Positions 1 to 64,000 of a stretch of DNA of 64,000 nucleotides are shown here, one piece after another (the first letter of the stretch is position 1; each line of letters starts with the position of its first letter). A program made the translations under genes and the position numbers. Location: contig JALGQZ010000007.1 of assembly GCA_023105745.1 (NCBI GenBank), positions 5,625,592-5,689,591 of the forward strand, written 5' to 3'. The notes beneath the pieces were generated by a model that worked only from the letters and a program-made list of their open reading frames with translations, had not been told where the DNA came from and made no database searches. This DNA comes from Austropuccinia psidii. Lineage: Eukaryota; Basidiomycota; Pucciniomycetes; Pucciniales; Sphaerophragmiaceae.

Positions 1-1128
1 TACCAACCCCAATATGGTTAAGAATAAAAGGAGTAACATCTGTAAATCTTCTTTTATTACAAAATAATCATTTATTTCTCAAAGTATCAATGTTTTTGGC
101 AATTTCATTACAGGTTGCAATTACTGTGAATTTTTGAAGATTGAGTGCTTCATGTAGAATAGTGAAAAATGGACTGTAAGTAAAAATTTGAATTTTACTA
201 GTAAAACTGTGATTATTTTTAGTTTTACAATAGATAATACAGCTCTCCATTGGTGCTGAAATCTTCAGAAATATTAATTAAGAATTTTATTTCTAATGAA
301 TTTTCGAAGTTTTTACCTCATTTCTATGTAGAATTGCAAATATTAGTGTTTCACTGGTTGCTATGAGGTAACTTAATGGATACAAGTCCAAAAAGGGTTT
401 TAATTACTCTTTTGGGGCTTATCTATGCAAATTCATTAAGAATTGACATGGTTACAGGAGTCTAAGTAGCTTTTTACCTCCTTGGCATGTCAAAATAGCA
501 GGTTATTTGCTATTTTCTTAAGATTTACTGTAGTTGTAACATGGTAACCAAGTTCCCAAAGTGTTCTAGTTTACTAATTGGGCCAAAATAAGCCATGTAT
601 CCAAGCTTTGGAGCTGTTCACTCCTCTGAGTCCTCAGAAGTTTGGTACCCTGTCTCTCTTTGATGTCTTTTGTCCCCCTTACTTACTTTTCACGTCAAAA
701 TACAAATTTAAGCTTCAAGTGAGATATCCACTATGTGTGTACCAAAATTCCATGTAAAAATACCATTATATCAAGTGCTCAAAACATGCATAACACTATT
801 CTTAGTGTATCTGTAACATGGGATTTCTTGCATTCCCATTATTTTGTCATGAAATTAAGAAAAACAAAAATTTTCACAGATCTTTTATGTGGTATTAATG
901 ATGTGGTGTTGAAGTATTTTCTATATTACCACCTCAAGGAGTTAGTTTGAGCTTGTTCACTCTGTGGAGCTACCCTAGGTGAATTTTTCTGTAGAATCCA
1001 AATCTGGCCTTAAATCCATGGATTTACTTACTGAATGAAAGGTTATTCTTTTTTTCTGAGATCAAAAATGATGAATTTTGGATATATGCATCACTTATGC
1101 GTTATGCATAATTCAAAGTTGTTTTCAG
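1..1128. other. AT-rich stretch without a gene
   Basis: No reading frame here looks like a protein; the longest are about 70 codons with no recognisable motif. The right edge runs into an LTR terminus at 1173, so this stretch is probably the body of an LTR, or LTR plus internal sequence, of a minus-strand element that continues past the left edge of the window. I could not find the other LTR end or a second copy here. Confidence 0.5.
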
Positions 1129-1173
1129 ATGAGTGTGGCCTATTTGGGTATGTAAAATATACCTCAAGGCTCA
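1129..1173 (-). repeat. Terminus of an LTR related to the Gypsy-1 LTR
   Basis: Read on the minus strand from 1173, the sequence starts TGTGAGCCTTGAGG and stays alignable for about 45 bases with the start of the Gypsy-1 LTRs at 28256 and 38320, including a shared ATACCCAAA-type block. It abuts the Gypsy-2 pol relic in mid-codon of the RNase H region (just after the 'LYIDAA' motif), so an LTR element inserted there. The bases next to the terminus (ATGCA in minus reading) would be one half of a target duplication; the other half was not found. Confidence 0.6.
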
Positions 1174-2081
1174 CATGCATGCTGCATCTATGTATAATTT
1201 GAATGGTAGGTCAAAGTCAGGCAAGATACGCACATGTGCATTTGTGAGTTTATATTTGATCCTCTCTTATGCATTCCTTCTTTCCTTGGTAATTTCAAAA
1301 ACTACATATTTTGAAGATACCTTGTATAAGCTACTAGTTATGTGAGAAACCTTATTGCTGTCATTTCTATAGTAGCTAGAAAACCCTAGGAAAGATTGCA
1401 TCTATTTGATGTTTATTGGTAATGGCTTTTGCAGTACTTCTGCTACTTTGTTCTGGTCATTTGCCAGAATATGACCTGAGAGTTTATGTCCTAGAGCTGG
1501 TAGCTCTTCTTGGCCAAAATTGCACTTTTTAAGTGCAATTTTCATATTTATGGGTGTGCATTTACTTAGAACTCTGTCTATGTATTGCACATGGTCTTCC
1601 CATGTCTTTGAGGATATAATGATGTAATCAACATATACTACCATCCAACCTTCCACTATTTTTTTTTAAATATGGTGTCCCTCATCCTTTGGAAATGGGC
1701 TGGTGCATTCTTAATGCCAAATGGCATGCTGGACTACTCATAAAGGCCCTTATGAAATGATATTCCGAGTAATTTCATGGAGTTTGGTTTGACTCCATTA
1801 TGGTGGAAGCCTTTCATACAATCCATTTTTGTTATGTATTTGGCTTTTTCCAGTTTGTCTAATGCATGAGGTATCCTGGGTATAGGGTACCTGTCAGCTT
1901 TGGTGTAGTTATTCAGAGCTCTCAAATCTCCACACCGCCTAGACTTGCCATCATGTCAGGTGATCAGAACAGGAGTGGTAATTTCCACTATTTCATTTTA
2001 TCCAATCTTTCTGATGACATCCATGTCCAGGAGTTCATTGATATGTTTTTCAATTTCCTTCCTGGTTTCCAGACTTTCCAA
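1174..2081 (-). pseudogene. Gypsy-2 pol relic, reverse transcriptase to RNase H part
   Basis: The minus-strand translation is Ty3/Gypsy reverse transcriptase: a linker reading ETRKEIEKHI, fingers 'RALNNYTKADRYPIPRIPHALDKL', palm 'ITKMDCMKGFH', then a catalytic box YVDY where YVDD is expected (near 1630), the thumb, the connection 'MQSFLGFSSYYR' and the first RNase H strand 'LYIDAA' near 1180. Stop codons interrupt it after 'VIRKIG', in 'VLIT*HDGKS' and in 'NIK*MQSF'. It matches the plus-strand copy at 50184-51536. It is the downstream half of a gene whose upstream half lies at 22597-23195, split by giant element A. It is nonfunctional, because the second catalytic aspartate is gone. Confidence 0.9.
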
Positions 2082-2126
2082 CCAGGGCGAATCTCGCATC
2101 AATCGTCGGCGATTGACTTCACATCA
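2082..2126 (+). repeat. Left terminal inverted repeat of element A
   Basis: These 45 bases match the reverse complement of 22552-22596 at 40 positions. The repeat starts CCAGGGCGAATCTCG and contains an internal hairpin with 7-base arms TCAATCG and CGATTGA. All five differences from the right repeat are transitions. The boundary with Gypsy-2 pol is at 2081/2082. Confidence 0.88.
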
Positions 2127-2451
2127 CACCGTGGTCAGTATAAAATCTTGCATCAGTCGCATTAGTGTCACTTTATAGTCACTGGATTTAGTGGGTCACA
2201 TCACGTCAGCGTCAAGACAATGTCAATCGTCACATGTGTCACATGAGAATGTCACTCAAAGCACAAACCCATTTCAACACTATTCGCAATGTCTGGGTAA
2301 TTTCACCTCATTGGCTTCCACAACCCCACCTAATCTGCCCCAACGCTTTGCATGCTTACGCGCCCGCACCGCCCTCCAAATGAGACTCTGACACTGCCCC
2401 CCCATCTCCATCCTAACCACTAATTACGCTTTCACACCCCCGCCCTTACCA
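2127..2451. other. Left subterminal region rich in GTCA/TGAC motifs
   Basis: No gene. The tetramer GTCA (or TGAC) recurs many times, often as 'GTCAATCGTCACATG'-like clusters around 2200-2260. The right end of the element (22440-22551) has the same habit, with repeated CTTGACGT. CACTA-type elements usually carry short subterminal repeats that bind their transposase; that role here is inference. Confidence 0.45.
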
Positions 2452-2875
2452 TCTTTATGCTCATGTGGTGCCCTCCCGACATGCTCCCGACACCACTTAT
2501 CCTTAGGCTCGCGGAGTGCCCTCCCAACATGCTCCCAACACCACTTATCCTTACGTTTGTGTAGTGCCCTCCCGACATGCTCCTGACACCACTTATGCTC
2601 GCGGAGTGCCTCCTGAAATGCTCCCAACACCACTTATCCTTATGCTTGTGTAGTGCCCTCCCGACATGCTCCCGACACCACTTATCCTTATGCTTGCGGA
2701 GTGCCTCCCGACATGCTCCCGACACCACTTATCCTTATGCTTGTGTAGTGCCCTCCCAACATGCTCCCGACACCACTTACGCTTGTGGAGTGCCTCCCAA
2801 CATGCTCCCAACACCACTTATCCTTACGCTCGCGGAGTGCCTCCCAACATGCTCCCGACACGACTTATCCTTATG
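2452..2875 (+). repeat. Minisatellite, unit 40-48 bp, about nine copies
   Basis: Imperfect tandem units alternate between a 48-base and a shorter form. Each contains a CCACTTATCCTTATGCTTG-type half and a CTCCCGACATGCTCCCGACA-type half. The array starts just inside the left end of element A. Its core CCTTACGCTTGTG...CCCGACA also occurs in the second array at 12025-12375. The Cys/His- and Trp-rich overlapping frames on both strands are translations of this repeat, not genes. Confidence 0.85.
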
Positions 2876-2895
2876 CTTCCGTACTACATCCATAG

Positions 2896-2919
2896 TGTAC
2901 GCCGGCTTGTTAGCGTACA
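2896..2919. promoter_or_regulatory. 24-bp palindrome 1 (TGTACG-N12-CGTACA)
   Basis: An inverted repeat with arms TGTACG and CGTACA separated by exactly 12 bases. It lies between the left minisatellite and the start of gene X, and is one of four copies of the same design in element A. The central part is more diverged than in the other three. It could be a dimer-binding site or an RNA hairpin; function unknown. Confidence 0.6.
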
Positions 2920-3419
2920 CAATGAACGCAATCGCCAAAATATGCTGAGTGGCCTTCTCTGCCAACAGGACCTAAGGGGAAATTGGTCAGTATATTCACA
3001 ATGTTGTGGTTAGGGTTTAAATCATGAGACTCACAAATTAAAACCTAATAAGTGGACTATTTAAGACAAGAATTGTGTCTCCTGTTTTGCCGACAAAACC
3101 ATTTTATTTCATATCATTCAAATGGAACACTTTGCTTAGTCCTTACCTCATGAGCATTGAATAGTTCAAAAGTTGACTAAAATAGGTTTCTCACTAGTCA
3201 ACTTTATTCAATGTCTCACAGGGAAGTGATTTAATTTGCATGATATGAAATAATTTGCAAAACATCGCCTCCTTCAATTTCCCAACAACTCACATTTTGC
3301 AAATGCGATTCTTTTACTTCCACCTTTTTTCTTCAATTTGGATCTTTTTATTCAAAAATTTTAAAACAAGTTATAAATCAACTTGTCACCATCTATTTTC
3401 TTAATAAACTACCTCCGCT

Positions 3420-5135
3420 ATGGCCCAAACCCCCGGAAATTCAACTGAATTCAATGAACAACCAACTTCAGCCCCAAAGAGTGGAAGTGAAATCTCTGAT
3501 ATCGCCAGTAGTCGTGAATTAGGCATTAAAGTAGAGAGCCAGTAACAGGAAGATAATCAAGATCCACCAGTTCTTCCAGAATGTGAGTATGCACCCATCT
3601 TGAATATTTCTGATCTCCCAAAACCTGATATTGTGTCATAGCCTTTATTTCAGGTCAGCCTCCAAGCTCTCAGAAACCAAATTTTAAAAGTTATGAGAAG
3701 GAAAAGACTGTTTAAACTTGTGAACCAACAGAAGATGATGGGCAAGATGATGTAATTTGCAGTGGGGAGGTGGAAATTATATCCAAGGAGCAATTTGTCT
3801 CCAACATTGCTCAAACAATCCCAAGGCTTGAAAAAATTCAAAGTGATAGTAAAATTCCTGATTATTTGCGTCAAAAGATTGCTGAAGCCATGAGCCTGCT
3901 CAAAATGGATTTGAACCGCAAGTCCATTACTAATTCAGAACAAAATTGATAAAAATAGCTGCTTAAAATATATGGGCAGGTGTGGAGGTGGGAGAATCTC
4001 TACCTGAAGGATCTCGAGTCGTAATTGGATTTCCAGGAAAAGGATTAGGAAAAAGACCAAATATACATGCAACAGAAAAAACAAATAAAAAACGCCGTAC
4101 CTTTGAAGCCGCAAAGGATTCTCAGGATCAAGGTGATGAAATGATCAATGTTGAAGGGGACCATATTGATAATGAACCTTCGCATACTGAACCCCCCCCA
4201 TACTCAATGAAACAATCCATGATGAAGCTCCAAATACTGAAAGCCCCCCGATACCGAATGAAACAATCCATGATGAAACCCCTCCCGCCTCTCCTTGGAA
4301 TATTCAAGCCTTTCAAGAAAGGGAAACAATTAAACATGATAGAATGGGACGAGATATGACTGATATAATTCCTGACCCTGAGCCCGAAGTGTCATTTTCT
4401 GCTAATTCTCAAGGAATATTTTGTTCCCGCATGGAAGGGTTTGCAGCCATTTGGAATTATCATTCCAATATTACTCAACAATCATGGAAAAGGGGTTTTG
4501 ATAATATCAATAGGATTTACAAAAATTGATGGGACAATTTACCAACAAAGGATTCTGATACATTCCTGCCCATTGGTATTAAGGTTATCATCAACCAAGA
4601 GCTTAAAATGTTGGCCTGGCTTGAGGACCTTGAGATGGCAGTTGAGTTTTATCTTTTTGCATGATACATGTTTATTGGCTGTTGACTGGTGATATAAATT
4701 GCAATATACAGGGTTAGATTTTTTTAAGCCAACCAAAACAGAAGCGGTTTTTGATCACAACATTTGGAATCTCAAATTGCTAAAGGAATCAGCTAAACCT
4801 CCAGAGAATCTCCCAAAATCTGAACACTCCTTCTTCAAAATGGTTCAGAGCCTTCTTTACCCCGCCAATCCAGTTAAACATTTTTGGCCAAATGTTATGT
4901 TTGACTCCATCAGTTTAGTCTCATACGATGTGGTTGCACCCAAACCATATGTTGCACCAACATCAAATTTGACTGATCCTCTTGGACTCGAACGGGGAGC
5001 AGTTGAATACCTTGCCTCCTGCTTGAGTAAATCAAAGTAACGTGCAACCCAACTCAGCATTGAAGTTGGTGGGGCTGACAATGAGATCTCCACAAAGCTG
5101 CACAAGAACCTGGAGGATCTAATGGATACAGTTAT
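3420..5135 (+). pseudogene. Gene X of element A, 5' part (conserved unknown protein)
   Basis: I do not recognise this family, but it is real: pieces match gene X of element B (56645-58716). Conserved blocks in order are 'EQFVSNIAQTIPRL' (near 3790), 'GVEVGESLPEGSRVVI' (3980), 'GLDFF' (4705), 'HSFFKMVQSLL' (4825) and 'RGAVEYLASCLSKSK' (5000-5037). The start at 3420 is the first ATG of an open stretch ending at a likely GT-AG intron (about 3580-3655). Several stop codons interrupt it, including TAA at 5038. After that stop the frame stays homologous up to 5135, where the LTR element breaks it inside the conserved 'HLMI' block; it resumes at 9412. The middle is charged and low in complexity, suggesting a disordered nuclear protein. 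Confidence 0.65.
5131..5135. repeat. Target-site duplication GTTAT, left copy
   Basis: GTTAT directly precedes LTR 1 and recurs at 9412-9416 directly after LTR 2. Removing the element and one copy restores the reading frame of gene X, which confirms the insertion. Confidence 0.92.
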
Positions 5136-5674
5136 TGTGAGCCTGCAAGCATGTAATGGCTTACCTGCTACACCGTCTACATCTTATTTTTTTTTTATTT
5201 TATTCAATGATTAGGTTCAAACTCTAACCTAAAAATTAAAATTTATTATTTTAAATCTTAATGATGTCATAAAATATCATATGACATCATTTAATTTTGT
5301 AAATAAATCATTATTAATTTCTTTTGATGATGTCATAAAAACCTTATTATGACATCATTAATATTTTTGTATTTACAATATTTAAGAGGATCATTCTTAC
5401 CTTTGAATGATACCTCAGAGCTCTACCACATTATATTTTTTACAAATGAAAATTAGTTACATTTTATTTTAGAAATATCAGCGCTCTCACAGATAAGTGA
5501 TTTAATTCACTTTTACACTTTATTATACTGTTGAAGCTTAAATTCCAACAGTACTTCATTAAAAACGTACAGTGACATCTCTTTTATTTTATCTTAACAG
5601 TATTCCACTTCTTTTTAATTTGTTAAAATTCCTTTTATATAAACTGGAAGTCACGAAAGAGACCCCAGTTTACA
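5136..5674 (+). repeat. LTR 1 (5') of the composite element
   Basis: A 539-bp repeat, nearly identical to 8873-9411. It has TG...CA ends and contains paired AT-rich stretches carrying GATGTCATAAAA/TGACATCATT inverted motifs. The near identity of the two LTRs indicates a recent insertion. Confidence 0.92.
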
Positions 5675-5688
5675 TTTAATATATTAAA

Positions 5689-6278
5689 TGTTAGCCTGGG
5701 GCCTCTAACGTGGCTTCCAGTCTAATTATTAGTAATTTTAATAAACTAAGTAGGTAGTGGAATACTATTATTATAAGTAATAGGTGCGTCACTCTTGTTT
5801 ATAACATAGTACTGTCGGTATTTAAACTTCAACAGTACTATAGCTGGGTAAAGTGAATTGAATCACTTTTAAAAGTGAGAGCGCTAATTTCCCAAATTAA
5901 AAGTAAGTAATTTTAATTCAAAAAAAAGTATATTGATAAGAGCTCTGAGGATTAATTCAAAGAGAATTAATCCTCTTTAAGTATTGTAATTACAAATTCA
6001 AATTCAAAATAATATGAAATAATTTTTGTTCAAATGAGGAAGTATCTGTTATAGCAACATGAGCAGACATAACAACAAGATTGATGACATAGTGGGAACT
6101 TTATATTATGACATATTTAGGAATCAGTCATAGCAACAAGATTAAATTCATATTATAATATAATAAATTTAAGTATTTGAATTTTATACAAAACAATGAA
6201 AGAAAATAAGACAAAAATTTAAAGAAAGTAGTTGGAGTCTGTATAGCAGGTAAAGGTTTACAAGCTTGCAGGCTCACA
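5689..6278 (-). repeat. Inverted, diverged LTR inside the composite element
   Basis: Read on the minus strand this starts TGTGAGCCTGCAAGC at 6278 and ends in an AACTGGAAG...GCTAACA block at 5689, a diverged version of the flanking LTRs. It keeps the CAGAGCTCT and AGCGCTCTCAC blocks. It lies 27 bases beyond the stop codon of the minus-strand ORF, so it is the 3' LTR of the reversed unit. The segment 5905-6030 is the inverted complement of 7140-7245. Confidence 0.8.
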
Positions 6279-6304
6279 TTTGGTAATACTAAAAAAAAAA
6301 TGAT

Positions 6305-7150
6305 TTAGTCCTGATAAGGGTTATGATTACTTTGAATTCTGGAAATAATGTCTTGTATATTTGAGTTTTCTTCATATGAAAATGTTTTGTTGCTGGAGTC
6401 ATGGAATTGTCTAAGATCTTTGAGTTCGTTTGTATTTAATTTATTTTTATGGGATGATTTTTGAAGGAGAGCTGATTCAATCTGGACTTCTAGCATATTG
6501 AAAGTTTTTTTCGAGTTGAGGTAGTAGTATAGGTCTCTTTCCATATGGATATTCTTTATGATTTTCAGTAAGATACTTGATGTTTGAATTTTAGTTGTAA
6601 TAGGTTGATCGTTTAATTTTATTTCAATGTAATATTCAATTTTGCTTGTTATCGCCTTTTCTTTATTTACAGTATCAGTTACATCTATTGTTTCTTCTTT
6701 ATTTTTATTAATAGTTGTATCTATCATTGCAAGCTGAATTCCGTTGATTCTGGAGCTACCGCGACTGGTAGTAGGTTGTGATTTTTCTTCTTTTATATTA
6801 TAGATCTCATTATTATTAGTCTCAGGTTGATTACTACTCAAAGGTCTGTTGTTATTTGTCGTTGTTCTTTTTTGAGTTTTTGCATTTTTATTTGTTGTGA
6901 TAGTGTTCGCGTTGGTACTTTTAACATCAAAATTATTACTATACTCCTCTTTTGTAATGATCTCCTTGATCATAGTACCATTGCAAATAGCCTTAGGAGC
7001 AGAGGAGGCTTTGAGGGTTCCAGAGTCGTAAGGGGAATGAGATCGTGTACTAATATCAGGATTAGGAATAAAAGGCTTGACTGTACGTCTGTAGGCTGTA
7101 TTGGTAGCTAATTCGTCTTTGAAATTTGATTCATATTGTTTTGAATTTTA
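6305..7150 (-). pseudogene. Minus-strand N/S/T-rich ORF of the reversed unit, 5' truncated
   Basis: The frame from the first ATG (6973) gives 222 residues, but it stays open upstream to about 7150, where it abuts an LTR fragment, so the true N-terminus is missing. The N-terminal half is low complexity (Asn, Thr, Lys); the C-terminal 90 residues are charged and helical-looking, with 'ILLKIIKNIHMERDLYYYLNS'. The order (disordered region, then helical tail, stop, LTR 27 bases later) mirrors the plus-strand ORF at 7515-8822, whose stop lies 50 bases before LTR 2. The two are probably diverged members of one family. Function unknown; a Gag-like structural role is possible but no zinc knuckle is visible. 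Confidence 0.55.
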
Positions 7151-7275
7151 ATTTGTAATTACAATACTTAAAGAGGATTAATTCTCTTTGAATTAATCCT
7201 CAGAGCTCTTATCAATATACTTTTTTTTGAATTAAAATTAAACTGGAAGTCACAAAAGAGACCCCAGTTTACATT
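7140..7275 (+). repeat. Partial plus-strand LTR end inside the composite element
   Basis: Bases 7140-7245 are the inverted complement of 5905-6030. They are followed directly by the last 30-odd bases of an LTR (CTGGAAGTCAC...GTTTACA) and then TTTAATATATTAAA. The stretch from about 7241 to 7289 therefore repeats 5640-5688 in direct orientation. The middle of this LTR (about 280 bp) is missing. Confidence 0.75.
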
Positions 7276-7514
7276 TAATATATTAAAATTATTATTAGAA
7301 ATAATTCATTAGCTAATTAATTCTAAATAAATTAATTAGACGTTGGATACTACCTAATTAAACTGATATCTATTCTTACTCTATCATTCAACGAAATCAA
7401 AGACTATTTTGATTTTTTTTTTTACAATAATCTCGACAATTTGAAGATTTCATTCCAAATCACTTTTATTGATACAACATTCTCTAGTTAGACCCATCTG
7501 TTAATTCGTCTAAC

Positions 7515-8822
7515 ATGAAAAACTTAAATAATACTACTTTTGATCCTTCCGTAGTATTAATTTTTAATAACTTCTCTTTAATCATGAAGGAAATGAGTAA
7601 TATCACTCATAACCTATCTGTAATGCTGAACAATAATTGTAGATTTAACCAATATACACCTCGTCGTCAGCCCAGAAAACCAACTACTAGATCCACAGCT
7701 TGGTTGAATTGCAAACATCTTAGTAATAGCAAGACTATAGTTACTGATCAGAAGAAAAAAATAATTAATTCAGCAAATCGCAATCCTTGGTCGTGTTTGA
7801 ATAACAAGCCAATGAAAAATACAGTCTCAGAAGATAATGTTAGTAATGCAGATATCAACAGCTTGGTTCATACAGCTTTTATCCCCTCATTCAATCGTTT
7901 CAACCTTCTTGCTCAATCTAATAGCCACACAAAACCATTTAGACAACCTACAGCATCTCTTGCTGTTGGTTATGATCAAGAAAGAACAAAACATAAAGAA
8001 TGCAGCCAGTCACTAACTGAATTAGCAGCAGATCGAAAGGGAAATAAAGGTTCAGAAGTTTACAGTGGTAATACAACTGTCAACTTCTCATCGGATTCAG
8101 ATCTTTCCCCTGTATATAAGTCCAATATACTTGAGGAGTATAGTAATAGTTTGGCTAGTAAAGGAATCAATGCGAATAAAATTAAAAAGGATAGCAATAC
8201 CAGTGCTAAACAGTCTTACGCGAATAACAATAACATTAAAGCAATTAGTGGTAATAGCAGTATGCGAGATTTAAAAGTCAACAATAATACAACTAATCAA
8301 AGTACAGACGCGAAATCTACTTCAGATACCAGTAACAACGAAGAAACCTTTAACAGTAAAGAAAGTAATAATACTATAAGTGATCTGAATACAATCAATA
8401 ATAATAGTAGTGTAACACTCACAAGAGAAGCTATACAAAAGGAAGAGATTGCCGATGAAGATAGAATGGTAAATGAAGTTGAAAACTTTATAGCAAAGAG
8501 GATAATCGGGAAATCTACAAAACTGAAAGAAACCATATCGAAAGCTTTAAAAAACTTTACAACAAAACTTGATGGTGCAATAAACATTAATAAATTATTT
8601 TTTCCTAATGAAGACTACAACGAATTGAAGATTTACATTGAAGAAATAAAAAAACAAAAACAATCACTTTATTTTGAATTTCTAAACAAAAAAGAAATAC
8701 AAATTTGTAATAGTTTCTATGATTCAGATTATACAACAAGAGAAGAACTTTATTATAATGATTCAAAAACTCAAAACATTATTATGAAGATTGTAAATGA
8801 GTACAGTTATTATTATTATTAA
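7515..8822 (+). CDS. Intact 435-aa Asn/Ser-rich protein of the composite LTR element
   Basis: An uninterrupted frame from ATG at 7515 to TAA, ending 50 bp before LTR 2. I do not recognise the family. Residues 1-60 include a hydrophobic/basic start and 'RRQPRKP'. Residues 100-310 are low complexity with many Asn, Ser, Thr and Lys. Residues 310-435 are charged, predicted helical, with 'EVENFIAKRIIGKS', 'EDYNELKIYIEEIKKQKQSLYFEFL' and a terminal run of five tyrosines. No zinc knuckle, protease or polymerase motif is seen. Unlike nearly every other frame in the window it carries no lesion, which argues for recent activity. Possible roles are a Gag-like packaging protein or a host gene captured by the element; neither is shown. 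Confidence 0.7.
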   Translation: MKNLNNTTFDPSVVLIFNNFSLIMKEMSNITHNLSVMLNNNCRFNQYTPRRQPRKPTTRSTAWLNCKHLSNSKTIVTDQKKKIINSANRNPWSCLNNKPMKNTVSEDNVSNADINSLVHTAFIPSFNRFNLLAQSNSHTKPFRQPTASLAVGYDQERTKHKECSQSLTELAADRKGNKGSEVYSGNTTVNFSSDSDLSPVYKSNILEEYSNSLASKGINANKIKKDSNTSAKQSYANNNNIKAISGNSSMRDLKVNNNTTNQSTDAKSTSDTSNNEETFNSKESNNTISDLNTINNNSSVTLTREAIQKEEIADEDRMVNEVENFIAKRIIGKSTKLKETISKALKNFTTKLDGAININKLFFPNEDYNELKIYIEEIKKQKQSLYFEFLNKKEIQICNSFYDSDYTTREELYYNDSKTQNIIMKIVNEYSYYYY

Positions 8823-8872
8823 TCATAAATTACACTTATCATTTTTTTCATATTTTTTTTAGTGTTATGAAA

Positions 8873-9411
8873 TGTGAGCCTGCAAGCATGTAATGGCTTA
8901 CCTGCTACACCATCTACATCTTATTTTTTTTTTATTTTATTCAATGATTAGGTTCAAACTCTAACCTAAAAATTAAAATTTATTATTTTAAATCTTAATG
9001 ATGTCATAAAATATCATATGACATCATTTAATTTTGTAAATAAATCATTATTAATTTCTTTTGATGATGTCATAAAAACCTTATTATGACATCATTAATA
9101 TTTTGGTATTTACAATATTTAAGAGGATCATTCTTACCTTTGAATGATACCTCAGAGCTCTACCACATTATATTTTTTACAAATTAAAATTAGTTACATT
9201 TTATTTTAGAAATATCAGCGCTCTCACAGATAAGTGATTTAATTCACTTTTACACTTTATTATACTGTTGAAGCTTAAATTCCAACAGTACTTCATTAAA
9301 AACGTACAGTGACGTCTCTGTTATTTTATCTTAACAGTATTCCACTTCTTTTTAATTTGTTAAAATTCCTTTTATATAAACTGGAAGTCACAAAAGAGAC
9401 CCCAGTTTACA
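8873..9411 (+). repeat. LTR 2 (3') of the composite element
   Basis: A 539-bp direct copy of 5136-5674. It ends CCCAGTTTACA and is followed by the target duplication GTTAT at 9412-9416, after which gene X resumes. Confidence 0.92.
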
Positions 9412-9846
9412 GTTATCCATTTGATGATTGCAAACAACATGGTACATGCACATACGAAGGTCAAAGTTAATGGAATCAAAGGCAAACGCACGAACTCAAA
9501 AAAAAATGAGGCCATCAAAGATCTTTTGACATGTCACAAGAATCTCGGAATAAATGAAATTTTCTATGGTATATTAGCGGCATTCTGTGCGGCTGGGATT
9601 CATGGTTTGATGGTATGCTCAGATGACTGGAGAACAAGCTCAGTTAAAGGGGCTTTATCACTAATTGAAATTTCCGCAAAACTTTCAGAGGGTAAAAATC
9701 TAGTGGAGCCAGTGTGGCTATGTACTAATAAGTATATATGTAATTTACTGAATAAAACTTTCTTCTCATCAGAGTCTTTTAACCCCACTGTACCTCTTAG
9801 ATTTGAATTTGCACAATGCTTAGTATTAGACTTTGGTGATGCCTGA
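9412..9846 (+). pseudogene. Gene X of element A, 3' part
   Basis: This continues the frame broken at 5135: 'VI' + 'HLMIANN' aligns with 'LHLMISYV' in element B. Further shared blocks are 'GIHGLMVCSDDWRTSSVKGAL' (near 9595-9655) against 'MVCSRDWRKSSAKGAL', 'NKTFFS' against 'NKAFFS', and 'AQCLVLDFGDA' against 'AKCFVLDFSEA'. The frame ends with TGA at 9844-9846, where element B reads on for about 20 residues (EAWLEKN...), so the C-terminus here is slightly shortened. Family and function are unknown; its retention in both giant elements implies a role for the element. Confidence 0.65.
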
Positions 9847-10512
9847 GTGGCAAAGCGCGGTCTTGGTTCAAGTGATGAGGTCACCTTGACTGTACCCAGG
9901 TCAGCTAAACTCACAACCAGGATTGACCTGTTTTAGATTATCTTTGTACTAGATAGATTGTAATTGAATTTTGCAAAGTTATTTATGAATTTAATAATTA
10001 TTACTTCCTATCCTACTACTGCCCGGAGGCCACGGTATGAATACCAATAGTAATTGTACGGCAGCATGCCTCCGTACATCATTGAAAAGACTCCGACAAG
10101 ACAAAAGCTGAGTCAGGCAGTTGAGCGCGGGAGTAGCACACGCAGGGGCATTGCGGGAGGTCGCGTTTTTCACTTCCCCCCAGCCCATAATAGGCCAAAT
10201 GTTCCTGTGTCTTTAAAGAGGACTTGGATAAATAGGGATCCGCAGCAAGATGCATATTGCATTTGCCTGTGCTTGCAATATTCCAGATGGGTGGATTGGA
10301 AAGTGATTGCATTGGAAAATCAATGTCAAATTGAAGAATGCACTATCCACTGCACTTTTCAGGTTCAGGAATTTGACATCGGGAATTCGCGAAGGTCAGG
10401 TGTGATCTTTCTTTTTAGCCGCAATTAAAAAAGATTCATCAACCGCAATTCAATTCAGGTGATATTAATAAATCAGTAATCATTTGGTTTCATTTCATTT
10501 TCTGCTGCAAGC
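9847..10512. other. Intergenic region between X and the TET gene
   Basis: No gene supported. The short frames on both strands lack motifs. The region holds palindrome 2 at 10055-10078 and presumably the TET promoter. Nothing else recognised. Confidence 0.5.
10055..10078. promoter_or_regulatory. 24-bp palindrome 2 (TGTACG-N12-CGTACA)
   Basis: Arms TGTACG and CGTACA separated by 12 bases containing GCATGCC. It lies 209 bp after the end of gene X and upstream of the TET-like gene. Confidence 0.65.
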
Positions 10513-11873
10513 ATGCCATTCACGAAAAAAGGGAACTCGCGAGAAAGCGTTGGGTTGAGGAAGGAAAGTGTGAGTTGCTCGCTCAATCTCAGTGTATATA
10601 TATAGATATATATATATGCTTCCAAATTTATGTGGCACCCTCATTGGCTTTAGTTGGTTCAGATTGTGCCAATGTCATGTGGGCTCCAACAGGGAAGTCA
10701 AAGGATGTGTGCCAAAGAAAGCTCCTTGGGCATTGGGCACCATTCTGGACTCAAAACTCCTTAGCTTCAAATGGCAGGAAGCAGTATCTGATATCTTGTC
10801 TGCTTCAACACATAGTGATCGCTCAACCACTCGGGAATAGTGGGAGATCCCAAAAGACAAATGAGGGGAAAAAAACCCAAAAGAATAGGTTTTTTTCCTA
10901 CTCTCAACCAACAGCACAAATATCAATGCCAGTCTCAGCAAATATCACCCCAAGTGAAATTCGGAGGGCTGTGGATGTCAATCAGATAAAACACATTCAC
11001 TTTGGCCGTGTGGCAATTTTCTCCTCAACCGGATTACTCATTGCCCTTGTCAAATTGCAACCATCCACAACAATAAGTGAAGTTGATGTCAATCAATGGG
11101 ATGAATTATCACAATTCTTATTTCGCGAAAAGAGATTCACCAACCCGATTGCAACAAATGGAGCATTACTGGAGGTATTTATGTTCGCGATTGGGTGGCG
11201 CAAATGCAGCACGAAGAATGAACAATTTGGTCTGTATGGAAGTGTCGTGAAACTTGAAAACGCAAAAGATGAATGGGGGAACTGAGGTGCCAATCTTAGC
11301 TTGGTGGGTTGCATTCTAGGTCAATCCTTACAATATGTTGGGGATAATTTATTTCAGAAGATTCAAAATTGCTACAACTCATTGGGGGTTCTGTCTTTTG
11401 ATCAAGTCAACTATGAAGGCAATATTCTGGTAAATCAGGGTGCATGCGAGTTTGCTTCCACACTCACTTTCACCATGAATGGATTCAAAAACGCACCTCA
11501 TGTTGATAAGGATGCATCGCATTATGCTTCAGGATGGTGGTTTCAAGCTGATAAGTGGACCGGCCAAATTCAAAGAGATGCATCAACGCGATGTACAGGG
11601 GGAAAATTGATTTTCCCAAATGAGCATTTTTGGATTGATCTATCCGATTTCCATGGGCTCATTCAGGTAGTGTGGGCCAGTAGTAAATTTGTTCATTATA
11701 CTGATCCAGCACAGGACAACAAAAGCACGACACTAGTGGGTATGTCCGCACAATGCTCAAGCAGGTTAGCAAAAACAATGTGCCAAAAAATCCATGGCTA
11801 TTATGAGATTGGCAAGAGAGTGGGCTATCAAATCAGGGATGGTACTACAATCTCATGCCAATTCAAAGAATGA
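10513..11873 (+). pseudogene. TET/JBP-like Fe(II)/2-oxoglutarate dioxygenase
   Basis: The main frame runs 10575-11873 with one internal stop (TGA, 11283-11285); a short first exon from ATG 10513 ending near GTGAGT (about 10570) is possible. The catalytic half matches the TET/JBP (Tet-like 2OG-Fe(II) oxygenase) fold: HVD iron motif at 11499-11507, then 'GGKLIFPNEHFWIDLS', a distal histidine candidate in 'FVHYTDPA' (11694; 'FHG' at 11652 is the alternative), and 'SSRLAK' with the 2-oxoglutarate-binding arginine candidate at 11763. The family oxidises 5-methyl groups of cytosine or thymine in DNA; fungal members are expanded and linked to DNA transposons. The upstream half has 'IHFGRVAIFSSTGLLIA' and 'FREKRFTNPIATNGALLE'. 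The stop replaces one codon in 'EWGN*GANLS', most simply CGA to TGA. Activity would need readthrough. Confidence 0.82.
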
Positions 11874-11997
11874 GGAGATTTGCATGTGTGTTGGGTAAAT
11901 AAAGGTGGGGTAAGGCAGAGGACAATATACACCAGGATTGGATGGATTTGAGTGCGGGAGATGGGTGTGTCACATGAAAAAGGGGTGAAGTGGATTA

Positions 11998-12021
11998 TGT
12001 ACGGTGGCATGCCATCGTAGA
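11998..12021. promoter_or_regulatory. 24-bp palindrome 3 (TGTACG-N12-CGTAGA)
   Basis: Same design, with core GGTGGCATGCCATC and one mismatch in the right arm (CGTAGA). It lies 124 bp after the TET stop codon and just before the second minisatellite. Confidence 0.65.
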
Positions 12022-12024
12022 TAT

Positions 12025-12375
12025 GTCCTGCTTATGCCTGTGCAGGCTCCTGACAATTCACATGCCAATCCTTGCGCTGGTGAAGGCTCCCAAAAATGCT
12101 AAAAATTCCTTACGCCTGTACAGGCTTCCAAGGATTCACACGCCAATCCTTACGCTTGTGAAGGTTGCCAAAAATTCTGACAAATTCTGACGCCTATGTG
12201 GGCTGCTCACGCTTCACACGCTAATCCTTATGCCTGTGCAGTTTCCCGACAGCTCACACGCCAATCTTTACGCCTGTGCAGGCTCCTGACACTTCACACG
12301 CCAATCCTTACGCCTTTTCAGGCTCCCAACAGCTCACACGCCAATCCTTACGCTTGTGAAGGTTCCCGACAATTT
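12025..12375 (+). repeat. Minisatellite, 40-bp unit, about eight degenerate copies
   Basis: The unit is close to TCACACGCCAATCCTTACGC followed by CTGTGCAGGCTCCCGACAGC. It is regular from about 12216 and more degenerate to the left. It shares the CCTTACGCTTGTG...CCCGACA core with the array at 2452-2875, so both arrays probably descend from one repeat. Confidence 0.8.
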
Positions 12376-12788
12376 AAACAATTCAATACATGATTAAGAT
12401 TAATAGCGTGTGACCATAGGAAAGGCAATGTTTCACGAATCTGGAGTGGATTGCTCACATGCGGAAAGTTCCCGCTTTTTTACAGTTAAGAATTGATATG
12501 GCTCTAAACCAAGGAAGAAGAAAAAATAGGAGACGGTAACGGCGACTATTGGCGCATTTTTGGCAAAAGAGGGTCACAAAAACAAATACTCACTCAAACT
12601 TTTGGTAGGGCACTTGCAAAAAATTTTCTCATGCAATAGGCTATTTGAACCATTGAGGAACATATAATTTCACGTGAGCAAAGAATGTAATAGAAAAGGA
12701 GAATAACAAACATTGGATACAAATAATTTATTTAAAAGAAAGTATTACAAATAATAAAAAGAGGAAATGATGAGATTTTTTTTTACTT
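12376..12788. other. Region without a gene, 3' of gene Z
   Basis: No coding frame or repeat recognised. It probably contains the 3' untranslated region and polyadenylation site of the minus-strand gene Z. Confidence 0.4.
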
Positions 12789-13388
12789 TTATTTTTCTAA
12801 GTATTTCGAGACTATCCTGGTGATGTCCTCCTTTGGATAAGCCTCCAGTGCCTGGGCAAGGAGGGAGTTTAATTCCTCCCGGAATTCCCGGTGCATCTCA
12901 TTTCGATGATTTGCATCCATGAAAGGAATCATGTGGAGCAAGCCGCGATGCTCCAACAAGATTCAGTTGATTGATTAGTGGACGATGGCTCGAGGAATCA
13001 TTAAAGTTGGTTGTAAGTAAGTGAATTCCTGGCAAGCGTCATCGTGGGAATGAGAGGGGCTTTGCACTGGAAGGGATCTCTGCGGAGGGGGGGGAACGGA
13101 AGGGGAAGGTTGGAGAGTCGGGTAGGAAGAAGGGGGAGGGGGAGGGGGGGATCCAACGGGCGTATCGTCAATGATGGTTATGGAGCGGGGAGTGGCGGGA
13201 CAAGCTGGAGATGGTCGAAGGGGGGTGAGGACAACTTGCGTAGAGTTAAAAAAGTGAAATTGGGACTTACCAAAAGGTTCCTCCGTGGATTGCATAGGAG
13301 CCACCTCAGGTTCTGGGCACCAAAAACGTTCATGCACTGTGGTCCTGGTGGGGCATGGATTGAAAATTACCAATCCAATCCTACTCAA
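12789..13388 (-). pseudogene. Gene Z, proline-rich unknown protein
   Basis: The minus-strand frame starts at 13388 and reads through 'TVHERFWCPEPEVAP' and a long Pro/Ser-rich segment ('VGSPPPPPPSS', 'PSVPPPPQRSLP') to a stop at 12975. The same frame continues after two stops into a good helical C-terminus, 'ILLEHRGLLHMIPFMDANHR' then 'ALEAYPKEDITRIVSKYLEK', ending with TAA at 12789-12791. That the homologous-looking tail stays in frame argues the stops are lesions. I do not recognise the protein and see no counterpart in element B. Its start is 147 bp from the SNF2 start on the other strand, so the two may share a bidirectional promoter. Confidence 0.5.
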
Positions 13389-13535
13389 ATATTATGTGTT
13401 GAGGGAGTATTTATGACTGATGCAAATAATTCCTCCTCATCTCAGAAACCCAATCTAGCATTAATGTTCTTCACATGGTATCCAAACATTTTATTCATAA
13501 TGGAAAGCTTTTGAACACAAGATTTCAAGCTTAAA

Positions 13536-15410
13536 ATGCCCAAAGAATATGACTGTAATACTCATAGTCAATGTCAACTCTTTACTCCGACATTTCCCAC
13601 TTCAAAGTCAATGCCAGCTTCATATCCTTCTGTTTCATCATTGATTTCCAAGCAAAAACTGATACAATTACCCAGTGAATCAGACCTCCTCATGATCACC
13701 CTGCCCCACGCCCTTATTCAAACCCCCCTCCTCCCTCATCAAAAGACCGGACTAGCTTTTATCTGGGATTGAGAAATCCCCAATGGCCAATCAGCCCGTA
13801 ACCTTTGGGCCACCTCACCCCCAGCATCCACTTTTAATGCCAGGCACCTCAACACAAACAAGGTTGTTAGCTCATTTGAATCCCTTTTGACCAATACCTC
13901 TCTTGGAGGACTGCTCGCGGAAGATATGGGAGTAGGTAAAACCATTCAGGGCATTGCTCTAATTGGTACCTCCAAGGAGCGGATGATTGCAAACCCCGAT
14001 CGCTCCACGCCCACCATGATCATCTGCCCCCCTCGCTTAATTACCAATTGGCAATCAGAAATATCCAAGCATGCTCAGGCTGGAGCGCTGCATGCCAAAA
14101 TCTACCATGGTCCCACTTGTCACTCATTATCCAAAGCCGACATCTTAAAATATGATATCATCATCACTTCTTACAATACTATCACCCAAGAATTTAAGCA
14201 AACCAGTACCTCTACATCATTCATTTTTCAAATCAATTGGCATTGTATAATTTTGGATGAAGCACAGTGAGTGGCTGAGCTTAAATGATTCAAATTAACT
14301 TTCATATCCAATAACCCTTGCCCCATCGTATAGCTATATTCGCTCTCAATACACTTCCACTCACCGTGCCATTAATAGCCTCCTTTCATCCCGTCGAATA
14401 TGTTGAACGGGCACACCTATTCACAACACCATTTATGACCTTTTGGGCATAATATCATTAATCACTCAACCCCAGAGCGCCGATCAAGATAACTGGTCAC
14501 CATTCATCCTGATTAGTCTTTCCAAAGGTTGCAATGATATCTTGCATTTGGCATTGCAGCATTTAAGTTTGTGCCGCACCAAAACCACACATCTCGAATC
14601 CCTCCCCACTATTAGCCATCATTATGAGCTTCTCCCACTCAACCCGACCATGCAGCAAGAATATTCCACATTATATGAAGAATTACTATCATTTAAAAGC
14701 AAAGGACCAGGAGAATTTTTCAGAAATATTAATAAGCTGCGAATATGTTGTAACCATCACATCATGCTTAACACAATTGGGGAGGCGGATTTGGAAGACC
14801 CCAGGGGCAGGAGCACTCAGGATAACTCCCCAACAATCACACAAACTATTGTGGATGTGGAAACATGCATGCTGAGTAGTAAAATTGCACACCTCCTACA
14901 AAGCTTAATGAAGAACAAACAAACAAAGTGTGGTCCAACCAAATCGGTGGTTTATACCCAATGAACCCAATTTCTAGATCTGTGCGTTAATTCAAATGTG
15001 CATCCAATACCAATTGAATCCATCTGACTTTTTTATATTGTGGAATTGTTATTGCACTTGCCCATCACTCTATCCTTTCAGCACAAATTGATGGAACAAT
15101 TACAGCACAAGCACAGGCGAAGGCACTGGAGAATTTCTTCAATAATGCTGAATGTGAAGAACTGATTGCATCCATTGCCGCAGCTTAAACTGGCCTCAAT
15201 ATAACTTGTGCTAATACGTTCTATTTAATGGTGAGGGTACCGCCAAAATTCTGCCCTGATTTGCGGCCCCTGACATCCACATTTCCAGGAGCCCAATTGG
15301 AACCCAACCATTGAGGTTCAGGCTGCTGATTGACTCCATCATATTGGCCCACAACAACCTGTAAAGGTCATCCACTAGATCACTCCTCAATCAGTTCAGG
15401 TCGACTTGCG
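13536..15410 (+). pseudogene. SNF2-family ATPase (Rad5/Rad16-like) of element A
   Basis: Motifs in order: 'LLPHQKTGLAFIWD' (Q-like motif, 13725), Walker A 'EDMGVGKTIQ' (13921), 'TMIICPPRLITNWQSEI' (Ia, 14015), 'YDIIITSYNTI' (14150), and DEAH split by an intron at 14267-14333 (GTGAGT...TAG), then 'STHRAINSL', 'TGTPIHNTIYDLLGII', 'LRICCNHHIML' and 'KSVVYTQ' (14945). After a second intron comes a degenerate motif VI, 'VQAADxLHHIGPQQPVKV', near 15325-15370. These proteins remodel chromatin or translocate on double-stranded DNA using ATP. Several stops and frameshifts (for example at 13771 and in the last 300 bp) make this copy inactive. Element B carries a better preserved paralogue with the DEAH intron at the same codon. 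Confidence 0.8.
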
Positions 15411-15737
15411 GAAGTTACCTTTAAAGCTCATCTTTGACCCTAATTGTATTGCTATCCTAAAATCCTTCCTTATGAAAATTCTATTTTCCAAACACCAATA
15501 GGTCCAAGAAAAGAAAAAATCATTAACTGCGTGAGCCTTACTGATATTATATAATTTGCGTTTGACCAAGTTGATCACACCTGCCCACCCTGGCACAGGT
15601 CCACAATTATGAACAACATGAGCTGGATCGAACTCCTTCAATATTTCCTGAATGAAAATGAGAAATAGAGTATTATTTCTAAGGGAGACAGTGATACAGT
15701 CCAACGCATATCGTCTATATTCTGACATATTTAGCAA
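15396..15737 (-). other. Unidentified 113-codon minus-strand frame
   Basis: An open frame with aromatic-rich composition ('NDFFFSWTYWCLENRIFIRKDF'). It lies between the 3' ends of SNF2(+) and gene Y(-). No family recognised, and nothing similar noticed in element B. It may be a remnant exon or chance. Confidence 0.2.
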
Positions 15738-15839
15738 GTTGTTGCATCTTTAAGAAATAATAATCAGATTGTATTACACCTGCACAAATAATTCACAAAA
15801 TGTTAATTTGTAACGGTGCTAAACATTTATACTACTAAT

Positions 15840-17837
15840 TTATTGCAGAGAATCACCATTCGGCCTAATAACTGGCATGTCAAGTATTTTGAGGGCGCTA
15901 GTCTGCATCTTACTACAGCCTTTGACCCAATCTTGATCAAATACCTGAAATGATAAGCCTTCCAGAATATCACCATCATCTGTTGATCGTAATTCTGGCA
16001 ATCTATTAATAGTTTTTTTACCCTTTTTTTTAATGCGATTACAAAACTCTATGTCTCGATCCATTTTTAATACCAATTCATTCAATAACTGGGAGCGCCA
16101 GCATAATCCCACTTTGAGGTAAATGCTAGAATGGGAAATTTAGCCATATCACACCATTCACGATGGCGCTAACAGGTCTGCACATAATCAAGTAGATCAT
16201 CATCAATCTTTGCTCACAATGAAGAAGAGATACATTAACTAACCCTTTGATGAATCTTTGTGAACTTTTGATTCTCCTTCTTTTTAACCAAATACTCGGC
16301 ATCCTTTTAAATAGACTTCCATTCTCTTTCCAAATAAGTGAAATATATCTCCATTCGAGCCGCCACGACCCCATAGTTACTATGATCCTTGTTCCAACAG
16401 TAATGATGATACTCGGTGCTGACAAGTGCGAGACGGAATGTACGCTAAAAAACCATAGATATCAGCTCATTGAACGGATGTTGCCATGAGCTCTCCCAGT
16501 CCCAAGTGAATCGCTTGAGTCCTAGCTTGTGGAGCTCATTTTTGCAGTAGCTTTGGAAACCCTGAGACTGAACCTGTGTTGATGGCTCATTGAAAAAATC
16601 CTTGGGGACATATCCGAGATGACCAGCCACTTTAATTGCAATTTCACGCTCTTCTGTGCTTGGTGGTGGTGGTAGTGAGGAAAAATCCTTATCCCTAACT
16701 TTGAGTAGGAACAGGCAATGGGCATGTACTACTGATCTCATTTCATGGACATTCTCTGGAATTTCTGCTTTCAGCCATTTTTGTTGCTCCTTCTGGCTTG
16801 CACGTTTTGCCACATTGTGAGCTTTATGAGCCTGGTTCCTTTGCTGTCTGATCTCGGATTGTTCAAGAATACTCTGGGCCAGGGGCATTTGAGGATGGGT
16901 GAACTCACTATTTGACTGCGTGCCATGCTCATGCGCCATGAAATTGTCCCTCCTTGGTTCATCATTTGTTTCCATTTGAGTCGGAGACATGTTCTCATCC
17001 TCATCATCCACCATTTTTTCTCTTGATGAACTGGCATGAGCTGTTCTTGGTTTGCAGGAATATGGATGATGACTTCCAGTGACTTTCTCTTTATGGACCA
17101 GAGGTGAAGATGCATAAAGTTTGTCACCTGCCATTCACATCATCAGTTAACACATCAAAAAATTAATGAAGACTGGTCATACTCACAATCTTCAATTGGC
17201 TCCTGAGATCAGACTGACTTGCCTTTAGGTGCCATATCTAACCCATGAAACAAAAATATCAAATTGTGAAAAGGGTTATACTCCAAAATTCAAATGACTT
17301 ACTTTGATGAAGCGTCAATCCTGGATTTCCCTCCGACAGACCACTTCAAGTTACATTCTCCAATGGTCTTTTTTATTGCCCCCCATCCATGCGCCTTTCA
17401 TCGCCCACATGAACCTGAGATCCTGATGAAATAATGAGGGTTGGCTCTTTACTTTGGCCAAAGGGCTCCTGGGATGCGACTGGATTCTGACCGGGATTAA
17501 GGAGGAACTCACGTGGAAATTTTGATTGGGGATTAGCGTTTGATGAGATTTGAGGTGTGCCTTCTGGCCCCTGAGACACATGTGTTTGTGTATTAGTGGG
17601 ATTTGGGGGAATTGGAGTGACAGAAATATTTGGGATCGACCAAGTGCTTGAAGTTGGAGCCTTTGGATTTCCCACATCAAGGTTAAGACCTGATACATTC
17701 ATTGAGGATTCAATAGGGGTTGTGAGAGGAATTTTGGGACTCAATGGTGACTGTGTTTGAACATATTCTATGCTAGATTCACTATCTGAGTCATGAACTG
17801 AACCTGAACGCGATTTATGTGACTTGGAAGGTGACAT
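15840..17837 (-). pseudogene. Gene Y of element A (conserved unknown protein)
   Basis: Read leftwards: a Ser/Pro-rich N-terminus (17837-17373), a middle piece (17134-16445) ending 'CKNELHKLGLKRFTWDWESS', and a C-terminal piece (16112-15840) with 'LNELVLKMDRDIEFCNRIKKK' and 'LEGLSFQVFDQDWVKGC'. The corresponding blocks in element B gene Y are 'CEKECQLVGLKRITFQWGTA' (near 60240) and 'CTRQLDLAMTLGAKTQLEKN' (59730), in the same order and spacing. Introns are expected between the pieces, and a frameshift is likely around 16126-16425. The family is unknown to me. The central block resembles a small helical domain followed by a basic stretch ('LVKKKENQKF' in the alternative frame), so nucleic-acid binding is possible. 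Confidence 0.5.
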
Positions 17838-18822
17838 AAGGGCCGAAAAAGTACACTCATATTTTTAACTAGATAAAACACCTCAGTATTATGATAAAAT
17901 AGAGTGATATGAGATGAAATCTTTTCAAATTTAGAATAGAGATATTCTATGAATATTTCTAAAAAGAGTCTTATTGGAAGTCTAATAAGCCTCTTTTTAG
18001 GAGAATCCTCCCTACCTCCTCTTGAGCTCCTCCGCTTTTGTCGGAAACCACCCTGCACGGCCTACCACCATATAATGTAATATTCCCTTGATCTCAAAGG
18101 GGACCCATCATCCATAAGTAATCATATTTGGTAACATTTCCGCCTCCCCATTGTCACATTTTATGAATTATTCAAACTGCCAATACTTGCATTGAAATTC
18201 CACAGCATTGTACATCTGTAAAGGGGTATATTCATGAAGGATTTACCCACAAAAGAGACATCACCTTTTCAAGAAAGGTGAGAAAGTCCAAATCACATTC
18301 CTGCCAATTAAAAGACTGTTGCACTCAAACCAAATACCAAGACTTTAGCTGCACTCCAACCCCTTATGTGATAGAGTTATATCGTTATGTCTGTAATAAG
18401 GTTTAAGCCATGTACGATGGCGTGCCAGCGTACATGGTTTGAATTTCAATCCCTTCAAATCAATGTTGACACATCCCTATTGGAACGCCCCTCAAGGGTC
18501 AAAACCGCAGTATTGCCATGTGTAAATAAAATAGAAGATGTATGAGCATTGAGCAGCATGGCATTTTACCCAATTAAACTCCTAACAAATTCCGCCATCC
18601 AGATGAGACATGTTAAACTCTATCAGCTGCACCTCACGCACCATTACAAATGGGATAAAATTCTCAGATAGCTCAAATCATCTCCCCCTTCATAAATAAT
18701 CACTCAATTTTTTTTCCAATTAATAACACTCCTAAACACTTTCACATCAGCCATAGATATTTATACACAAACCAACCGTACTCCCAATTTCTGCAACAAT
18801 GACAACCGGTTGCTATTCCTAA
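17838..18822. other. Divergent intergenic region between gene Y and the transposase
   Basis: No gene supported. It separates the 5' ends of Y(-) and the transposase(+), so it should contain both promoters. It holds palindrome 4 at 18411-18434. Confidence 0.45.
18411..18434. promoter_or_regulatory. 24-bp palindrome 4 (TGTACG-N12-CGTACA)
   Basis: The best copy: arms TGTACG and CGTACA with core ATGGCGTGCCAG, extended by one more matching base on each side (CATG...CATG). It lies between the divergent starts of Y and the transposase. Confidence 0.7.
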
Positions 18823-21800
18823 ATGCGTATATGCATGTGTCAACACTTCTCAACTCAAAAACACTCTTCCCCTGAGGGTGATAGGCATGGAGTTGCCTCC
18901 ACACCTTTCCAATATAAACAGAACATTAAAAAGCTCACATCAACCATTGCACCCAAATATCTTCCAAACATCCCTACTTCTGCATCAGGATCTGAGTGCC
19001 CACAGCTTCTATTGGATCAAATATTCCCAGCTGATTATTCACCATTGACCCAAAGCACCTTCTCCACAGCACCGGGTCTCAATTCAACTGCACAGAAACC
19101 ATACAGCAGCAGTCAAACCCTTCCCCCACAAGACCGTGGAATGATAATATCTACCATTCTATCATTAAGTTATAATATACCCCGCAGGGCTTCACACATT
19201 CTCAACCCCGCCCTAAACCTGCTGATCAAGTCCAGCATCTCAAGCTCCGGTGGTCCCCCCACTGCTGCATTCCAGATACCTCAAGATCTGAGTACCATAT
19301 TTGAACATCTTCAATTGGAACCAGCAATTCAAAACTATATATGTTGTCCTCAATGTTTCTCGCTTAATGGCCTTACTGAATCAGTCACAACTGACCAACC
19401 CCACTGTCAACGCCATAATGACCCAAATGATCATGATCCCCCTTGCACACAAGCATTAGGAAAATTAATGTATTCATTTGAACCCCGCACCCAAAACACA
19501 ACCAACATGAAGCAAAAATTTATCCCAACAAAAAATTTCATTTATCAACCATTCAAAAATTGGCTTGCCAGATTTCTCCAGCGGGCTGGAATTATGGAAA
19601 TTCTGCCGCAACATCAACAATCCCAAACTCCTGAAGGTTCCCCAAAATGTGACATCTGGGATGGATTGGTCTGGAGACGCTTCACTGGCACCAGAAATAT
19701 CCATGACCCCCCATTGATGTCCATTCCTGGTGCATTGGCCTTCTCCATTTATGTGGACTGGTTTAATGCACATGGAAAGTCAGCCCGGTTGGCCAGCATT
19801 GGACCTATCATGCTTATTTGTCTTAATATTCCCCCAAGTGAAAGATTGAAGCCAGAGAATGTCTATGTTGCAGGAATGATCCCTGGTCTGAAGGAGCCAA
19901 CTTCCCTTCAATTGAATTACCTATTAATGCCACTCATCAACGAGGTCAAAGAGCGATGGCAAGGTTACCATTTTTCACACACCTCAACAGGTCCTTCAGG
20001 ATCCTTTATCCGTGTTGCCATTCTCACAGCCATTGCAGATGTGGTTGCCATGCGCAAGCTTACTGGATTTATTTCTCATTCAGGCAGCCACTTTTGTAAT
20101 TTTTGAACCATTCACAAAGCTCAAATTGAAGAAATTGGTCCTCAATTTCACTACACACACTCATATCAAAATCATAAATCAACCATTGCGAAATGGCTTC
20201 GGGCAACCCCACAACAAAGAAAAGCAATTTTCTCTGAGTATGGAGTGTGATATTTAATTTTAGAAGACCTTCCGTATTGGGATGCAACCAGAATGGTTAA
20301 TCTTGACATAATGCATAATTTAATCCTGGGAATTTTGAAGGATCATGCAACTTTCAAATTGTGCATTCCAAAGTCCAAATCAAAAATTTACCTCAGGTCG
20401 CGCAGGAAATCCAATGACACCAACAGTTCAGACTCAGATTCCATGACCTCCAACAGCTCTCTTGATAAAATCACATTGAGAGAGGCCCGCTCCCTGAGAA
20501 GAGATGCAACAAAAATAATAAATGAGCCACTCCCCACTACTTCCCAATGCACACCCCTTACACAGAACATCCATCTAGTGGTTCTGTGGAGATTCCTTGA
20601 TTTGATGCGGATTACATCCCCACTTCTGAACTCCCCTCTGAATTGGATATCACTGCGCTGAGTGATCACCAGATCAAGGGTGAGGCTCTGGAGCATCTCC
20701 AACAAATCATATCTGAGACGATAATTCCCTCATCATGGACAAGAGTACCTCGCAACATGGGTTCCCCCTCTCATGGTAGCTTAAAAGCCGCTGAATGGGC
20801 TCTCTTATATAACGTCTATATTCCATTTTTAATTCTCAGTCAACAGATGTCATTAGATGTACACCAATCCACCAACAGTCAAAGAAAAATGGGTCAGTCA
20901 GAAGAACTTGCAAATGAACTAAACATTGCCACAAGTTGGACTGTTTCAATAGATGATGCGACTGCATTTGCTGAACATTGGAAAAAATTCAGCCTTTCCA
21001 ATCAACTCCTGTTCATCATCATTTTGCTGATCATATTCCCGAACTCTTCCAATTTTGGGGCCCAGCACAAGCCTCAGCCACCTGGGGTTATGAGCGCTTT
21101 ATTGGAGTATTTGCAAAAATGCCAACAAATAACAAAATATGTACGTCAATTAATAAGATAAATATATTCACATTGATTAAACTCCTGAGCTGAATAAGAC
21201 TAACTTCTTGCACCTCTGAATAGATGATATAGATAAAACCTTACTTCAACATATCTGTTGATGTTCCAACCTTTCCGTTCTCCTGAAATCCCCATCCATG
21301 CCATGTGAAATAAAACTGCTTTTTGACTCACAGACACCTGCCCTGTTCAATGACCACAAATATAACAAACCATCCCGCCATGAACAAGAAAATTATGATT
21401 TCCTGGTTGAGTACTTACAGAATTTTCATGCAACAAGGTAAATAGTTGATTGGCTCAGCTTAGACACTGCTGTGCAATCCACAAGTCCTCTCACTTCAAG
21501 GATTTTCTCACCTTGGTGTTTTCCAGTTTCAAACATTAATATTGGGAACAATATATTTTCAATTGAATCCAAAAATGTCAGCAACAGTGTGATATGTTTT
21601 CTGAGGGGCAACTCACGACAATTTGGTATTATTAATAGCATTTTTAAAGTCTCTGAGCCATCTAGCATACTGAACAATAACTTTCTGATCTTAAAAACTT
21701 TGAAGATTGATGTGAATTTCTTACCAGATTGGCCTCATCTGAATATTTATAAAGCTGTTGGTTTTGCTGATGGACACTTGATTAGATCTGAAGAAGAAAT

Positions 21801-21885
21801 TGAAGGTAACTGTGGATTGTATGATAACAAAGTTCTGTCATGTGGACTGCTTGTAATGATAAAGCCGTTATTTCATGATACTTAG
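18823..21885 (+). pseudogene. tnp2/Plavaka-like transposase of element A
   Basis: The N-terminal part carries a cysteine pair 'YICCPQC' (near 19340). The core has 'IYVDWFNAHGKSARLASIGPI', 'CLNIPPSERLKPENVYVAGM', 'IPGLKEP' and 'RVAILTAIADVVAMRKLTGF', typical of tnp2-type (CACTA/Plavaka) transposases. The frame stops at 20104-20106 inside what should be CxxC ('FCNF*' against 'FCSFC' in element B) but homology continues: 'DIMHNLILGILKDH' (20305), 'LKAAEWALLYNVYIPFLI' (20790), 'GPAQASATWGYERFIGVF' (21060, shifted frame), an intron (GTACGT...AATAG, about 21140-21223) and the C-terminal 'RGNSRQFGIINSIF' (21610). Lesions include TGA at 20104 and at the 'GV*YLILED' site plus at least two frameshifts. 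The gene would excise and insert the element; this copy cannot make a full protein. Confidence 0.78.
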
Positions 21886-22143
21886 TCTACAAAAATGCAA
21901 ATCTCTCAGATTCATTAGTAATTTTGCTAGTGAAATAACTGCCTCAAAATTTAGTGGCAGAGACATGCAATTGTGACAAGCAAAGCCCATTATTTCACAT
22001 TGCCACAAAGAACTTACTATTTTGACATTGGGTACAGTGTGAATAAGCCAAGTTCAATGATCAAATGACCCACACACTCACCTTTCACAGGATCCAAAAT
22101 TTCTAACTGCGCCATCATCATGTTGGAAGGGGAATCAGCCCTT

Positions 22144-22201
22144 GTGCACCCGCACCCGCACCCGCCAATGCACATGCAAGCGCACCCGCACCTGCACCTG
22201 C
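22144..22201 (+). repeat. CGCACC-type hexamer repeat
   Basis: Short tandem runs of (C)CGCAC with interruptions by GCACATG and CCTGCA. It lies in the 3' part of element A with no gene around it from 21886 to 22551. Confidence 0.7.
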
Positions 22202-22439
22202 GGTATTGTGCGGCGGACTCTACCAGTGTCATCTGCAAAACGACAATCCCGCTCAGGCGGAGTCCTTTCATGGATGACCTGGTGAAGTCAAACCCCCCAC
22301 CTACATCAAGACTGGCTGAAGGACCTCTTTGATGTGTGTTTGTTCAAACAGGCGGGTCTTGTGTAATTTTTACCAACCATTGGACGGTTGCGGGATGATC
22401 AGGCGGTGAGGAATCTGAGTTGAAGGCACAGTGGAACCA

Positions 22440-22551
22440 ATATTGGTGGATGTCACAGGATTTGGTGTAAGACAAGAGTAGGACGTGTGCTCAACGTTTG
22501 CTTGATTTTCGCTTGACGTGAGCTCGACTTTTATCCTGCTTGACGTTTGCT
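22440..22551. other. Right subterminal region with CTTGACGT repeats
   Basis: CTTGACGT or close variants (GCTTGACG, GCTCAACG, GCTCGACT) occur at least six times just inside the right inverted repeat. They are candidate transposase-binding motifs by analogy with CACTA elements. Confidence 0.5.
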
Positions 22552-22596
22552 TGACGTGAAGTCAATCGTTGACGATTGACACGAGATTCGCCCTGG
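22552..22596 (-). repeat. Right terminal inverted repeat of element A
   Basis: A 45-bp reverse complement of 2082-2126 with five transitions. It includes the TCAATCG/CGATTGA hairpin and ends GATTCGCCCTGG at 22596, where Gypsy-2 pol resumes. Confidence 0.88.
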
Positions 22597-23195
22597 TGTC
22601 TGGGTATGGAGGTCTCCTGAGCATGGGTGGATAGGGTCTTTCCACAGCCAGATATAGTTCTATATAATTGCCTTTTATCTTTCCTAGTGGTTCTTCACCA
22701 ATGGCAAATGCTGGTCTGCTCTTCCTCAGAATCCTCAGTAAACTTAGTTTTTGTTTACTGGTGAGGGTAGTGCTACACTGTCCCTCCCTGAATTCACTCA
22801 GAAGTTCTTCCAGTGGATCTTGAGAAGATATCTGGTATATATCAAGTGAAAATTTCTTTTCCTTATTGGTACCAATGGTAATTTTCCTGTTTTTACTATG
22901 TAAAATATCTATGCAATACATCCTCTGATAATCTGTTCCCAGTAAAAACCCTTGGATGTAGGCATCATCAAGAGCAACAAATTCTGGGTTGAGTCTGATG
23001 TTACCTTCTGTATGTGGTCTAATTATCTCTTTGATAATTGTTCCAATGAAAGTCAGCTTACCTGATGCACTCTTTAGGTTCTTTGCCTTGGTGGGCAAGA
23101 GCTGGTTTTCCCAGGTTGGGAAGTGGTTGTCCATATAATTTCTGGCCACTATGGAGCAGTGTGATCCACTGTCAATGATCAATGCATGTTGGGAA
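22597..23195 (-). pseudogene. Gypsy-2 pol relic, protease part
   Basis: The minus-strand frame has the aspartic protease motif 'LIIDSGSHCSIV' (near 23170), the flap region 'GFLLGTDYQRMYCIDI', then 'QKLSLLRILRKSRPAFAIGEEPLG' and 'VERPYPPMLRRPPYP' leading into reverse transcriptase, where element A cuts it. The upstream edge at 23195 is where the Gypsy-3 LTR inserted. The frame itself has no stop, so this half decayed less than the RT half. Confidence 0.9.
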
Positions 23196-23931
23196 TTGTC
23201 TCACCAGGGGTCTTCTAAGTGAACAGGGCCTGGCACTCAGTAAACTGGGACTTACTTATTGAGGGCTCAAGATATGCTAAGGAAAGAATACACTGAGTAG
23301 TGTTAAGAGTTGAATTCCCAAATAAAAGAGTAGAAAAAAAGCAGAAACAAAGAATAATAGTAAGAATAAAAGATCCAACCACAAACAAGTCCAAGTCCAC
23401 TGTTTCAACCTGTCAGAATGGAAATAGAAGGGTTAATACAGGAAAACATAAAAAGAAGGCAAAGATTAACTTAAAATTAAAAAATTATAATACCCAAAAT
23501 AAGGATAAGAATAATTATAAAATAATAAATAACTAAATTATGTAACTGGGCAAAAATCCCCTGGGGGGAAAGAGGGGCTGGTATATGTGAGAATCACCAG
23601 CCCTGATCCAGAAAGAGAATTTCCATGAGAAGATTTGATGATTGAATTGAGTCTGGCCAATACAGGTCCTGTACGGATATAAAAGATCTGTAAATGAGGG
23701 ATGATGGTATTGAGTGATCATACAGTTTGGAAATGGTGTATCCAAACTGTATTGTGCAATTCCAACCTGTACCAGTATTGACAGGATGTATTGATGAACC
23801 AGACTGTATGCATGTTTCAGCATGTAAGATTGCTGAAACTGAATGCTGATACATACAGTGCATTTTCTGGTTTGAGATGTTTGAGTGGGTGTAAGTATGA
23901 ATACCCTTACCCCTGATTAGTAGTTGTTGCA
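23196..23931 (-). repeat. Gypsy-3 LTR, left copy
   Basis: About 736 bp. It matches 24942-25704 along its length and 45149-45736 in part. In plus reading it begins TGTC...CAGGGG and ends GTTGTTGCA. Internally it carries palindrome-like ACAGGTCCTGTAC blocks. It abuts the Gypsy-2 protease relic. Confidence 0.85.
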
Positions 23932-24129
23932 GTATTCACCTCTTGAAACTGGTGGGCTCCTGAACACCATAATACCCTGCCACTGTTGAGTGGAATCTCA
24001 AAATCCCCCCATTTTTCCTAAAAAAATTTCCTTTTGATTCTAATTCCCTCTTGACCATTATCCTGAAAGTCTCCTCTTCACTCCTTCACTGTCCTACTTG
24101 ATTTAATTTATCTTTCCCCTTGTTTCAAC

Positions 24130-24762
24130 TCAATTAAGTGTTTTCAAATTCAAAATATGCTTTCTTTTGGATTCAGTCCTTTTCTTCCCTTCAAGGTGTG
24201 GCCTTTGGGTTGTATACCAAAAGGTGTTCCATAGAGCGCTTCCACTCACAAATTGATGAAGAATGAGTATATGATTGTATATCTCATTTGTCAAGGGCCA
24301 ACCTGATGTTGGGCCCTTCCTTGCCTTGACTGGAATTGTCTTGGAAAAATCTTCAAGGGGGTCTTTTCCCCAATAACCTTGGAAATTCCTCAATATCTGG
24401 TCTTGAATCTTCTTTTGCCTTACCATAGTTCTTTTGGACCTTTGCCCTTCCCATGGTGATTCTTGATGGGATTTGAATTTATGGTCATTTTGGCCTTTCT
24501 GGGTCTTGGGTGCATTTTTTGATTTAATAAATTTATAGCCTTTTTGGCCATTTGGTGTTCTTGGGGTCCTACGGTCAGCAGTCCATGGGCCGTGGGGGCT
24601 ATTGGAGGCCCCCAGCACCAAAAATGACACCCTGGGCCCAATTTTTCTGGGGACCCAGGGGTTCCTTGGGACCAAAGGGCGGCCCATGGCCTGGAACCAA
24701 TGAGAAGGTCCAGGACTCCCCAAAGCTGCAGGGGAGGTCCTGAGTGAAGAATTCAGCCCCAA
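24130..24762 (-). CDS. 210-aa Pro/Gly-rich ORF of a Gypsy-3-derived non-autonomous unit
   Basis: This open minus-strand frame fills most of the 1-kb internal region between two Gypsy-3 LTRs. The N-terminal half is rich in Pro, Gly and Trp ('LGSPGPSHWFQAMGRPLVPRNP'), the C-terminal half is basic. It has no capsid, zinc-knuckle or enzyme motif. I recall similar Pro/Gly-rich frames in rust repeat elements, but no function is known. It may be a noncoding leader that happens to be open. Confidence 0.35.
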   Translation of the reverse strand: MGLNSSLRTSPAALGSPGPSHWFQAMGRPLVPRNPWVPRKIGPRVSFLVLGASNSPHGPWTADRRTPRTPNGQKGYKFIKSKNAPKTQKGQNDHKFKSHQESPWEGQRSKRTMVRQKKIQDQILRNFQGYWGKDPLEDFSKTIPVKARKGPTSGWPLTNEIYNHILILHQFVSGSALWNTFWYTTQRPHLEGKKRTESKRKHILNLKTLN

Positions 24763-24923
24763 AGGGGCCTTGAACCAACACGTTGGAGGCTTTAAGGGGG
24801 GCCTTAACTCAATTATGGCCCCGTTTTCTTTGGGCTTGAAGTGGACTGATTCTGATATTCTGAATCTTATGCTTGCATATTCTCAGCCATGAGTTCCAAA
24901 CTGACTTAACTCACTGAATATTC

Positions 24924-24941
24924 CCCTTCTGCGCTGCCACC
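24924..24941 (-). other. Primer-binding site of the Gypsy-3 unit
   Basis: Directly after the end of the LTR, the minus strand reads GG then TGGCAGCGCAGAAGG. A TGG start next to the LTR end is usual for tRNA-primed elements. I cannot name the tRNA. It is not preserved next to the LTR at 45149. Confidence 0.55.
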
Positions 24942-25704
24942 TGTCACAGGGGCTCTTCGAAGTGAAGAGGGCCTGGCACTCAGTAAACTGGGACTCACTT
25001 ATGGAGGGCTCAAAGATATGGTAAGAAGGGATACACTTAAGAGTGTTAAGGATGAATTACTAAAAGAATAAATATAAGAAAAGCAGAAACAAAAAAATAA
25101 GAGTAAGAAATAGAAGAGCCAACCACAAACAAGTCCAAGTCCACTGTTTCAACCTGTCAGAATGGAAAGAGAAGGGTTAATAAGGATATGGCCACCCAAC
25201 TCATACTGTACAGGCGAAGAAACAAAAAGGCAAAGACTTACTTAAAATTAAATAATTATAATACCCAAATATAAGGATAAGAGTAATTATGAAATAATAA
25301 ATAACTAAATTAATTAACTGGGGAAAAGTCCCCAGGGGGGAGAAAGAGGGGCTGGTATATGTGAGAATCACCAGCCCTGATCCAGAGGAAGAATTTTCAT
25401 GAGAATAATTGATGATTGAATTGAGTCTGGCCAATACAGGTCCTGTATGGCTGTACAGGACCTGTACAAGAGGTGTGGTGTATTTGAGTGATCATACAGT
25501 TTCAAGTTGGTGTATTGAAACTGTATTGGGTGAATCCAGCCTGTACAGGTATTGACAGGCTGTATTGAGGTACCCAGCTGTATGCATGTTTCAGAATGAA
25601 GATTGCTGAAATTGAATGCTGATACAAATGCTGGATCTGCTGATTTGAGGTGTTTGAGTGGGTGTGTGAATGAATACCCTTACCCCTGATGAGTGGTTGT
25701 TACA
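24942..25704 (-). repeat. Gypsy-3 LTR, middle copy
   Basis: 763 bp, plus reading TGTCACAGGGG...GTTGTTACA. A polypurine tract flanks its right side and a primer-binding site its left, so it is shared between two tandem units. Confidence 0.88.
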
Positions 25705-25724
25705 CCACCCTCTGTCCTTTGTGG
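25705..25724 (-). other. Polypurine tract of Gypsy-3
   Basis: The minus strand reads CCACAAAGGACAGAGGGTGG immediately before the LTR start TGTAACAACC. It fits the primer for plus-strand synthesis and fixes the element's orientation. Confidence 0.7.
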
Positions 25725-26233
25725 AACTGGCGCCCTCAGTCAATTGGCTTCACCTTCAATGGTTTCTTCTGGACATTTCAATCTCTCCCAAACTTATGAA
25801 AGTTACAAGGAAGTTAAAGTCCTTGATCCTTCTTTTAATGAATGTTTGTTCAAGGGTAAGGATTGTTTTCAACACTACAATCCCTCATATTGTAAGTGCC
25901 ACTACTTTTTCATTGGAAAGAAGTAATGTTCTTCTACTGGGTTGCAAGCTTCAAATGTCATGAGGTATTTGTGGAGTAGGAAGGATGGGCCTTTTGGGAA
26001 GGAGTTCCCAGTTTCTGAGGCCCCTACTCCTGATGGTACTTCTGGGTTTTCCCTTTGTGAGAAAATTTGAGTATTTTGATTGAAGTTGGTACTGATATTC
26101 TTGATTTAGTGACTGGTTCTAGGCAGAAGGATGTGGAAAGGTGGACCAATGTTGGAGGGCCCATTCCAGTTGGTGGTAGGCCAATATACTCCGGCTCAGA
26201 AGTCTTAATCTCCACAACAATACTGAAGTTGTA

Positions 26234-26884
26234 GTGAAAAGGATAAGAAGAAGTGATGAGTCCCCACCTGATCCAGATGCTGAAGGTAGTGATGAATTGG
26301 ATGGTAAAGAAGTTGAAGTGGTTCTGCATTTTGTTGGTCATCAACCCAGATCTCCCTCCTCTCAGCCGCATTCCAATATATTACAAGGTCATATTATTCT
26401 CAGTACTCCCAGAACTCTTCAACCCACTTTTTCTACCGTTACTACTTCCCTTCCTCCTACTTCAACAAGTTCTTCCCATTCCAGGCCTTCCTTGACTCAA
26501 GCAGTAAGACCATCCCCCATCCAACAACCCAGGAACTCACCCATAATCACCCCTCAAAAGCTCCAACCTATGGCCAGTTTCAGTAAAAGAAGAGATGGAC
26601 TTTCTCCTTTGCCATTTCCTGCCGGTCAAGTATTTCAGAGAAGGGCTTGTTGGCCTATCCAGGTTACCAGAGAGGATCCAAATGCAGCAAGTAAAATCCA
26701 AGAAGCTGTGGCCAGGTTGTTCAGGCAAGTTGATAGAAATATGGTGGAGGTGATTATGTATGCTAATGACAGAACTATTCCGGGTGCTGCTTCTGAGGGG
26801 ATGGCTGCAAAATTTGCCTGTTATGAAGATGAGTTGATACATGAACTCCACAGAGCTTTTGATGAGCTGGGTAGAAATAACTAG
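26234..26884 (+). CDS. Antisense ORF in the 3' region of Gypsy-3, 216 aa
   Basis: A clean plus-strand frame, opposite in strand to the surrounding Gypsy-3 pol, lying between the chromodomain end and the 3' LTR. The N-terminal part is acidic, the middle is Ser/Pro/Thr-rich and low complexity. The C-terminal 80 residues look folded: 'RRACWPIQVTREDPNAASKIQ', 'VARLFRQVDRNMVEVIMYAND' and 'CYEDELIHELHRAFDELGRNN'. I recall similar frames in rust retrotransposons, always unnamed. Additional antisense ORFs at this place are known in some plant Gypsy families. Coding sequence may extend upstream through an intron (25760-26230). Function unknown. Confidence 0.55.
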   Translation: MKRIRRSDESPPDPDAEGSDELDGKEVEVVLHFVGHQPRSPSSQPHSNILQGHIILSTPRTLQPTFSTVTTSLPPTSTSSSHSRPSLTQAVRPSPIQQPRNSPIITPQKLQPMASFSKRRDGLSPLPFPAGQVFQRRACWPIQVTREDPNAASKIQEAVARLFRQVDRNMVEVIMYANDRTIPGAASEGMAAKFACYEDELIHELHRAFDELGRNN

Positions 26885-27119
26885 TTTCATTTTCCTTGTT
26901 TGTGTTTGGTCTGACTTCTATCCCCACTCTTATAAACTACTAAACTAAGAGACAAATGAATGGACCCCCCAATAGATGATTTGGGATGGGATGCTGCTGC
27001 TTTAAAGAAAGAAAAGAAACAAAATCATACAAGTAAAGAAAATGAAAGAAAATGAGAGAAAAAGAAGAGGAGAAATTCTTGAGGTTTGTCCTTCTTGGGG
27101 TGAGTTGCTTGAATTTGGC

Positions 27120-27575
27120 CAAGAATTGTCTAAAAGATAAAAGCCAAGAATTTGATGCTCACAGAGTGGCCAAGGTAATGTTTTACAAGGAGTAGAACCC
27201 TCAGGGATGCATACCAAGAGATAGAACTTACTTTCATAACTTCCACTACCCACCAAGCACCATAAAACAGTTAACTTTTCCATAATTGACTTTGAAGTAA
27301 TGAATGTCTTGAATATATATGATTGGCATAAGGTTGAAAATAATCTAAAAGTAAAAGATAAAAATAGAGAGGAAGTTTGGCCATAGCTTGTTGAAAGGTC
27401 CAAATTTGAGGGTATTGATGCTGCAAGGCCTTCTGAATCTGTCCAAAAAATTGAAAAGTGCTCACAAAGTGGCCAAGATGATTCTTACAACAACATTTGG
27501 GTAGAATACCCCCTTAAAGGTGCATGCCAGGAGAGGAACTTACTTTCACAACCTCTTCTCCCCAACAAGCACCAT
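27120..27575 (-). repeat. Diverged direct duplication in the Gypsy-3 3' region
   Basis: The block around 27150-27260 (GTGCTCACA.AGTGGCCAAG through CAAGCACCATAA) recurs around 27450-27575, about 310 bp away. The duplicated piece corresponds to the tail just after the chromodomain. No gene is supported between 26885 and 27590 beyond this. Confidence 0.6.
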
Positions 27576-27599
27576 AAGAAAGCAAACTCGTGAGGTATT

Positions 27600-28250
27600 T
27601 GGACCAGGCTTGTCAGGATACAATGAGTGTAAATCCTTGACAAGGTCTGGTGAGTTGGTAAGGTTGGAAGCTGGTTTTCAAGTTGTTCTTTCTGGGTCTT
27701 CACTGAATCCTTTCCACTCTACAAGGTACCGTAATTTGCCTCTTCTGAGTTGGATTCCAGAACCTGAGACACTGCCCATTCTTCTTGCTCCTCCACTAGA
27801 ACTGGTGGTGGGGGGAATTTATGACAATTTTGGATACTTGACTGCTTGACTGGTTCTAGTAAGGACACATGGAATACAGGGTGAACTGACTTCCATTGTT
27901 GAGGCAACTTGAGGTGATATGAATGACTTCCAAGGGTCCCAGCCATGAGAAGGTTTCTTGGTGGGTCTTGTAGTCTTGATGTTCTTGGAAGCTAGCCATA
28001 CCATATCCCCAGGTTGGAAATCAGGTGCAATTGACCTATTTCTATCTGAATATTTCTTTAATCTCCTTATTTCTGACTCTAATTCTTCTTTGACAAGTTG
28101 CTGTACTGATTGGAGCTTTATTGATAGCTTTCCAGTAAGTGAGTCTTGAGAAATATGGAGTGAGTAAAAGACGGGATTTCTTCCATGAATTCTGAAAAAA
28201 GAGGATTGCTTTGTTTATTCATGTTCTGCATTATTTTAGGCAAATTCAAC
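27600..28250 (-). pseudogene. Gypsy-3 integrase C-terminus and chromodomain
   Basis: The minus-strand translation starts 'LPEVEFA*NNAEHEQSNP', continuing the integrase broken at 40164, then 'VKEELESEIRRLKKYSDRNR', 'DFQPGDMVWLASKNIKT', 'YHLKLPQQWKSVHPVFHVSLLEP' and the chromodomain 'PPPPVLVEEQEEWAVSQVL' with 'VEWKGFSEDPE' in a shifted frame. Chromodomains steer integration to histone-marked chromatin. Stops, a deletion of about 20 codons around 27930 and a frameshift near 27720 make it nonfunctional. The left edge of Gypsy-1 is at 28256. Confidence 0.82.
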
Positions 28251-28255
28251 CTCAG

Positions 28256-30094
28256 TGTGAGCCTTAGAGGTAATTTCATATACCCAAAAGACCACAAATA
28301 CAAAAATAACATATTAATATAAATAAAATAAATTTATTTATCTTATTAAAATAAAAAATCAAAATATAAATATAAAATGATATTAAAAATAAAAAATTAA
28401 TTATAATTCAAAAATAAAAGTACATTAAATTTTGTAAGTATAAAATTACATTTATACTTGAAAAAATTAAGTAAAAATGAAATTTTAACAAAATTGTGAA
28501 AAATTAAATAAATTTGGAAAAAAGTTAAATAAAAATTATTATAACTTTTTATTCAATAAATAAACACATAAAAATTATTTCACCATTGGATTCCTCATAA
28601 AAAATCGGGTGGGGTCACCTCTGAGTGAAATTCTTGTAGCTCAACTCTAAATAAGCTTAAATTAAGTTTTTAGTATTTTCAATACAAAAGTTGAAAATTC
28701 TCAAAACCTTAATTTAATTCACACCACATGTGGTGTTAACCATCAATTTTTGTCTTAAAATTGAGGTGTTGTGTTTAGTTTAGAAGTTATGAGGAATTGA
28801 AGTATTTTCAATTGAATTCAATTGAAATGTCAAAATGTGCGCGTGTAGTACAGAAGTGAAATTTGATTTACATATGAGGCGTCAATTATTACTTTATTTT
28901 ACTGTACAATTGAATTTAATTACATATGTAAATTATAAGCATCATACATGATGAGGAATTAAAGGAAAAATAAATTGGAAAGATTAAATTTGGGGGGGAA
29001 AAGGAGCTCCAGCTCTAAGGGGGAGCTAGACCCCCAAAATCTTTGCTGACAGGCGTGGGATGTCAAAATTCACGCAAAAGTTCATCACTTTTGGCCTGGA
29101 ATTGAGTTACAGGGTCTGTGGACTCAATTGATGATGAGGTTTTGATACCAACTGGGGTAGTTTTAGCTGTTGCCAAGAGGGTAAAACTACCCTTAAGATA
29201 AAATAATCATAGTAAAAACAGTTTTAACTGGTTTCCACGCCCCTGAAACACATTATGACCTGTTTTGAAGGCTCTAGGCCTGGTATTGCTATAGTAATGG
29301 CTGACTTAAGGGTCTAAAATGGCTAAAAATGGCTAAAAATGGCTTAAACCACCCCTTTTTGGTCTAAACCAGGGTTCAATGATTCCATAATTGGCTTTTC
29401 TGTTGTCAGACTGTATTTCACGACTGACAAGAGTAAATTTTACTTTTGGAGTAAGAGAATTGATGGCTATAAAAGAATGTCTTCTTTGCCCCACTTTTCT
29501 CTTCATGTTAGAATCTTTTGCTTTTTATTAATTAGTTTAAACACTGTTGAACCAATCAATAAAAGATTGCAACCACCATTTTTAAATCATTTTAATCCTT
29601 TTAACCACGTGGAAAAATCATTATAATCATTGTTTGTAAATCTTATAATCATTTTTACCCCTGAACCACCCCAAAAGTGAATTAAAGCATCTTTCATCAA
29701 TGTAAACTTTGTCACTCTGTTTCCAAATTCACTCTGGTCACTTTTGGGCGTGTTTTCTCTTTAATAATCTTTTTAAAGACTTTTTTCTTTAATTAATTGC
29801 ATGCAGTTCTTTGCTCAATTAATTCCAATTGAAATTGCTCTTGAAGAAATTTCTTTTGTAGCCTTAAAATATCTCTTGTAGAGGATTTTTTGGATAAATT
29901 TTTATTGTTGGTAAAACAATAAATTTTTATAATATTATTGTTTTATACTAATAAAGTTATAAAAAATAAAATTTGCGTGTTTTCTCTTAAAAATAATATT
30001 TCTTACTATTTTTAATTGATTTCTACCTTATACAAATTTTGAGGACAGGAAAAGTACTTGATTTTTAATCAAAGCTTCATATCCACACCTTACA
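28256..30094 (+). repeat. Gypsy-1 5' LTR
   Basis: 1839 bp, TGTGAGCCTTAGAGG...CCTTACA. Same length as the 3' LTR (38320-40158), with scattered differences concentrated in the AT-rich first 250 bp. It carries the CTCAG target duplication on its left. Confidence 0.93.
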
Positions 30095-30538
30095 TTTGGG
30101 GGCCCAGCCGTGATATTTTACCTGTGACACATTTTTTACTCTTTTTTAATCTTTTTTTCTTATATTGAAAAATTTAAAAAACATATAAAAAATACTTATA
30201 ATTCAAAAAATCAATAAAAAATAATTTCTTTTATTATAAGTAAGGCTTTAATTTTTATTTCTTTTTTGAAATAACCTTTTTTTACTTAATTAATTGGCTT
30301 TTTTCATTAATCTTAGTGTCTGACAATGTGGTAAGACAAGAAAAGATTGAAACAGCCTCAACAGTTACCAGTATTATTCCTGCAAGCACTGTTATTGTGA
30401 CTCAAAAGAACCAACCTGAGCCAATAACCTCTTAATTAATTAACTTGGATATAAGTAATACCCTTCAGAGAGCTAAATATTTGGCAAATAGTGAGTTTTT
30501 GACGTAAAATTACTATTTTAAACCTTTTAATCATAAAT
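30095..30538 (+). other. Gypsy-1 primer-binding site and leader
   Basis: TTTGGGGGCCCAGCCGTG follows the LTR end directly. The second Gypsy-2 copy has nearly the same block (47154-47171), so it is the likely primer-binding site. The rest of the leader up to the gag ATG is AT-rich, without a gene. Confidence 0.55.
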
Positions 30539-31792
30539 ATGCCTTCAACCAGATCAGGAGCAAGCTATAAACCCTCAAGCAGCTCCCAAAAAGGTCATAG
30601 ACGTGATTATGGCAGAAGCCAATCAGATACGGAAGGACAAGGGTCAGTAAAAGACTTCCACAACAATAAATTGTCCAATTCTGAAGCTGAGGACACTATT
30701 TTACCTTCAAAAAGAACTGACACCGCCACAAGAAGCCTCAGTGGACATTTACAAAGCCAGCAACAAGGCCTACAACAATGCACTTCAGTACAAAGAGTAC
30801 CAGATCCTTGCAGAACTATGGAGAAACTGCATGAATTCATACCTAACTGTAAGGCAATTCCTGGGCCATACCAAAACTTGCAAGTTACTCAATGGATGTC
30901 ATTCATTGATGGAAAAGAAGAATATGATGCTCTTAACAGAAGAATGGAGGAAAAACAACCCTCCACCTCCAAAACAAGTGCCAAAAACAGCCCCTGTGGC
31001 CAGCAGCAGCATTTCCAACGTGAATCAGCAGCCACAACCTCCAAACAAGGGCAAAGGGAAGGCACCAGCTCCAAAACCTTACAGCCAGGGCTACAGGATC
31101 CCAAAGATTCAGCAGGATGCCATGGAAAATGTATTTCAGATGGCCAGAACCATGATGGAATTACAAAAGAAGGAGGAAACCAGCTTAAAGTTCCAGAAAT
31201 GATTTCTGATATATTTGATTCCATCCCAGAGTTGTATGATGCCATAAATGATGTGAAAAAACATCTTTCTGATAAAAATGAAACCATTTGTAACAACATT
31301 AAAACAAACAACCTGAGCCTGTTCCAAATTAATGAAACACTTATGTGTTTTGAAAAAATTTTAAGAACAATTAAAACCTCCAATAATGACAATTCTTTTG
31401 GCATTAAGATTAATGAACAATCTGCCATTATTAAAGAATTAACAGAAAAATATTCTAAACTCAATATTGATGACATAATTGAAACAAGAATAAAACATGC
31501 CATTAGTACTATCAAAGAGGACAATAAAAAGACTCTGGATAATATTTGAAAAGAATTTTCTGAAGTAAAGACAAATACAATTGCCTTGAAAAAGGATTTT
31601 GATACCTCAAAAGAGGAAATATCAAAATTAACAATAAAATTAAATGAAGTTATATCTGATAATACTAAACAAACAGACTTATGGAATGAGCTTACATATA
31701 AAGAGGATGAAAATAAAAAGAATTTCATAGACTCTATACAAAGCTTACAATGTGAGTTAAGAAATTTTCAAGGTGTAACAACAGTGAAATGA
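30539..31792 (+). pseudogene. Gypsy-1 gag, N-terminal part
   Basis: ATG at 30539, 'MPSTRSGASYKPSSSSQKGH'. The first 200 residues are Gln/Ser/Lys-rich and disordered; residues 210-415 are helical and coiled-coil-like ('IFDSIPELYDAINDVKKHL', 'MCFEKILRTIKTSNND'). TGA at 31547-31549 interrupts it, with homology continuing in the same frame to 31792. There the frame ends, while the next frame begins at an overlapping ATG (31789), which I read as a single-base deletion just upstream. It would form the structural core of the virus-like particle. Confidence 0.85.
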
Positions 31793-34700
31793 ATGATATT
31801 GAACAACTACTAAACACCTTGCCAAGAATGTCGACACCTCTGAACCAGAATGAGGGTGCAAGAATTTGCAATCCACAAGTATTGGATGGTGAAAATTCAC
31901 AGTTAAAAGATGAATTTTCTACTTCTTTTCATAACTTGGAACCATCAATGGGCCAAGCACTATTGAAAGAAGTTCCAAAACTTAAGGAATGGCCTCACTT
32001 CAGTGGTGAAGGAGAATATGACCATATGTAATTTATCAGAGGTATTGACATGATCAAAGAAGATTTTGAATTACCAGAAAGATTGATGACAGCCATGTTT
32101 AACACCTTGTTTACCAAATCAGCTCACAGATGGTATATCAAATTGAGACAAGCACATGGACACCAAAGTTGGACTTGGTGGAAAACCCATATTGTCAACA
32201 AATGGGCCAATGATGCTTGGAGGTTTAAAGTTGAAACAGCCTTTGAATCTGCCAAATTTAATGCTGATAAAGACAAAGATTTACCATGGTTTTGTCAACA
32301 AAAAGACAGATTAACAGCATTATACCCTGACATGTCAGAATTTATGATTCATAGAAAAATTCTAAGACAATGTGGAGGTGACTTAGAGCAGGCTATCAAA
32401 AGCAGGACTACTGAACAATCTTCAGCAGAGGATATTATCAATATACTAGAAGAAGTAACCATAAGAACCAAAATTGGTTCTAGTAGGGTAAATCTCAAAA
32501 CAAGGTTTAATTCACCTTGGAAAGATTCTGTGGACAAAAACCCCAAAGACAATTCTAGTAATATTAAGTATAAATCTGCAGATACAGTCAGAAAGTGCCA
32601 TATTTGCCAAAGCACCACCCATTTAGCCAATACATGTCCAAAAAGGGGGGAAATCAATGAAATTGACATTGAAAAGGAACCAGATGTTGGGAAAGAAGAC
32701 ATAACTGAGGAAAATTCAGATGATAAGTCATCCATATTTTCTGAATCTTCAAAAGATATAGAAAATATCAATGCCACTTTTGACATCATGGAATATTATT
32801 CCCACCTGCCACAATTGAGCAATGGTCAAGTTGATTTATCAAAAGTTCAAGATGCACAACTTATGAAGACAAAACCAAATAGAGGGAAAGGTTATACAGC
32901 TGGTAACTCCTGTATAACAGAAGTGGTGATTGACAACAAGCCCACCAAACTTTTGCTTGACCCAGGAGCCTTCTGCTCTTGTGTTGGAAAATCTTTTCTT
33001 AAGACTTGTGTACCAAATTTTGAAGACCAATTGTTACCAATTGATAGAATAAAATTTGACAGTGCAAGTAACCCAAAGAAATAATTAGGAATCTTTGAGA
33101 CCAATGTCATACTCCCACACATAAATGGGAATTTAAGGATCACAGTTGAATTTGTTGTTATGGAAAGTTGCTCTAGTACCCATTTTTACATTGGGAAATG
33201 ACTATTTAATCATGTATGGGATAGATTTACATAATAACAAGGACAGATACTTTACTATTGGAGACAATAAGCGCCAAAAATTGGCCTTTTTACCATTTAA
33301 ACAACAAATTACAGTAAACAAAGTATCACCAGTCAACTTAGAGTTAGGGAAATTCAAGTCTGAACAGTTAAATGAGGCTGAAATAAGCCTTCATCTGACT
33401 GATAAACAAGAAAATGAACTTTCTTCCCTTTTGTATGACCACAGAGGAGCATGTGCTACAGACAAAGAACCTCTAGGAGCAATTATTGGTCATGAAGTTG
33501 ACATCATTCTTAACATTGAGAGACCTTATCCACCACTCTTAAGAAGACCTGCATATCCAGCAAGTCCAAAATCAAGAGAAGCTCTAGAAATTCATATCAA
33601 AGAACTTCTAGACCTTCGTGTAATAACAAAAGTAGGGTACAATGAAGAGGTAAAAATAACTACACCAGTCATAGTGGCGTGGCATAATGGAAAATCCAGA
33701 ATGGTTGGGGACTTTAGAGCTCTGAACACTTACACTGTTCCAGACAGATACCCAATACCAAAAATCCAAATTGCCCTTACTCAAATATCTCAAGAAGTGT
33801 ATATAACCACTATGGATTCCCTTAAAGGATTCCATCAAAATGTGGTGACACCAAGAGCAAGAAAATACTTGAGAATTATTGTTCATTGTGGAGTGTATGA
33901 ATACTTGGGGATTCCCTTTGGTATCAAAAATGCAACTTCACAGTTCCAAAGAATGATGAATGAAATCTTCCCTGAAGAACTCTCATAAGGATGGTTAATC
34001 ATTTACATTGATGACATTATTGTCTGTTCCAAGACTTGGGAAGAACACATGTACAGATTGTCCAGAGGTTTGACAAAAGTTCAATCAGTAAACATGAAAA
34101 TCTCCTTGAAGAAATTTCATTTTGGATTTAAAGAACTTAAAGCACTAGGACATGTTGTATCAGGTTTGTCCCTTGGAATTGACAAAAACAAAGTTGCAGC
34201 AGTATTGCTAAAACCCATGCCTCAGAATAAGAAGGAAATTCAGTCATTCTTAGGTTTTTCAGGACATTACAGGCAACACATTAAAGATTTTGCATCCATA
34301 GCAAGACCACTTTATAAATTGTGTGACAAAGACACAGTATTTGAAATGACTGTTGACAGAGTCAAAGCCTTTGAGTCTCTAAGAGAAGCCTTGACCACTG
34401 CTCCACTCTTACTGATGCCAGACTTTAAATTACCTTGCAAGCTGTATATTGATGCATCAGGGGATGGGCTAGGTGCTGCACTTCACCAAGCTCAGATCAT
34501 AAATGATAAACCTGTAGAAGGACCCATATGTTTCATATCCAGGCAAATTAAACCAACTGAAGCCAGATATGGAGCAAGTCAGATGGAATGTCTATGCCTT
34601 GTCTGGGCCTTAGAGAAATTGAACTACTTCTTAGAGGGATATGTTTTTGAAGTGATAACAGATTGTACAGCTGTCAAATCACTTTTAAACATGAAAACCC

Positions 34701-35760
34701 CCAACAGACATATGCTCAGATGGCAAATATCCATACAAGAATACAGAGGCAATATGACTATTGTTCATAAGGATGGGAATATTCATAAGAATGCAGATGG
34801 ACTAAGCAGATGGCCATTACCAAATAATATTGATAATCCTACTTATGTGCCAGAAGAAGCTTCACCACAAATTCCAATAGAAGGAATAAGTGTTACAGAC
34901 TTGAACACCACCTTCTTTGAAGAAGTCAGAAGTAGTTACACTCAAGATAAGAATTGTAGCATCTTATGCCAATTGCTTAACAAAGACTGTAAAGAAAACT
35001 CTCTAATACATGCCTTGGATGAATTATGGAGAAAATCTTATGATTAAGGAAGATTTAACCTACTGGATGGTCCAATTTACCACAGAACCAAGCACACATG
35101 TGTCATGACAGTTGTGGACAGGTCATTAATCAATCTTGTACTGAAAGAATGCCATGATAGTCCCTTTTCAGGACATCTGTCTGAAGGCAAAACAAGAGAG
35201 AAAGTAAAGACCTGCATATGGTGGCCAATGTGGCAGAGAAATGTTTCAGAATATTGCAAAACCTGTGACAGATGCCAAAAAGCAAATAAATCCACTGGAA
35301 AGAGACTTGGAAATATGATAAAACTCCGAGAACCAAACAGACCTTGGGAAATTTTCCATATGGATTGGGTAACTGGCCTACCACCAGGAGGTGACAGAAT
35401 CTATAATGCTTGCCTAGTAATTGTGGACAGATTCAGTAAAACTCCAATCTTTTTACCATGTCACAAAAATGATACAGCCATGGATACAGCTCTTCTGATA
35501 TGGAATAGAGTAGTGTCATGGACTGTGATATTTACAAATATCATCAGTGATAGAGATCCCAAATTCACCTCAGCACTATGGACAAATCTTCACCAATTAT
35601 TTGGCACTAAACTATCTTTCTCTACAGCCTACCACCCACAAACTGATGGACTGGCTGAGAGGATGATCCAAACCTTAGAGGACATTGTGAGAAGATTTTG
35701 TGCATATGGCCTTGAATTCAAATATTGTGATGGATTTACCCATGATTGGTGTACTCTGTT
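31789..35760 (+). pseudogene. Gypsy-1 gag C-terminus and pol to mid-integrase
   Basis: Order: capsid-like 'WPHFSGEGEYDHM' (32000) and 'NTLFTKSAHRWYIKLRQAHG'; zinc knuckle C-X2-C-X4-H-X4-C (32597-32638); protease with DPG in 'LLLDPGAFCSCVG' (32955); RT 'KSRMVGDFRALN', 'PFGIKNATSQFQRMM' and YIDD at 34006; RNase H '[16 protein letters not shown]' (34445); integrase zinc finger 'CHDSPFSGHLSE...CKTCDRCQ' (35150-35280); DDE residues in 'HMDWVTGLPPGG', 'ISDRDPKF' and 'YHPQTDGLAERM'. TAA stops at 32029, 33082, 33986 and 35045, and a one-base insertion near 33185, break the frame. The integrase is cut after 'HDWCTL' by the solo LTR and resumes at 37594 in frame. Confidence 0.92.
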
Positions 35761-37588
35761 TGTAAGGTGTGGATATGAAACTTTGATTAAAAATCAAGTA
35801 CTTTTCCTGTCCTCAAAATTTGTATAAGGTAAAAATCAATTAAAAATAGTATGAAATATTATTTTTAGGAGAAAACACGCCAAATTTATTGTTTATAACT
35901 TTATTAGTATAAAACAATAATATTATAAAAATTTATTGTTTTACCAACAATAAAAATTTATCCAAAAAATACTCTACAAGAGATATTTTAAGGCTACAAA
36001 AGAAATTTCTTCAAGAGCAATTTCAATTGGAATTAATTGAGCAAAGAACTGCAAGCAATTAATTAAAGAACAAAGTCTTTAAAAAGAATATTAAAGAGAA
36101 AACACGCCCAAAAGTGACCAGAGTGAATTTGGAAACAAAGTGACAAAGTTAACAGTGATGAAAGATGCTTTAATTCACTTTTGGGGTGGTTCAGGGGTAA
36201 AAATGATTATAAGAGTTACAAACAATGATTATAATGATTTTTTCACGTGGTTAAAAGGATTAAAATGATTTAAAAGTGGTGGTTGGAATCTTTGATTGAT
36301 TGGTTTAACAGTTTTAAACTAATTAATAAAAGGAAAAGATTCTAACATGAAGAGAAAAGTGGGGCAAAGAAGACATTCTTTTATAGCCATCAATTCTCTT
36401 GCTCCAAAAGTAAAATTTACTCTTGTCAGTCGTGAAAAACAGTCTGACAACAGAAAAGCCAATTATGGCATCATTGAACCCTGGTTTAGACCAAAAAAGG
36501 CTGGTTTAAGCCATTTTTAGCCATTTTAGACCCTTAAATCAGCCATTACTATAGCAATACCAGGCCTAGAGCCTTCAAAACACGTCAGAATGTGTGTCAG
36601 AGGCGTAGAAACCAGTTAAAACTGTTTTTATTATGATTGTTTTATCTTAAGGATAGTTTTACCCTCTTGGCAACAGCTAAAACTACCCCAGTTGGTATCA
36701 AAACCTCATCATCAATTGAGTCCACAGACCCTGTAACTCAATTCCAGGCCAAAAGTGATGAACTTTTGCGTGAATTTTGACATCCCACGCCTGTCAGCAA
36801 GGATTTTGGGGGTCTAGCTCCCCCTTAGAGCTGGAGTTCCTTTTCCCCCCCAAATTTAATCTTTCCAATTTATTTTTCCTTTAATTCCTCATCATGTATT
36901 ATACTTATAATTTACACATGTAATTCAATTCAATTGTACAGTACAATACAGTAATAATTGACACCTCATATGTAAATCAAAGTTCACTTATGTAATACAC
37001 GCGCACATTTTGACATTTCAATTGAATTCAATTGAAAATACTTCAATTCCTCATAACTTCTAAACTAAACACAACACCTCAATTTTAACACAAAAATTGA
37101 TGGTTAACACCACATGTGGTGTGAATTAAATTAAGGTTTTGAGGATTTTCAACTTTTGTATTGAAAATACTAAAAACTTAATTTAAGCTTATTTAGAGTT
37201 GAGTTACAAAAATTTCACTCAGAGGTGACCCCACCTGATTTTTTATGAGGAATCCAATGGTGAAATAAAATTTATATGTTTATTTATTGGATAAAAAGTT
37301 ATAATAAATTTTATTTAACTTTTTTCCAAATTTATTTATTTTTTCACAATTTTGTTAAAATTTCATTTTTACTTAAATTTTTCAAGTATAAATGTAATTT
37401 TATATTTACAAAATTTAAAGTAATTTTATTTTTAAATTATAATTAATTTTTTATTTTTAATATAATTTTATATTTATATTTTTTATTTTTATTTTAATAA
37501 TATAAATAAATTTATTTTATTTATATTAATATGTTATTTTTTATATTTGTGGTCTTTTGGGTATATGAAATTACCTCTAAGGCTCACA
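35761..37588 (-). repeat. Reversed solo LTR of Gypsy-1 inside the Gypsy-1 integrase
   Basis: A 1828-bp minus-strand LTR, TGTAAGG...GGCTCACA in plus reading, colinear with the two flanking LTRs. Target duplication CTGTT at 35756-35760 and 37589-37593. With one duplication copy the insert is 1833 bp, a multiple of three, and the integrase frame resumes unchanged. LTR-LTR recombination after an insertion explains the solo form. Confidence 0.93.
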
Positions 37589-37593
37589 CTGTT

Positions 37594-38296
37594 GCCAGCA
37601 CTGGAATTTGCATATAAAACATCAATCCATGCCAGTACCAATCAGACTCCTGCTATTCTAGAAAAAGGATGGAACCACAAGTTACTCCAAGATTCCTTGA
37701 GGAAAGACTTAATTGAAATACATCCCACAGCTGCTAGCTTCAAAGGAATGCTAGACAAAGCTAGAAATCATGCAGTACGGTGCATGGAGGACTCTTTTGC
37801 ATATGCCAAAGACAAATGGGATAAATCACATGCAACTCCAGATTTCAAAGTGGGGGACCTAGTTCTTGTATCCACCGCTAACTTCAATAACATCAGAGGA
37901 TTTAAAAAGTTGAAAGACTCCTTTGCAGGACCTTTTGTGATTAAGGCCCTCCATGGAGAAAATGCTGTTGAAGTAGATTTATCTGAAGAACTTAGCAATA
38001 AGCATCCTACATTTCCAGTGAGCTTGATAAAGCCATATAAATCTAGTGATGCTGAAAAATTTCCCTTGAGGAATAAGATTCCCCAAGTTATACCTCCTAT
38101 TGAGACATCTGGTACTAAGAGAATTACCAAAGTTCTTAAAGAAAGGAAATTAAGAACCAAGAAAGTGAGGGAATACCTTGTTAGGTACCGTGACCCAACT
38201 TGTGAAGATGAATGGTTAGAAGAAAAAGATATACCAGATGCTACCAAACTCCTCAGGAGATTCAGACACACTAGAAATACCAATATTACAAAGTAA
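37594..38296 (+). pseudogene. Gypsy-1 integrase C-terminus with chromodomain-like tail
   Basis: This continues the integrase after the solo LTR: 'LPALEFAYKTSIHASTNQTP', then 'SHATPDFKVGDLVLVSTANFNNI', 'LKDSFAGPFVIKALHGENAVEV', 'HPTFPVSLIKPY' and the tail 'YLVRYRDPTCEDEWLEEKDIPDA', which resembles a chromodomain. It is open to its natural TAA at 38294-38296. The reading frame itself is undamaged; it is only separated from its start. Confidence 0.9.
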
Positions 38297-38303
38297 TATT
38301 CCT

Positions 38304-38319
38304 TTTTAGGGGGAGGGAA
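38304..38319 (+). other. Gypsy-1 polypurine tract
   Basis: TTTTAGGGGGAGGGAA directly precedes the 3' LTR start at 38320, the expected primer site for plus-strand DNA synthesis. Confidence 0.8.
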
Positions 38320-40158
38320 TGTGAGACTTAGAGGTAATTTCATATACCCAAAAGACCACAAATACAAAAATAACATATTAATATAAATAAAATAAATTTA
38401 TTTATACTCTTAAAATAAAAAAGCAAAATATATATTTAAAACTATATTGAAAATAAAAAATTAATTATAATTTAAAAATAAAAATACAGTAAATTTTGTA
38501 AGTATAAAATTACATTTATACTTGAAAAAATTAAGTAAAAATGAAATTTTAACAAAATTGTGAAAAATTAAATAAATTTGGAAAAAAGTTAAATAAAAGC
38601 TATTATAACCTTTTATTCAATAAATAAACACATAAAAATTATTTCACCATTGGATTCCTCATAAAAAATCGGGTGGGGTCACCTCTGAGTGAAATTCTTG
38701 TAACTCAACTCTAAATAAGCTTAAATTAAGTTTTTAGTATTTTCAATACAAAAGTTGAAAATCCTCAAAACCTTAATTTAATTCACACCACATGGGGTGT
38801 TAACCATCAATTTTTGTCTTAAAATTGAGGTGTTTTGTTTAGTTTAGAAGCTATGAGGAATTGAAGTATTTTCAATTGAATTCAATTGAAATGTCAAAAT
38901 GTGCGCGTGTAGCACAGAAGTGAACTTTGATTTACATATGAGGTGTCAATTATTACCTTATTTTACTGTACAATTGAATTGAATTACATATGTAAATTAT
39001 AAGCATCATACATGATGAGGAATTAAAGGAAAAATAAATTGGAAAGATTAAATTTGGGGGGGAAAAGGAACTCCAGCTCTAAGGGGGAGCTAGACCCCCA
39101 AATTCCTTTCTGACAGGTGTGGGATGTCAGAATTCACGCAAAAGTTCATCACTTTTAGCCTGGAATTGAGTTACAGGGTCTGTGGACTCAATTGATGATG
39201 AGGTTTTGATACCAACTGGGGTAGTTTTAGCTGTTGCCAAGAGGGTAAAACTACCCTTAAGATAAAACAATCATAGTAAAAACAGTTTCAACTGGTTTCT
39301 ACGCCCCTGACACACATTATGACCTGTTTTGAAGGCTCTAGGCCTGGTATTGCTATAGTAATGGCTGATTTAAGGGTCTAAAATGGCTAAAAATGGCTTA
39401 AAATGGCTTAAACCACCCCTTTTTGGTCTAAACCAAGGTTCAATGATGCCATAATTAGCTTTTCTGTTGTCAGACTGTTTCTCACGACTGACAAGAGTAA
39501 ATTTCACTTTTGGAGTAAGAGAATTGATGGCTATAAAAGAATGTCTTCTTTGCCCCACTTTTCTCTTCATGTTAGAATCTTTTCCTTTTTATTAATTAGT
39601 TTAAACACTGTTAAACCAATCAATAAAAGATTCCAACCACCATTTTTGAATAATTTTAATCCTTTTAACCACGTGAAAAAATCATTATAATCTTTTTTTG
39701 TAACTCTTATAATCATTTTTACCCCTGAACCACCCCAAAAGTGAATTAAAGCATCTTTCATCACTGTAAACTTTGTCGCTTTGTTTCCAAATTCACTCTG
39801 GTCACTTTTGGGCGTGTTTTCTCTTTAATAATCTTTTTAAAGACTTTGTCCTTCAATAAATTGCTTGCAGTCCTTTGCTCAATTAATTCCAATTGAAATT
39901 GCTCTTGAAGAAATTTCTTTTGTAGCCTTAAAATATCTCTTGTAGAGTATTTTTTGGATAAATTTTTATTGTTGGTAAAACAATAAATTCTTATAATATT
40001 ATTGTTTTATACTAATAAAGTTATAAACAATAAAATTGGCGTGTTTTCTCTTAAAAATAATATTTCTTACTATTTTTAATTGATTTCTACCTTATACAAA
40101 TTTTGAGCACAGGAAAAGTACTTGATTTTTAATCAAAGTTTCATATCCACACCTTACA
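38320..40158 (+). repeat. Gypsy-1 3' LTR
   Basis: 1839 bp, TGTGAGACTTAGAGG...CCTTACA, followed by the target duplication CTCAG (40159-40163). The first bases differ from the 5' LTR (GAC for GCC). Confidence 0.93.
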
Positions 40159-40163
40159 CTCAG

Positions 40164-40671
40164 GGAGCCAGGTGTTCCAGTCATCTTGATGGTAACTGAC
40201 ATAAATCCAAAGATACTGTTCTAGAATCTGATTTACCCTCTCTTTCTGTCCATCTGTTTCAGGATGGAAAGCAGTTGAAATATATGCTGAGATCTTTAGC
40301 TGCTTACATAAATTGGTCAATAATGATGAAACAAATAGGGATCCTCTATCACTGACAATACTGACTGGAAGGCCATGTTTGGAAAAGACATGGCTGATAA
40401 ATATTGAGCTAATTCCAGAGCATTGATTGTTCCATGAGTGGGAATGAAGATTTCCATTTTTGAAACTCTGTCCACAGCTACTAGGATTCCAAGGACCAGT
40501 TGGAATTTGAAGTGGCTTGAGGAATCCAGACTTCTTATGACAAATTCTCTTGTTTCTTGAACATTGCTTACATGAGGACACATAGTCCGCATCGAAGGCA
40601 TTCATGCCAGCCCAATAAAAGTCCCTCTTTATGAGATTGAGGGTCTTCTCCTGGCCATGGTGGCCAGCCAA
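40164..40671 (-). pseudogene. Gypsy-3 integrase, N-terminal and catalytic part
   Basis: Zinc-finger motif 'GHHGQEKTLNLIKRDFYWAG' with 'CKQC', then D2 in 'IVSDRGSLFVSSL' and E in 'FHPETDGQKERVNQILEQYL'. The first catalytic aspartate region is frameshifted (40440-40500; the true frame reads in the overlapping 40317-40601 frame, 'LVAVDRVSKMEIFIPTH'). The frame runs to 'YHQDDWNTWLPE' at the Gypsy-1 edge and continues at 28250. Confidence 0.88.
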
Positions 40672-40674
40672 CAG

Positions 40675-41342
40675 TCATTCATGACGCTTTTGAGGAAGAG
40701 TGAGTTGAATTTGTTCATTGCTTGGGAGTACCACTCTATCTTTGAATAAGAATAGCTTGGCTTGAGGTTCAAGAGAATAATCTGTAACTGATTCACCTCT
40801 TGCTAGTTGCGTGAGTGTTTCTGTATAGTCTTTGTCTTGCCATACTTGTTTTTTAATCTTGTCAGCTAATTCTGAGAATATTTCCACTTTGATTGAGAAT
40901 ACTCTTGACTCTTGAATGCCATCTTGCTTGATTACTTGATGAAAATTCTGACGATTCTTGGTGATGAAGTCCACCTCCTCTCTTGGTACATTTTGTCCCA
41001 ACCTGACAAGGCATCTGTTAGAGTGGCCAGCTTTCCTGGGCAGTAAGTTATTGTGAAATGAAACTCAGGGAGAAATTCAGCCCAATGGGCTTGATGAAAA
41101 ATAAGAACTTGGAAAGACATAAAATACTGAAGAGAAGAGTGGTCTGTCAAGACCTCAAAAGAATTGAAAAGAGAAAGAAGAAGTTCTCTCCAGCACTTGA
41201 GAGCCCAAACTATGCCAAGGAGTTCCTCGTCATGAATTTCGTAGTTCAGCTCAGCTGGGAGAGGTTTGCAACTGTAAAATGCAATGGGATGCTTTCCTGA
41301 GTTTTGCACCTGGCTCAGTACAGCACCCAAGGCATCATCCAA
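40675..41342 (-). pseudogene. Gypsy-3 RNase H and connection to integrase
   Basis: RNase H: 'DDALGAVLSQ' (41330), 'PIAFYSCKPLPAELNYEIHDEELLGIV' and 'LTDHSSLQYF', ending 'YCPGKLATLTDALS'. It is followed, after a frameshift near 40990, by the linker 'ESRVFSIKVEIFSELADKIK'. 'CPGKLATLTDALS' stands where most relatives have 'GKLNPADALSR'-like residues. It degrades the RNA strand during reverse transcription; inactive here. Confidence 0.85.
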
Positions 41343-41346
41343 AGCA

Positions 41347-42542
41347 TCAGTCTCTACAATAGCTGGTAGAGAAGGATGTAAATGAGAAAGTGAGGATCAG
41401 TGGTGAATGCTTCTTTGAGTATTTGAAACCGACTAAGAGCTTCCTCATTGAAGATAAAGGGAGAGTCTTTTTTGAGAAGGGAAGTGAGAGAAGTGGTCTT
41501 CTTGAACTAATTTTTAATGAAACAAAAATAGAAATTGGCAAACCCAAGAAAGGATTGAAGAGCCTTGCTGTTCTTTGGCTGAGGCCAATTGAGGATTTGC
41601 TGAACTTTAGAGGAATCCATCTTGAGACCATCACCTGAACAAACATAGCCCTAGTATTACACACTTGAGGCATGGAATACACACTGGGAGGCTTTTGCAA
41701 ACACATTATTGTCCCTCAGTCTTTGGAGGACAGAGGCCCATGTTTGACATTTTCCTCCTCAGAACTGGAGAAGACCATAATATCATCTAAATAAACTACA
41801 ACAAAAACATCCAGAAATCTGCAAATATGTCATTCACAAGATTTTGGAAAGAAGCTGAAGCATTGGTAAGGCCAAAGGGCATAACCAAATACTCATAACT
41901 ACCATTTTTGGTTCTGAAGGCAGTTAAGTGCTCATCCCCCTCTTTGATTCTCAAGAGATTAGATGCACCACACAGATATATATTGTAGAAGATAGTGGAA
42001 CTGTTGAATACGGTAAGAAGCTGGTTCATAGGAGGAACAGGATACCTGTTCTTCCTAGTGACAGCATTGAGTTTGTGGTAGTCAACACACAAACTAAGAC
42101 CTACATCCTTTTCCTTGACCAAAAGGACAGGTGCCCCTGTTGAAGAGGAGCTTGGCCTTCTGAAACCCTTCTCTACATTATCTGAAATGTAGGCCTGCAG
42201 TGTTTCTGACTCTTGATTTTGTAATGAGAAGATAACACCAACCGGAAGTAGAAAACCCTCCAATTTAATATGATAATCACAGGCGAGGTGTGGCGGAGGC
42301 TTCTCTGCTTTTACCTTAGAGAATACATCCAAATATTGGTGATAAGCAGGAGGGACTACCTCGAACACAGTTTCAATTTCTTCTGGCTCTTCCTCCTCAT
42401 CCCACTTCTCCTCAAGGCAGGCATGAAAAGACAAGGGGTGAAGGTCCATATCCCCTTGAAAGAGATGAAGTGAAGATATAGCAACATCTTTTATCTCTTT
42501 GAAGACCTCATCTCTTGATTTGAGTAATGACTGAGATGGCAT
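41347..42542 (-). pseudogene. Gypsy-3 reverse transcriptase
   Basis: 'PPAYHQYLDVFSKVKAEKPPPH' and 'APVLLVKEKDVGLSLCVDYHKLN' with 'NRYPVPPMNQLL' form the fingers; 'LVMPFGLTNASASFQNLVNDIF' the palm. YLDD follows near 41790, one frame away because of a frameshift at about 41800. The thumb and connection are in 41706-41347 in shifted frames. Several stops and frameshifts make it inactive. Confidence 0.88.
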
Positions 42543-42544
42543 TA

Positions 42545-43093
42545 TGGAAGGGATGGTGTCTTGAGTTCACCAACCAGAGCAACACTGTTGACAGCAGTGG
42601 CCAACACATTACTAGCAGAAGATTTAATACCACTAGAATCCTTATGACTAGAATCATAGGTGATCAATCCACTTTTCCAATCAATAATGGGATTAAAATG
42701 GTAAAGGAAATCATAGCCCAATATCAGGTCTTCTCCTTTGGGTGAATCTAGGATAAAAAAAATTCCCATTCAAAGCTTGGAAAGGAAGGCAAGTCAACTA
42801 CCCACTTGGTATAATTGGTGATGAACAAGGCAGGGTATTCATTGGAATCCAGAATGAAAAGAGTAATTTTTTTCTTGAATCTCTGACATAGTCAATGCAT
42901 ACTTGAGAACAAAATTCTTTGCAATAAAAGAGTTTTTAGCACCAGAATCAATCAGATTACTATAAAAAATATCAGAGACAGAAGAAAAAAGAAGAAACTT
43001 TATAGATTTCTTGACACTAGTATTCAGAGTGCACAATTTTGCTCTTGAAGCAAATAAGTGAGAACCATTGAACACATCATGATTCCCACTCAT
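42545..43093 (-). pseudogene. Gypsy-3 aspartic protease
   Basis: Active-site motif 'SNLIDSGAKNSFIAKNFV' (near 42950) and downstream 'LILGYDFLYHFNPIIDWKSG' (42715), typical of the retropepsin flap and C-terminal strand. A frameshift separates the two around 42790. It processes Gag-Pol. Confidence 0.8.
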
Positions 43094-44459
43094 GATTTTT
43101 CCTGCTTGCTAGGGAAGCCTCTTGATGACCCAGGCTTTTTTTGAGGCCTCTTGAAGCATTTTTTGATTGGGTGCTTTCCAGCACAATGAGTGCATAACCC
43201 TCCTTTTATCCTCCTCTCCTTTTCAGAACTGATTCACTTATTGTCATTATTGAGGAGAGAAGAATGAGGCTTCTCCTTTTAAGCCTGAAATTGCTTGCCC
43301 TTCTTATTCTTCTTATGGTGAGGCCTTTTTGAAGATGAGTCTCGAAAAGGCCTTGAAGAATTGAATTCAGTAACAAGGGGCTTCTTTTCTTGATGACTAA
43401 CCTTCTCTTTCTGTTTCTCATGGTATCTGGTATCTAATTCCAAGAAAATGTCCATGAGTTCTTGAAGAGTATCAAAATTACCAGGGTAGGAAGCCAACTG
43501 GTCTAAAAGTCTTGATTCCAATCCTCTTCTGTAAACATAAATATAAGCTCTTTCTCCCCAATCTCCAATTCTTTACATTAAGCTTCTGAAATCAGCAATG
43601 TAAAAGGATACATGACCACTTTCCTTCATGCTCCAATTGTCCAACTCTTGTTCAGCTTTCCTGAATTCAGTGGGATCACCAAACAGAGTGAATAATTGAG
43701 TTTCAAATAACTGACAATTATTGAGGAGGTAGGAAGCATCTTCATTGGAAATATTGGAGAGGTAGAGTTCAATCCATTTTCCAGCTCTACCAGTGAGAAA
43801 TGAAGTTGAGTAAAGAACTTTCTTTGTGTCAGAGAAGAAAGTCGCTGGGTCATTATGGAAAATCAAATGACAGGATTGGATAAATCCCCTCAATCTATAA
43901 GCTTGAGTACCAGCAAAAGGATCAGGTGCCTTCAATGATGGAGTTTTGAATGAAGGGGCTTTGGAATTGTGCCTGGGAGCAAATGCTTTAGTGAGCTTCC
44001 CCATAAATTGAGTCATCTGCTCCATCATCTTGAGGAAGTTTGATTCAGCTTGAGAGACAAGAGGTTGATTAGAATGGGCTGGATTTGCAGCTTCAGAGGC
44101 CTCAGGGACACCTGCCAAGGTAGTTGCCACTTCAGTTTCCTCAGAATTCTCCTCTTACACAGACTCCTCCCCCTCTTCATCTTCAGCTTCCCCTAATCTT
44201 GCTCTTGCACCTTCAGACATGCCAGGGTAGCCACCCAGTAAGCCAGAGAAGGATATTGATCTTCTTGAGTTCATTCCCCCTCTTATGGAGGGTGGTGCCC
44301 CTTCCATTGGTGGTCCTCTGTCCAAATTTCCACTCAGTTGATGAACTGATGGTGTGCGGTCAAGAGGAACCCTTTCTGTAGGAGTGAGAACAGCTGAATT
44401 TCTTTGAGATCTAGTGTTCTTGCTGGAGGGCTATTCTGAACTGGCATTCTTGAGAGATT
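43094..44459 (-). pseudogene. Gypsy-3 gag
   Basis: Retrotransposon gag domain: 'LKAPDPFAGTQAYRLRGFIQ', 'NDPATFFSDTKKVLYSTSFLTGRAGKWIE' and 'LFGDPTEFRKAEQELDNWSMKES' (43950-43590). Then 'LASYPGNFDTLQELMDIFLELDTRYH', a Lys-rich linker and a zinc knuckle C-X2-C-X4-H-X4-C near 43190-43150. The N-terminal part (44459-44130) is Ser/Pro/Gly-rich with a stop at 44150 and further stops near 43560 and 43270. Confidence 0.85.
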
Positions 44460-45148
44460 AGTAATGAAAAATTGATGATACTTTAGAATAAGGAATTAAT
44501 GCTTGGCCAAATCAATAATCAATAAAAACTTGATGACCTTGAGGAATCAATCAACAGTCTTGAGGTGAAAACAAATTCAATCACTCAATCAATCAATTTA
44601 GTCAATACCAGCAGTCAAATGAATATCAACAAATCTTGAAGAATTCAACAATCAATCAATAATTCATTCAATAAGTCAATGTGTTCAATATCAGTTCAAG
44701 GTCTTGAGGAATCAATCAGTCAAATCAATTTCTTCAGGAATCAAAATCAGTCAATAATCAATAATCCATTCTTGAGGATCCATGAGTTATCTTGAGGAAT
44801 TCAAAGTTAATCATTCCAATCCAAATAAGATCCTGAATCGCTGAATCAATAACCCAAATGAATCCCAATTACTCAACCAATCAATAACTCCTGATAGACC
44901 TGAATAAACAAACAATAGAGAAATTTCATTGAAATAGAATTGAGAATGAAATGAGATTGTCAGCAAATGATTAATAAATGAAATAATCAATTTTCATATA
45001 AATATAATGAGTGTTCTGAAAATTGAAGATAGAAAAATCATAATCAGGAGAATAATAAGATCATTAAAGAGTCATAATTTATGAATGAGAGGAATGAAGT
45101 TAAATTAATGAAAAGAAAGAATCAAATATGAGTTACTTAATTTAATTT
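44460..45148. other. Low-complexity AATCAATCAAT-rich leader of Gypsy-3
   Basis: No gene. The stretch is dominated by CAATCAATCA and TTGAGGAATCAA words. It occupies the position of the leader between the 5' LTR and gag, but the primer-binding site seen at 24924-24941 is not present next to the LTR here. Confidence 0.55.
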
Positions 45149-45736
45149 CACAGGGGCTCTTCTAAGTGAAGAGGGTCTGGCACTCAGTAAACTGGGAGTT
45201 ACTCATGGAGGGCTCAAGATATGGTAAGAAAAGAATACACTGAGTAGTGTTAAGAGATGAATTACTAGATAAAAGAGTATAATAAAAGCCGAAACAAATA
45301 ATAAGAGTAAGAATAAAAGATCCAACCACAAACAAGTCCAATTCCACTGTTTCAACCTGTCAGAATGGAAAGAGAAGGGTCAATAAGGATACGCCCACCC
45401 AACTCATACTGTACAGGCAAAGAAAGAAAGAAAACAAAGACTAACTTAAAATTAAGTATTTATAATACCCAAAATAAGCATAAGAATAATTATAAAATAA
45501 TGAATAACTAAATTAATTGACTGGGGAAAGATACCCAGGGGGAGAAAGAGGGGCTGGTATATGTGAGAATCACCAGCCCTGATCCAGACAGAGAATTTCC
45601 ATGAGAAGATTTAATGATTGAATTGAGTCTGGCCAATACAGGTCCTGTACAAATGTACAGGATCTTTACATGAGGGATGGTTCTATTTAGTGATAATACA
45701 GTTTTTCAATGGTTTATCTGAACTGTATTGGGTAAT
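45149..45736 (-). repeat. Gypsy-3 5' LTR, truncated
   Basis: Matches the first ~590 bp (plus reading) of the other two Gypsy-3 LTRs. It starts TTTCACAGGGGCTCTTC and breaks off at 45736, where the Gypsy-2 LTR starts. Confidence 0.85.
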
Positions 45737-47153
45737 TGTTAGCCTATGACTCAAAACCAGAACACAAGCATGATAGCCAGAATACCATAAAGCATTGGTA
45801 TAGCAAGGATACCACCAAAACATGGAGCTGAGCGAAATTACCTCAAAAGGTATCAAAGGAAAGAGAAAACTCACCTCTTTCTGAAAATTTAAATCCCATA
45901 ACCATAGGACAAAGAATAAGAAAGTTATTGCTGAGCATAAACCTTAATTTTCTCCTCCCATATGGAATCCAGCAAGGCTTAACCCCATCAATTGGGTAGT
46001 CAAAATGAAGCGCTAATCCAGGGCTATCCAATGGTACCAGCCAAACTGCGCTAGCACCAATATTACTGAGGTTATGGTCAAATTCAGACCAAATAAGGTT
46101 GAACAAAACATTCACCTCCCATCTAAATTCTACATTTTTAGTGTGAGTTACCTAAGATGGAGTCTTTTTGGAAAGGGAAAAATCAGGGCTATCTGATTGT
46201 GTCATCCATTTCCTCATATCTCAACTATAGCAGAAGTTATGGGGCAAAGAAGCCCAATACAGCTTTTTGCCTAAACCATGCATGTGTACAAAAATCTTGT
46301 ACATGGCATACCTTTGCCATATTTAAGGATAACCATATCAAATAAGGCACCAGTGTGTATAATACATACAGGGCTACACACTTATTCTGTTTTGAGGTTG
46401 ATATCTCAAGAACTGACAAAGGTCTAGTTGTTTTAAGGTCAAAATCCCACATTCTGACCAATACAGCTCTACCATTGGATAATATCCCATAACCATGATT
46501 ATGAGGTATCAAACTGACAAAGAAGCATGTTTATACTTCAATACCTCATACGTCAGTCAATAATGGGGTGCCATACAGTTTCTGTACTGCATTCTACACG
46601 TCATACACGTCAGAAGAGGGCTATATGGTCCCCAGATGAAAATCTTCACTCTGTATTAGTGAAAACCTCCCAGATGTGGTTTCAAAACCACATCTGAGCC
46701 CAATACAGGCTATACAGGTCTTTGAAAACCACAAGCATGTCTCAGAGAGTGAACAAATCTTCACTTCCTTTATGTAGAAAGGTCTAGAAGCCTTTCCACC
46801 CCATTTTAGGATAAAAGGAGGGCTCTCCACAGCCAGAAAGGTTTTCCTCATCCTGCTCTTACATTCCTACGTAGTACAACTGTCAAAAACAGTTATACTA
46901 TTGGAATATAACCAGGTATAATTCTAATATTGATTATTGTAGTCCTTATTATTGTCATCCAACGGGTAAAGCTGCACCCAGGGCTTTCAACAGCGCTCAC
47001 CACCACTATTTTTTCAAATTAAAGGCCTTATTATTCAACTTAAACCTTATTCTTTATTATCAAACGTTTTTTATTAAAATTTACCATGTCACAGTCATAG
47101 TTAGAAGTTTTAAATAGTCTTATTACTCTTTTCTCATAGACTCAGCCTGAAAT
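45737..47153 (+). repeat. Probable 5' LTR of Gypsy-2, second copy
   Basis: It starts TGTTAGCCTATGAC at the break in the Gypsy-3 LTR and ends where a primer-binding-like block TTTGGGGGCCTGGCCGTG begins. The last bases do not show the usual CA, so the right edge is approximate. No second copy is in the window to confirm it. Confidence 0.6.
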
Positions 47154-48104
47154 TTTGGGGGCCTGGCCGTGTTTTAACCTATTTGAACCATTACAAGTGA
47201 GTTTTTCTCATATATTACTTTTTTCTGACAAGTGCTTTAGCATTTTCAGGCGTAATTTTATGAAAAATATATATATCTTATATATTTTTTCTTATTAATT
47301 GGTGTATACACCATTTTATACTCTTAAGATATGAATATTTGTCATGTGGCTAATAACCACAAGACCCTTATTTTGTGGAGTGTTTTACATATAAAACCAC
47401 TTTTAAGCCACTAATACAGTCTCATTTTTTAAGTAAATTAATACACCTCTTACTGATAAGCCAACAGTTGAGGCATGGTTTGGCATATTTTTAATTCAAT
47501 TACCCTCTTATGCACCACTTTTTGACAGCTTATAGTTGCTAATTACAAGTAATCTGCAAGATATTGGTATACAAACAGTACACCAAATATCTGTAAGCTG
47601 TATTTCGGACATGGAATTGTTAATTCAATTACACTGTCATTATACAAGGGCATATTTTAGTAATATACAAGCCCAGAGGCCATTCTTAGATGTGCAAACA
47701 TCAGTTTAAGAAGTCTTAACTGACATTAAGCCCTCTTTTTCCTGTTTGATTCAGTGGAAATAAACTTCATACTACTTGAGACCCAGTCACAGGCGAACAA
47801 ACCAGGGACACCCTCAAACCCAAAGGGCAGCAAGGGCAAAGGAAAGAGGCACAGTGAAGGCCTGATCACAGCAAAGAAGTAGACACCAATAGCCACCCAG
47901 AGGAGTAGAAAAAGACAAAACTCTGCTTCAATACAAGGTAAACTAACCATAACAGCTTGTACAGGGAAAATTACTGTCATTAACCCAGTTGTAACCTCTA
48001 AAGTTCAATTTCCCAACTCAGCAGACAAAAAATTTTTAAAAGGCACAGTCAAAGGTAAATACCCTAAGAACATAAGGGTTTTGACTGCTTGCAGACACTG
48101 ATAT
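47154..48104 (+). other. Gypsy-2 primer-binding site and leader
   Basis: The block TTTGGGGGCCTGGCCGTG matches that of Gypsy-1 except at two positions. The rest is a leader without a clear gene. Confidence 0.5.
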
Positions 48105-50151
48105 GTCACCTGTATACCTCAGAGACCTTGGCTTCTAAAGAAACCAACCAGAGGACAGAGAAGGAGTTTCCAGGACCAGAAAACCTGGAAGAAGACACCT
48201 TTGACACAGTGGTGGATGAAAAAACAATGAGGGAGACAATATAAACCTTGCCATTCACACTCCAATTCAACAGAAACCTCAAACCAGAGGAGTGGAAGGA
48301 TATGGATCAAGTTCTTCAGCTCCACCAACTCCTCAAAGATTTATTTCAATGGAGCATGGAAAACAAGAAGTTCAACCTGGCATCTCACTCGGAAGACTTG
48401 GAGCAAGTTGCCAGAAGATCTGTCTCAAAGAGATAGACTTCAAAGACATTATGGTAATCACCAAGGGTTGGAATCCTCCCAGGAAGTTCAGAATCCTGGA
48501 GGCAAGGGCACAGAGGATAAGGGAGAATAAAGCCACTATCCAAGTGATAGAAGAACAGCTAACCCATACAGGGCCTACTCAGATTCCTTCAGGCTCACAA
48601 GGATCAGGCCAAATTAGTACTCCAGTGGCTTCACACCATTCAGAAACCAGCAAATCAGCGGCCAAGAATCACCATTCTTCACAATTCCAAGAATTTTGCA
48701 GGAGAAGACAAGGAAACAAGGGAAAGAACAAAACCTCCTTCAACCAGAGGAGAAAAGAGTCAGACCCCATGATCAAGAAGCTGTTGGACTTGGTAAAAGA
48801 AGTACACAAGAACCAGAGGTAGTTGTAAACCACTCTAGAATGAGTAGTCCCATTAATAGAAATATTACCCCCCTCAGATTGAAAATAATGTTATCACACC
48901 TGATAGTAACATAAACAGTCATGCACTGTGGTTAAAAATGTCCAAATATTCTGAGCAAACTCAAAAGCAGTTTGTAGAACTTGAACCAAGCCATGAGAGG
49001 ATGAAAAAAATAACAGCCTCCATGGATAAAATTGTTCAAACTCTTCAAGAAGGACATTCTCAGTTGAGCAAAGGCTGTGAAAAAACCAACAAAAGACTGA
49101 ATCTGGTCTTTGGAGAACAACACCACAGCAAAAGGGACAAGGATTGTCTGGATCAAGACATAAACAAACTGTTTAATGTCTACCATAACATGAAGCCCCA
49201 ACCACAAGGCCATGTTATGGATAACCCATATCAACCAGATGACATCAAACCAGATTCCATGTTGATGAATAAAGAAAGATCTCTATCACAATACCAGGAT
49301 GGAGATGGCATGTCTTATTCAGAGAAGGAAGCTTTGAAACAGCTCCCTGAGGCCTCAAGCTGGCGCAAATTCTATGGAACAGGAGGATACGATCATATGG
49401 AACTCATAGATTATATTGGTGGACTCTTCATTGATGTACCAAGCATACCAGATTACTGGATTACTTCTAGACTAAATATAGCATTTAGAGGTCATGCTAT
49501 TATATGGTACACAGAAATGAAAGAACTCCATGGTGGAAGAGTCAAATAACGCAAAAGTACAGTAATGGTACTTGGATATGGCAAAAGACCATGTCATTTG
49601 ACAATGACAGCTACTCTGTGGACAAAGATCCATATAGGTGGTGTCTTAGATAGTCTAAAAGACTCAAAGCCATTGATCCTCAGATGAACATCCAGGTGAG
49701 GAATCACAAACTTCTGACACAACTGCCAGGAGAACTAGAGCATGCAGTAAAATGCAGATGCAACCAAAATTGAACTCTAGCTGACATTGCTAATACCTTA
49801 CAAGACATAAGGAAAAGAACTAATATATGGAAATTCACCCTATATGACAGCAGTGGTTTCAATGAGAAGAAATCGTTCAGGGTAGAGTTTAAAGACCAAC
49901 CCAAAGAAACGGTGGCAGAAGTGGAAAAGAAAAAGAATTCTTGTCACAATTTTGGCTCAACAGACCACTATGCAAACAACTGTGCAAAGGAAAAGAAAAA
50001 AGTCTATTCCATTGAGAAAGTCCCAGAGGAAGAATCACCAAAAGAGGAGTCTGAATCATACTCCATGGGTGATGCAATCAGGGAACCATCTGATGATGAC
50101 CAAGACCCAAGAGAAGAATTTCTATTTGAATACCCAAAGGAAACCCCCTAG
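48105..50151 (+). pseudogene. Gypsy-2 gag, second copy
   Basis: The frame opens at ATG 48105 and is broken by several stops. Recognisable parts: 'GYGSSSSAPPTPQRFISMEHG' (48298), 'DQDINKLFNVYHNMKPQPQGH' (49160), capsid-like 'GGYDHMELIDYIGGLFIDVPSIPDYWI' (49385) and 'HAIIWYTEMKELHG'. The zinc knuckle 'CHNFGSTDHYANNC' (49942) has its second cysteine replaced by phenylalanine, and an acidic tail follows. Frameshifts near 48830, 49550 and 49770. Confidence 0.82.
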
Positions 50152-50183
50152 AAATTCAGGATATACAGCTGGAAGCAGGCATG

Positions 50184-51536
50184 CTACAGGATACTTCCAA
50201 CAAAAACTTGTGCAAACATACACAAGATGCACAAACATTCCTGGTTACACCAACCAAAGGGATGGCATATATACATGGAACAGCAACAAAAGTGAATTTC
50301 TGTATTGACAATTCTCAGCATCCACTGATAATTGAAAGTGGAGCACACTGCTCCATAGTGGCCAGAAAGCATCTGGACAACCACTTCCAAAATTCGGAAG
50401 AACAGCTCTTGCCCACCAAGGCAAAGTCCTTTAGAAGTGCATCAGGGAAGATGACTTCCATTGGGACAATTATCAAAAAGATAATTATACCCCATAGGAA
50501 AGGTAATATCAGACTCAACCCAGAGTTTGTAGTGCTGGATGATGCCCACATCCAAAGGTCCTTACTGGGGATAGACTACCAGAGGATGTATGGCATAGAT
50601 ATTTACAACAGTAAAAATAGGAACATTACCATTGGTCCCAACAAGGAAAAGAAATTTTTGCTTGATCTATACCAGATATATTCTCAAGATCCACTGGAAG
50701 AACTTCTGAATGAATTCAGGGAGGGACAGTTTAGCACTACCCTCACCAGTAAACAAAAACTAAGTTTACTGAAGATTCTGAGGAAGAACAGACCAGCATT
50801 TGTGATTGGTGAAGAACCACTAGGCAAGATCAAAGGCCATGATATAGAACTATATCTGGAGGTGGAAAGGCCTTATCCACCCATGCTCAGGAGACCTCCT
50901 TAACCAGCAAGTCTGGAAACCAGGAAAGAACTTGAAAAACATATCACTGAACTCCTGGACATGGATGTCATCAGAAAAATTGGACATAATGAAATAGTGG
51001 AAATCACCACTTCTGTCCTAATCACCTGACATGATGGCAAGTCTAGACTGTGTGCAGACTTCAGAGCTCTGAATTACTACACAAAGGCTGACAGGTACCC
51101 TATACCCAGCATACCTCATGCCTTGGATAAACTGGCAAAAGCCAAATACATCACCAAAATGGATTGTTTGAAAGGCTTCCACCAAAATGGGGTTAAAAAA
51201 ACTCCATGAAATTGCTCAGAATAATATTCCATATGGACATATATGAGTATACCAAGCTGCCATTTGGCATCAAAAATGCACCAGCCCGCTTCCAAAGGAT
51301 GATGGACACAATATTTCAGGAAGAAATATTGGAAGGCTGGAAGGTGGTATATATTGATGATATAATTATATACTCAGAGACATGGGAAGACCCTGTACAA
51401 TACATAGATAGAGTCCTAAGTAAATGTATGCCAATTAATCTGGAAATTTCACTCAAAAAGTGTAATTTTGGCCAACAAGAGCTACTAGCTCTAGGACATA
51501 AAGTCTCAGGTCTTAGTCTGGCAATTGACCAGAATA
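50184..51536 (+). pseudogene. Gypsy-2 protease and RT, second copy, truncated
   Basis: Protease 'LIIESGAHCSIV' (Glu for Asp in the DSG motif, 50330), then 'GEEPLGKIKGHDIELYLEVERPYPP', a TAA at 50901, RT 'DFRALNYYTKADRYPIPSIP', TGA in 'LIT*HDGKS', 'PFGIKNAPARFQRMM' and intact YIDD (51352). The frame ends at 'LSLAIDQN'; RNase H and integrase are missing because element B begins at about 51537. This copy shows the uninterrupted sequence across the site where element A inserted in the first copy. Confidence 0.9.
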
Positions 51537-53046
51537 CACCACAGAAAAAGACTGGGGACTTGCATACAGGTCCTTTACAGTATCTTCAGCTTATGTCTGA
51601 GTGTATCTCTGGAAGTATCCCTAGTTTAACTCACATTCATTGTATTCTGACATTTTTACTCCCCTGTTAATTTTTATTAATATTTTCTCAACCCAACATA
51701 TACACTGGAAACAAACATAGGTAATGAATCTTATTCAATTTTTGGATTGTGAGAACGTTGAAATTCCCTCATGATTATTATAGTTAGTAGAATAATCTTC
51801 AAATCCTCTCATAAATTGAGTTCCTTACAATTCACTTCATGAATGCTTGTGGATTTTGAAAGTTCATCCAGCTATATGGGGAGCCTTGAAAAGGAATTCT
51901 TTGATACTTATAGCATTAATTGCTTCTTTGATCTTATTGCCATTCTGCTTCCTTGATTCTTGAATTTATTTGATTTTAATTTATCTTTCATGTTGGCTTA
52001 AAGAATGAGGATAACTTAAGAATTAAAAAATTCTATTTACCAGAATGCTTGTTTTCAGATGAATCAAATATTAAGCTTGAATTAATTTCACACAATGATA
52101 ATAAGAAGTAATGATGAATTTAAAAATCATAATGGTAATCATTTTGAGGGAATCCTGTCCAAATTTAAATTAAAAATGGGTGTTCCTCCTTAAAATGATG
52201 AATATTTTGGAAAAATAAGATCCAATAATTTTATAATAAGTAAAATACCTCTCCTTGAGTGATGAGTATCATCATAGAAATTGGAAAAAATTATTGGAAA
52301 GGATGTTTCCATACAAATTAATCTTAATTTATTAGAATAATGTTTTAAAATAAAATATGGATAAATAATAAACTTGAATCTCTTCAAGTAGTGAGCCAAT
52401 GGCCTTCAACATGATTTAATGAATACTTTTGAAATTATATTCTTGATGATTTCTGCAAAGGAAAAATAAACGAAGTATAGGAATAATTTGATGAATTAAA
52501 AAAAAGATGGAAAGGGGTTTCATGGGCCACAAATGAAATATTTTGTCCAGTGCTGGATATATCTTGGAGGGAACTCCACATTTGGAAAGGAGCTTGTCTC
52601 CTCATAGATAATTTCTTTTAAAATCAAAATCCAAGGATTTGGGACAACAGTAATAAGAAATTTAATTGATCTGAAGATTTAGAATATATTTATGTCCGTT
52701 AATAAACTAAGTTTCAAAATATAATTCATTTTTTACGCTATCAAGAAAAATTCAGGGGCTAAATATTTAGCTTATCAAAATCACTTACAAAATCCCCATG
52801 GCTCTTTCCACTATATAACCCATGCAATCCTATCATTTAGGTTCTATTTGTCCTCAAAATTCATATCACACTGATATATTGAATTTTAATTCTAAAAATT
52901 TACAGTATGATTTCAATATTTTGTCTTGGGTTTTTTATTATTCAAATTGAAAAAAAAACAATATTGAACAATCCTTTCCAACCTCTCTGAGCTCAGTAAT
53001 AGTCAGAAGAGTATTTAATTCTATTCATATACTATTAGAATCTGAC
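51537..53046. other. AT-rich left arm of element B, no gene
   Basis: No coding frame is supported. The short frames have no motif. It probably holds the left end of element B and the SNF2 promoter; no inverted repeat or palindrome was recognised. Confidence 0.45.
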
Positions 53047-55271
53047 TTGAGTCATCTTGGGAGCCTTAATTCTTTCCACAGTTTCCATTTGGGTCCACTG
53101 CTTGATATTTTTGGAGGGGTGGCTGAAGGCTTGAATCCTGAAACATATAAAAAATACAAAAACTATAATAAAGTCCTTTTTATAAATTCTTTCATAAATT
53201 TCAAGAATAAAGATAAAAATATCCTATTACATGGATGTGTTTTTGTGGATAAAGGGAATATTTTCCAAACAAGAGAGGCTTTCAAGAATGCAAACATGGA
53301 TCTGAGACATATTGAAAACTATAGCTCACCTTTATTTATTGATATTCCTCAAGATTGTGATCTTTATCAAGCTTCCAATAATACAATTTTAACTAGTTCT
53401 GTTACTTCAATACCTAATTGTCAAACCAATCTTTCATTGCACCAAATCCAGGCTATTTCCTTTCTCTTAAATATTGAAAATAATATGGAAAGAATTTGTG
53501 AAAACCTATGGAAACATTCAAATAGCTTATGGATTAAAAAAGTGTTTTCTAATGCTGTTGAAACTGGGCTGATACCACAAGATATTGTGTGCAAAAGTAG
53601 GGGTGGAATATTGGCCGATGATATGGGACTTGGAAAATCGCTGACAACTTTATGCTTGATTAAAAAAACACAAAATGAAGCATTAAAGTACTCAGAAATA
53701 TCTATGGACCATGTCCCAGCTACTTTGATCATTGTACCACTTTCTACTTTGCATAACTGGGAGAATGAAATAAGACTACATTTTCATGATGGTAGTTTAC
53801 CATATTCAATATTCCATGGTTCCAATCGTAATTTCATTTCATTCCAAAATTTGAAGCAGAATGCAATTATCCTCACCACATATGATGTTATTGCTGGTTA
53901 TAATGTTGATGATGTTCATGGGATGAGAATAAATCCTCTTTTGGTGAATTGGTTCAGAATAGTGTTGGATGAAGCACAGTAAGCTTCTCTTTGTGATTCT
54001 TAAATAAAAAAGTACTGAAATGTTTACATCAATTAGCTACATAAAGGAACAATCTACTCATAGAGCATTCACAATATTGAATTTAAAATCTGAAAGAAAG
54101 TTATGCCTTACAGGAACACCATTACAAAACAATCTTTGGGATCTACATAGTCTGTTGAGGTTTTTACAAGTAGAACCATGGAATCTCAAGCCTTTATGGG
54201 AAAATTGCATAATCAAACAAATATCATCTGGGAATCAAATGGCAATCCAATCATTACAGCTTATAATGCAAACACTCACCTTGAGAAGATTGAAAGCCAA
54301 CCTACTGGATCTTCCCAAGAAAGTGCAACATGGAGTTGGAATTGAAATCTATGAGCCATGGAAAACATTTTATTTCAAAAAGCATGAAGAGTTTAGTGCA
54401 TTGTATGGAAAACAGAGGTCCAAAGCAGTTCAATGGGATTCATCAGAATTTTTCTCCAGATTATCAGATTTGAGGCAGCTTTGCAACCATCCAGCACTAA
54501 TAGAAAGGGAAGAAGGGGGAAGGAGATATACCTGGAAAGAAGGATCCAAATTGGTGCATCTTGTTAGCCATCTCAAGGAGTTTTTTCAGAAGGAGCCAGG
54601 CTTAAGATATCCCAAAGCAGTTGTTTTTTCAGAATACAAAAGGTTTCTTGATATGTGAGCTCAAATCCTTCTACTACCTGTCATTTGAATGATTTTATTG
54701 ATCAAATATTGTAAAAAGTATTGAAATTGCACTGGATGAAAGTGGAATATCCAATTTGATGATGCATGGAATGCTCAAAAAAAAATTGATCAAAGGATCC
54801 AAATCCTTGAAGAATTCAGAAAAAATCCAAAATCTCAAGTTCTTCTTACAACAAAAGGCACAGGTGGTGTTGGTATTGATCTGAGATGTGCTCAAAATGT
54901 CTACATAATGGTAAGACAGTATTTAGATACACTTGAAGCTTAATCTAATATTATTCCAATTACTTAAATTAGGAACCAGGTTGGAACCCTTCAACTGATG
55001 ATCAAGCAGTTGATAGGCTTTATTGGCTAGGGCAAAAGAAAGAAGTTCATGCATTTCATTATATAACTGTTGGTAGTATTGAGGTGAATATTCAGCAAGT
55101 TAGAAGGAAGAAACAGCAGCTTCAGATGTAAGATAGTTTAAACTCAACGAATATTTATCTTTTTTGGTAGCTAAAACTTTTTTATTTCATTTCAGGTTGA
55201 GCATTGGACATTTAGGTACTGTGGATCATGAATTGGAAAAATTGATTGTGGAGACAATAGAAAAATCATGA
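53047..55271 (+). CDS. SNF2-family ATPase (Rad5/Rad16-like) of element B, one slip
   Basis: About 657 codons in five exons, introns at 53979-54036, 54655-54718, 54911-54972 and 55128-55195 (all GT-AG, 58-68 bp). The exact start is uncertain because the open frame extends upstream of 53047, where no ATG is evident. Motifs: 'NLSLHQIQAISFLL' (53425), Walker A 'DDMGLGKS' (53617), 'TLIIVPLSTLHNWENEI', 'AIILTTYDVI', DEAH split by intron 1, 'HRAFTILNLKSERKLCLTGTPLQNNLWDLHSLLRFL', 'LRQLCNHPALI', 'VVFSEYKRFLD', 'TTKGTGGVGIDLRCAQNVYIM' (V) and 'DDQAVDRLYWLGQKK' (VI). All helicase motifs are present. The only lesion is in a run of nine A at 54777-54785: one more A restores the frame. The protein would remodel chromatin or help the transposase reach DNA. 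Confidence 0.85.
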
Positions 55272-55289
55272 ATTATTTTTTTAGGTTTC

Positions 55290-56393
55290 AGATAGTTGAA
55301 GTAAGTGATGAATATCTATACATGGATTTGATTGTAACATTAGCTTCTCATCATTAGTAAGCTTGGAAATATACTCATTTGAATAAAGATTTTCTGGAAG
55401 TCCAATTGGAACTTTGGCTTCTTTCTCAAAAATACCACTTTGTACTCTTCTACTTTCCAAGACATTTGGAATTCTATTGAATTTATGTTTTTGAATTTGC
55501 TTTTGAATTAATAAGGAATCTAATTGACTTGCTAACTTTGAGAATAAAGCTGACCTCCAAGGGGACTTTAGTTTTATTAATGATCCATTTTGATCTTCAG
55601 AATCAGAGAATCATCGTGGCTCATCAAATATGGAAGCTTCATATTGATTAATTTTCAATGATAGCAATGTCTCTGAGCGATTTGATGATAGCTGAATATT
55701 AAATAACATCGATTTGTGTAGAAATCAATCACAAATAAAATAAAAACATACTTTTTTACGCCACCTTGATTTCTGCTTCTGACTGGCTTTTTTTGAAAGT
55801 GCTTGAGGAACCAATTTATCATTCTTAAGATCCTCTTGTCTCCCTCTGAACCAGCGCATTAGTATTAAAGACTTATTAACATTTGTATTATCCTTTGGAT
55901 TTATCAAAAATATTTTCAATTCTCCTTGTTGGTGTAAATAGTTCCAGTGCTTGAGAACAAAGTTTGCAAATATTTGATTCCATTTTGATTCCCAACATTG
56001 ATTCCAAGCAAAGGTTGACATTGGGAAGCCTGATTTGAAGAGATCCTCTCAAAACATAGTTTTGTAAAGTGGTGAAATTAATATTCTTGTGTTTATAGAC
56101 AATCTATCCTCTCCTGAGGTGTGATTGTGGGGATTTATAACTGGATTATCAGTGCAAGAAAAGGGTAAGTTCTCAACAATTTTGAGACTTTCTTCTGATG
56201 GAAGAGATTTCCAACTATTTATACCAGATGAAGATTGGAAATAGTTGATTTCCATGATCAACCAGCATAATTGATGTATGGATCTTGATATTGCACTGGT
56301 AGGTAGTGGGATGATGGGATGTAATATCTTGTTGATAGTCCTGTTTGATTGGGGTATAGAGGTCTCAAAAAAGTAATGTGAAGCTTTAGGCAT
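55290..56393 (-). pseudogene. Y-family paralogue of element B (unknown protein)
   Basis: ATG at 56393, 'MPKASHYFFETSIPQSN'. The middle exon (56021-55735) has 'FANFVLKHWNYLHQQGELKIF' and 'NKSLILMRWFRGRQEDLKNDKL...KKASQKQKSRWRKK', which parallels 'LLIERWVNGRGKEMKKLSKL...KKSKNTRGRQN' in gene Y. The last exon (about 55680-55293) has 'SPWRSALFSKLASQLDSLLIQKQ' and 'VPIGLPENLYSNEYISKLTNDEK', paralleling 'VWRSEALTLCTRQLDLAMTLG' and 'HCLPLDCYSTIYLNTISEVER'. An intron with GT at about 55734 separates them; at least two stops are present. Function unknown; the basic stretch suggests nucleic-acid binding. It faces SNF2 tail to tail. Confidence 0.5.
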
Positions 56394-56644
56394 AGTAAAA
56401 CAGGTTAATTAAAGTCAGATTTCTGGGTATAGGTGGAAGGATCGAGAGAAAGGCTCCTATTTATCATAAATGAGAGGATTCTGGAGCCCTGTAGCTATCT
56501 CTTACAATTTGAATGTGCCTGAAAGAAGCTACCTTGTGTAAAAGGAGCTTATTTGGGAAAGTAAGCAATGAGATATAAGGTTCAATAAAAATAACCCTAT
56601 TTTGAAAGAATAAAATTAAATTACAGAAAAAACTGATCAATTTA

Positions 56645-58716
56645 AGAAGGTGTTTATATTGGCTTTACCAGGGAGATCTAGTACAGGTTGTCCATCTATG
56701 GTATTTTTTTCAAGCCATGCCTCACTGAAGTCCAATACGAAACATTTGGCCACTTCCAATTTTTTTGGAGCAGTGGGAACAAATTCATGGGTTTTTGAGA
56801 AAAATGCCTTGTTAAAAATATCCAAAATATATGCATTTGTTCTCTTCCAAATAGGCTCATAAGGCCTTTCCTCGGCAATAACACTATCAGTAATTTCAAT
56901 CATCTGCAATGCTCCTTTAGCTGAGCTTTTTCTCCAATCTCTTGAGCAAACCATTAATCCTCTTACCCCAGAAGCAAGAAATGAAGCTAAAATATGATAT
57001 CAGGGCTTAACTAATCCTATTTTTGATTGTAGCTCTGATAAGGTCTTAAGGTGTTCTTTGGACCTTTTATGAGTGAGTACAAATCCATCAGGAATATTGA
57101 CTGGAAGAACTTTTGAATGTGCTAGTATCAGGACATATGAAATCATAAGATGTAAAATGGAATCATTGAAAGATATTAAGCTATTCATTCCATAATGAAG
57201 TGGCTGGTCTTCCTCCTTTTCATCAAGGTTATTTTCAATTTGAGCTGAATGGGATGGTCTTGTGCTGAGGCAGGACACTAGAAATTCCAGGCCGAGTCTT
57301 TGAACTAACAAGGGATCATCTTCTGTTGATTTTGTGATTTCAAACTTTTCAGGTTGTATGAGATCTTGTGCAGAAACTGATATTGACTCTAGTATTAGAT
57401 TGGCCCAGAACTGTTTCTTTTGAAGATTAGGGACAAAGAGGGATTGTGCCAATTGAAAGAGGGGTTGGTGTGATTTGGGAATTTTTTGCATTGAAATTGT
57501 AGAATCCAAAGTAAAGATAGGGACATTCCAAGCGTCAGGATCATTGAAAGGATCATATTTCTCTGGTGAAAAGATATCTAATCCTGAAAAAAGCAAGTAA
57601 ATATCAATGCTATGGATGAAACATGAATGAATGTGTTTTGTATTTACCAGACTTATCCAAATCCACTAGCCATTTGGTAATGCTAAGAGATCCAATACTT
57701 TGAAAGTGTATTCCTTTGGGTAGTTTGGTAGAAAATGGCCTTGGGGGGATTTCCTGGATTCTATCTCTTAGTAGAGTTTCAACATTAACCTGGCATTTCT
57801 TCCATGAGGATACAGAAAGTGGCTGATAATGGCTGATTTTCTCTTCAAAGTGATCTGAGTGGATGGGATTGAATAATCCGGATTGAGGAAGCTTTTTCTT
57901 CTTTTGGGATGTTGAAGGCTCTTCATTACTGGTTTGCATTAATTTTGAAGTTGATGGGTTGTTATCTACATGTATGGAATTGGAGTTAGGTTTTTCTTTT
58001 GAGTGTTTGGTCAATGTAGGTTGTATCAAGGGCTCCTCTATTTTTGATTTTGCTTTTTTTCTCATGGTGGAAGCTGGAAAACTTTTTATATTTGATTGAT
58101 CATTTTGAGAAATACTATTGACTTCAGGGCTGAAGTTTGACGTGGATAGGGCTTTTTCAAAATCATTTTGAGGTTGGAATAGTCCTGGTTCTAGATTTGG
58201 AGAATCTGACTGGTTTTGTGGGTGTGATTTCTCAGTATCATAATTGCATTCTAATTTCTAAGAAAGGAATGATTCAGGAGATATAGTTTAATCTTTAATT
58301 AAAGCCTAAATAAAACATTGAGACATACTTCTTGATTCTTTTCCTTTATACTTTGACAAATTTTGGCCTTTTTATTACTCATACTAGAAGAAGATATGAA
58401 ATACCTCTTTATTGATGTTTGGGAGGATGCTGAAATAACAACCTTGGCTTCAGGGGGTAATGATCCACCTAGCTGTACACCTAAATTATGATTCAAATTC
58501 CAATTAAAAATGGCTCCATATGGGCAAAAGCTGGAAAAACATACGATACAGATCATCTTCAAGTATTTTGGAGACCTCTTGAATTTTTTTTCTTGCATAT
58601 TGGGGAAAGTGAGTATCGCAGGTAGCAAGCTTGAGAGAAGGAAGAAATTTGGAGATTTTGGATATGAATTCTGATTTTTCAACTTGCTTTGGCTCTATTT
58701 CAAGTAATGGATCCAT
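56645..58716 (-). pseudogene. Gene X of element B (conserved unknown protein)
   Basis: ATG at 58716, with three coding parts joined by GT-AG introns at about 58260-58323 and 57583-57648. Order: 'KSEFISKISKFLPSLKLAT', 'NLGVQLGGSLPPEAKVVI', a Ser/Lys/Gln-rich middle, 'LPKGIHFQSIGSLSITKWLVDLDKSG', 'GLDIFSPEKYDPFND', 'FWANLILESISVSAQDLI', 'LHLMISYVLILAHSKV', 'GLMVCSRDWRKSSAKGAL' and 'CFVLDFSEAWLEK', ending with TAA at 56645. One in-frame TGA (57000-57002) lies in 'GLVKP*YHILASF', where element A reads 'GINEIFYGILAAF'. The predicted length is about 600 residues. I do not recognise the family; the conserved Cys, Trp and Arg of 'VCSxDWR' are the best candidates for functional residues. Confidence 0.65.
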
Positions 58717-58984
58717 TTGGAGCAGTGATTATTTGAAATTGACTGAGGGTTAATTATTATAAATAAGTTCTTAAATTTATTTTTGAAATGAAATTGAAAA
58801 AAATAGAAGGTGGGCATTCTTTACAGTGTTCAAGAGAGATTGTACTATTATGGAATGTAGGATCTTTGGGAAGGCATATAGAATGATGACTTTTGATTAA
58901 TGTCAATATTTTTGTTTGAGCATTGCTCAACATATAATAGCTTGGGGACAAATGAAAACCAAAGCAGGCATAAATAAGAGGCTT

Positions 58985-59380
58985 ATATATTAAATAATGT
59001 TGAGAACCTATAGCACAGTTCAGCTTTGAAAACATTAAATAAATAACAAATTTATGACTGATAGTCATAATTGTGAAAGCCCACATTGGGGCAAAATTAT
59101 AAATTCTTACAATGGGTGACTTTTTAAAATATTTTAAATCATGTTTGGTTTTGAAGTAAATTTATTACTAAACTCTAAGCTTGGAAAACATATAGGACAC
59201 TTCAGCTCTCAAATACACTACCAAAATACTAATTTTATGACTGCTAGTCATGATTTTGAAAGCCATCTTTTGACTTGGTTATTAATTCACTCAATTGGTG
59301 AATTGTTAACATAATTTATCTCTAATTATATTTCCAAATACATCTATTACAAAACTCTAAGCTTGGATAAAAAAAGGACT
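58985..59380. repeat. Tandem repeat of about 185 bp with ATGACT-N3-AGTCAT palindromes
   Basis: Two diverged units (about 58985-59165 and 59170-59350) and part of a third share TTTATGACTG.TAGTCAT and ACTCTAAGCTTGG words. The 15-bp palindromes lie at 59053-59067 and 59237-59251, 184 bp apart. The array fills the gap between the start of X and the end of Y. No gene is supported in 58717-59392. Confidence 0.65.
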
Positions 59381-59392
59381 GGGAGATAAACA

Positions 59393-61022
59393 TTATTCAT
59401 GATTCATACAATTATGACTACTTGAACCAGCTTCAATTCCACTGAGAGAAGATCTTCCTGGCCTCTGTATGATGTGACGTCCCCTTTTTGTCTTGGCCTC
59501 AATCTCTAATAAAATATTTTGGAGTCCAATTGGTTCTTTTACCAGTAAGTGGTTTCTTTCAACTTCTGAAATTGTGTTTAAGTATATTGTGGAATAGCAA
59601 TCTAAAGGTAAGCAATGTGGGACATTAGTTAAATCAGAATTATAGTCTAATTTCTCTCCATCCCTATGAAGCATACATTGAACTCTATTCTTTTCAAGCT
59701 GGGTTTTGGCACCAAGGGTCATTGCTAGGTCCAATTGCCTTGTACACAAGGTCAAAGCTTCACTACGCCAAACTCCAACAAGTCTTTTGGGTGATTTTCC
59801 AAAGTCAGAATTATCCTCTACATCTGAAGTTGCTTTTATATCAGTATATATTACAGAGAAATCATTGTTTTGAGGGAATAATTGACGTGCTATTTTGAAA
59901 CGGGAAGCTGTCACCTAAATATAAAAGTAATATTAGAGTTTGGTGTATGTCTAACAAAAGAATAAGCACGTACATTCTGCCTCCCTCTAGTGTTTTTGGA
60001 TTTCTTAGCTTTTTGAAATTTAACCTCCTCTGCAGCCCGGCCAAGTTTTGAAAGCTTTTTCATTTCTTTACCCCTTCCATTGACCCAACGTTCAATTAAT
60101 AGGTTTAGTTGATCAGGATTGTTGATATTTAAGCTGGGTTGAGTCTGGCTCCAATTGAAAAAATGTTTGGAGATAATGTCGGCTATGGCTTCATTCAAAG
60201 TGGAGTTATTGAATGCAGTCCCCCATTGGAAGGTAATTCTCTTGAGGCCTACTAGCTGGCATTCCTTTTCACAAGCACGCTTTTCAACTATGGAGACCTT
60301 GATCTTCTTATTGAGAACATCATGACTTGGTTTAAATTCAGGTGGCTGCAATCGTTGAGATATAGAGGTTATTTCTTGTTTGACCAGAATTTTGCGCTCA
60401 CTAATTGGATGATCTCGCAATCCATATTCAAAGGTTTCCAAATGGGTCTTGATGTGTTTAGCTCGGTTTCTGACCCAATGAATATGAAATTCCTCTTCAT
60501 CATTGGTAGGATTGGGTGGGAAGTGATCTACAGAAGGTGGCATACCCATTAAGAAGTAGATAAATTCTTGCAAGTGGACTGATTCAGTGGATGCCTGACT
60601 TGGAAGATCGTTCTTTGTTACCAATCTTGTAATGCAGTGATTTCTCCCTTGCAAAATTTTCTTATTATTTTTATCCCGCTGTTGATGCTCTTCTTGTTAA
60701 ATCCGGAATTCTACTCCAACAACTGAAAACCAAATCATTTAGTAATTTTCAATCAGCTTTAGGAAAGATACTCACCACCAGATGTTATTTCCTCTTGTCC
60801 CTCCTGACTGGCATTCTGTGCAACAGCATCCTCTATTCCAAGTCTTTCCAAATCTTGCAGAAAGATGGATTTCTGTCCAGTAGAGTCAGTATGAATGCTT
60901 TCATTGTTTTCTTCATCTGAGCTAATTATTGAGTCCCCCTCTGTTGGTGGGTTTTGTGATGAGGATCCAGAATTTTCACTGTGGAATACGGAGGGGGAAC
61001 CCCCCATTGCATGGGAAGACAT
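59393..61022 (-). pseudogene. Gene Y of element B (conserved unknown protein)
   Basis: ATG at 61022. Exon 1 (to about 60772) is Ser/Glu-rich; the intron GTGAGTATC...TTTTCAG ends near 60725. Exon 2 runs to about 59974 and exon 3 from 59914 to TAA at 59393. Exon 2 contains 'HWVRNRAKHIKTHLETFEYGL', 'CEKECQLVGLKRITFQWGTA' and the basic 'GRGKEMKKLSKLGRAAEEVKFQKAKKSKNTRGRQN'. Exon 3 has 'SPKRLVGVWRSEALTLCTRQ' and 'EVERNHLLVKEPIGLQNILL'. One TAA early in exon 2 ('FRI*QEEHQ') is the only clear lesion. Homologous to gene Y of element A and to the paralogue at 55290-56393. Family unknown to me; the tight basic cluster before exon 3 would suit DNA or RNA binding. Confidence 0.6.
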
Positions 61023-61530
61023 TGTAATATCAATTTAAAGAAGTGGAGTTAAATTGAGGAAAATGAGGTAATTATATTAATGAAAATTTGAGGATGTTAA
61101 ACAGATTTGGAGTAAGAATTCAACATATGAGAATGAATTTGGTGAATGAGAAAGCTCAGGAAAGCTTAAAGCAGTTTGGTGAAGTGGAAATACAGACATT
61201 TTGGTGGAGAAGAGATAGTTTATATACACATTTGTTCAAACCTGTTCTATCCAGCACCAAAAAGCCAAATTATGTCTTGAAAGATGTTTGGGAGGCTTAA
61301 ATATGGTAGATTGACAATTTAAATCTCTTTTAAAAGGGATTGGAGTGAATTTTTCTAAAAAAAACTTCATTCAATAGCATATAACAATATCAACAAATGA
61401 AAAAAAATTGTTTTTGCTCCAAAGAAATCTTTAGTGAGCATTGATAAGGAAACCTAAGGCTGAAAGGGGTGCGGTGCTTTAATCACCTATCCATTGCTTG
61501 CAAGGTTTGAAAGGAAATGGTAAGAAACTG
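61023..61530. other. Intergenic region between Y and the transposase
   Basis: No gene recognised. It contains the promoter side of Y(-) and the 3' flank of the transposase(-). Confidence 0.4.
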
Positions 61531-64000
61531 TTAAAATATATGAGATAATGAGTGGCAGTCCACTGAATCACTTACTGATGAATGTAGAGATACCAAGAAG
61601 AGTGTAGCCTGATCAATTCCAAAGCTTCCAGGAGGATTCTTGAGGCTTGCAGCATGACCCAAAAGTGATTGAGAGTTGATGATTATGGCATCCTCTGTCT
61701 GGTCCAATAGAATAGAACAATTGAGATCTGGAAAAGGATGGAAAGGGTCCCTTTCTATTTCATTATTTTCAAGCTTCTTGAAAGGTTTGATTATTAGCCA
61801 CCATATGTCAGGATCACCTCCAACTAATGTGACAATATTATCAATATGGCTCAAAGATTTTGCATTATTGATGCTATACTCTATGATACTGTCTTCAACA
61901 TGTGATTTTACATTACAATACCTTTTTCTTTCAAAAATTATTGACTTTTTGCATTCAAAGAGGTTTACAACATCCCTTAAATCTCTTGAAACTAGTAGTT
62001 TCCACTGTTGAAAAATATCATCATGCAATTGAATTGTATGACTGGTACTGATATTTTTTGATTGATGCAGAGCAATGAGGGGATTGTTCCTACCAACTCT
62101 CTGTTGAAGATTAGGCAATTTGGAAATCCATTGATATTGTACTTTAGATATCCATCTTTTCAGTATTGTTTGGGAGATCTCAGCTACAATTGGTTATATG
62201 TGGGTAAGTATTGTGAGGGTGATTTTTTGACATATAGATATATAATTCATACTCAACATGGCTTATTATTCCGTGGTATGTCCCCAAATATACGGTTCAT
62301 TCTTTCATATTCCCACACAGCTAAGCTTCTTGGTGGCCCTAGCTCCTTGATAACCTTTGGTAAATGTTGTGTTAGGTGTAGATTAGGTTTGGAGTTTATC
62401 ATTGACCAACCCAAACAAAGTGTTTGACGATAGATCTTTGTAGTACTTTCAATCTTATCCAGGTCTTCTTCATGAATGCTTGTCCTGAGTAACATGTTTG
62501 TTAATGTAACTAATGAAATTAGTGATTTGAGTAGAAGATCCTTATGGAAGTAGTTCCCTGGGCATTTTACCCTTTCCTCCCTGTGAGGTATTTGTGAACT
62601 CCATAGTGGTACAAGTGCCAATGGTAAATAAAATGTCATCAAGATTTGCCACTCGGCTGCTTTGAGTGTCTGAAAGTTTTTGAAACCAAATTTTCTGGGT
62701 AGACGAGAAAACCATGATGGGACTTTTGTTTGATCAATGACTTTTTGAAGTACCTCTAATTCGTCTTTTTTTAATCTTGGAGTTTCATCCCCCATTGGAT
62801 TTAAATCCTGATTATCATCAGAAGATAAATCAGAAGGAACCAATGAATCACTACCATGTGCAAAAGGTAATAAGTTGAGTACTGTAGAAGTGGTTGTCTG
62901 GGATCTAAGGGAATACCTGGAGTTTGAAGTTCTGTTGCTTTTTGCAGTTTGATCACTTTTGGTCCTGGAGGCTTCACTAGAGCCTTTGTGCCTTTGGGAT
63001 GTACAAGGTCGTATGCGGGCAAGGTTAGCTCTTGTAAGGTTTTTTTTCTTGGGTCTACTTTTTTTTCAGAATCATTGTCATCTTCATTTTTCCTTTTTCT
63101 TGGTTGCCCCAATAAAAAAAAAGGATATTTGGATGGATTTGAGTGTGCCAAAAAACTTTGCTTTTTCCTTTGAAGCTCTAACTCGTGACCAGCCAACCCC
63201 ACCTTGAGGAATCATATTCAATAGTCTTTGATATCCCCTAAAATCAAACAATGCATAATATCTATGCCACAAAAGTCAATTGGTCTCCAGTAATCTAGCT
63301 TATTTAGAATACTCCACCGGACACCATGTGATTTTACAAATTCATCTTGTTCCTTTTTGGTTTGAAGTTGGAGCCATTCATTTGCCTTGGAAATATAATT
63401 TTCATGTGTGCTTGTTTCAAATTTTGAAATATCTATTTCATTTATGTCAACCCTTGTAATATTACAAAAGGAGCAAAATCGATTGGCCGAATGAGAGGCA
63501 AATCCAGCCACTTTACGTAGAGCAGGAAGATCTGCTATTAAAGCTAATAAAGCCACTCTAATACGTCTACCCTGTGGAAAGTCGTGGGTATTGGAAAACC
63601 AAATACCATTCCATAACATTTGAAGCTCAATCACAAGAGGCTCCAAGATTGAATTCATTTGATCAAGAGATGGCTCTTTGGGACCCGGAATTATTGCATA
63701 CAAAAACATGTTCTCCTCTTTGTGACGTTCACTTGGAGGAAGATTCAAACAAGTGAGAAGAATTGACACAATTGAAATGGATTTTGCAGTCCCTTTGTTA
63801 CTGAATGGATTGAACCAATCTACATATAAGCTAAATATCAAATTACCTGGTCTACTTATGAATGCTTGTTTACTACGTGGGGAAGATTTGAATGTGTTCC
63901 AAATTTTGCTATGCCAAATATCAGAAATAACTTTAGCGTCTGTTTGAAAGTTATGGGTATTGTGAGCATTTAATAGCTTTTCAAAGCCAGGAATCCACAT
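61531..64000 (-). pseudogene. tnp2/Plavaka-like transposase of element B, partial
   Basis: Reading leftwards from the window edge: 'FISRPGNLIFSLYVDWFNPFSNKGTAKSI', 'CLNLPPSERHKEENMFLYAIIPGPKEPSLDQMNSILEPL', 'RVALLALIADLPALRKVAGFASHSANRFCSFCN' with its CxxC, 'GVRWSILNKLDYWRPIDFCGIDIMHCLILGDIKDY', then 'VGLAGHELELQRKKQSF', 'LKKDELEVLQKVIDQTKVPSWFSRLPRKFG', 'LKAAEWQILMTFYLPLAL' and 'LGPPRSLAVWEYERMNRIFGDI', an intron (about 62174-62255) and a C-terminal domain to 61531. Two TGA codons at 63212-63220 and a frameshift near 62880 disable it. These residues match the transposase of element A block by block. The N-terminus lies outside the window. Confidence 0.78.

What the first reader, a model, noticed from the sequence alone, without database searches (positions are those of the whole stretch)
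2082..22596. A TET/JBP dioxygenase riding on a 20.5-kb TIR transposon with a SNF2 ATPase and unknown partners
The boundaries are directly visible as 45-bp inverted repeats inside a split Gypsy-2 pol gene. Cargo is transposase, TET-like dioxygenase, SNF2 ATPase and three unknown proteins. Fungal TET/JBP genes are known to be linked to KDZ-class transposons; here the transposase looks tnp2/Plavaka-like, so the pairing may be a different type. A mobile unit that can edit DNA methylation and remodel chromatin may counter host silencing. This last point is inference.
Basis: partly seen in the sequence, partly recalled or inferred. Interest (0 to 1): 0.92.

Follow-up and report, generated by a model that had tools for sequence, protein, structure and literature searches.

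The report
Jumping element carrying methylation-removal genes
A decayed 20.5-kb DNA transposon, very probably of the myrtle rust fungus, carries a TET-like enzyme that may erase DNA methylation, a SNF2 motor protein and two unknown proteins; TET-carrying transposons of this type are already published, but the motor protein as lasting cargo was not found described in the papers searched.

Summary
The observation largely holds. A TIR-bounded insertion (2080-22598) splits a Gypsy pol gene; an uninterrupted Gypsy relative in the same window shows the empty site. Inside are a tnp2-type transposase, a TET-like dioxygenase, a SNF2 ATPase and two unknown genes (X, Y). Corrections: a 4.3-kb LTR element is nested in Y (5136-9411), and this copy is broken, with in-frame stops in transposase, TET, SNF2 and X. 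The host is very probably Austropuccinia psidii. The transposase is EnSpm/CACTA-like; KDZ and Plavaka tests were not met. TET-carrying EnSpm with Plavaka-like transposase were published from rusts in 2025, so the TET pairing is known. New here: a second, diverged element (about 52-64 kb) carries related transposase, Y and SNF2 (no TET in the visible part), so SNF2 and Y look like an old core cargo and TET a variable one; and two tandem arrays, near the left end and between TET and SNF2, share one 18-nt motif, possible binding sites. Anti-silencing remains inference; CpG decay in the element and in its own TIRs shows that protection, if any, failed. Other copies in the host genome were not searched: that service did not answer in 18 attempts.

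The parts
2080..2126 (+). left terminal inverted repeat (47 nt, 41 match the right one; first base A where the right end has C)
22552..22598 (-). right terminal inverted repeat, outer end CACCAGGGCG
2077..2079 (.). left target-site duplicate: TCC (3 bp, one mismatch to TCT) or TC (2 bp, element then starting CA at 2079)
   Evidence: read; empty-site copy
22599..22601 (.). right target-site duplicate TCT (or TC)
2451..2878 (+). tandem array near the left end, about 48-bp unit; 6 of the 11 matches of the motif ATCCTTAYGCTTGTGTAG lie at 2547-2884
3716..5040 (+). gene Y, first part (several pieces), no Pfam match above cut-off; pieces match 57003-58728 of the second element
5136..9411 (+). nested LTR element inside Y: LTRs 539 bp with 6 differences, TSD GTTAT; not original cargo
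9412..9846 (+). gene Y, second part, 44% over 148 aa to 56718-57161 of the second element
10884..11873 (+). TET/JBP-like 2OG-Fe(II) dioxygenase; HxD at 11499-11507 and distal H at 11694-11696 read from the sequence; one well-supported in-frame stop at 11283-11285
12031..12374 (+). tandem array between TET and SNF2 (40/78-bp unit), 5 of the 11 matches of the shared motif
13317..15370 (+). SNF2-family ATPase gene (approximate limits; Pfam matches at 13773-14270 and 14407-14964), with in-frame stops
   Evidence: right limit read by eye
16070..17837 (-). gene X, unknown family with many listed relatives in Austropuccinia psidii; in-frame stops in this copy
18823..21885 (+). tnp2/Plavaka-like transposase gene (last piece 21442-21885 assigned by position only), with in-frame stops at 20104-20106 and 20248-20250
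51600..64000 (-). second, diverged element (left end not located, runs off the window): SNF2 about 52951-55131 (+), Y 56637-58728 (-), doubtful X 59393-60696 (-), transposase 61531-64000 (-)
50307..51534 (+). uninterrupted Gypsy pol copy, a paralogous empty site

Best explanation
A dead copy of a large EnSpm/CACTA-type DNA transposon, very probably of the myrtle rust fungus. The transposase cuts and pastes the unit at its 47-bp ends with a 2-3 bp target duplication (anatomy shown; movement inferred). The long-lasting cargo is SNF2 plus Y (perhaps X); a TET gene is added in this lineage. Most likely (inferred) Y, X or the transposase bind the iterated motif arrays near the left end and between TET and SNF2, SNF2 opens or strips silent chromatin there, and TET oxidises 5-methyl-CpG, so that the element's genes and ends stay usable for a while before host methylation and deamination kill the copy.
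For: TIRs, empty site and cargo. Right end CAC.., and tnp2 transposase fit rust EnSpm as described in PMC12730594. Catalytic HxD..H of TET is present here, and H, D and H are at least 90% conserved in the 50 of 120 listed homologs that I aligned. X, TET and SNF2 have 588 of 668, 284 of 316 and 219 of 270 candidates at E<=1e-3, and the 120 best listed of each are, but for one unnamed, A. psidii MF-1, as expected of repeated transposon genes. The second element re-finds transposase, Y and SNF2 at 27-52% identity, SNF2 also by profile E 1.4e-19. One motif in two arrays: 11 matches, all in this element, 0.08 expected. PMC12774611 (passages): TEs of A. psidii are CpG-methylated, younger families more, and CACTA follows Ty3 in abundance.
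Against: No function tested. A strict HxDxDAS pattern matched 38 and a distal-H pattern 56 of the 120 listed TET proteins, many of them fragments, so a share may be inactive. CpG in the gene bodies is depleted (o/e 0.30-0.48) and 4 of 6 TIR mismatches are transitions in CpG-type dinucleotides, so the ends were probably methylated at some time. CpG is higher at ends and arrays (0.74-0.87), but the TpG/CpA excess is no lower there (1.38-1.51 against 1.26-1.45), so this does not show protection. X is only doubtfully in the second element (tblastn E 0.036-0.046; hhalign E 0.011, probability 3.8). Locus-tag linkage of X, TET and SNF2 is weak. X model low confidence (mean pLDDT 61), TET model useless (36). 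Host-genome copies not examined.
Confidence: 0.6

Rival explanations
1. Passenger cargo: TET, SNF2, X and Y are captured genes carried passively, without a role in transposition or anti-silencing.
For: PMC12730594 describes TET genes as passively transferred between transposon superfamilies. Genes in this copy are broken; strict catalytic patterns matched only 38 and 56 of 120 listed TET proteins, fragments included.
Against: Catalytic residues at least 90% conserved in the 50 TET copies aligned; transposase, Y and SNF2 still travel together in a second element only 27-52% alike, which is long for passive freight.
Confidence: 0.22
2. SNF2 and X/Y serve transposition itself (target access, end synapsis or repair), and only TET acts on silencing.
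For: SNF2 and Y are found in the second element where no TET was seen; by sequence several SNF2 branches are about equally near, so its type is open.
Against: Other CACTA elements move without a SNF2 protein (recalled); the second element runs off the window, so a TET may lie beyond it.
Confidence: 0.3
3. The region is a pile of separate nested insertions, and the TIR pair is shared by chance with genes of other elements.
For: At least one nested element is proven. Two other short inverted pairs span TET or more: 8589-8610/12711-12732 (22 nt, 82%) and 487-509/22006-22028 (23 nt, 87%).
Against: Those pairs are short and imperfect, of a kind the same list shows elsewhere; most of the gene set recurs in a second element; the motif arrays link both halves of the unit; the empty site joins with one unaligned base.
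Confidence: 0.06

Closest known systems
TET-carrying EnSpm (CMCT clade) of rusts, Kojima 2025, PMC12730594 (main text parts 1-5 of 7 read)
   Same: Rust host; Plavaka-like transposase classed as EnSpm; CAC..GTG termini; short TSD; TET/JBP gene inside the element. The paper names A. psidii among species with related EnSpm families.
   Different: Its main text holds no 'SNF2'; supplementary tables and sequences could not be read, so the same family may be listed there. Left end or TSD here deviates by one base.
KDZ transposons with TET/JBP (Iyer et al. 2014; paper not held; known here from recall and as cited in PMC12730594)
   Same: Fungal transposon with TET/JBP gene.
   Different: Other transposase, 7- or 8-bp TSD; no KDZ match here.
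Plavaka A/B (as described in PMC12730594)
   Same: Transposase similarity; 2-3 bp TSD.
   Different: Termini TGT..ACA or CATCA..TGATG not present; Pfam Plavaka 15.4 bits against cut-off 26.3.
VANDAL/VANC anti-silencing system of Arabidopsis (PMC10398659, opening of abstract in the listing; detail recalled)
   Same: Idea of element-coded, sequence-specific anti-silencing.
   Different: VANC is no dioxygenase or ATPase (recalled); no binding shown here.

Membership tests
EnSpm/CACTA (fungal, sense of PMC12730594) | tnp2-type transposase (PF02992) | tested here: met
   41.1 bits, cut-off 28.6; second element 73.4 bits
EnSpm/CACTA (fungal, sense of PMC12730594) | termini CAC..GTG | tested here: inconclusive
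   right end CACCAGGG; left end reads AACCAGGG, or CAACCAGGG with one extra base
EnSpm/CACTA (fungal, sense of PMC12730594) | 3-bp TSD | tested here: inconclusive
   TCC/TCT (one transition) or TC/TC; both give the same empty site
EnSpm/CACTA (fungal, sense of PMC12730594) | DDE with C(2)C and H(3-4)H motifs | tested here: inconclusive
   candidate D, D and E stretches seen by eye in both elements and a C-x2-C in the second; in this copy a stop lies in the C(2)C region; H motif not checked
Plavaka | Pfam Plavaka model and PlavakaA/B termini | tested here: not met
   15.4 bits against 26.3 for one piece; termini differ
KDZ | KDZ-type transposase and 7-8 bp TSD | tested here: not met
   no KDZ family among Pfam hits at E<=1 for the pieces scanned (that Pfam holds a KDZ model is recalled); 2-3 bp TSD
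TET/JBP dioxygenase | Tet-like 2OG-Fe(II) domain with HxD..H | tested here: met
   PF20515 96 and 38.4 bits, cut-off 27; residues read; conservation
TET/JBP dioxygenase, PU type | PU-type conserved residues (figure of PMC12730594) | not tested
   figure not held; assigned only by host group
TET/JBP dioxygenase | oxidises 5mC in DNA | not testable with these tools
   needs an assay
SNF2 ATPase | SNF2-related domain (PF00176) | tested here: met
   99.2 and 25.4 bits, cut-off 24.9
SNF2 ATPase, DNMT5- or Rad5-type | closest branch | tested here: inconclusive
   best PDB matches differ by query: RAD5, the snf2/rad54 helicase 1z63, STH1; no chain named DNMT5 or Rad8 among the hits shown (with 60 of 63 shown, 92); no tree built

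The most novel reading that the evidence does not exclude
A transposon-borne anti-silencing kit: a remodelling ATPase, a 5mC oxidase and element-specific DNA-binding proteins (X/Y) that act together at iterated motifs (ATCCTTAYGCTTGTGTAG) near the element's end and inside it, with SNF2 and Y the ancient core and TET a later or variable addition.
Probability: 0.28. Interest if true: 0.78.

Novelty: new variant of a known kind. Interest (0 to 1): 0.52.

Why it matters
The roughly 1-Gb genome of A. psidii is mostly transposons that are methylated and then mutated away (PMC8063080, PMC12774611; passages). A transposon family that carries both a possible methylation eraser and a chromatin motor makes a measurable arms race: methylation and CpG decay can be compared between copies with and without each gene in existing long-read data.

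Tried and rejected
Tried without result: the host genome. The same genome search was sent 18 times and did not complete; so TIR copies, other full elements and allelic empty sites were not examined. AlphaFold models: TET mean pLDDT 36, X 61; not used for fold searches. TET piece against PDB sequences: one hit at E 0.33, unrelated; TET profile: none at E<=1. NCBIfam gave generic SNF2 helicases, none near its cut-off, and nothing for X, Y and transposase. Rfam at gathering thresholds: nothing. Plasmid collection: nothing.

Considered and rejected or left open: KDZ or Plavaka membership. RIP: a passage of PMC12774611 calls the RIP indices of A. psidii insignificant, though PMC8063080 found homologs of the RIP methyltransferases; CpG deamination suffices. 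TET-protected ends from CpG retention: left open because the TpG/CpA excess is no lower there. SNF2 as DNMT5 mimic: no support, no tree. Locus-tag linkage test: pairs with equal contig length and tags at most 3 apart were X-TET 1, X-SNF2 2, TET-SNF2 2; tag closeness alone (at most 3) against shifted lists gave 0.038, 0.17 and 0.19, and the cut-offs 1 and 6 gave 0.06 to 1.0 (120, 120 and 119 tags, one SNF2 hit without a tag dropped): suggestive at best.
Full report
What is there. Inverted repeats at 2081-2126 and 22552-22597 (46 nt, 89%) were found by the repeat tool. Extended to 47 nt, 41 positions match; no other ungapped place in the 64 kb reaches 28, and 15 shuffled versions of the repeat reached 23-28. 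The flanks are the two halves of one Gypsy pol gene. A second Gypsy copy in the window (50307-51534) is uninterrupted at that point: 22600-23200 matches 50907-50307 at 87.5% and 1451-2076 matches 51534-50909 at 86.4%, with one unaligned base between. The ends then read CACCAGGGCG at the right and AACCAGGGCG at the left, with TCC/TCT as a 3-bp target duplicate with one transition, or TC/TC as a 2-bp duplicate with one extra base in the left end. Both give the same empty site.

Contents, left to right. A tandem array (2451-2878, about 48-bp unit). Gene Y (3716-5040 and 9412-9846, plus strand), split by a nested LTR element 5136-9411 (LTRs 539 bp, 6 differences, TSD GTTAT). TET-like dioxygenase (10884-11873, plus; PF20515). 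A second tandem array (12031-12374). SNF2 ATPase (about 13317-15370, plus; PF00176). Gene X (16070-17837, minus). Transposase (18823-21885, plus; PF02992; the last piece is assigned by position only). The pieces of X and Y scanned match no Pfam family above its cut-off.

State of this copy. It is broken. Of 7 long TET homologs tried, 4 align over 10884-11870 in one frame and the other 3 over most of it; one stop, at 11283, lies under 102 homolog alignments, 10 of them gapped there. SNF2 has stops under 59, 20, 13 and 9 homolog alignments; X has stops under up to 54. Each set was the 120 best-listed homologs; stops with few alignments, and some in X between its exons, may come from introns or alternative frames. 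The transposase pieces before and after two in-frame stops both align to one open frame of the second element. Relatives that read through exist for at least TET. CpG observed/expected is 0.30-0.48 in the gene bodies, 0.74-0.87 in the ends and arrays, 0.08-0.10 in the Gypsy flanks and 0.16 in the second element. Four of the six TIR differences are transitions in CpG/CpA/TpG dinucleotides, the mark that 5mC deamination would leave. So the element has very probably been methylated and has decayed, less than its Gypsy target.

Host. The three protein searches put the listed best hits in Austropuccinia psidii MF-1: X 91% identity, 588 of 668 candidates at E<=1e-3; TET 88%, 284 of 316; SNF2 219 of 270. 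Candidates are limited by length, the lists stop at 120, and the origin of the unlisted hits was not seen. Passages of PMC8063080 and PMC12774611 report CpG depletion, methylated young TEs, and CACTA following Ty3 among TEs in that fungus.

TET copies. Among 50 of the 120 listed TET proteins that I chose for length, the two H and the D of the HxD..H triad are at least 90% conserved. Over all 120, many of them fragments, a strict HxDxDAS pattern matched 38 and a distal-H pattern 56. Many copies may thus be incomplete or inactive.

A second element. In 51.6-64.0 kb, pieces homologous to this element's transposase (46% over 153 aa, and three shorter matches), Y (34-52% over four pieces) and SNF2 (31% over 123 aa, 27% over 127 aa) occur together; a control comparison with 219 ORFs of 26-50 kb gave one weak hit (E 0.002). 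Profile comparison confirms SNF2 (E 1.4e-19). X is doubtful (tblastn E 0.036-0.046; hhalign E 0.011, probability 3.8). No TET was found there at E<0.05, but the element runs off the window and its left end was not located. This makes transposase, SNF2 and Y an old association and TET a possible later addition.

Shared motif. ATCCTTAYGCTTGTGTAG with up to 3 mismatches occurs 11 times in the window, 6 in the left array and 5 in the array between TET and SNF2, all on the plus strand; 0.08 expected. The pattern was derived from the arrays, so the count is not an independent test; that two separate arrays share it is the point. Such iterated subterminal sites are usual in CACTA elements (recalled).

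Known or new. PMC12730594 (parts 1-5 of 7 read) shows 11 transposon lineages with TET/JBP genes, among them EnSpm of a rust with Plavaka-like transposase, CAC..GTG ends and 3-bp TSD, and names A. psidii for related EnSpm families. The TET pairing is therefore known. SNF2 does not occur in that main text; its supplement could not be read. Searches of the held open-access library for SNF2 with Plavaka (no paper), with EnSpm/rust fungi (11 listed of 13), CACTA/Basidiomycota (12 of 23), Puccinia/dioxygenase (20 of 78), transposon-encoded/anti-silencing (10 of 47) and Zisupton (15 of 2,301) showed in their listings no report of a SNF2 gene carried in such elements. PMC10799480 (passages) describes host-TE fusions that include SNF2 domains, which is another matter. 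Iyer et al. 2014 is not held.

Mechanism. Shown: element, cargo, catalytic residues present, repeated relatives in one fungus, recurrence of transposase/SNF2/Y, shared motif arrays, methylation-type decay. Inferred: oxidation of 5mC by TET, remodelling by SNF2, binding of arrays by X, Y or transposase, and a net anti-silencing effect. The result against it is plain: this copy's own ends and genes decayed. Locus-tag linkage in the A. psidii MF-1 proteins was too weak to count as confirmation.

Noticed in passing
5136-9411: Nested LTR element, GC 28%, with ORFs on opposite strands (444 and 280 aa; the 444-aa ORF has no Pfam match at E<=1, the other was not scanned), an internal 119-nt inverted pair (96%) and a third partial LTR end at 7239-7277.
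   Followed up: partly
28253-30107, 35761-37591, 38320-40171: A 1.85-kb repeat in three copies, 95-96% alike, one inverted, around and partly over Gypsy ORFs.
   Followed up: no
23201-25704: A diverged direct duplication with 1.74-1.77 kb spacing (74-96% in pieces), also matched at 45148-45737.
   Followed up: no
55281-56408 (-): Further unknown ORFs in the second element, one weakly similar to the ORF at 59911-60696 (E 5e-4 by tblastn), perhaps an internal duplicate.
   Followed up: partly
22400-22598: Short TTGACG repeats (4 copies) beside the right TIR, one inverted copy beside the left.
   Followed up: partly
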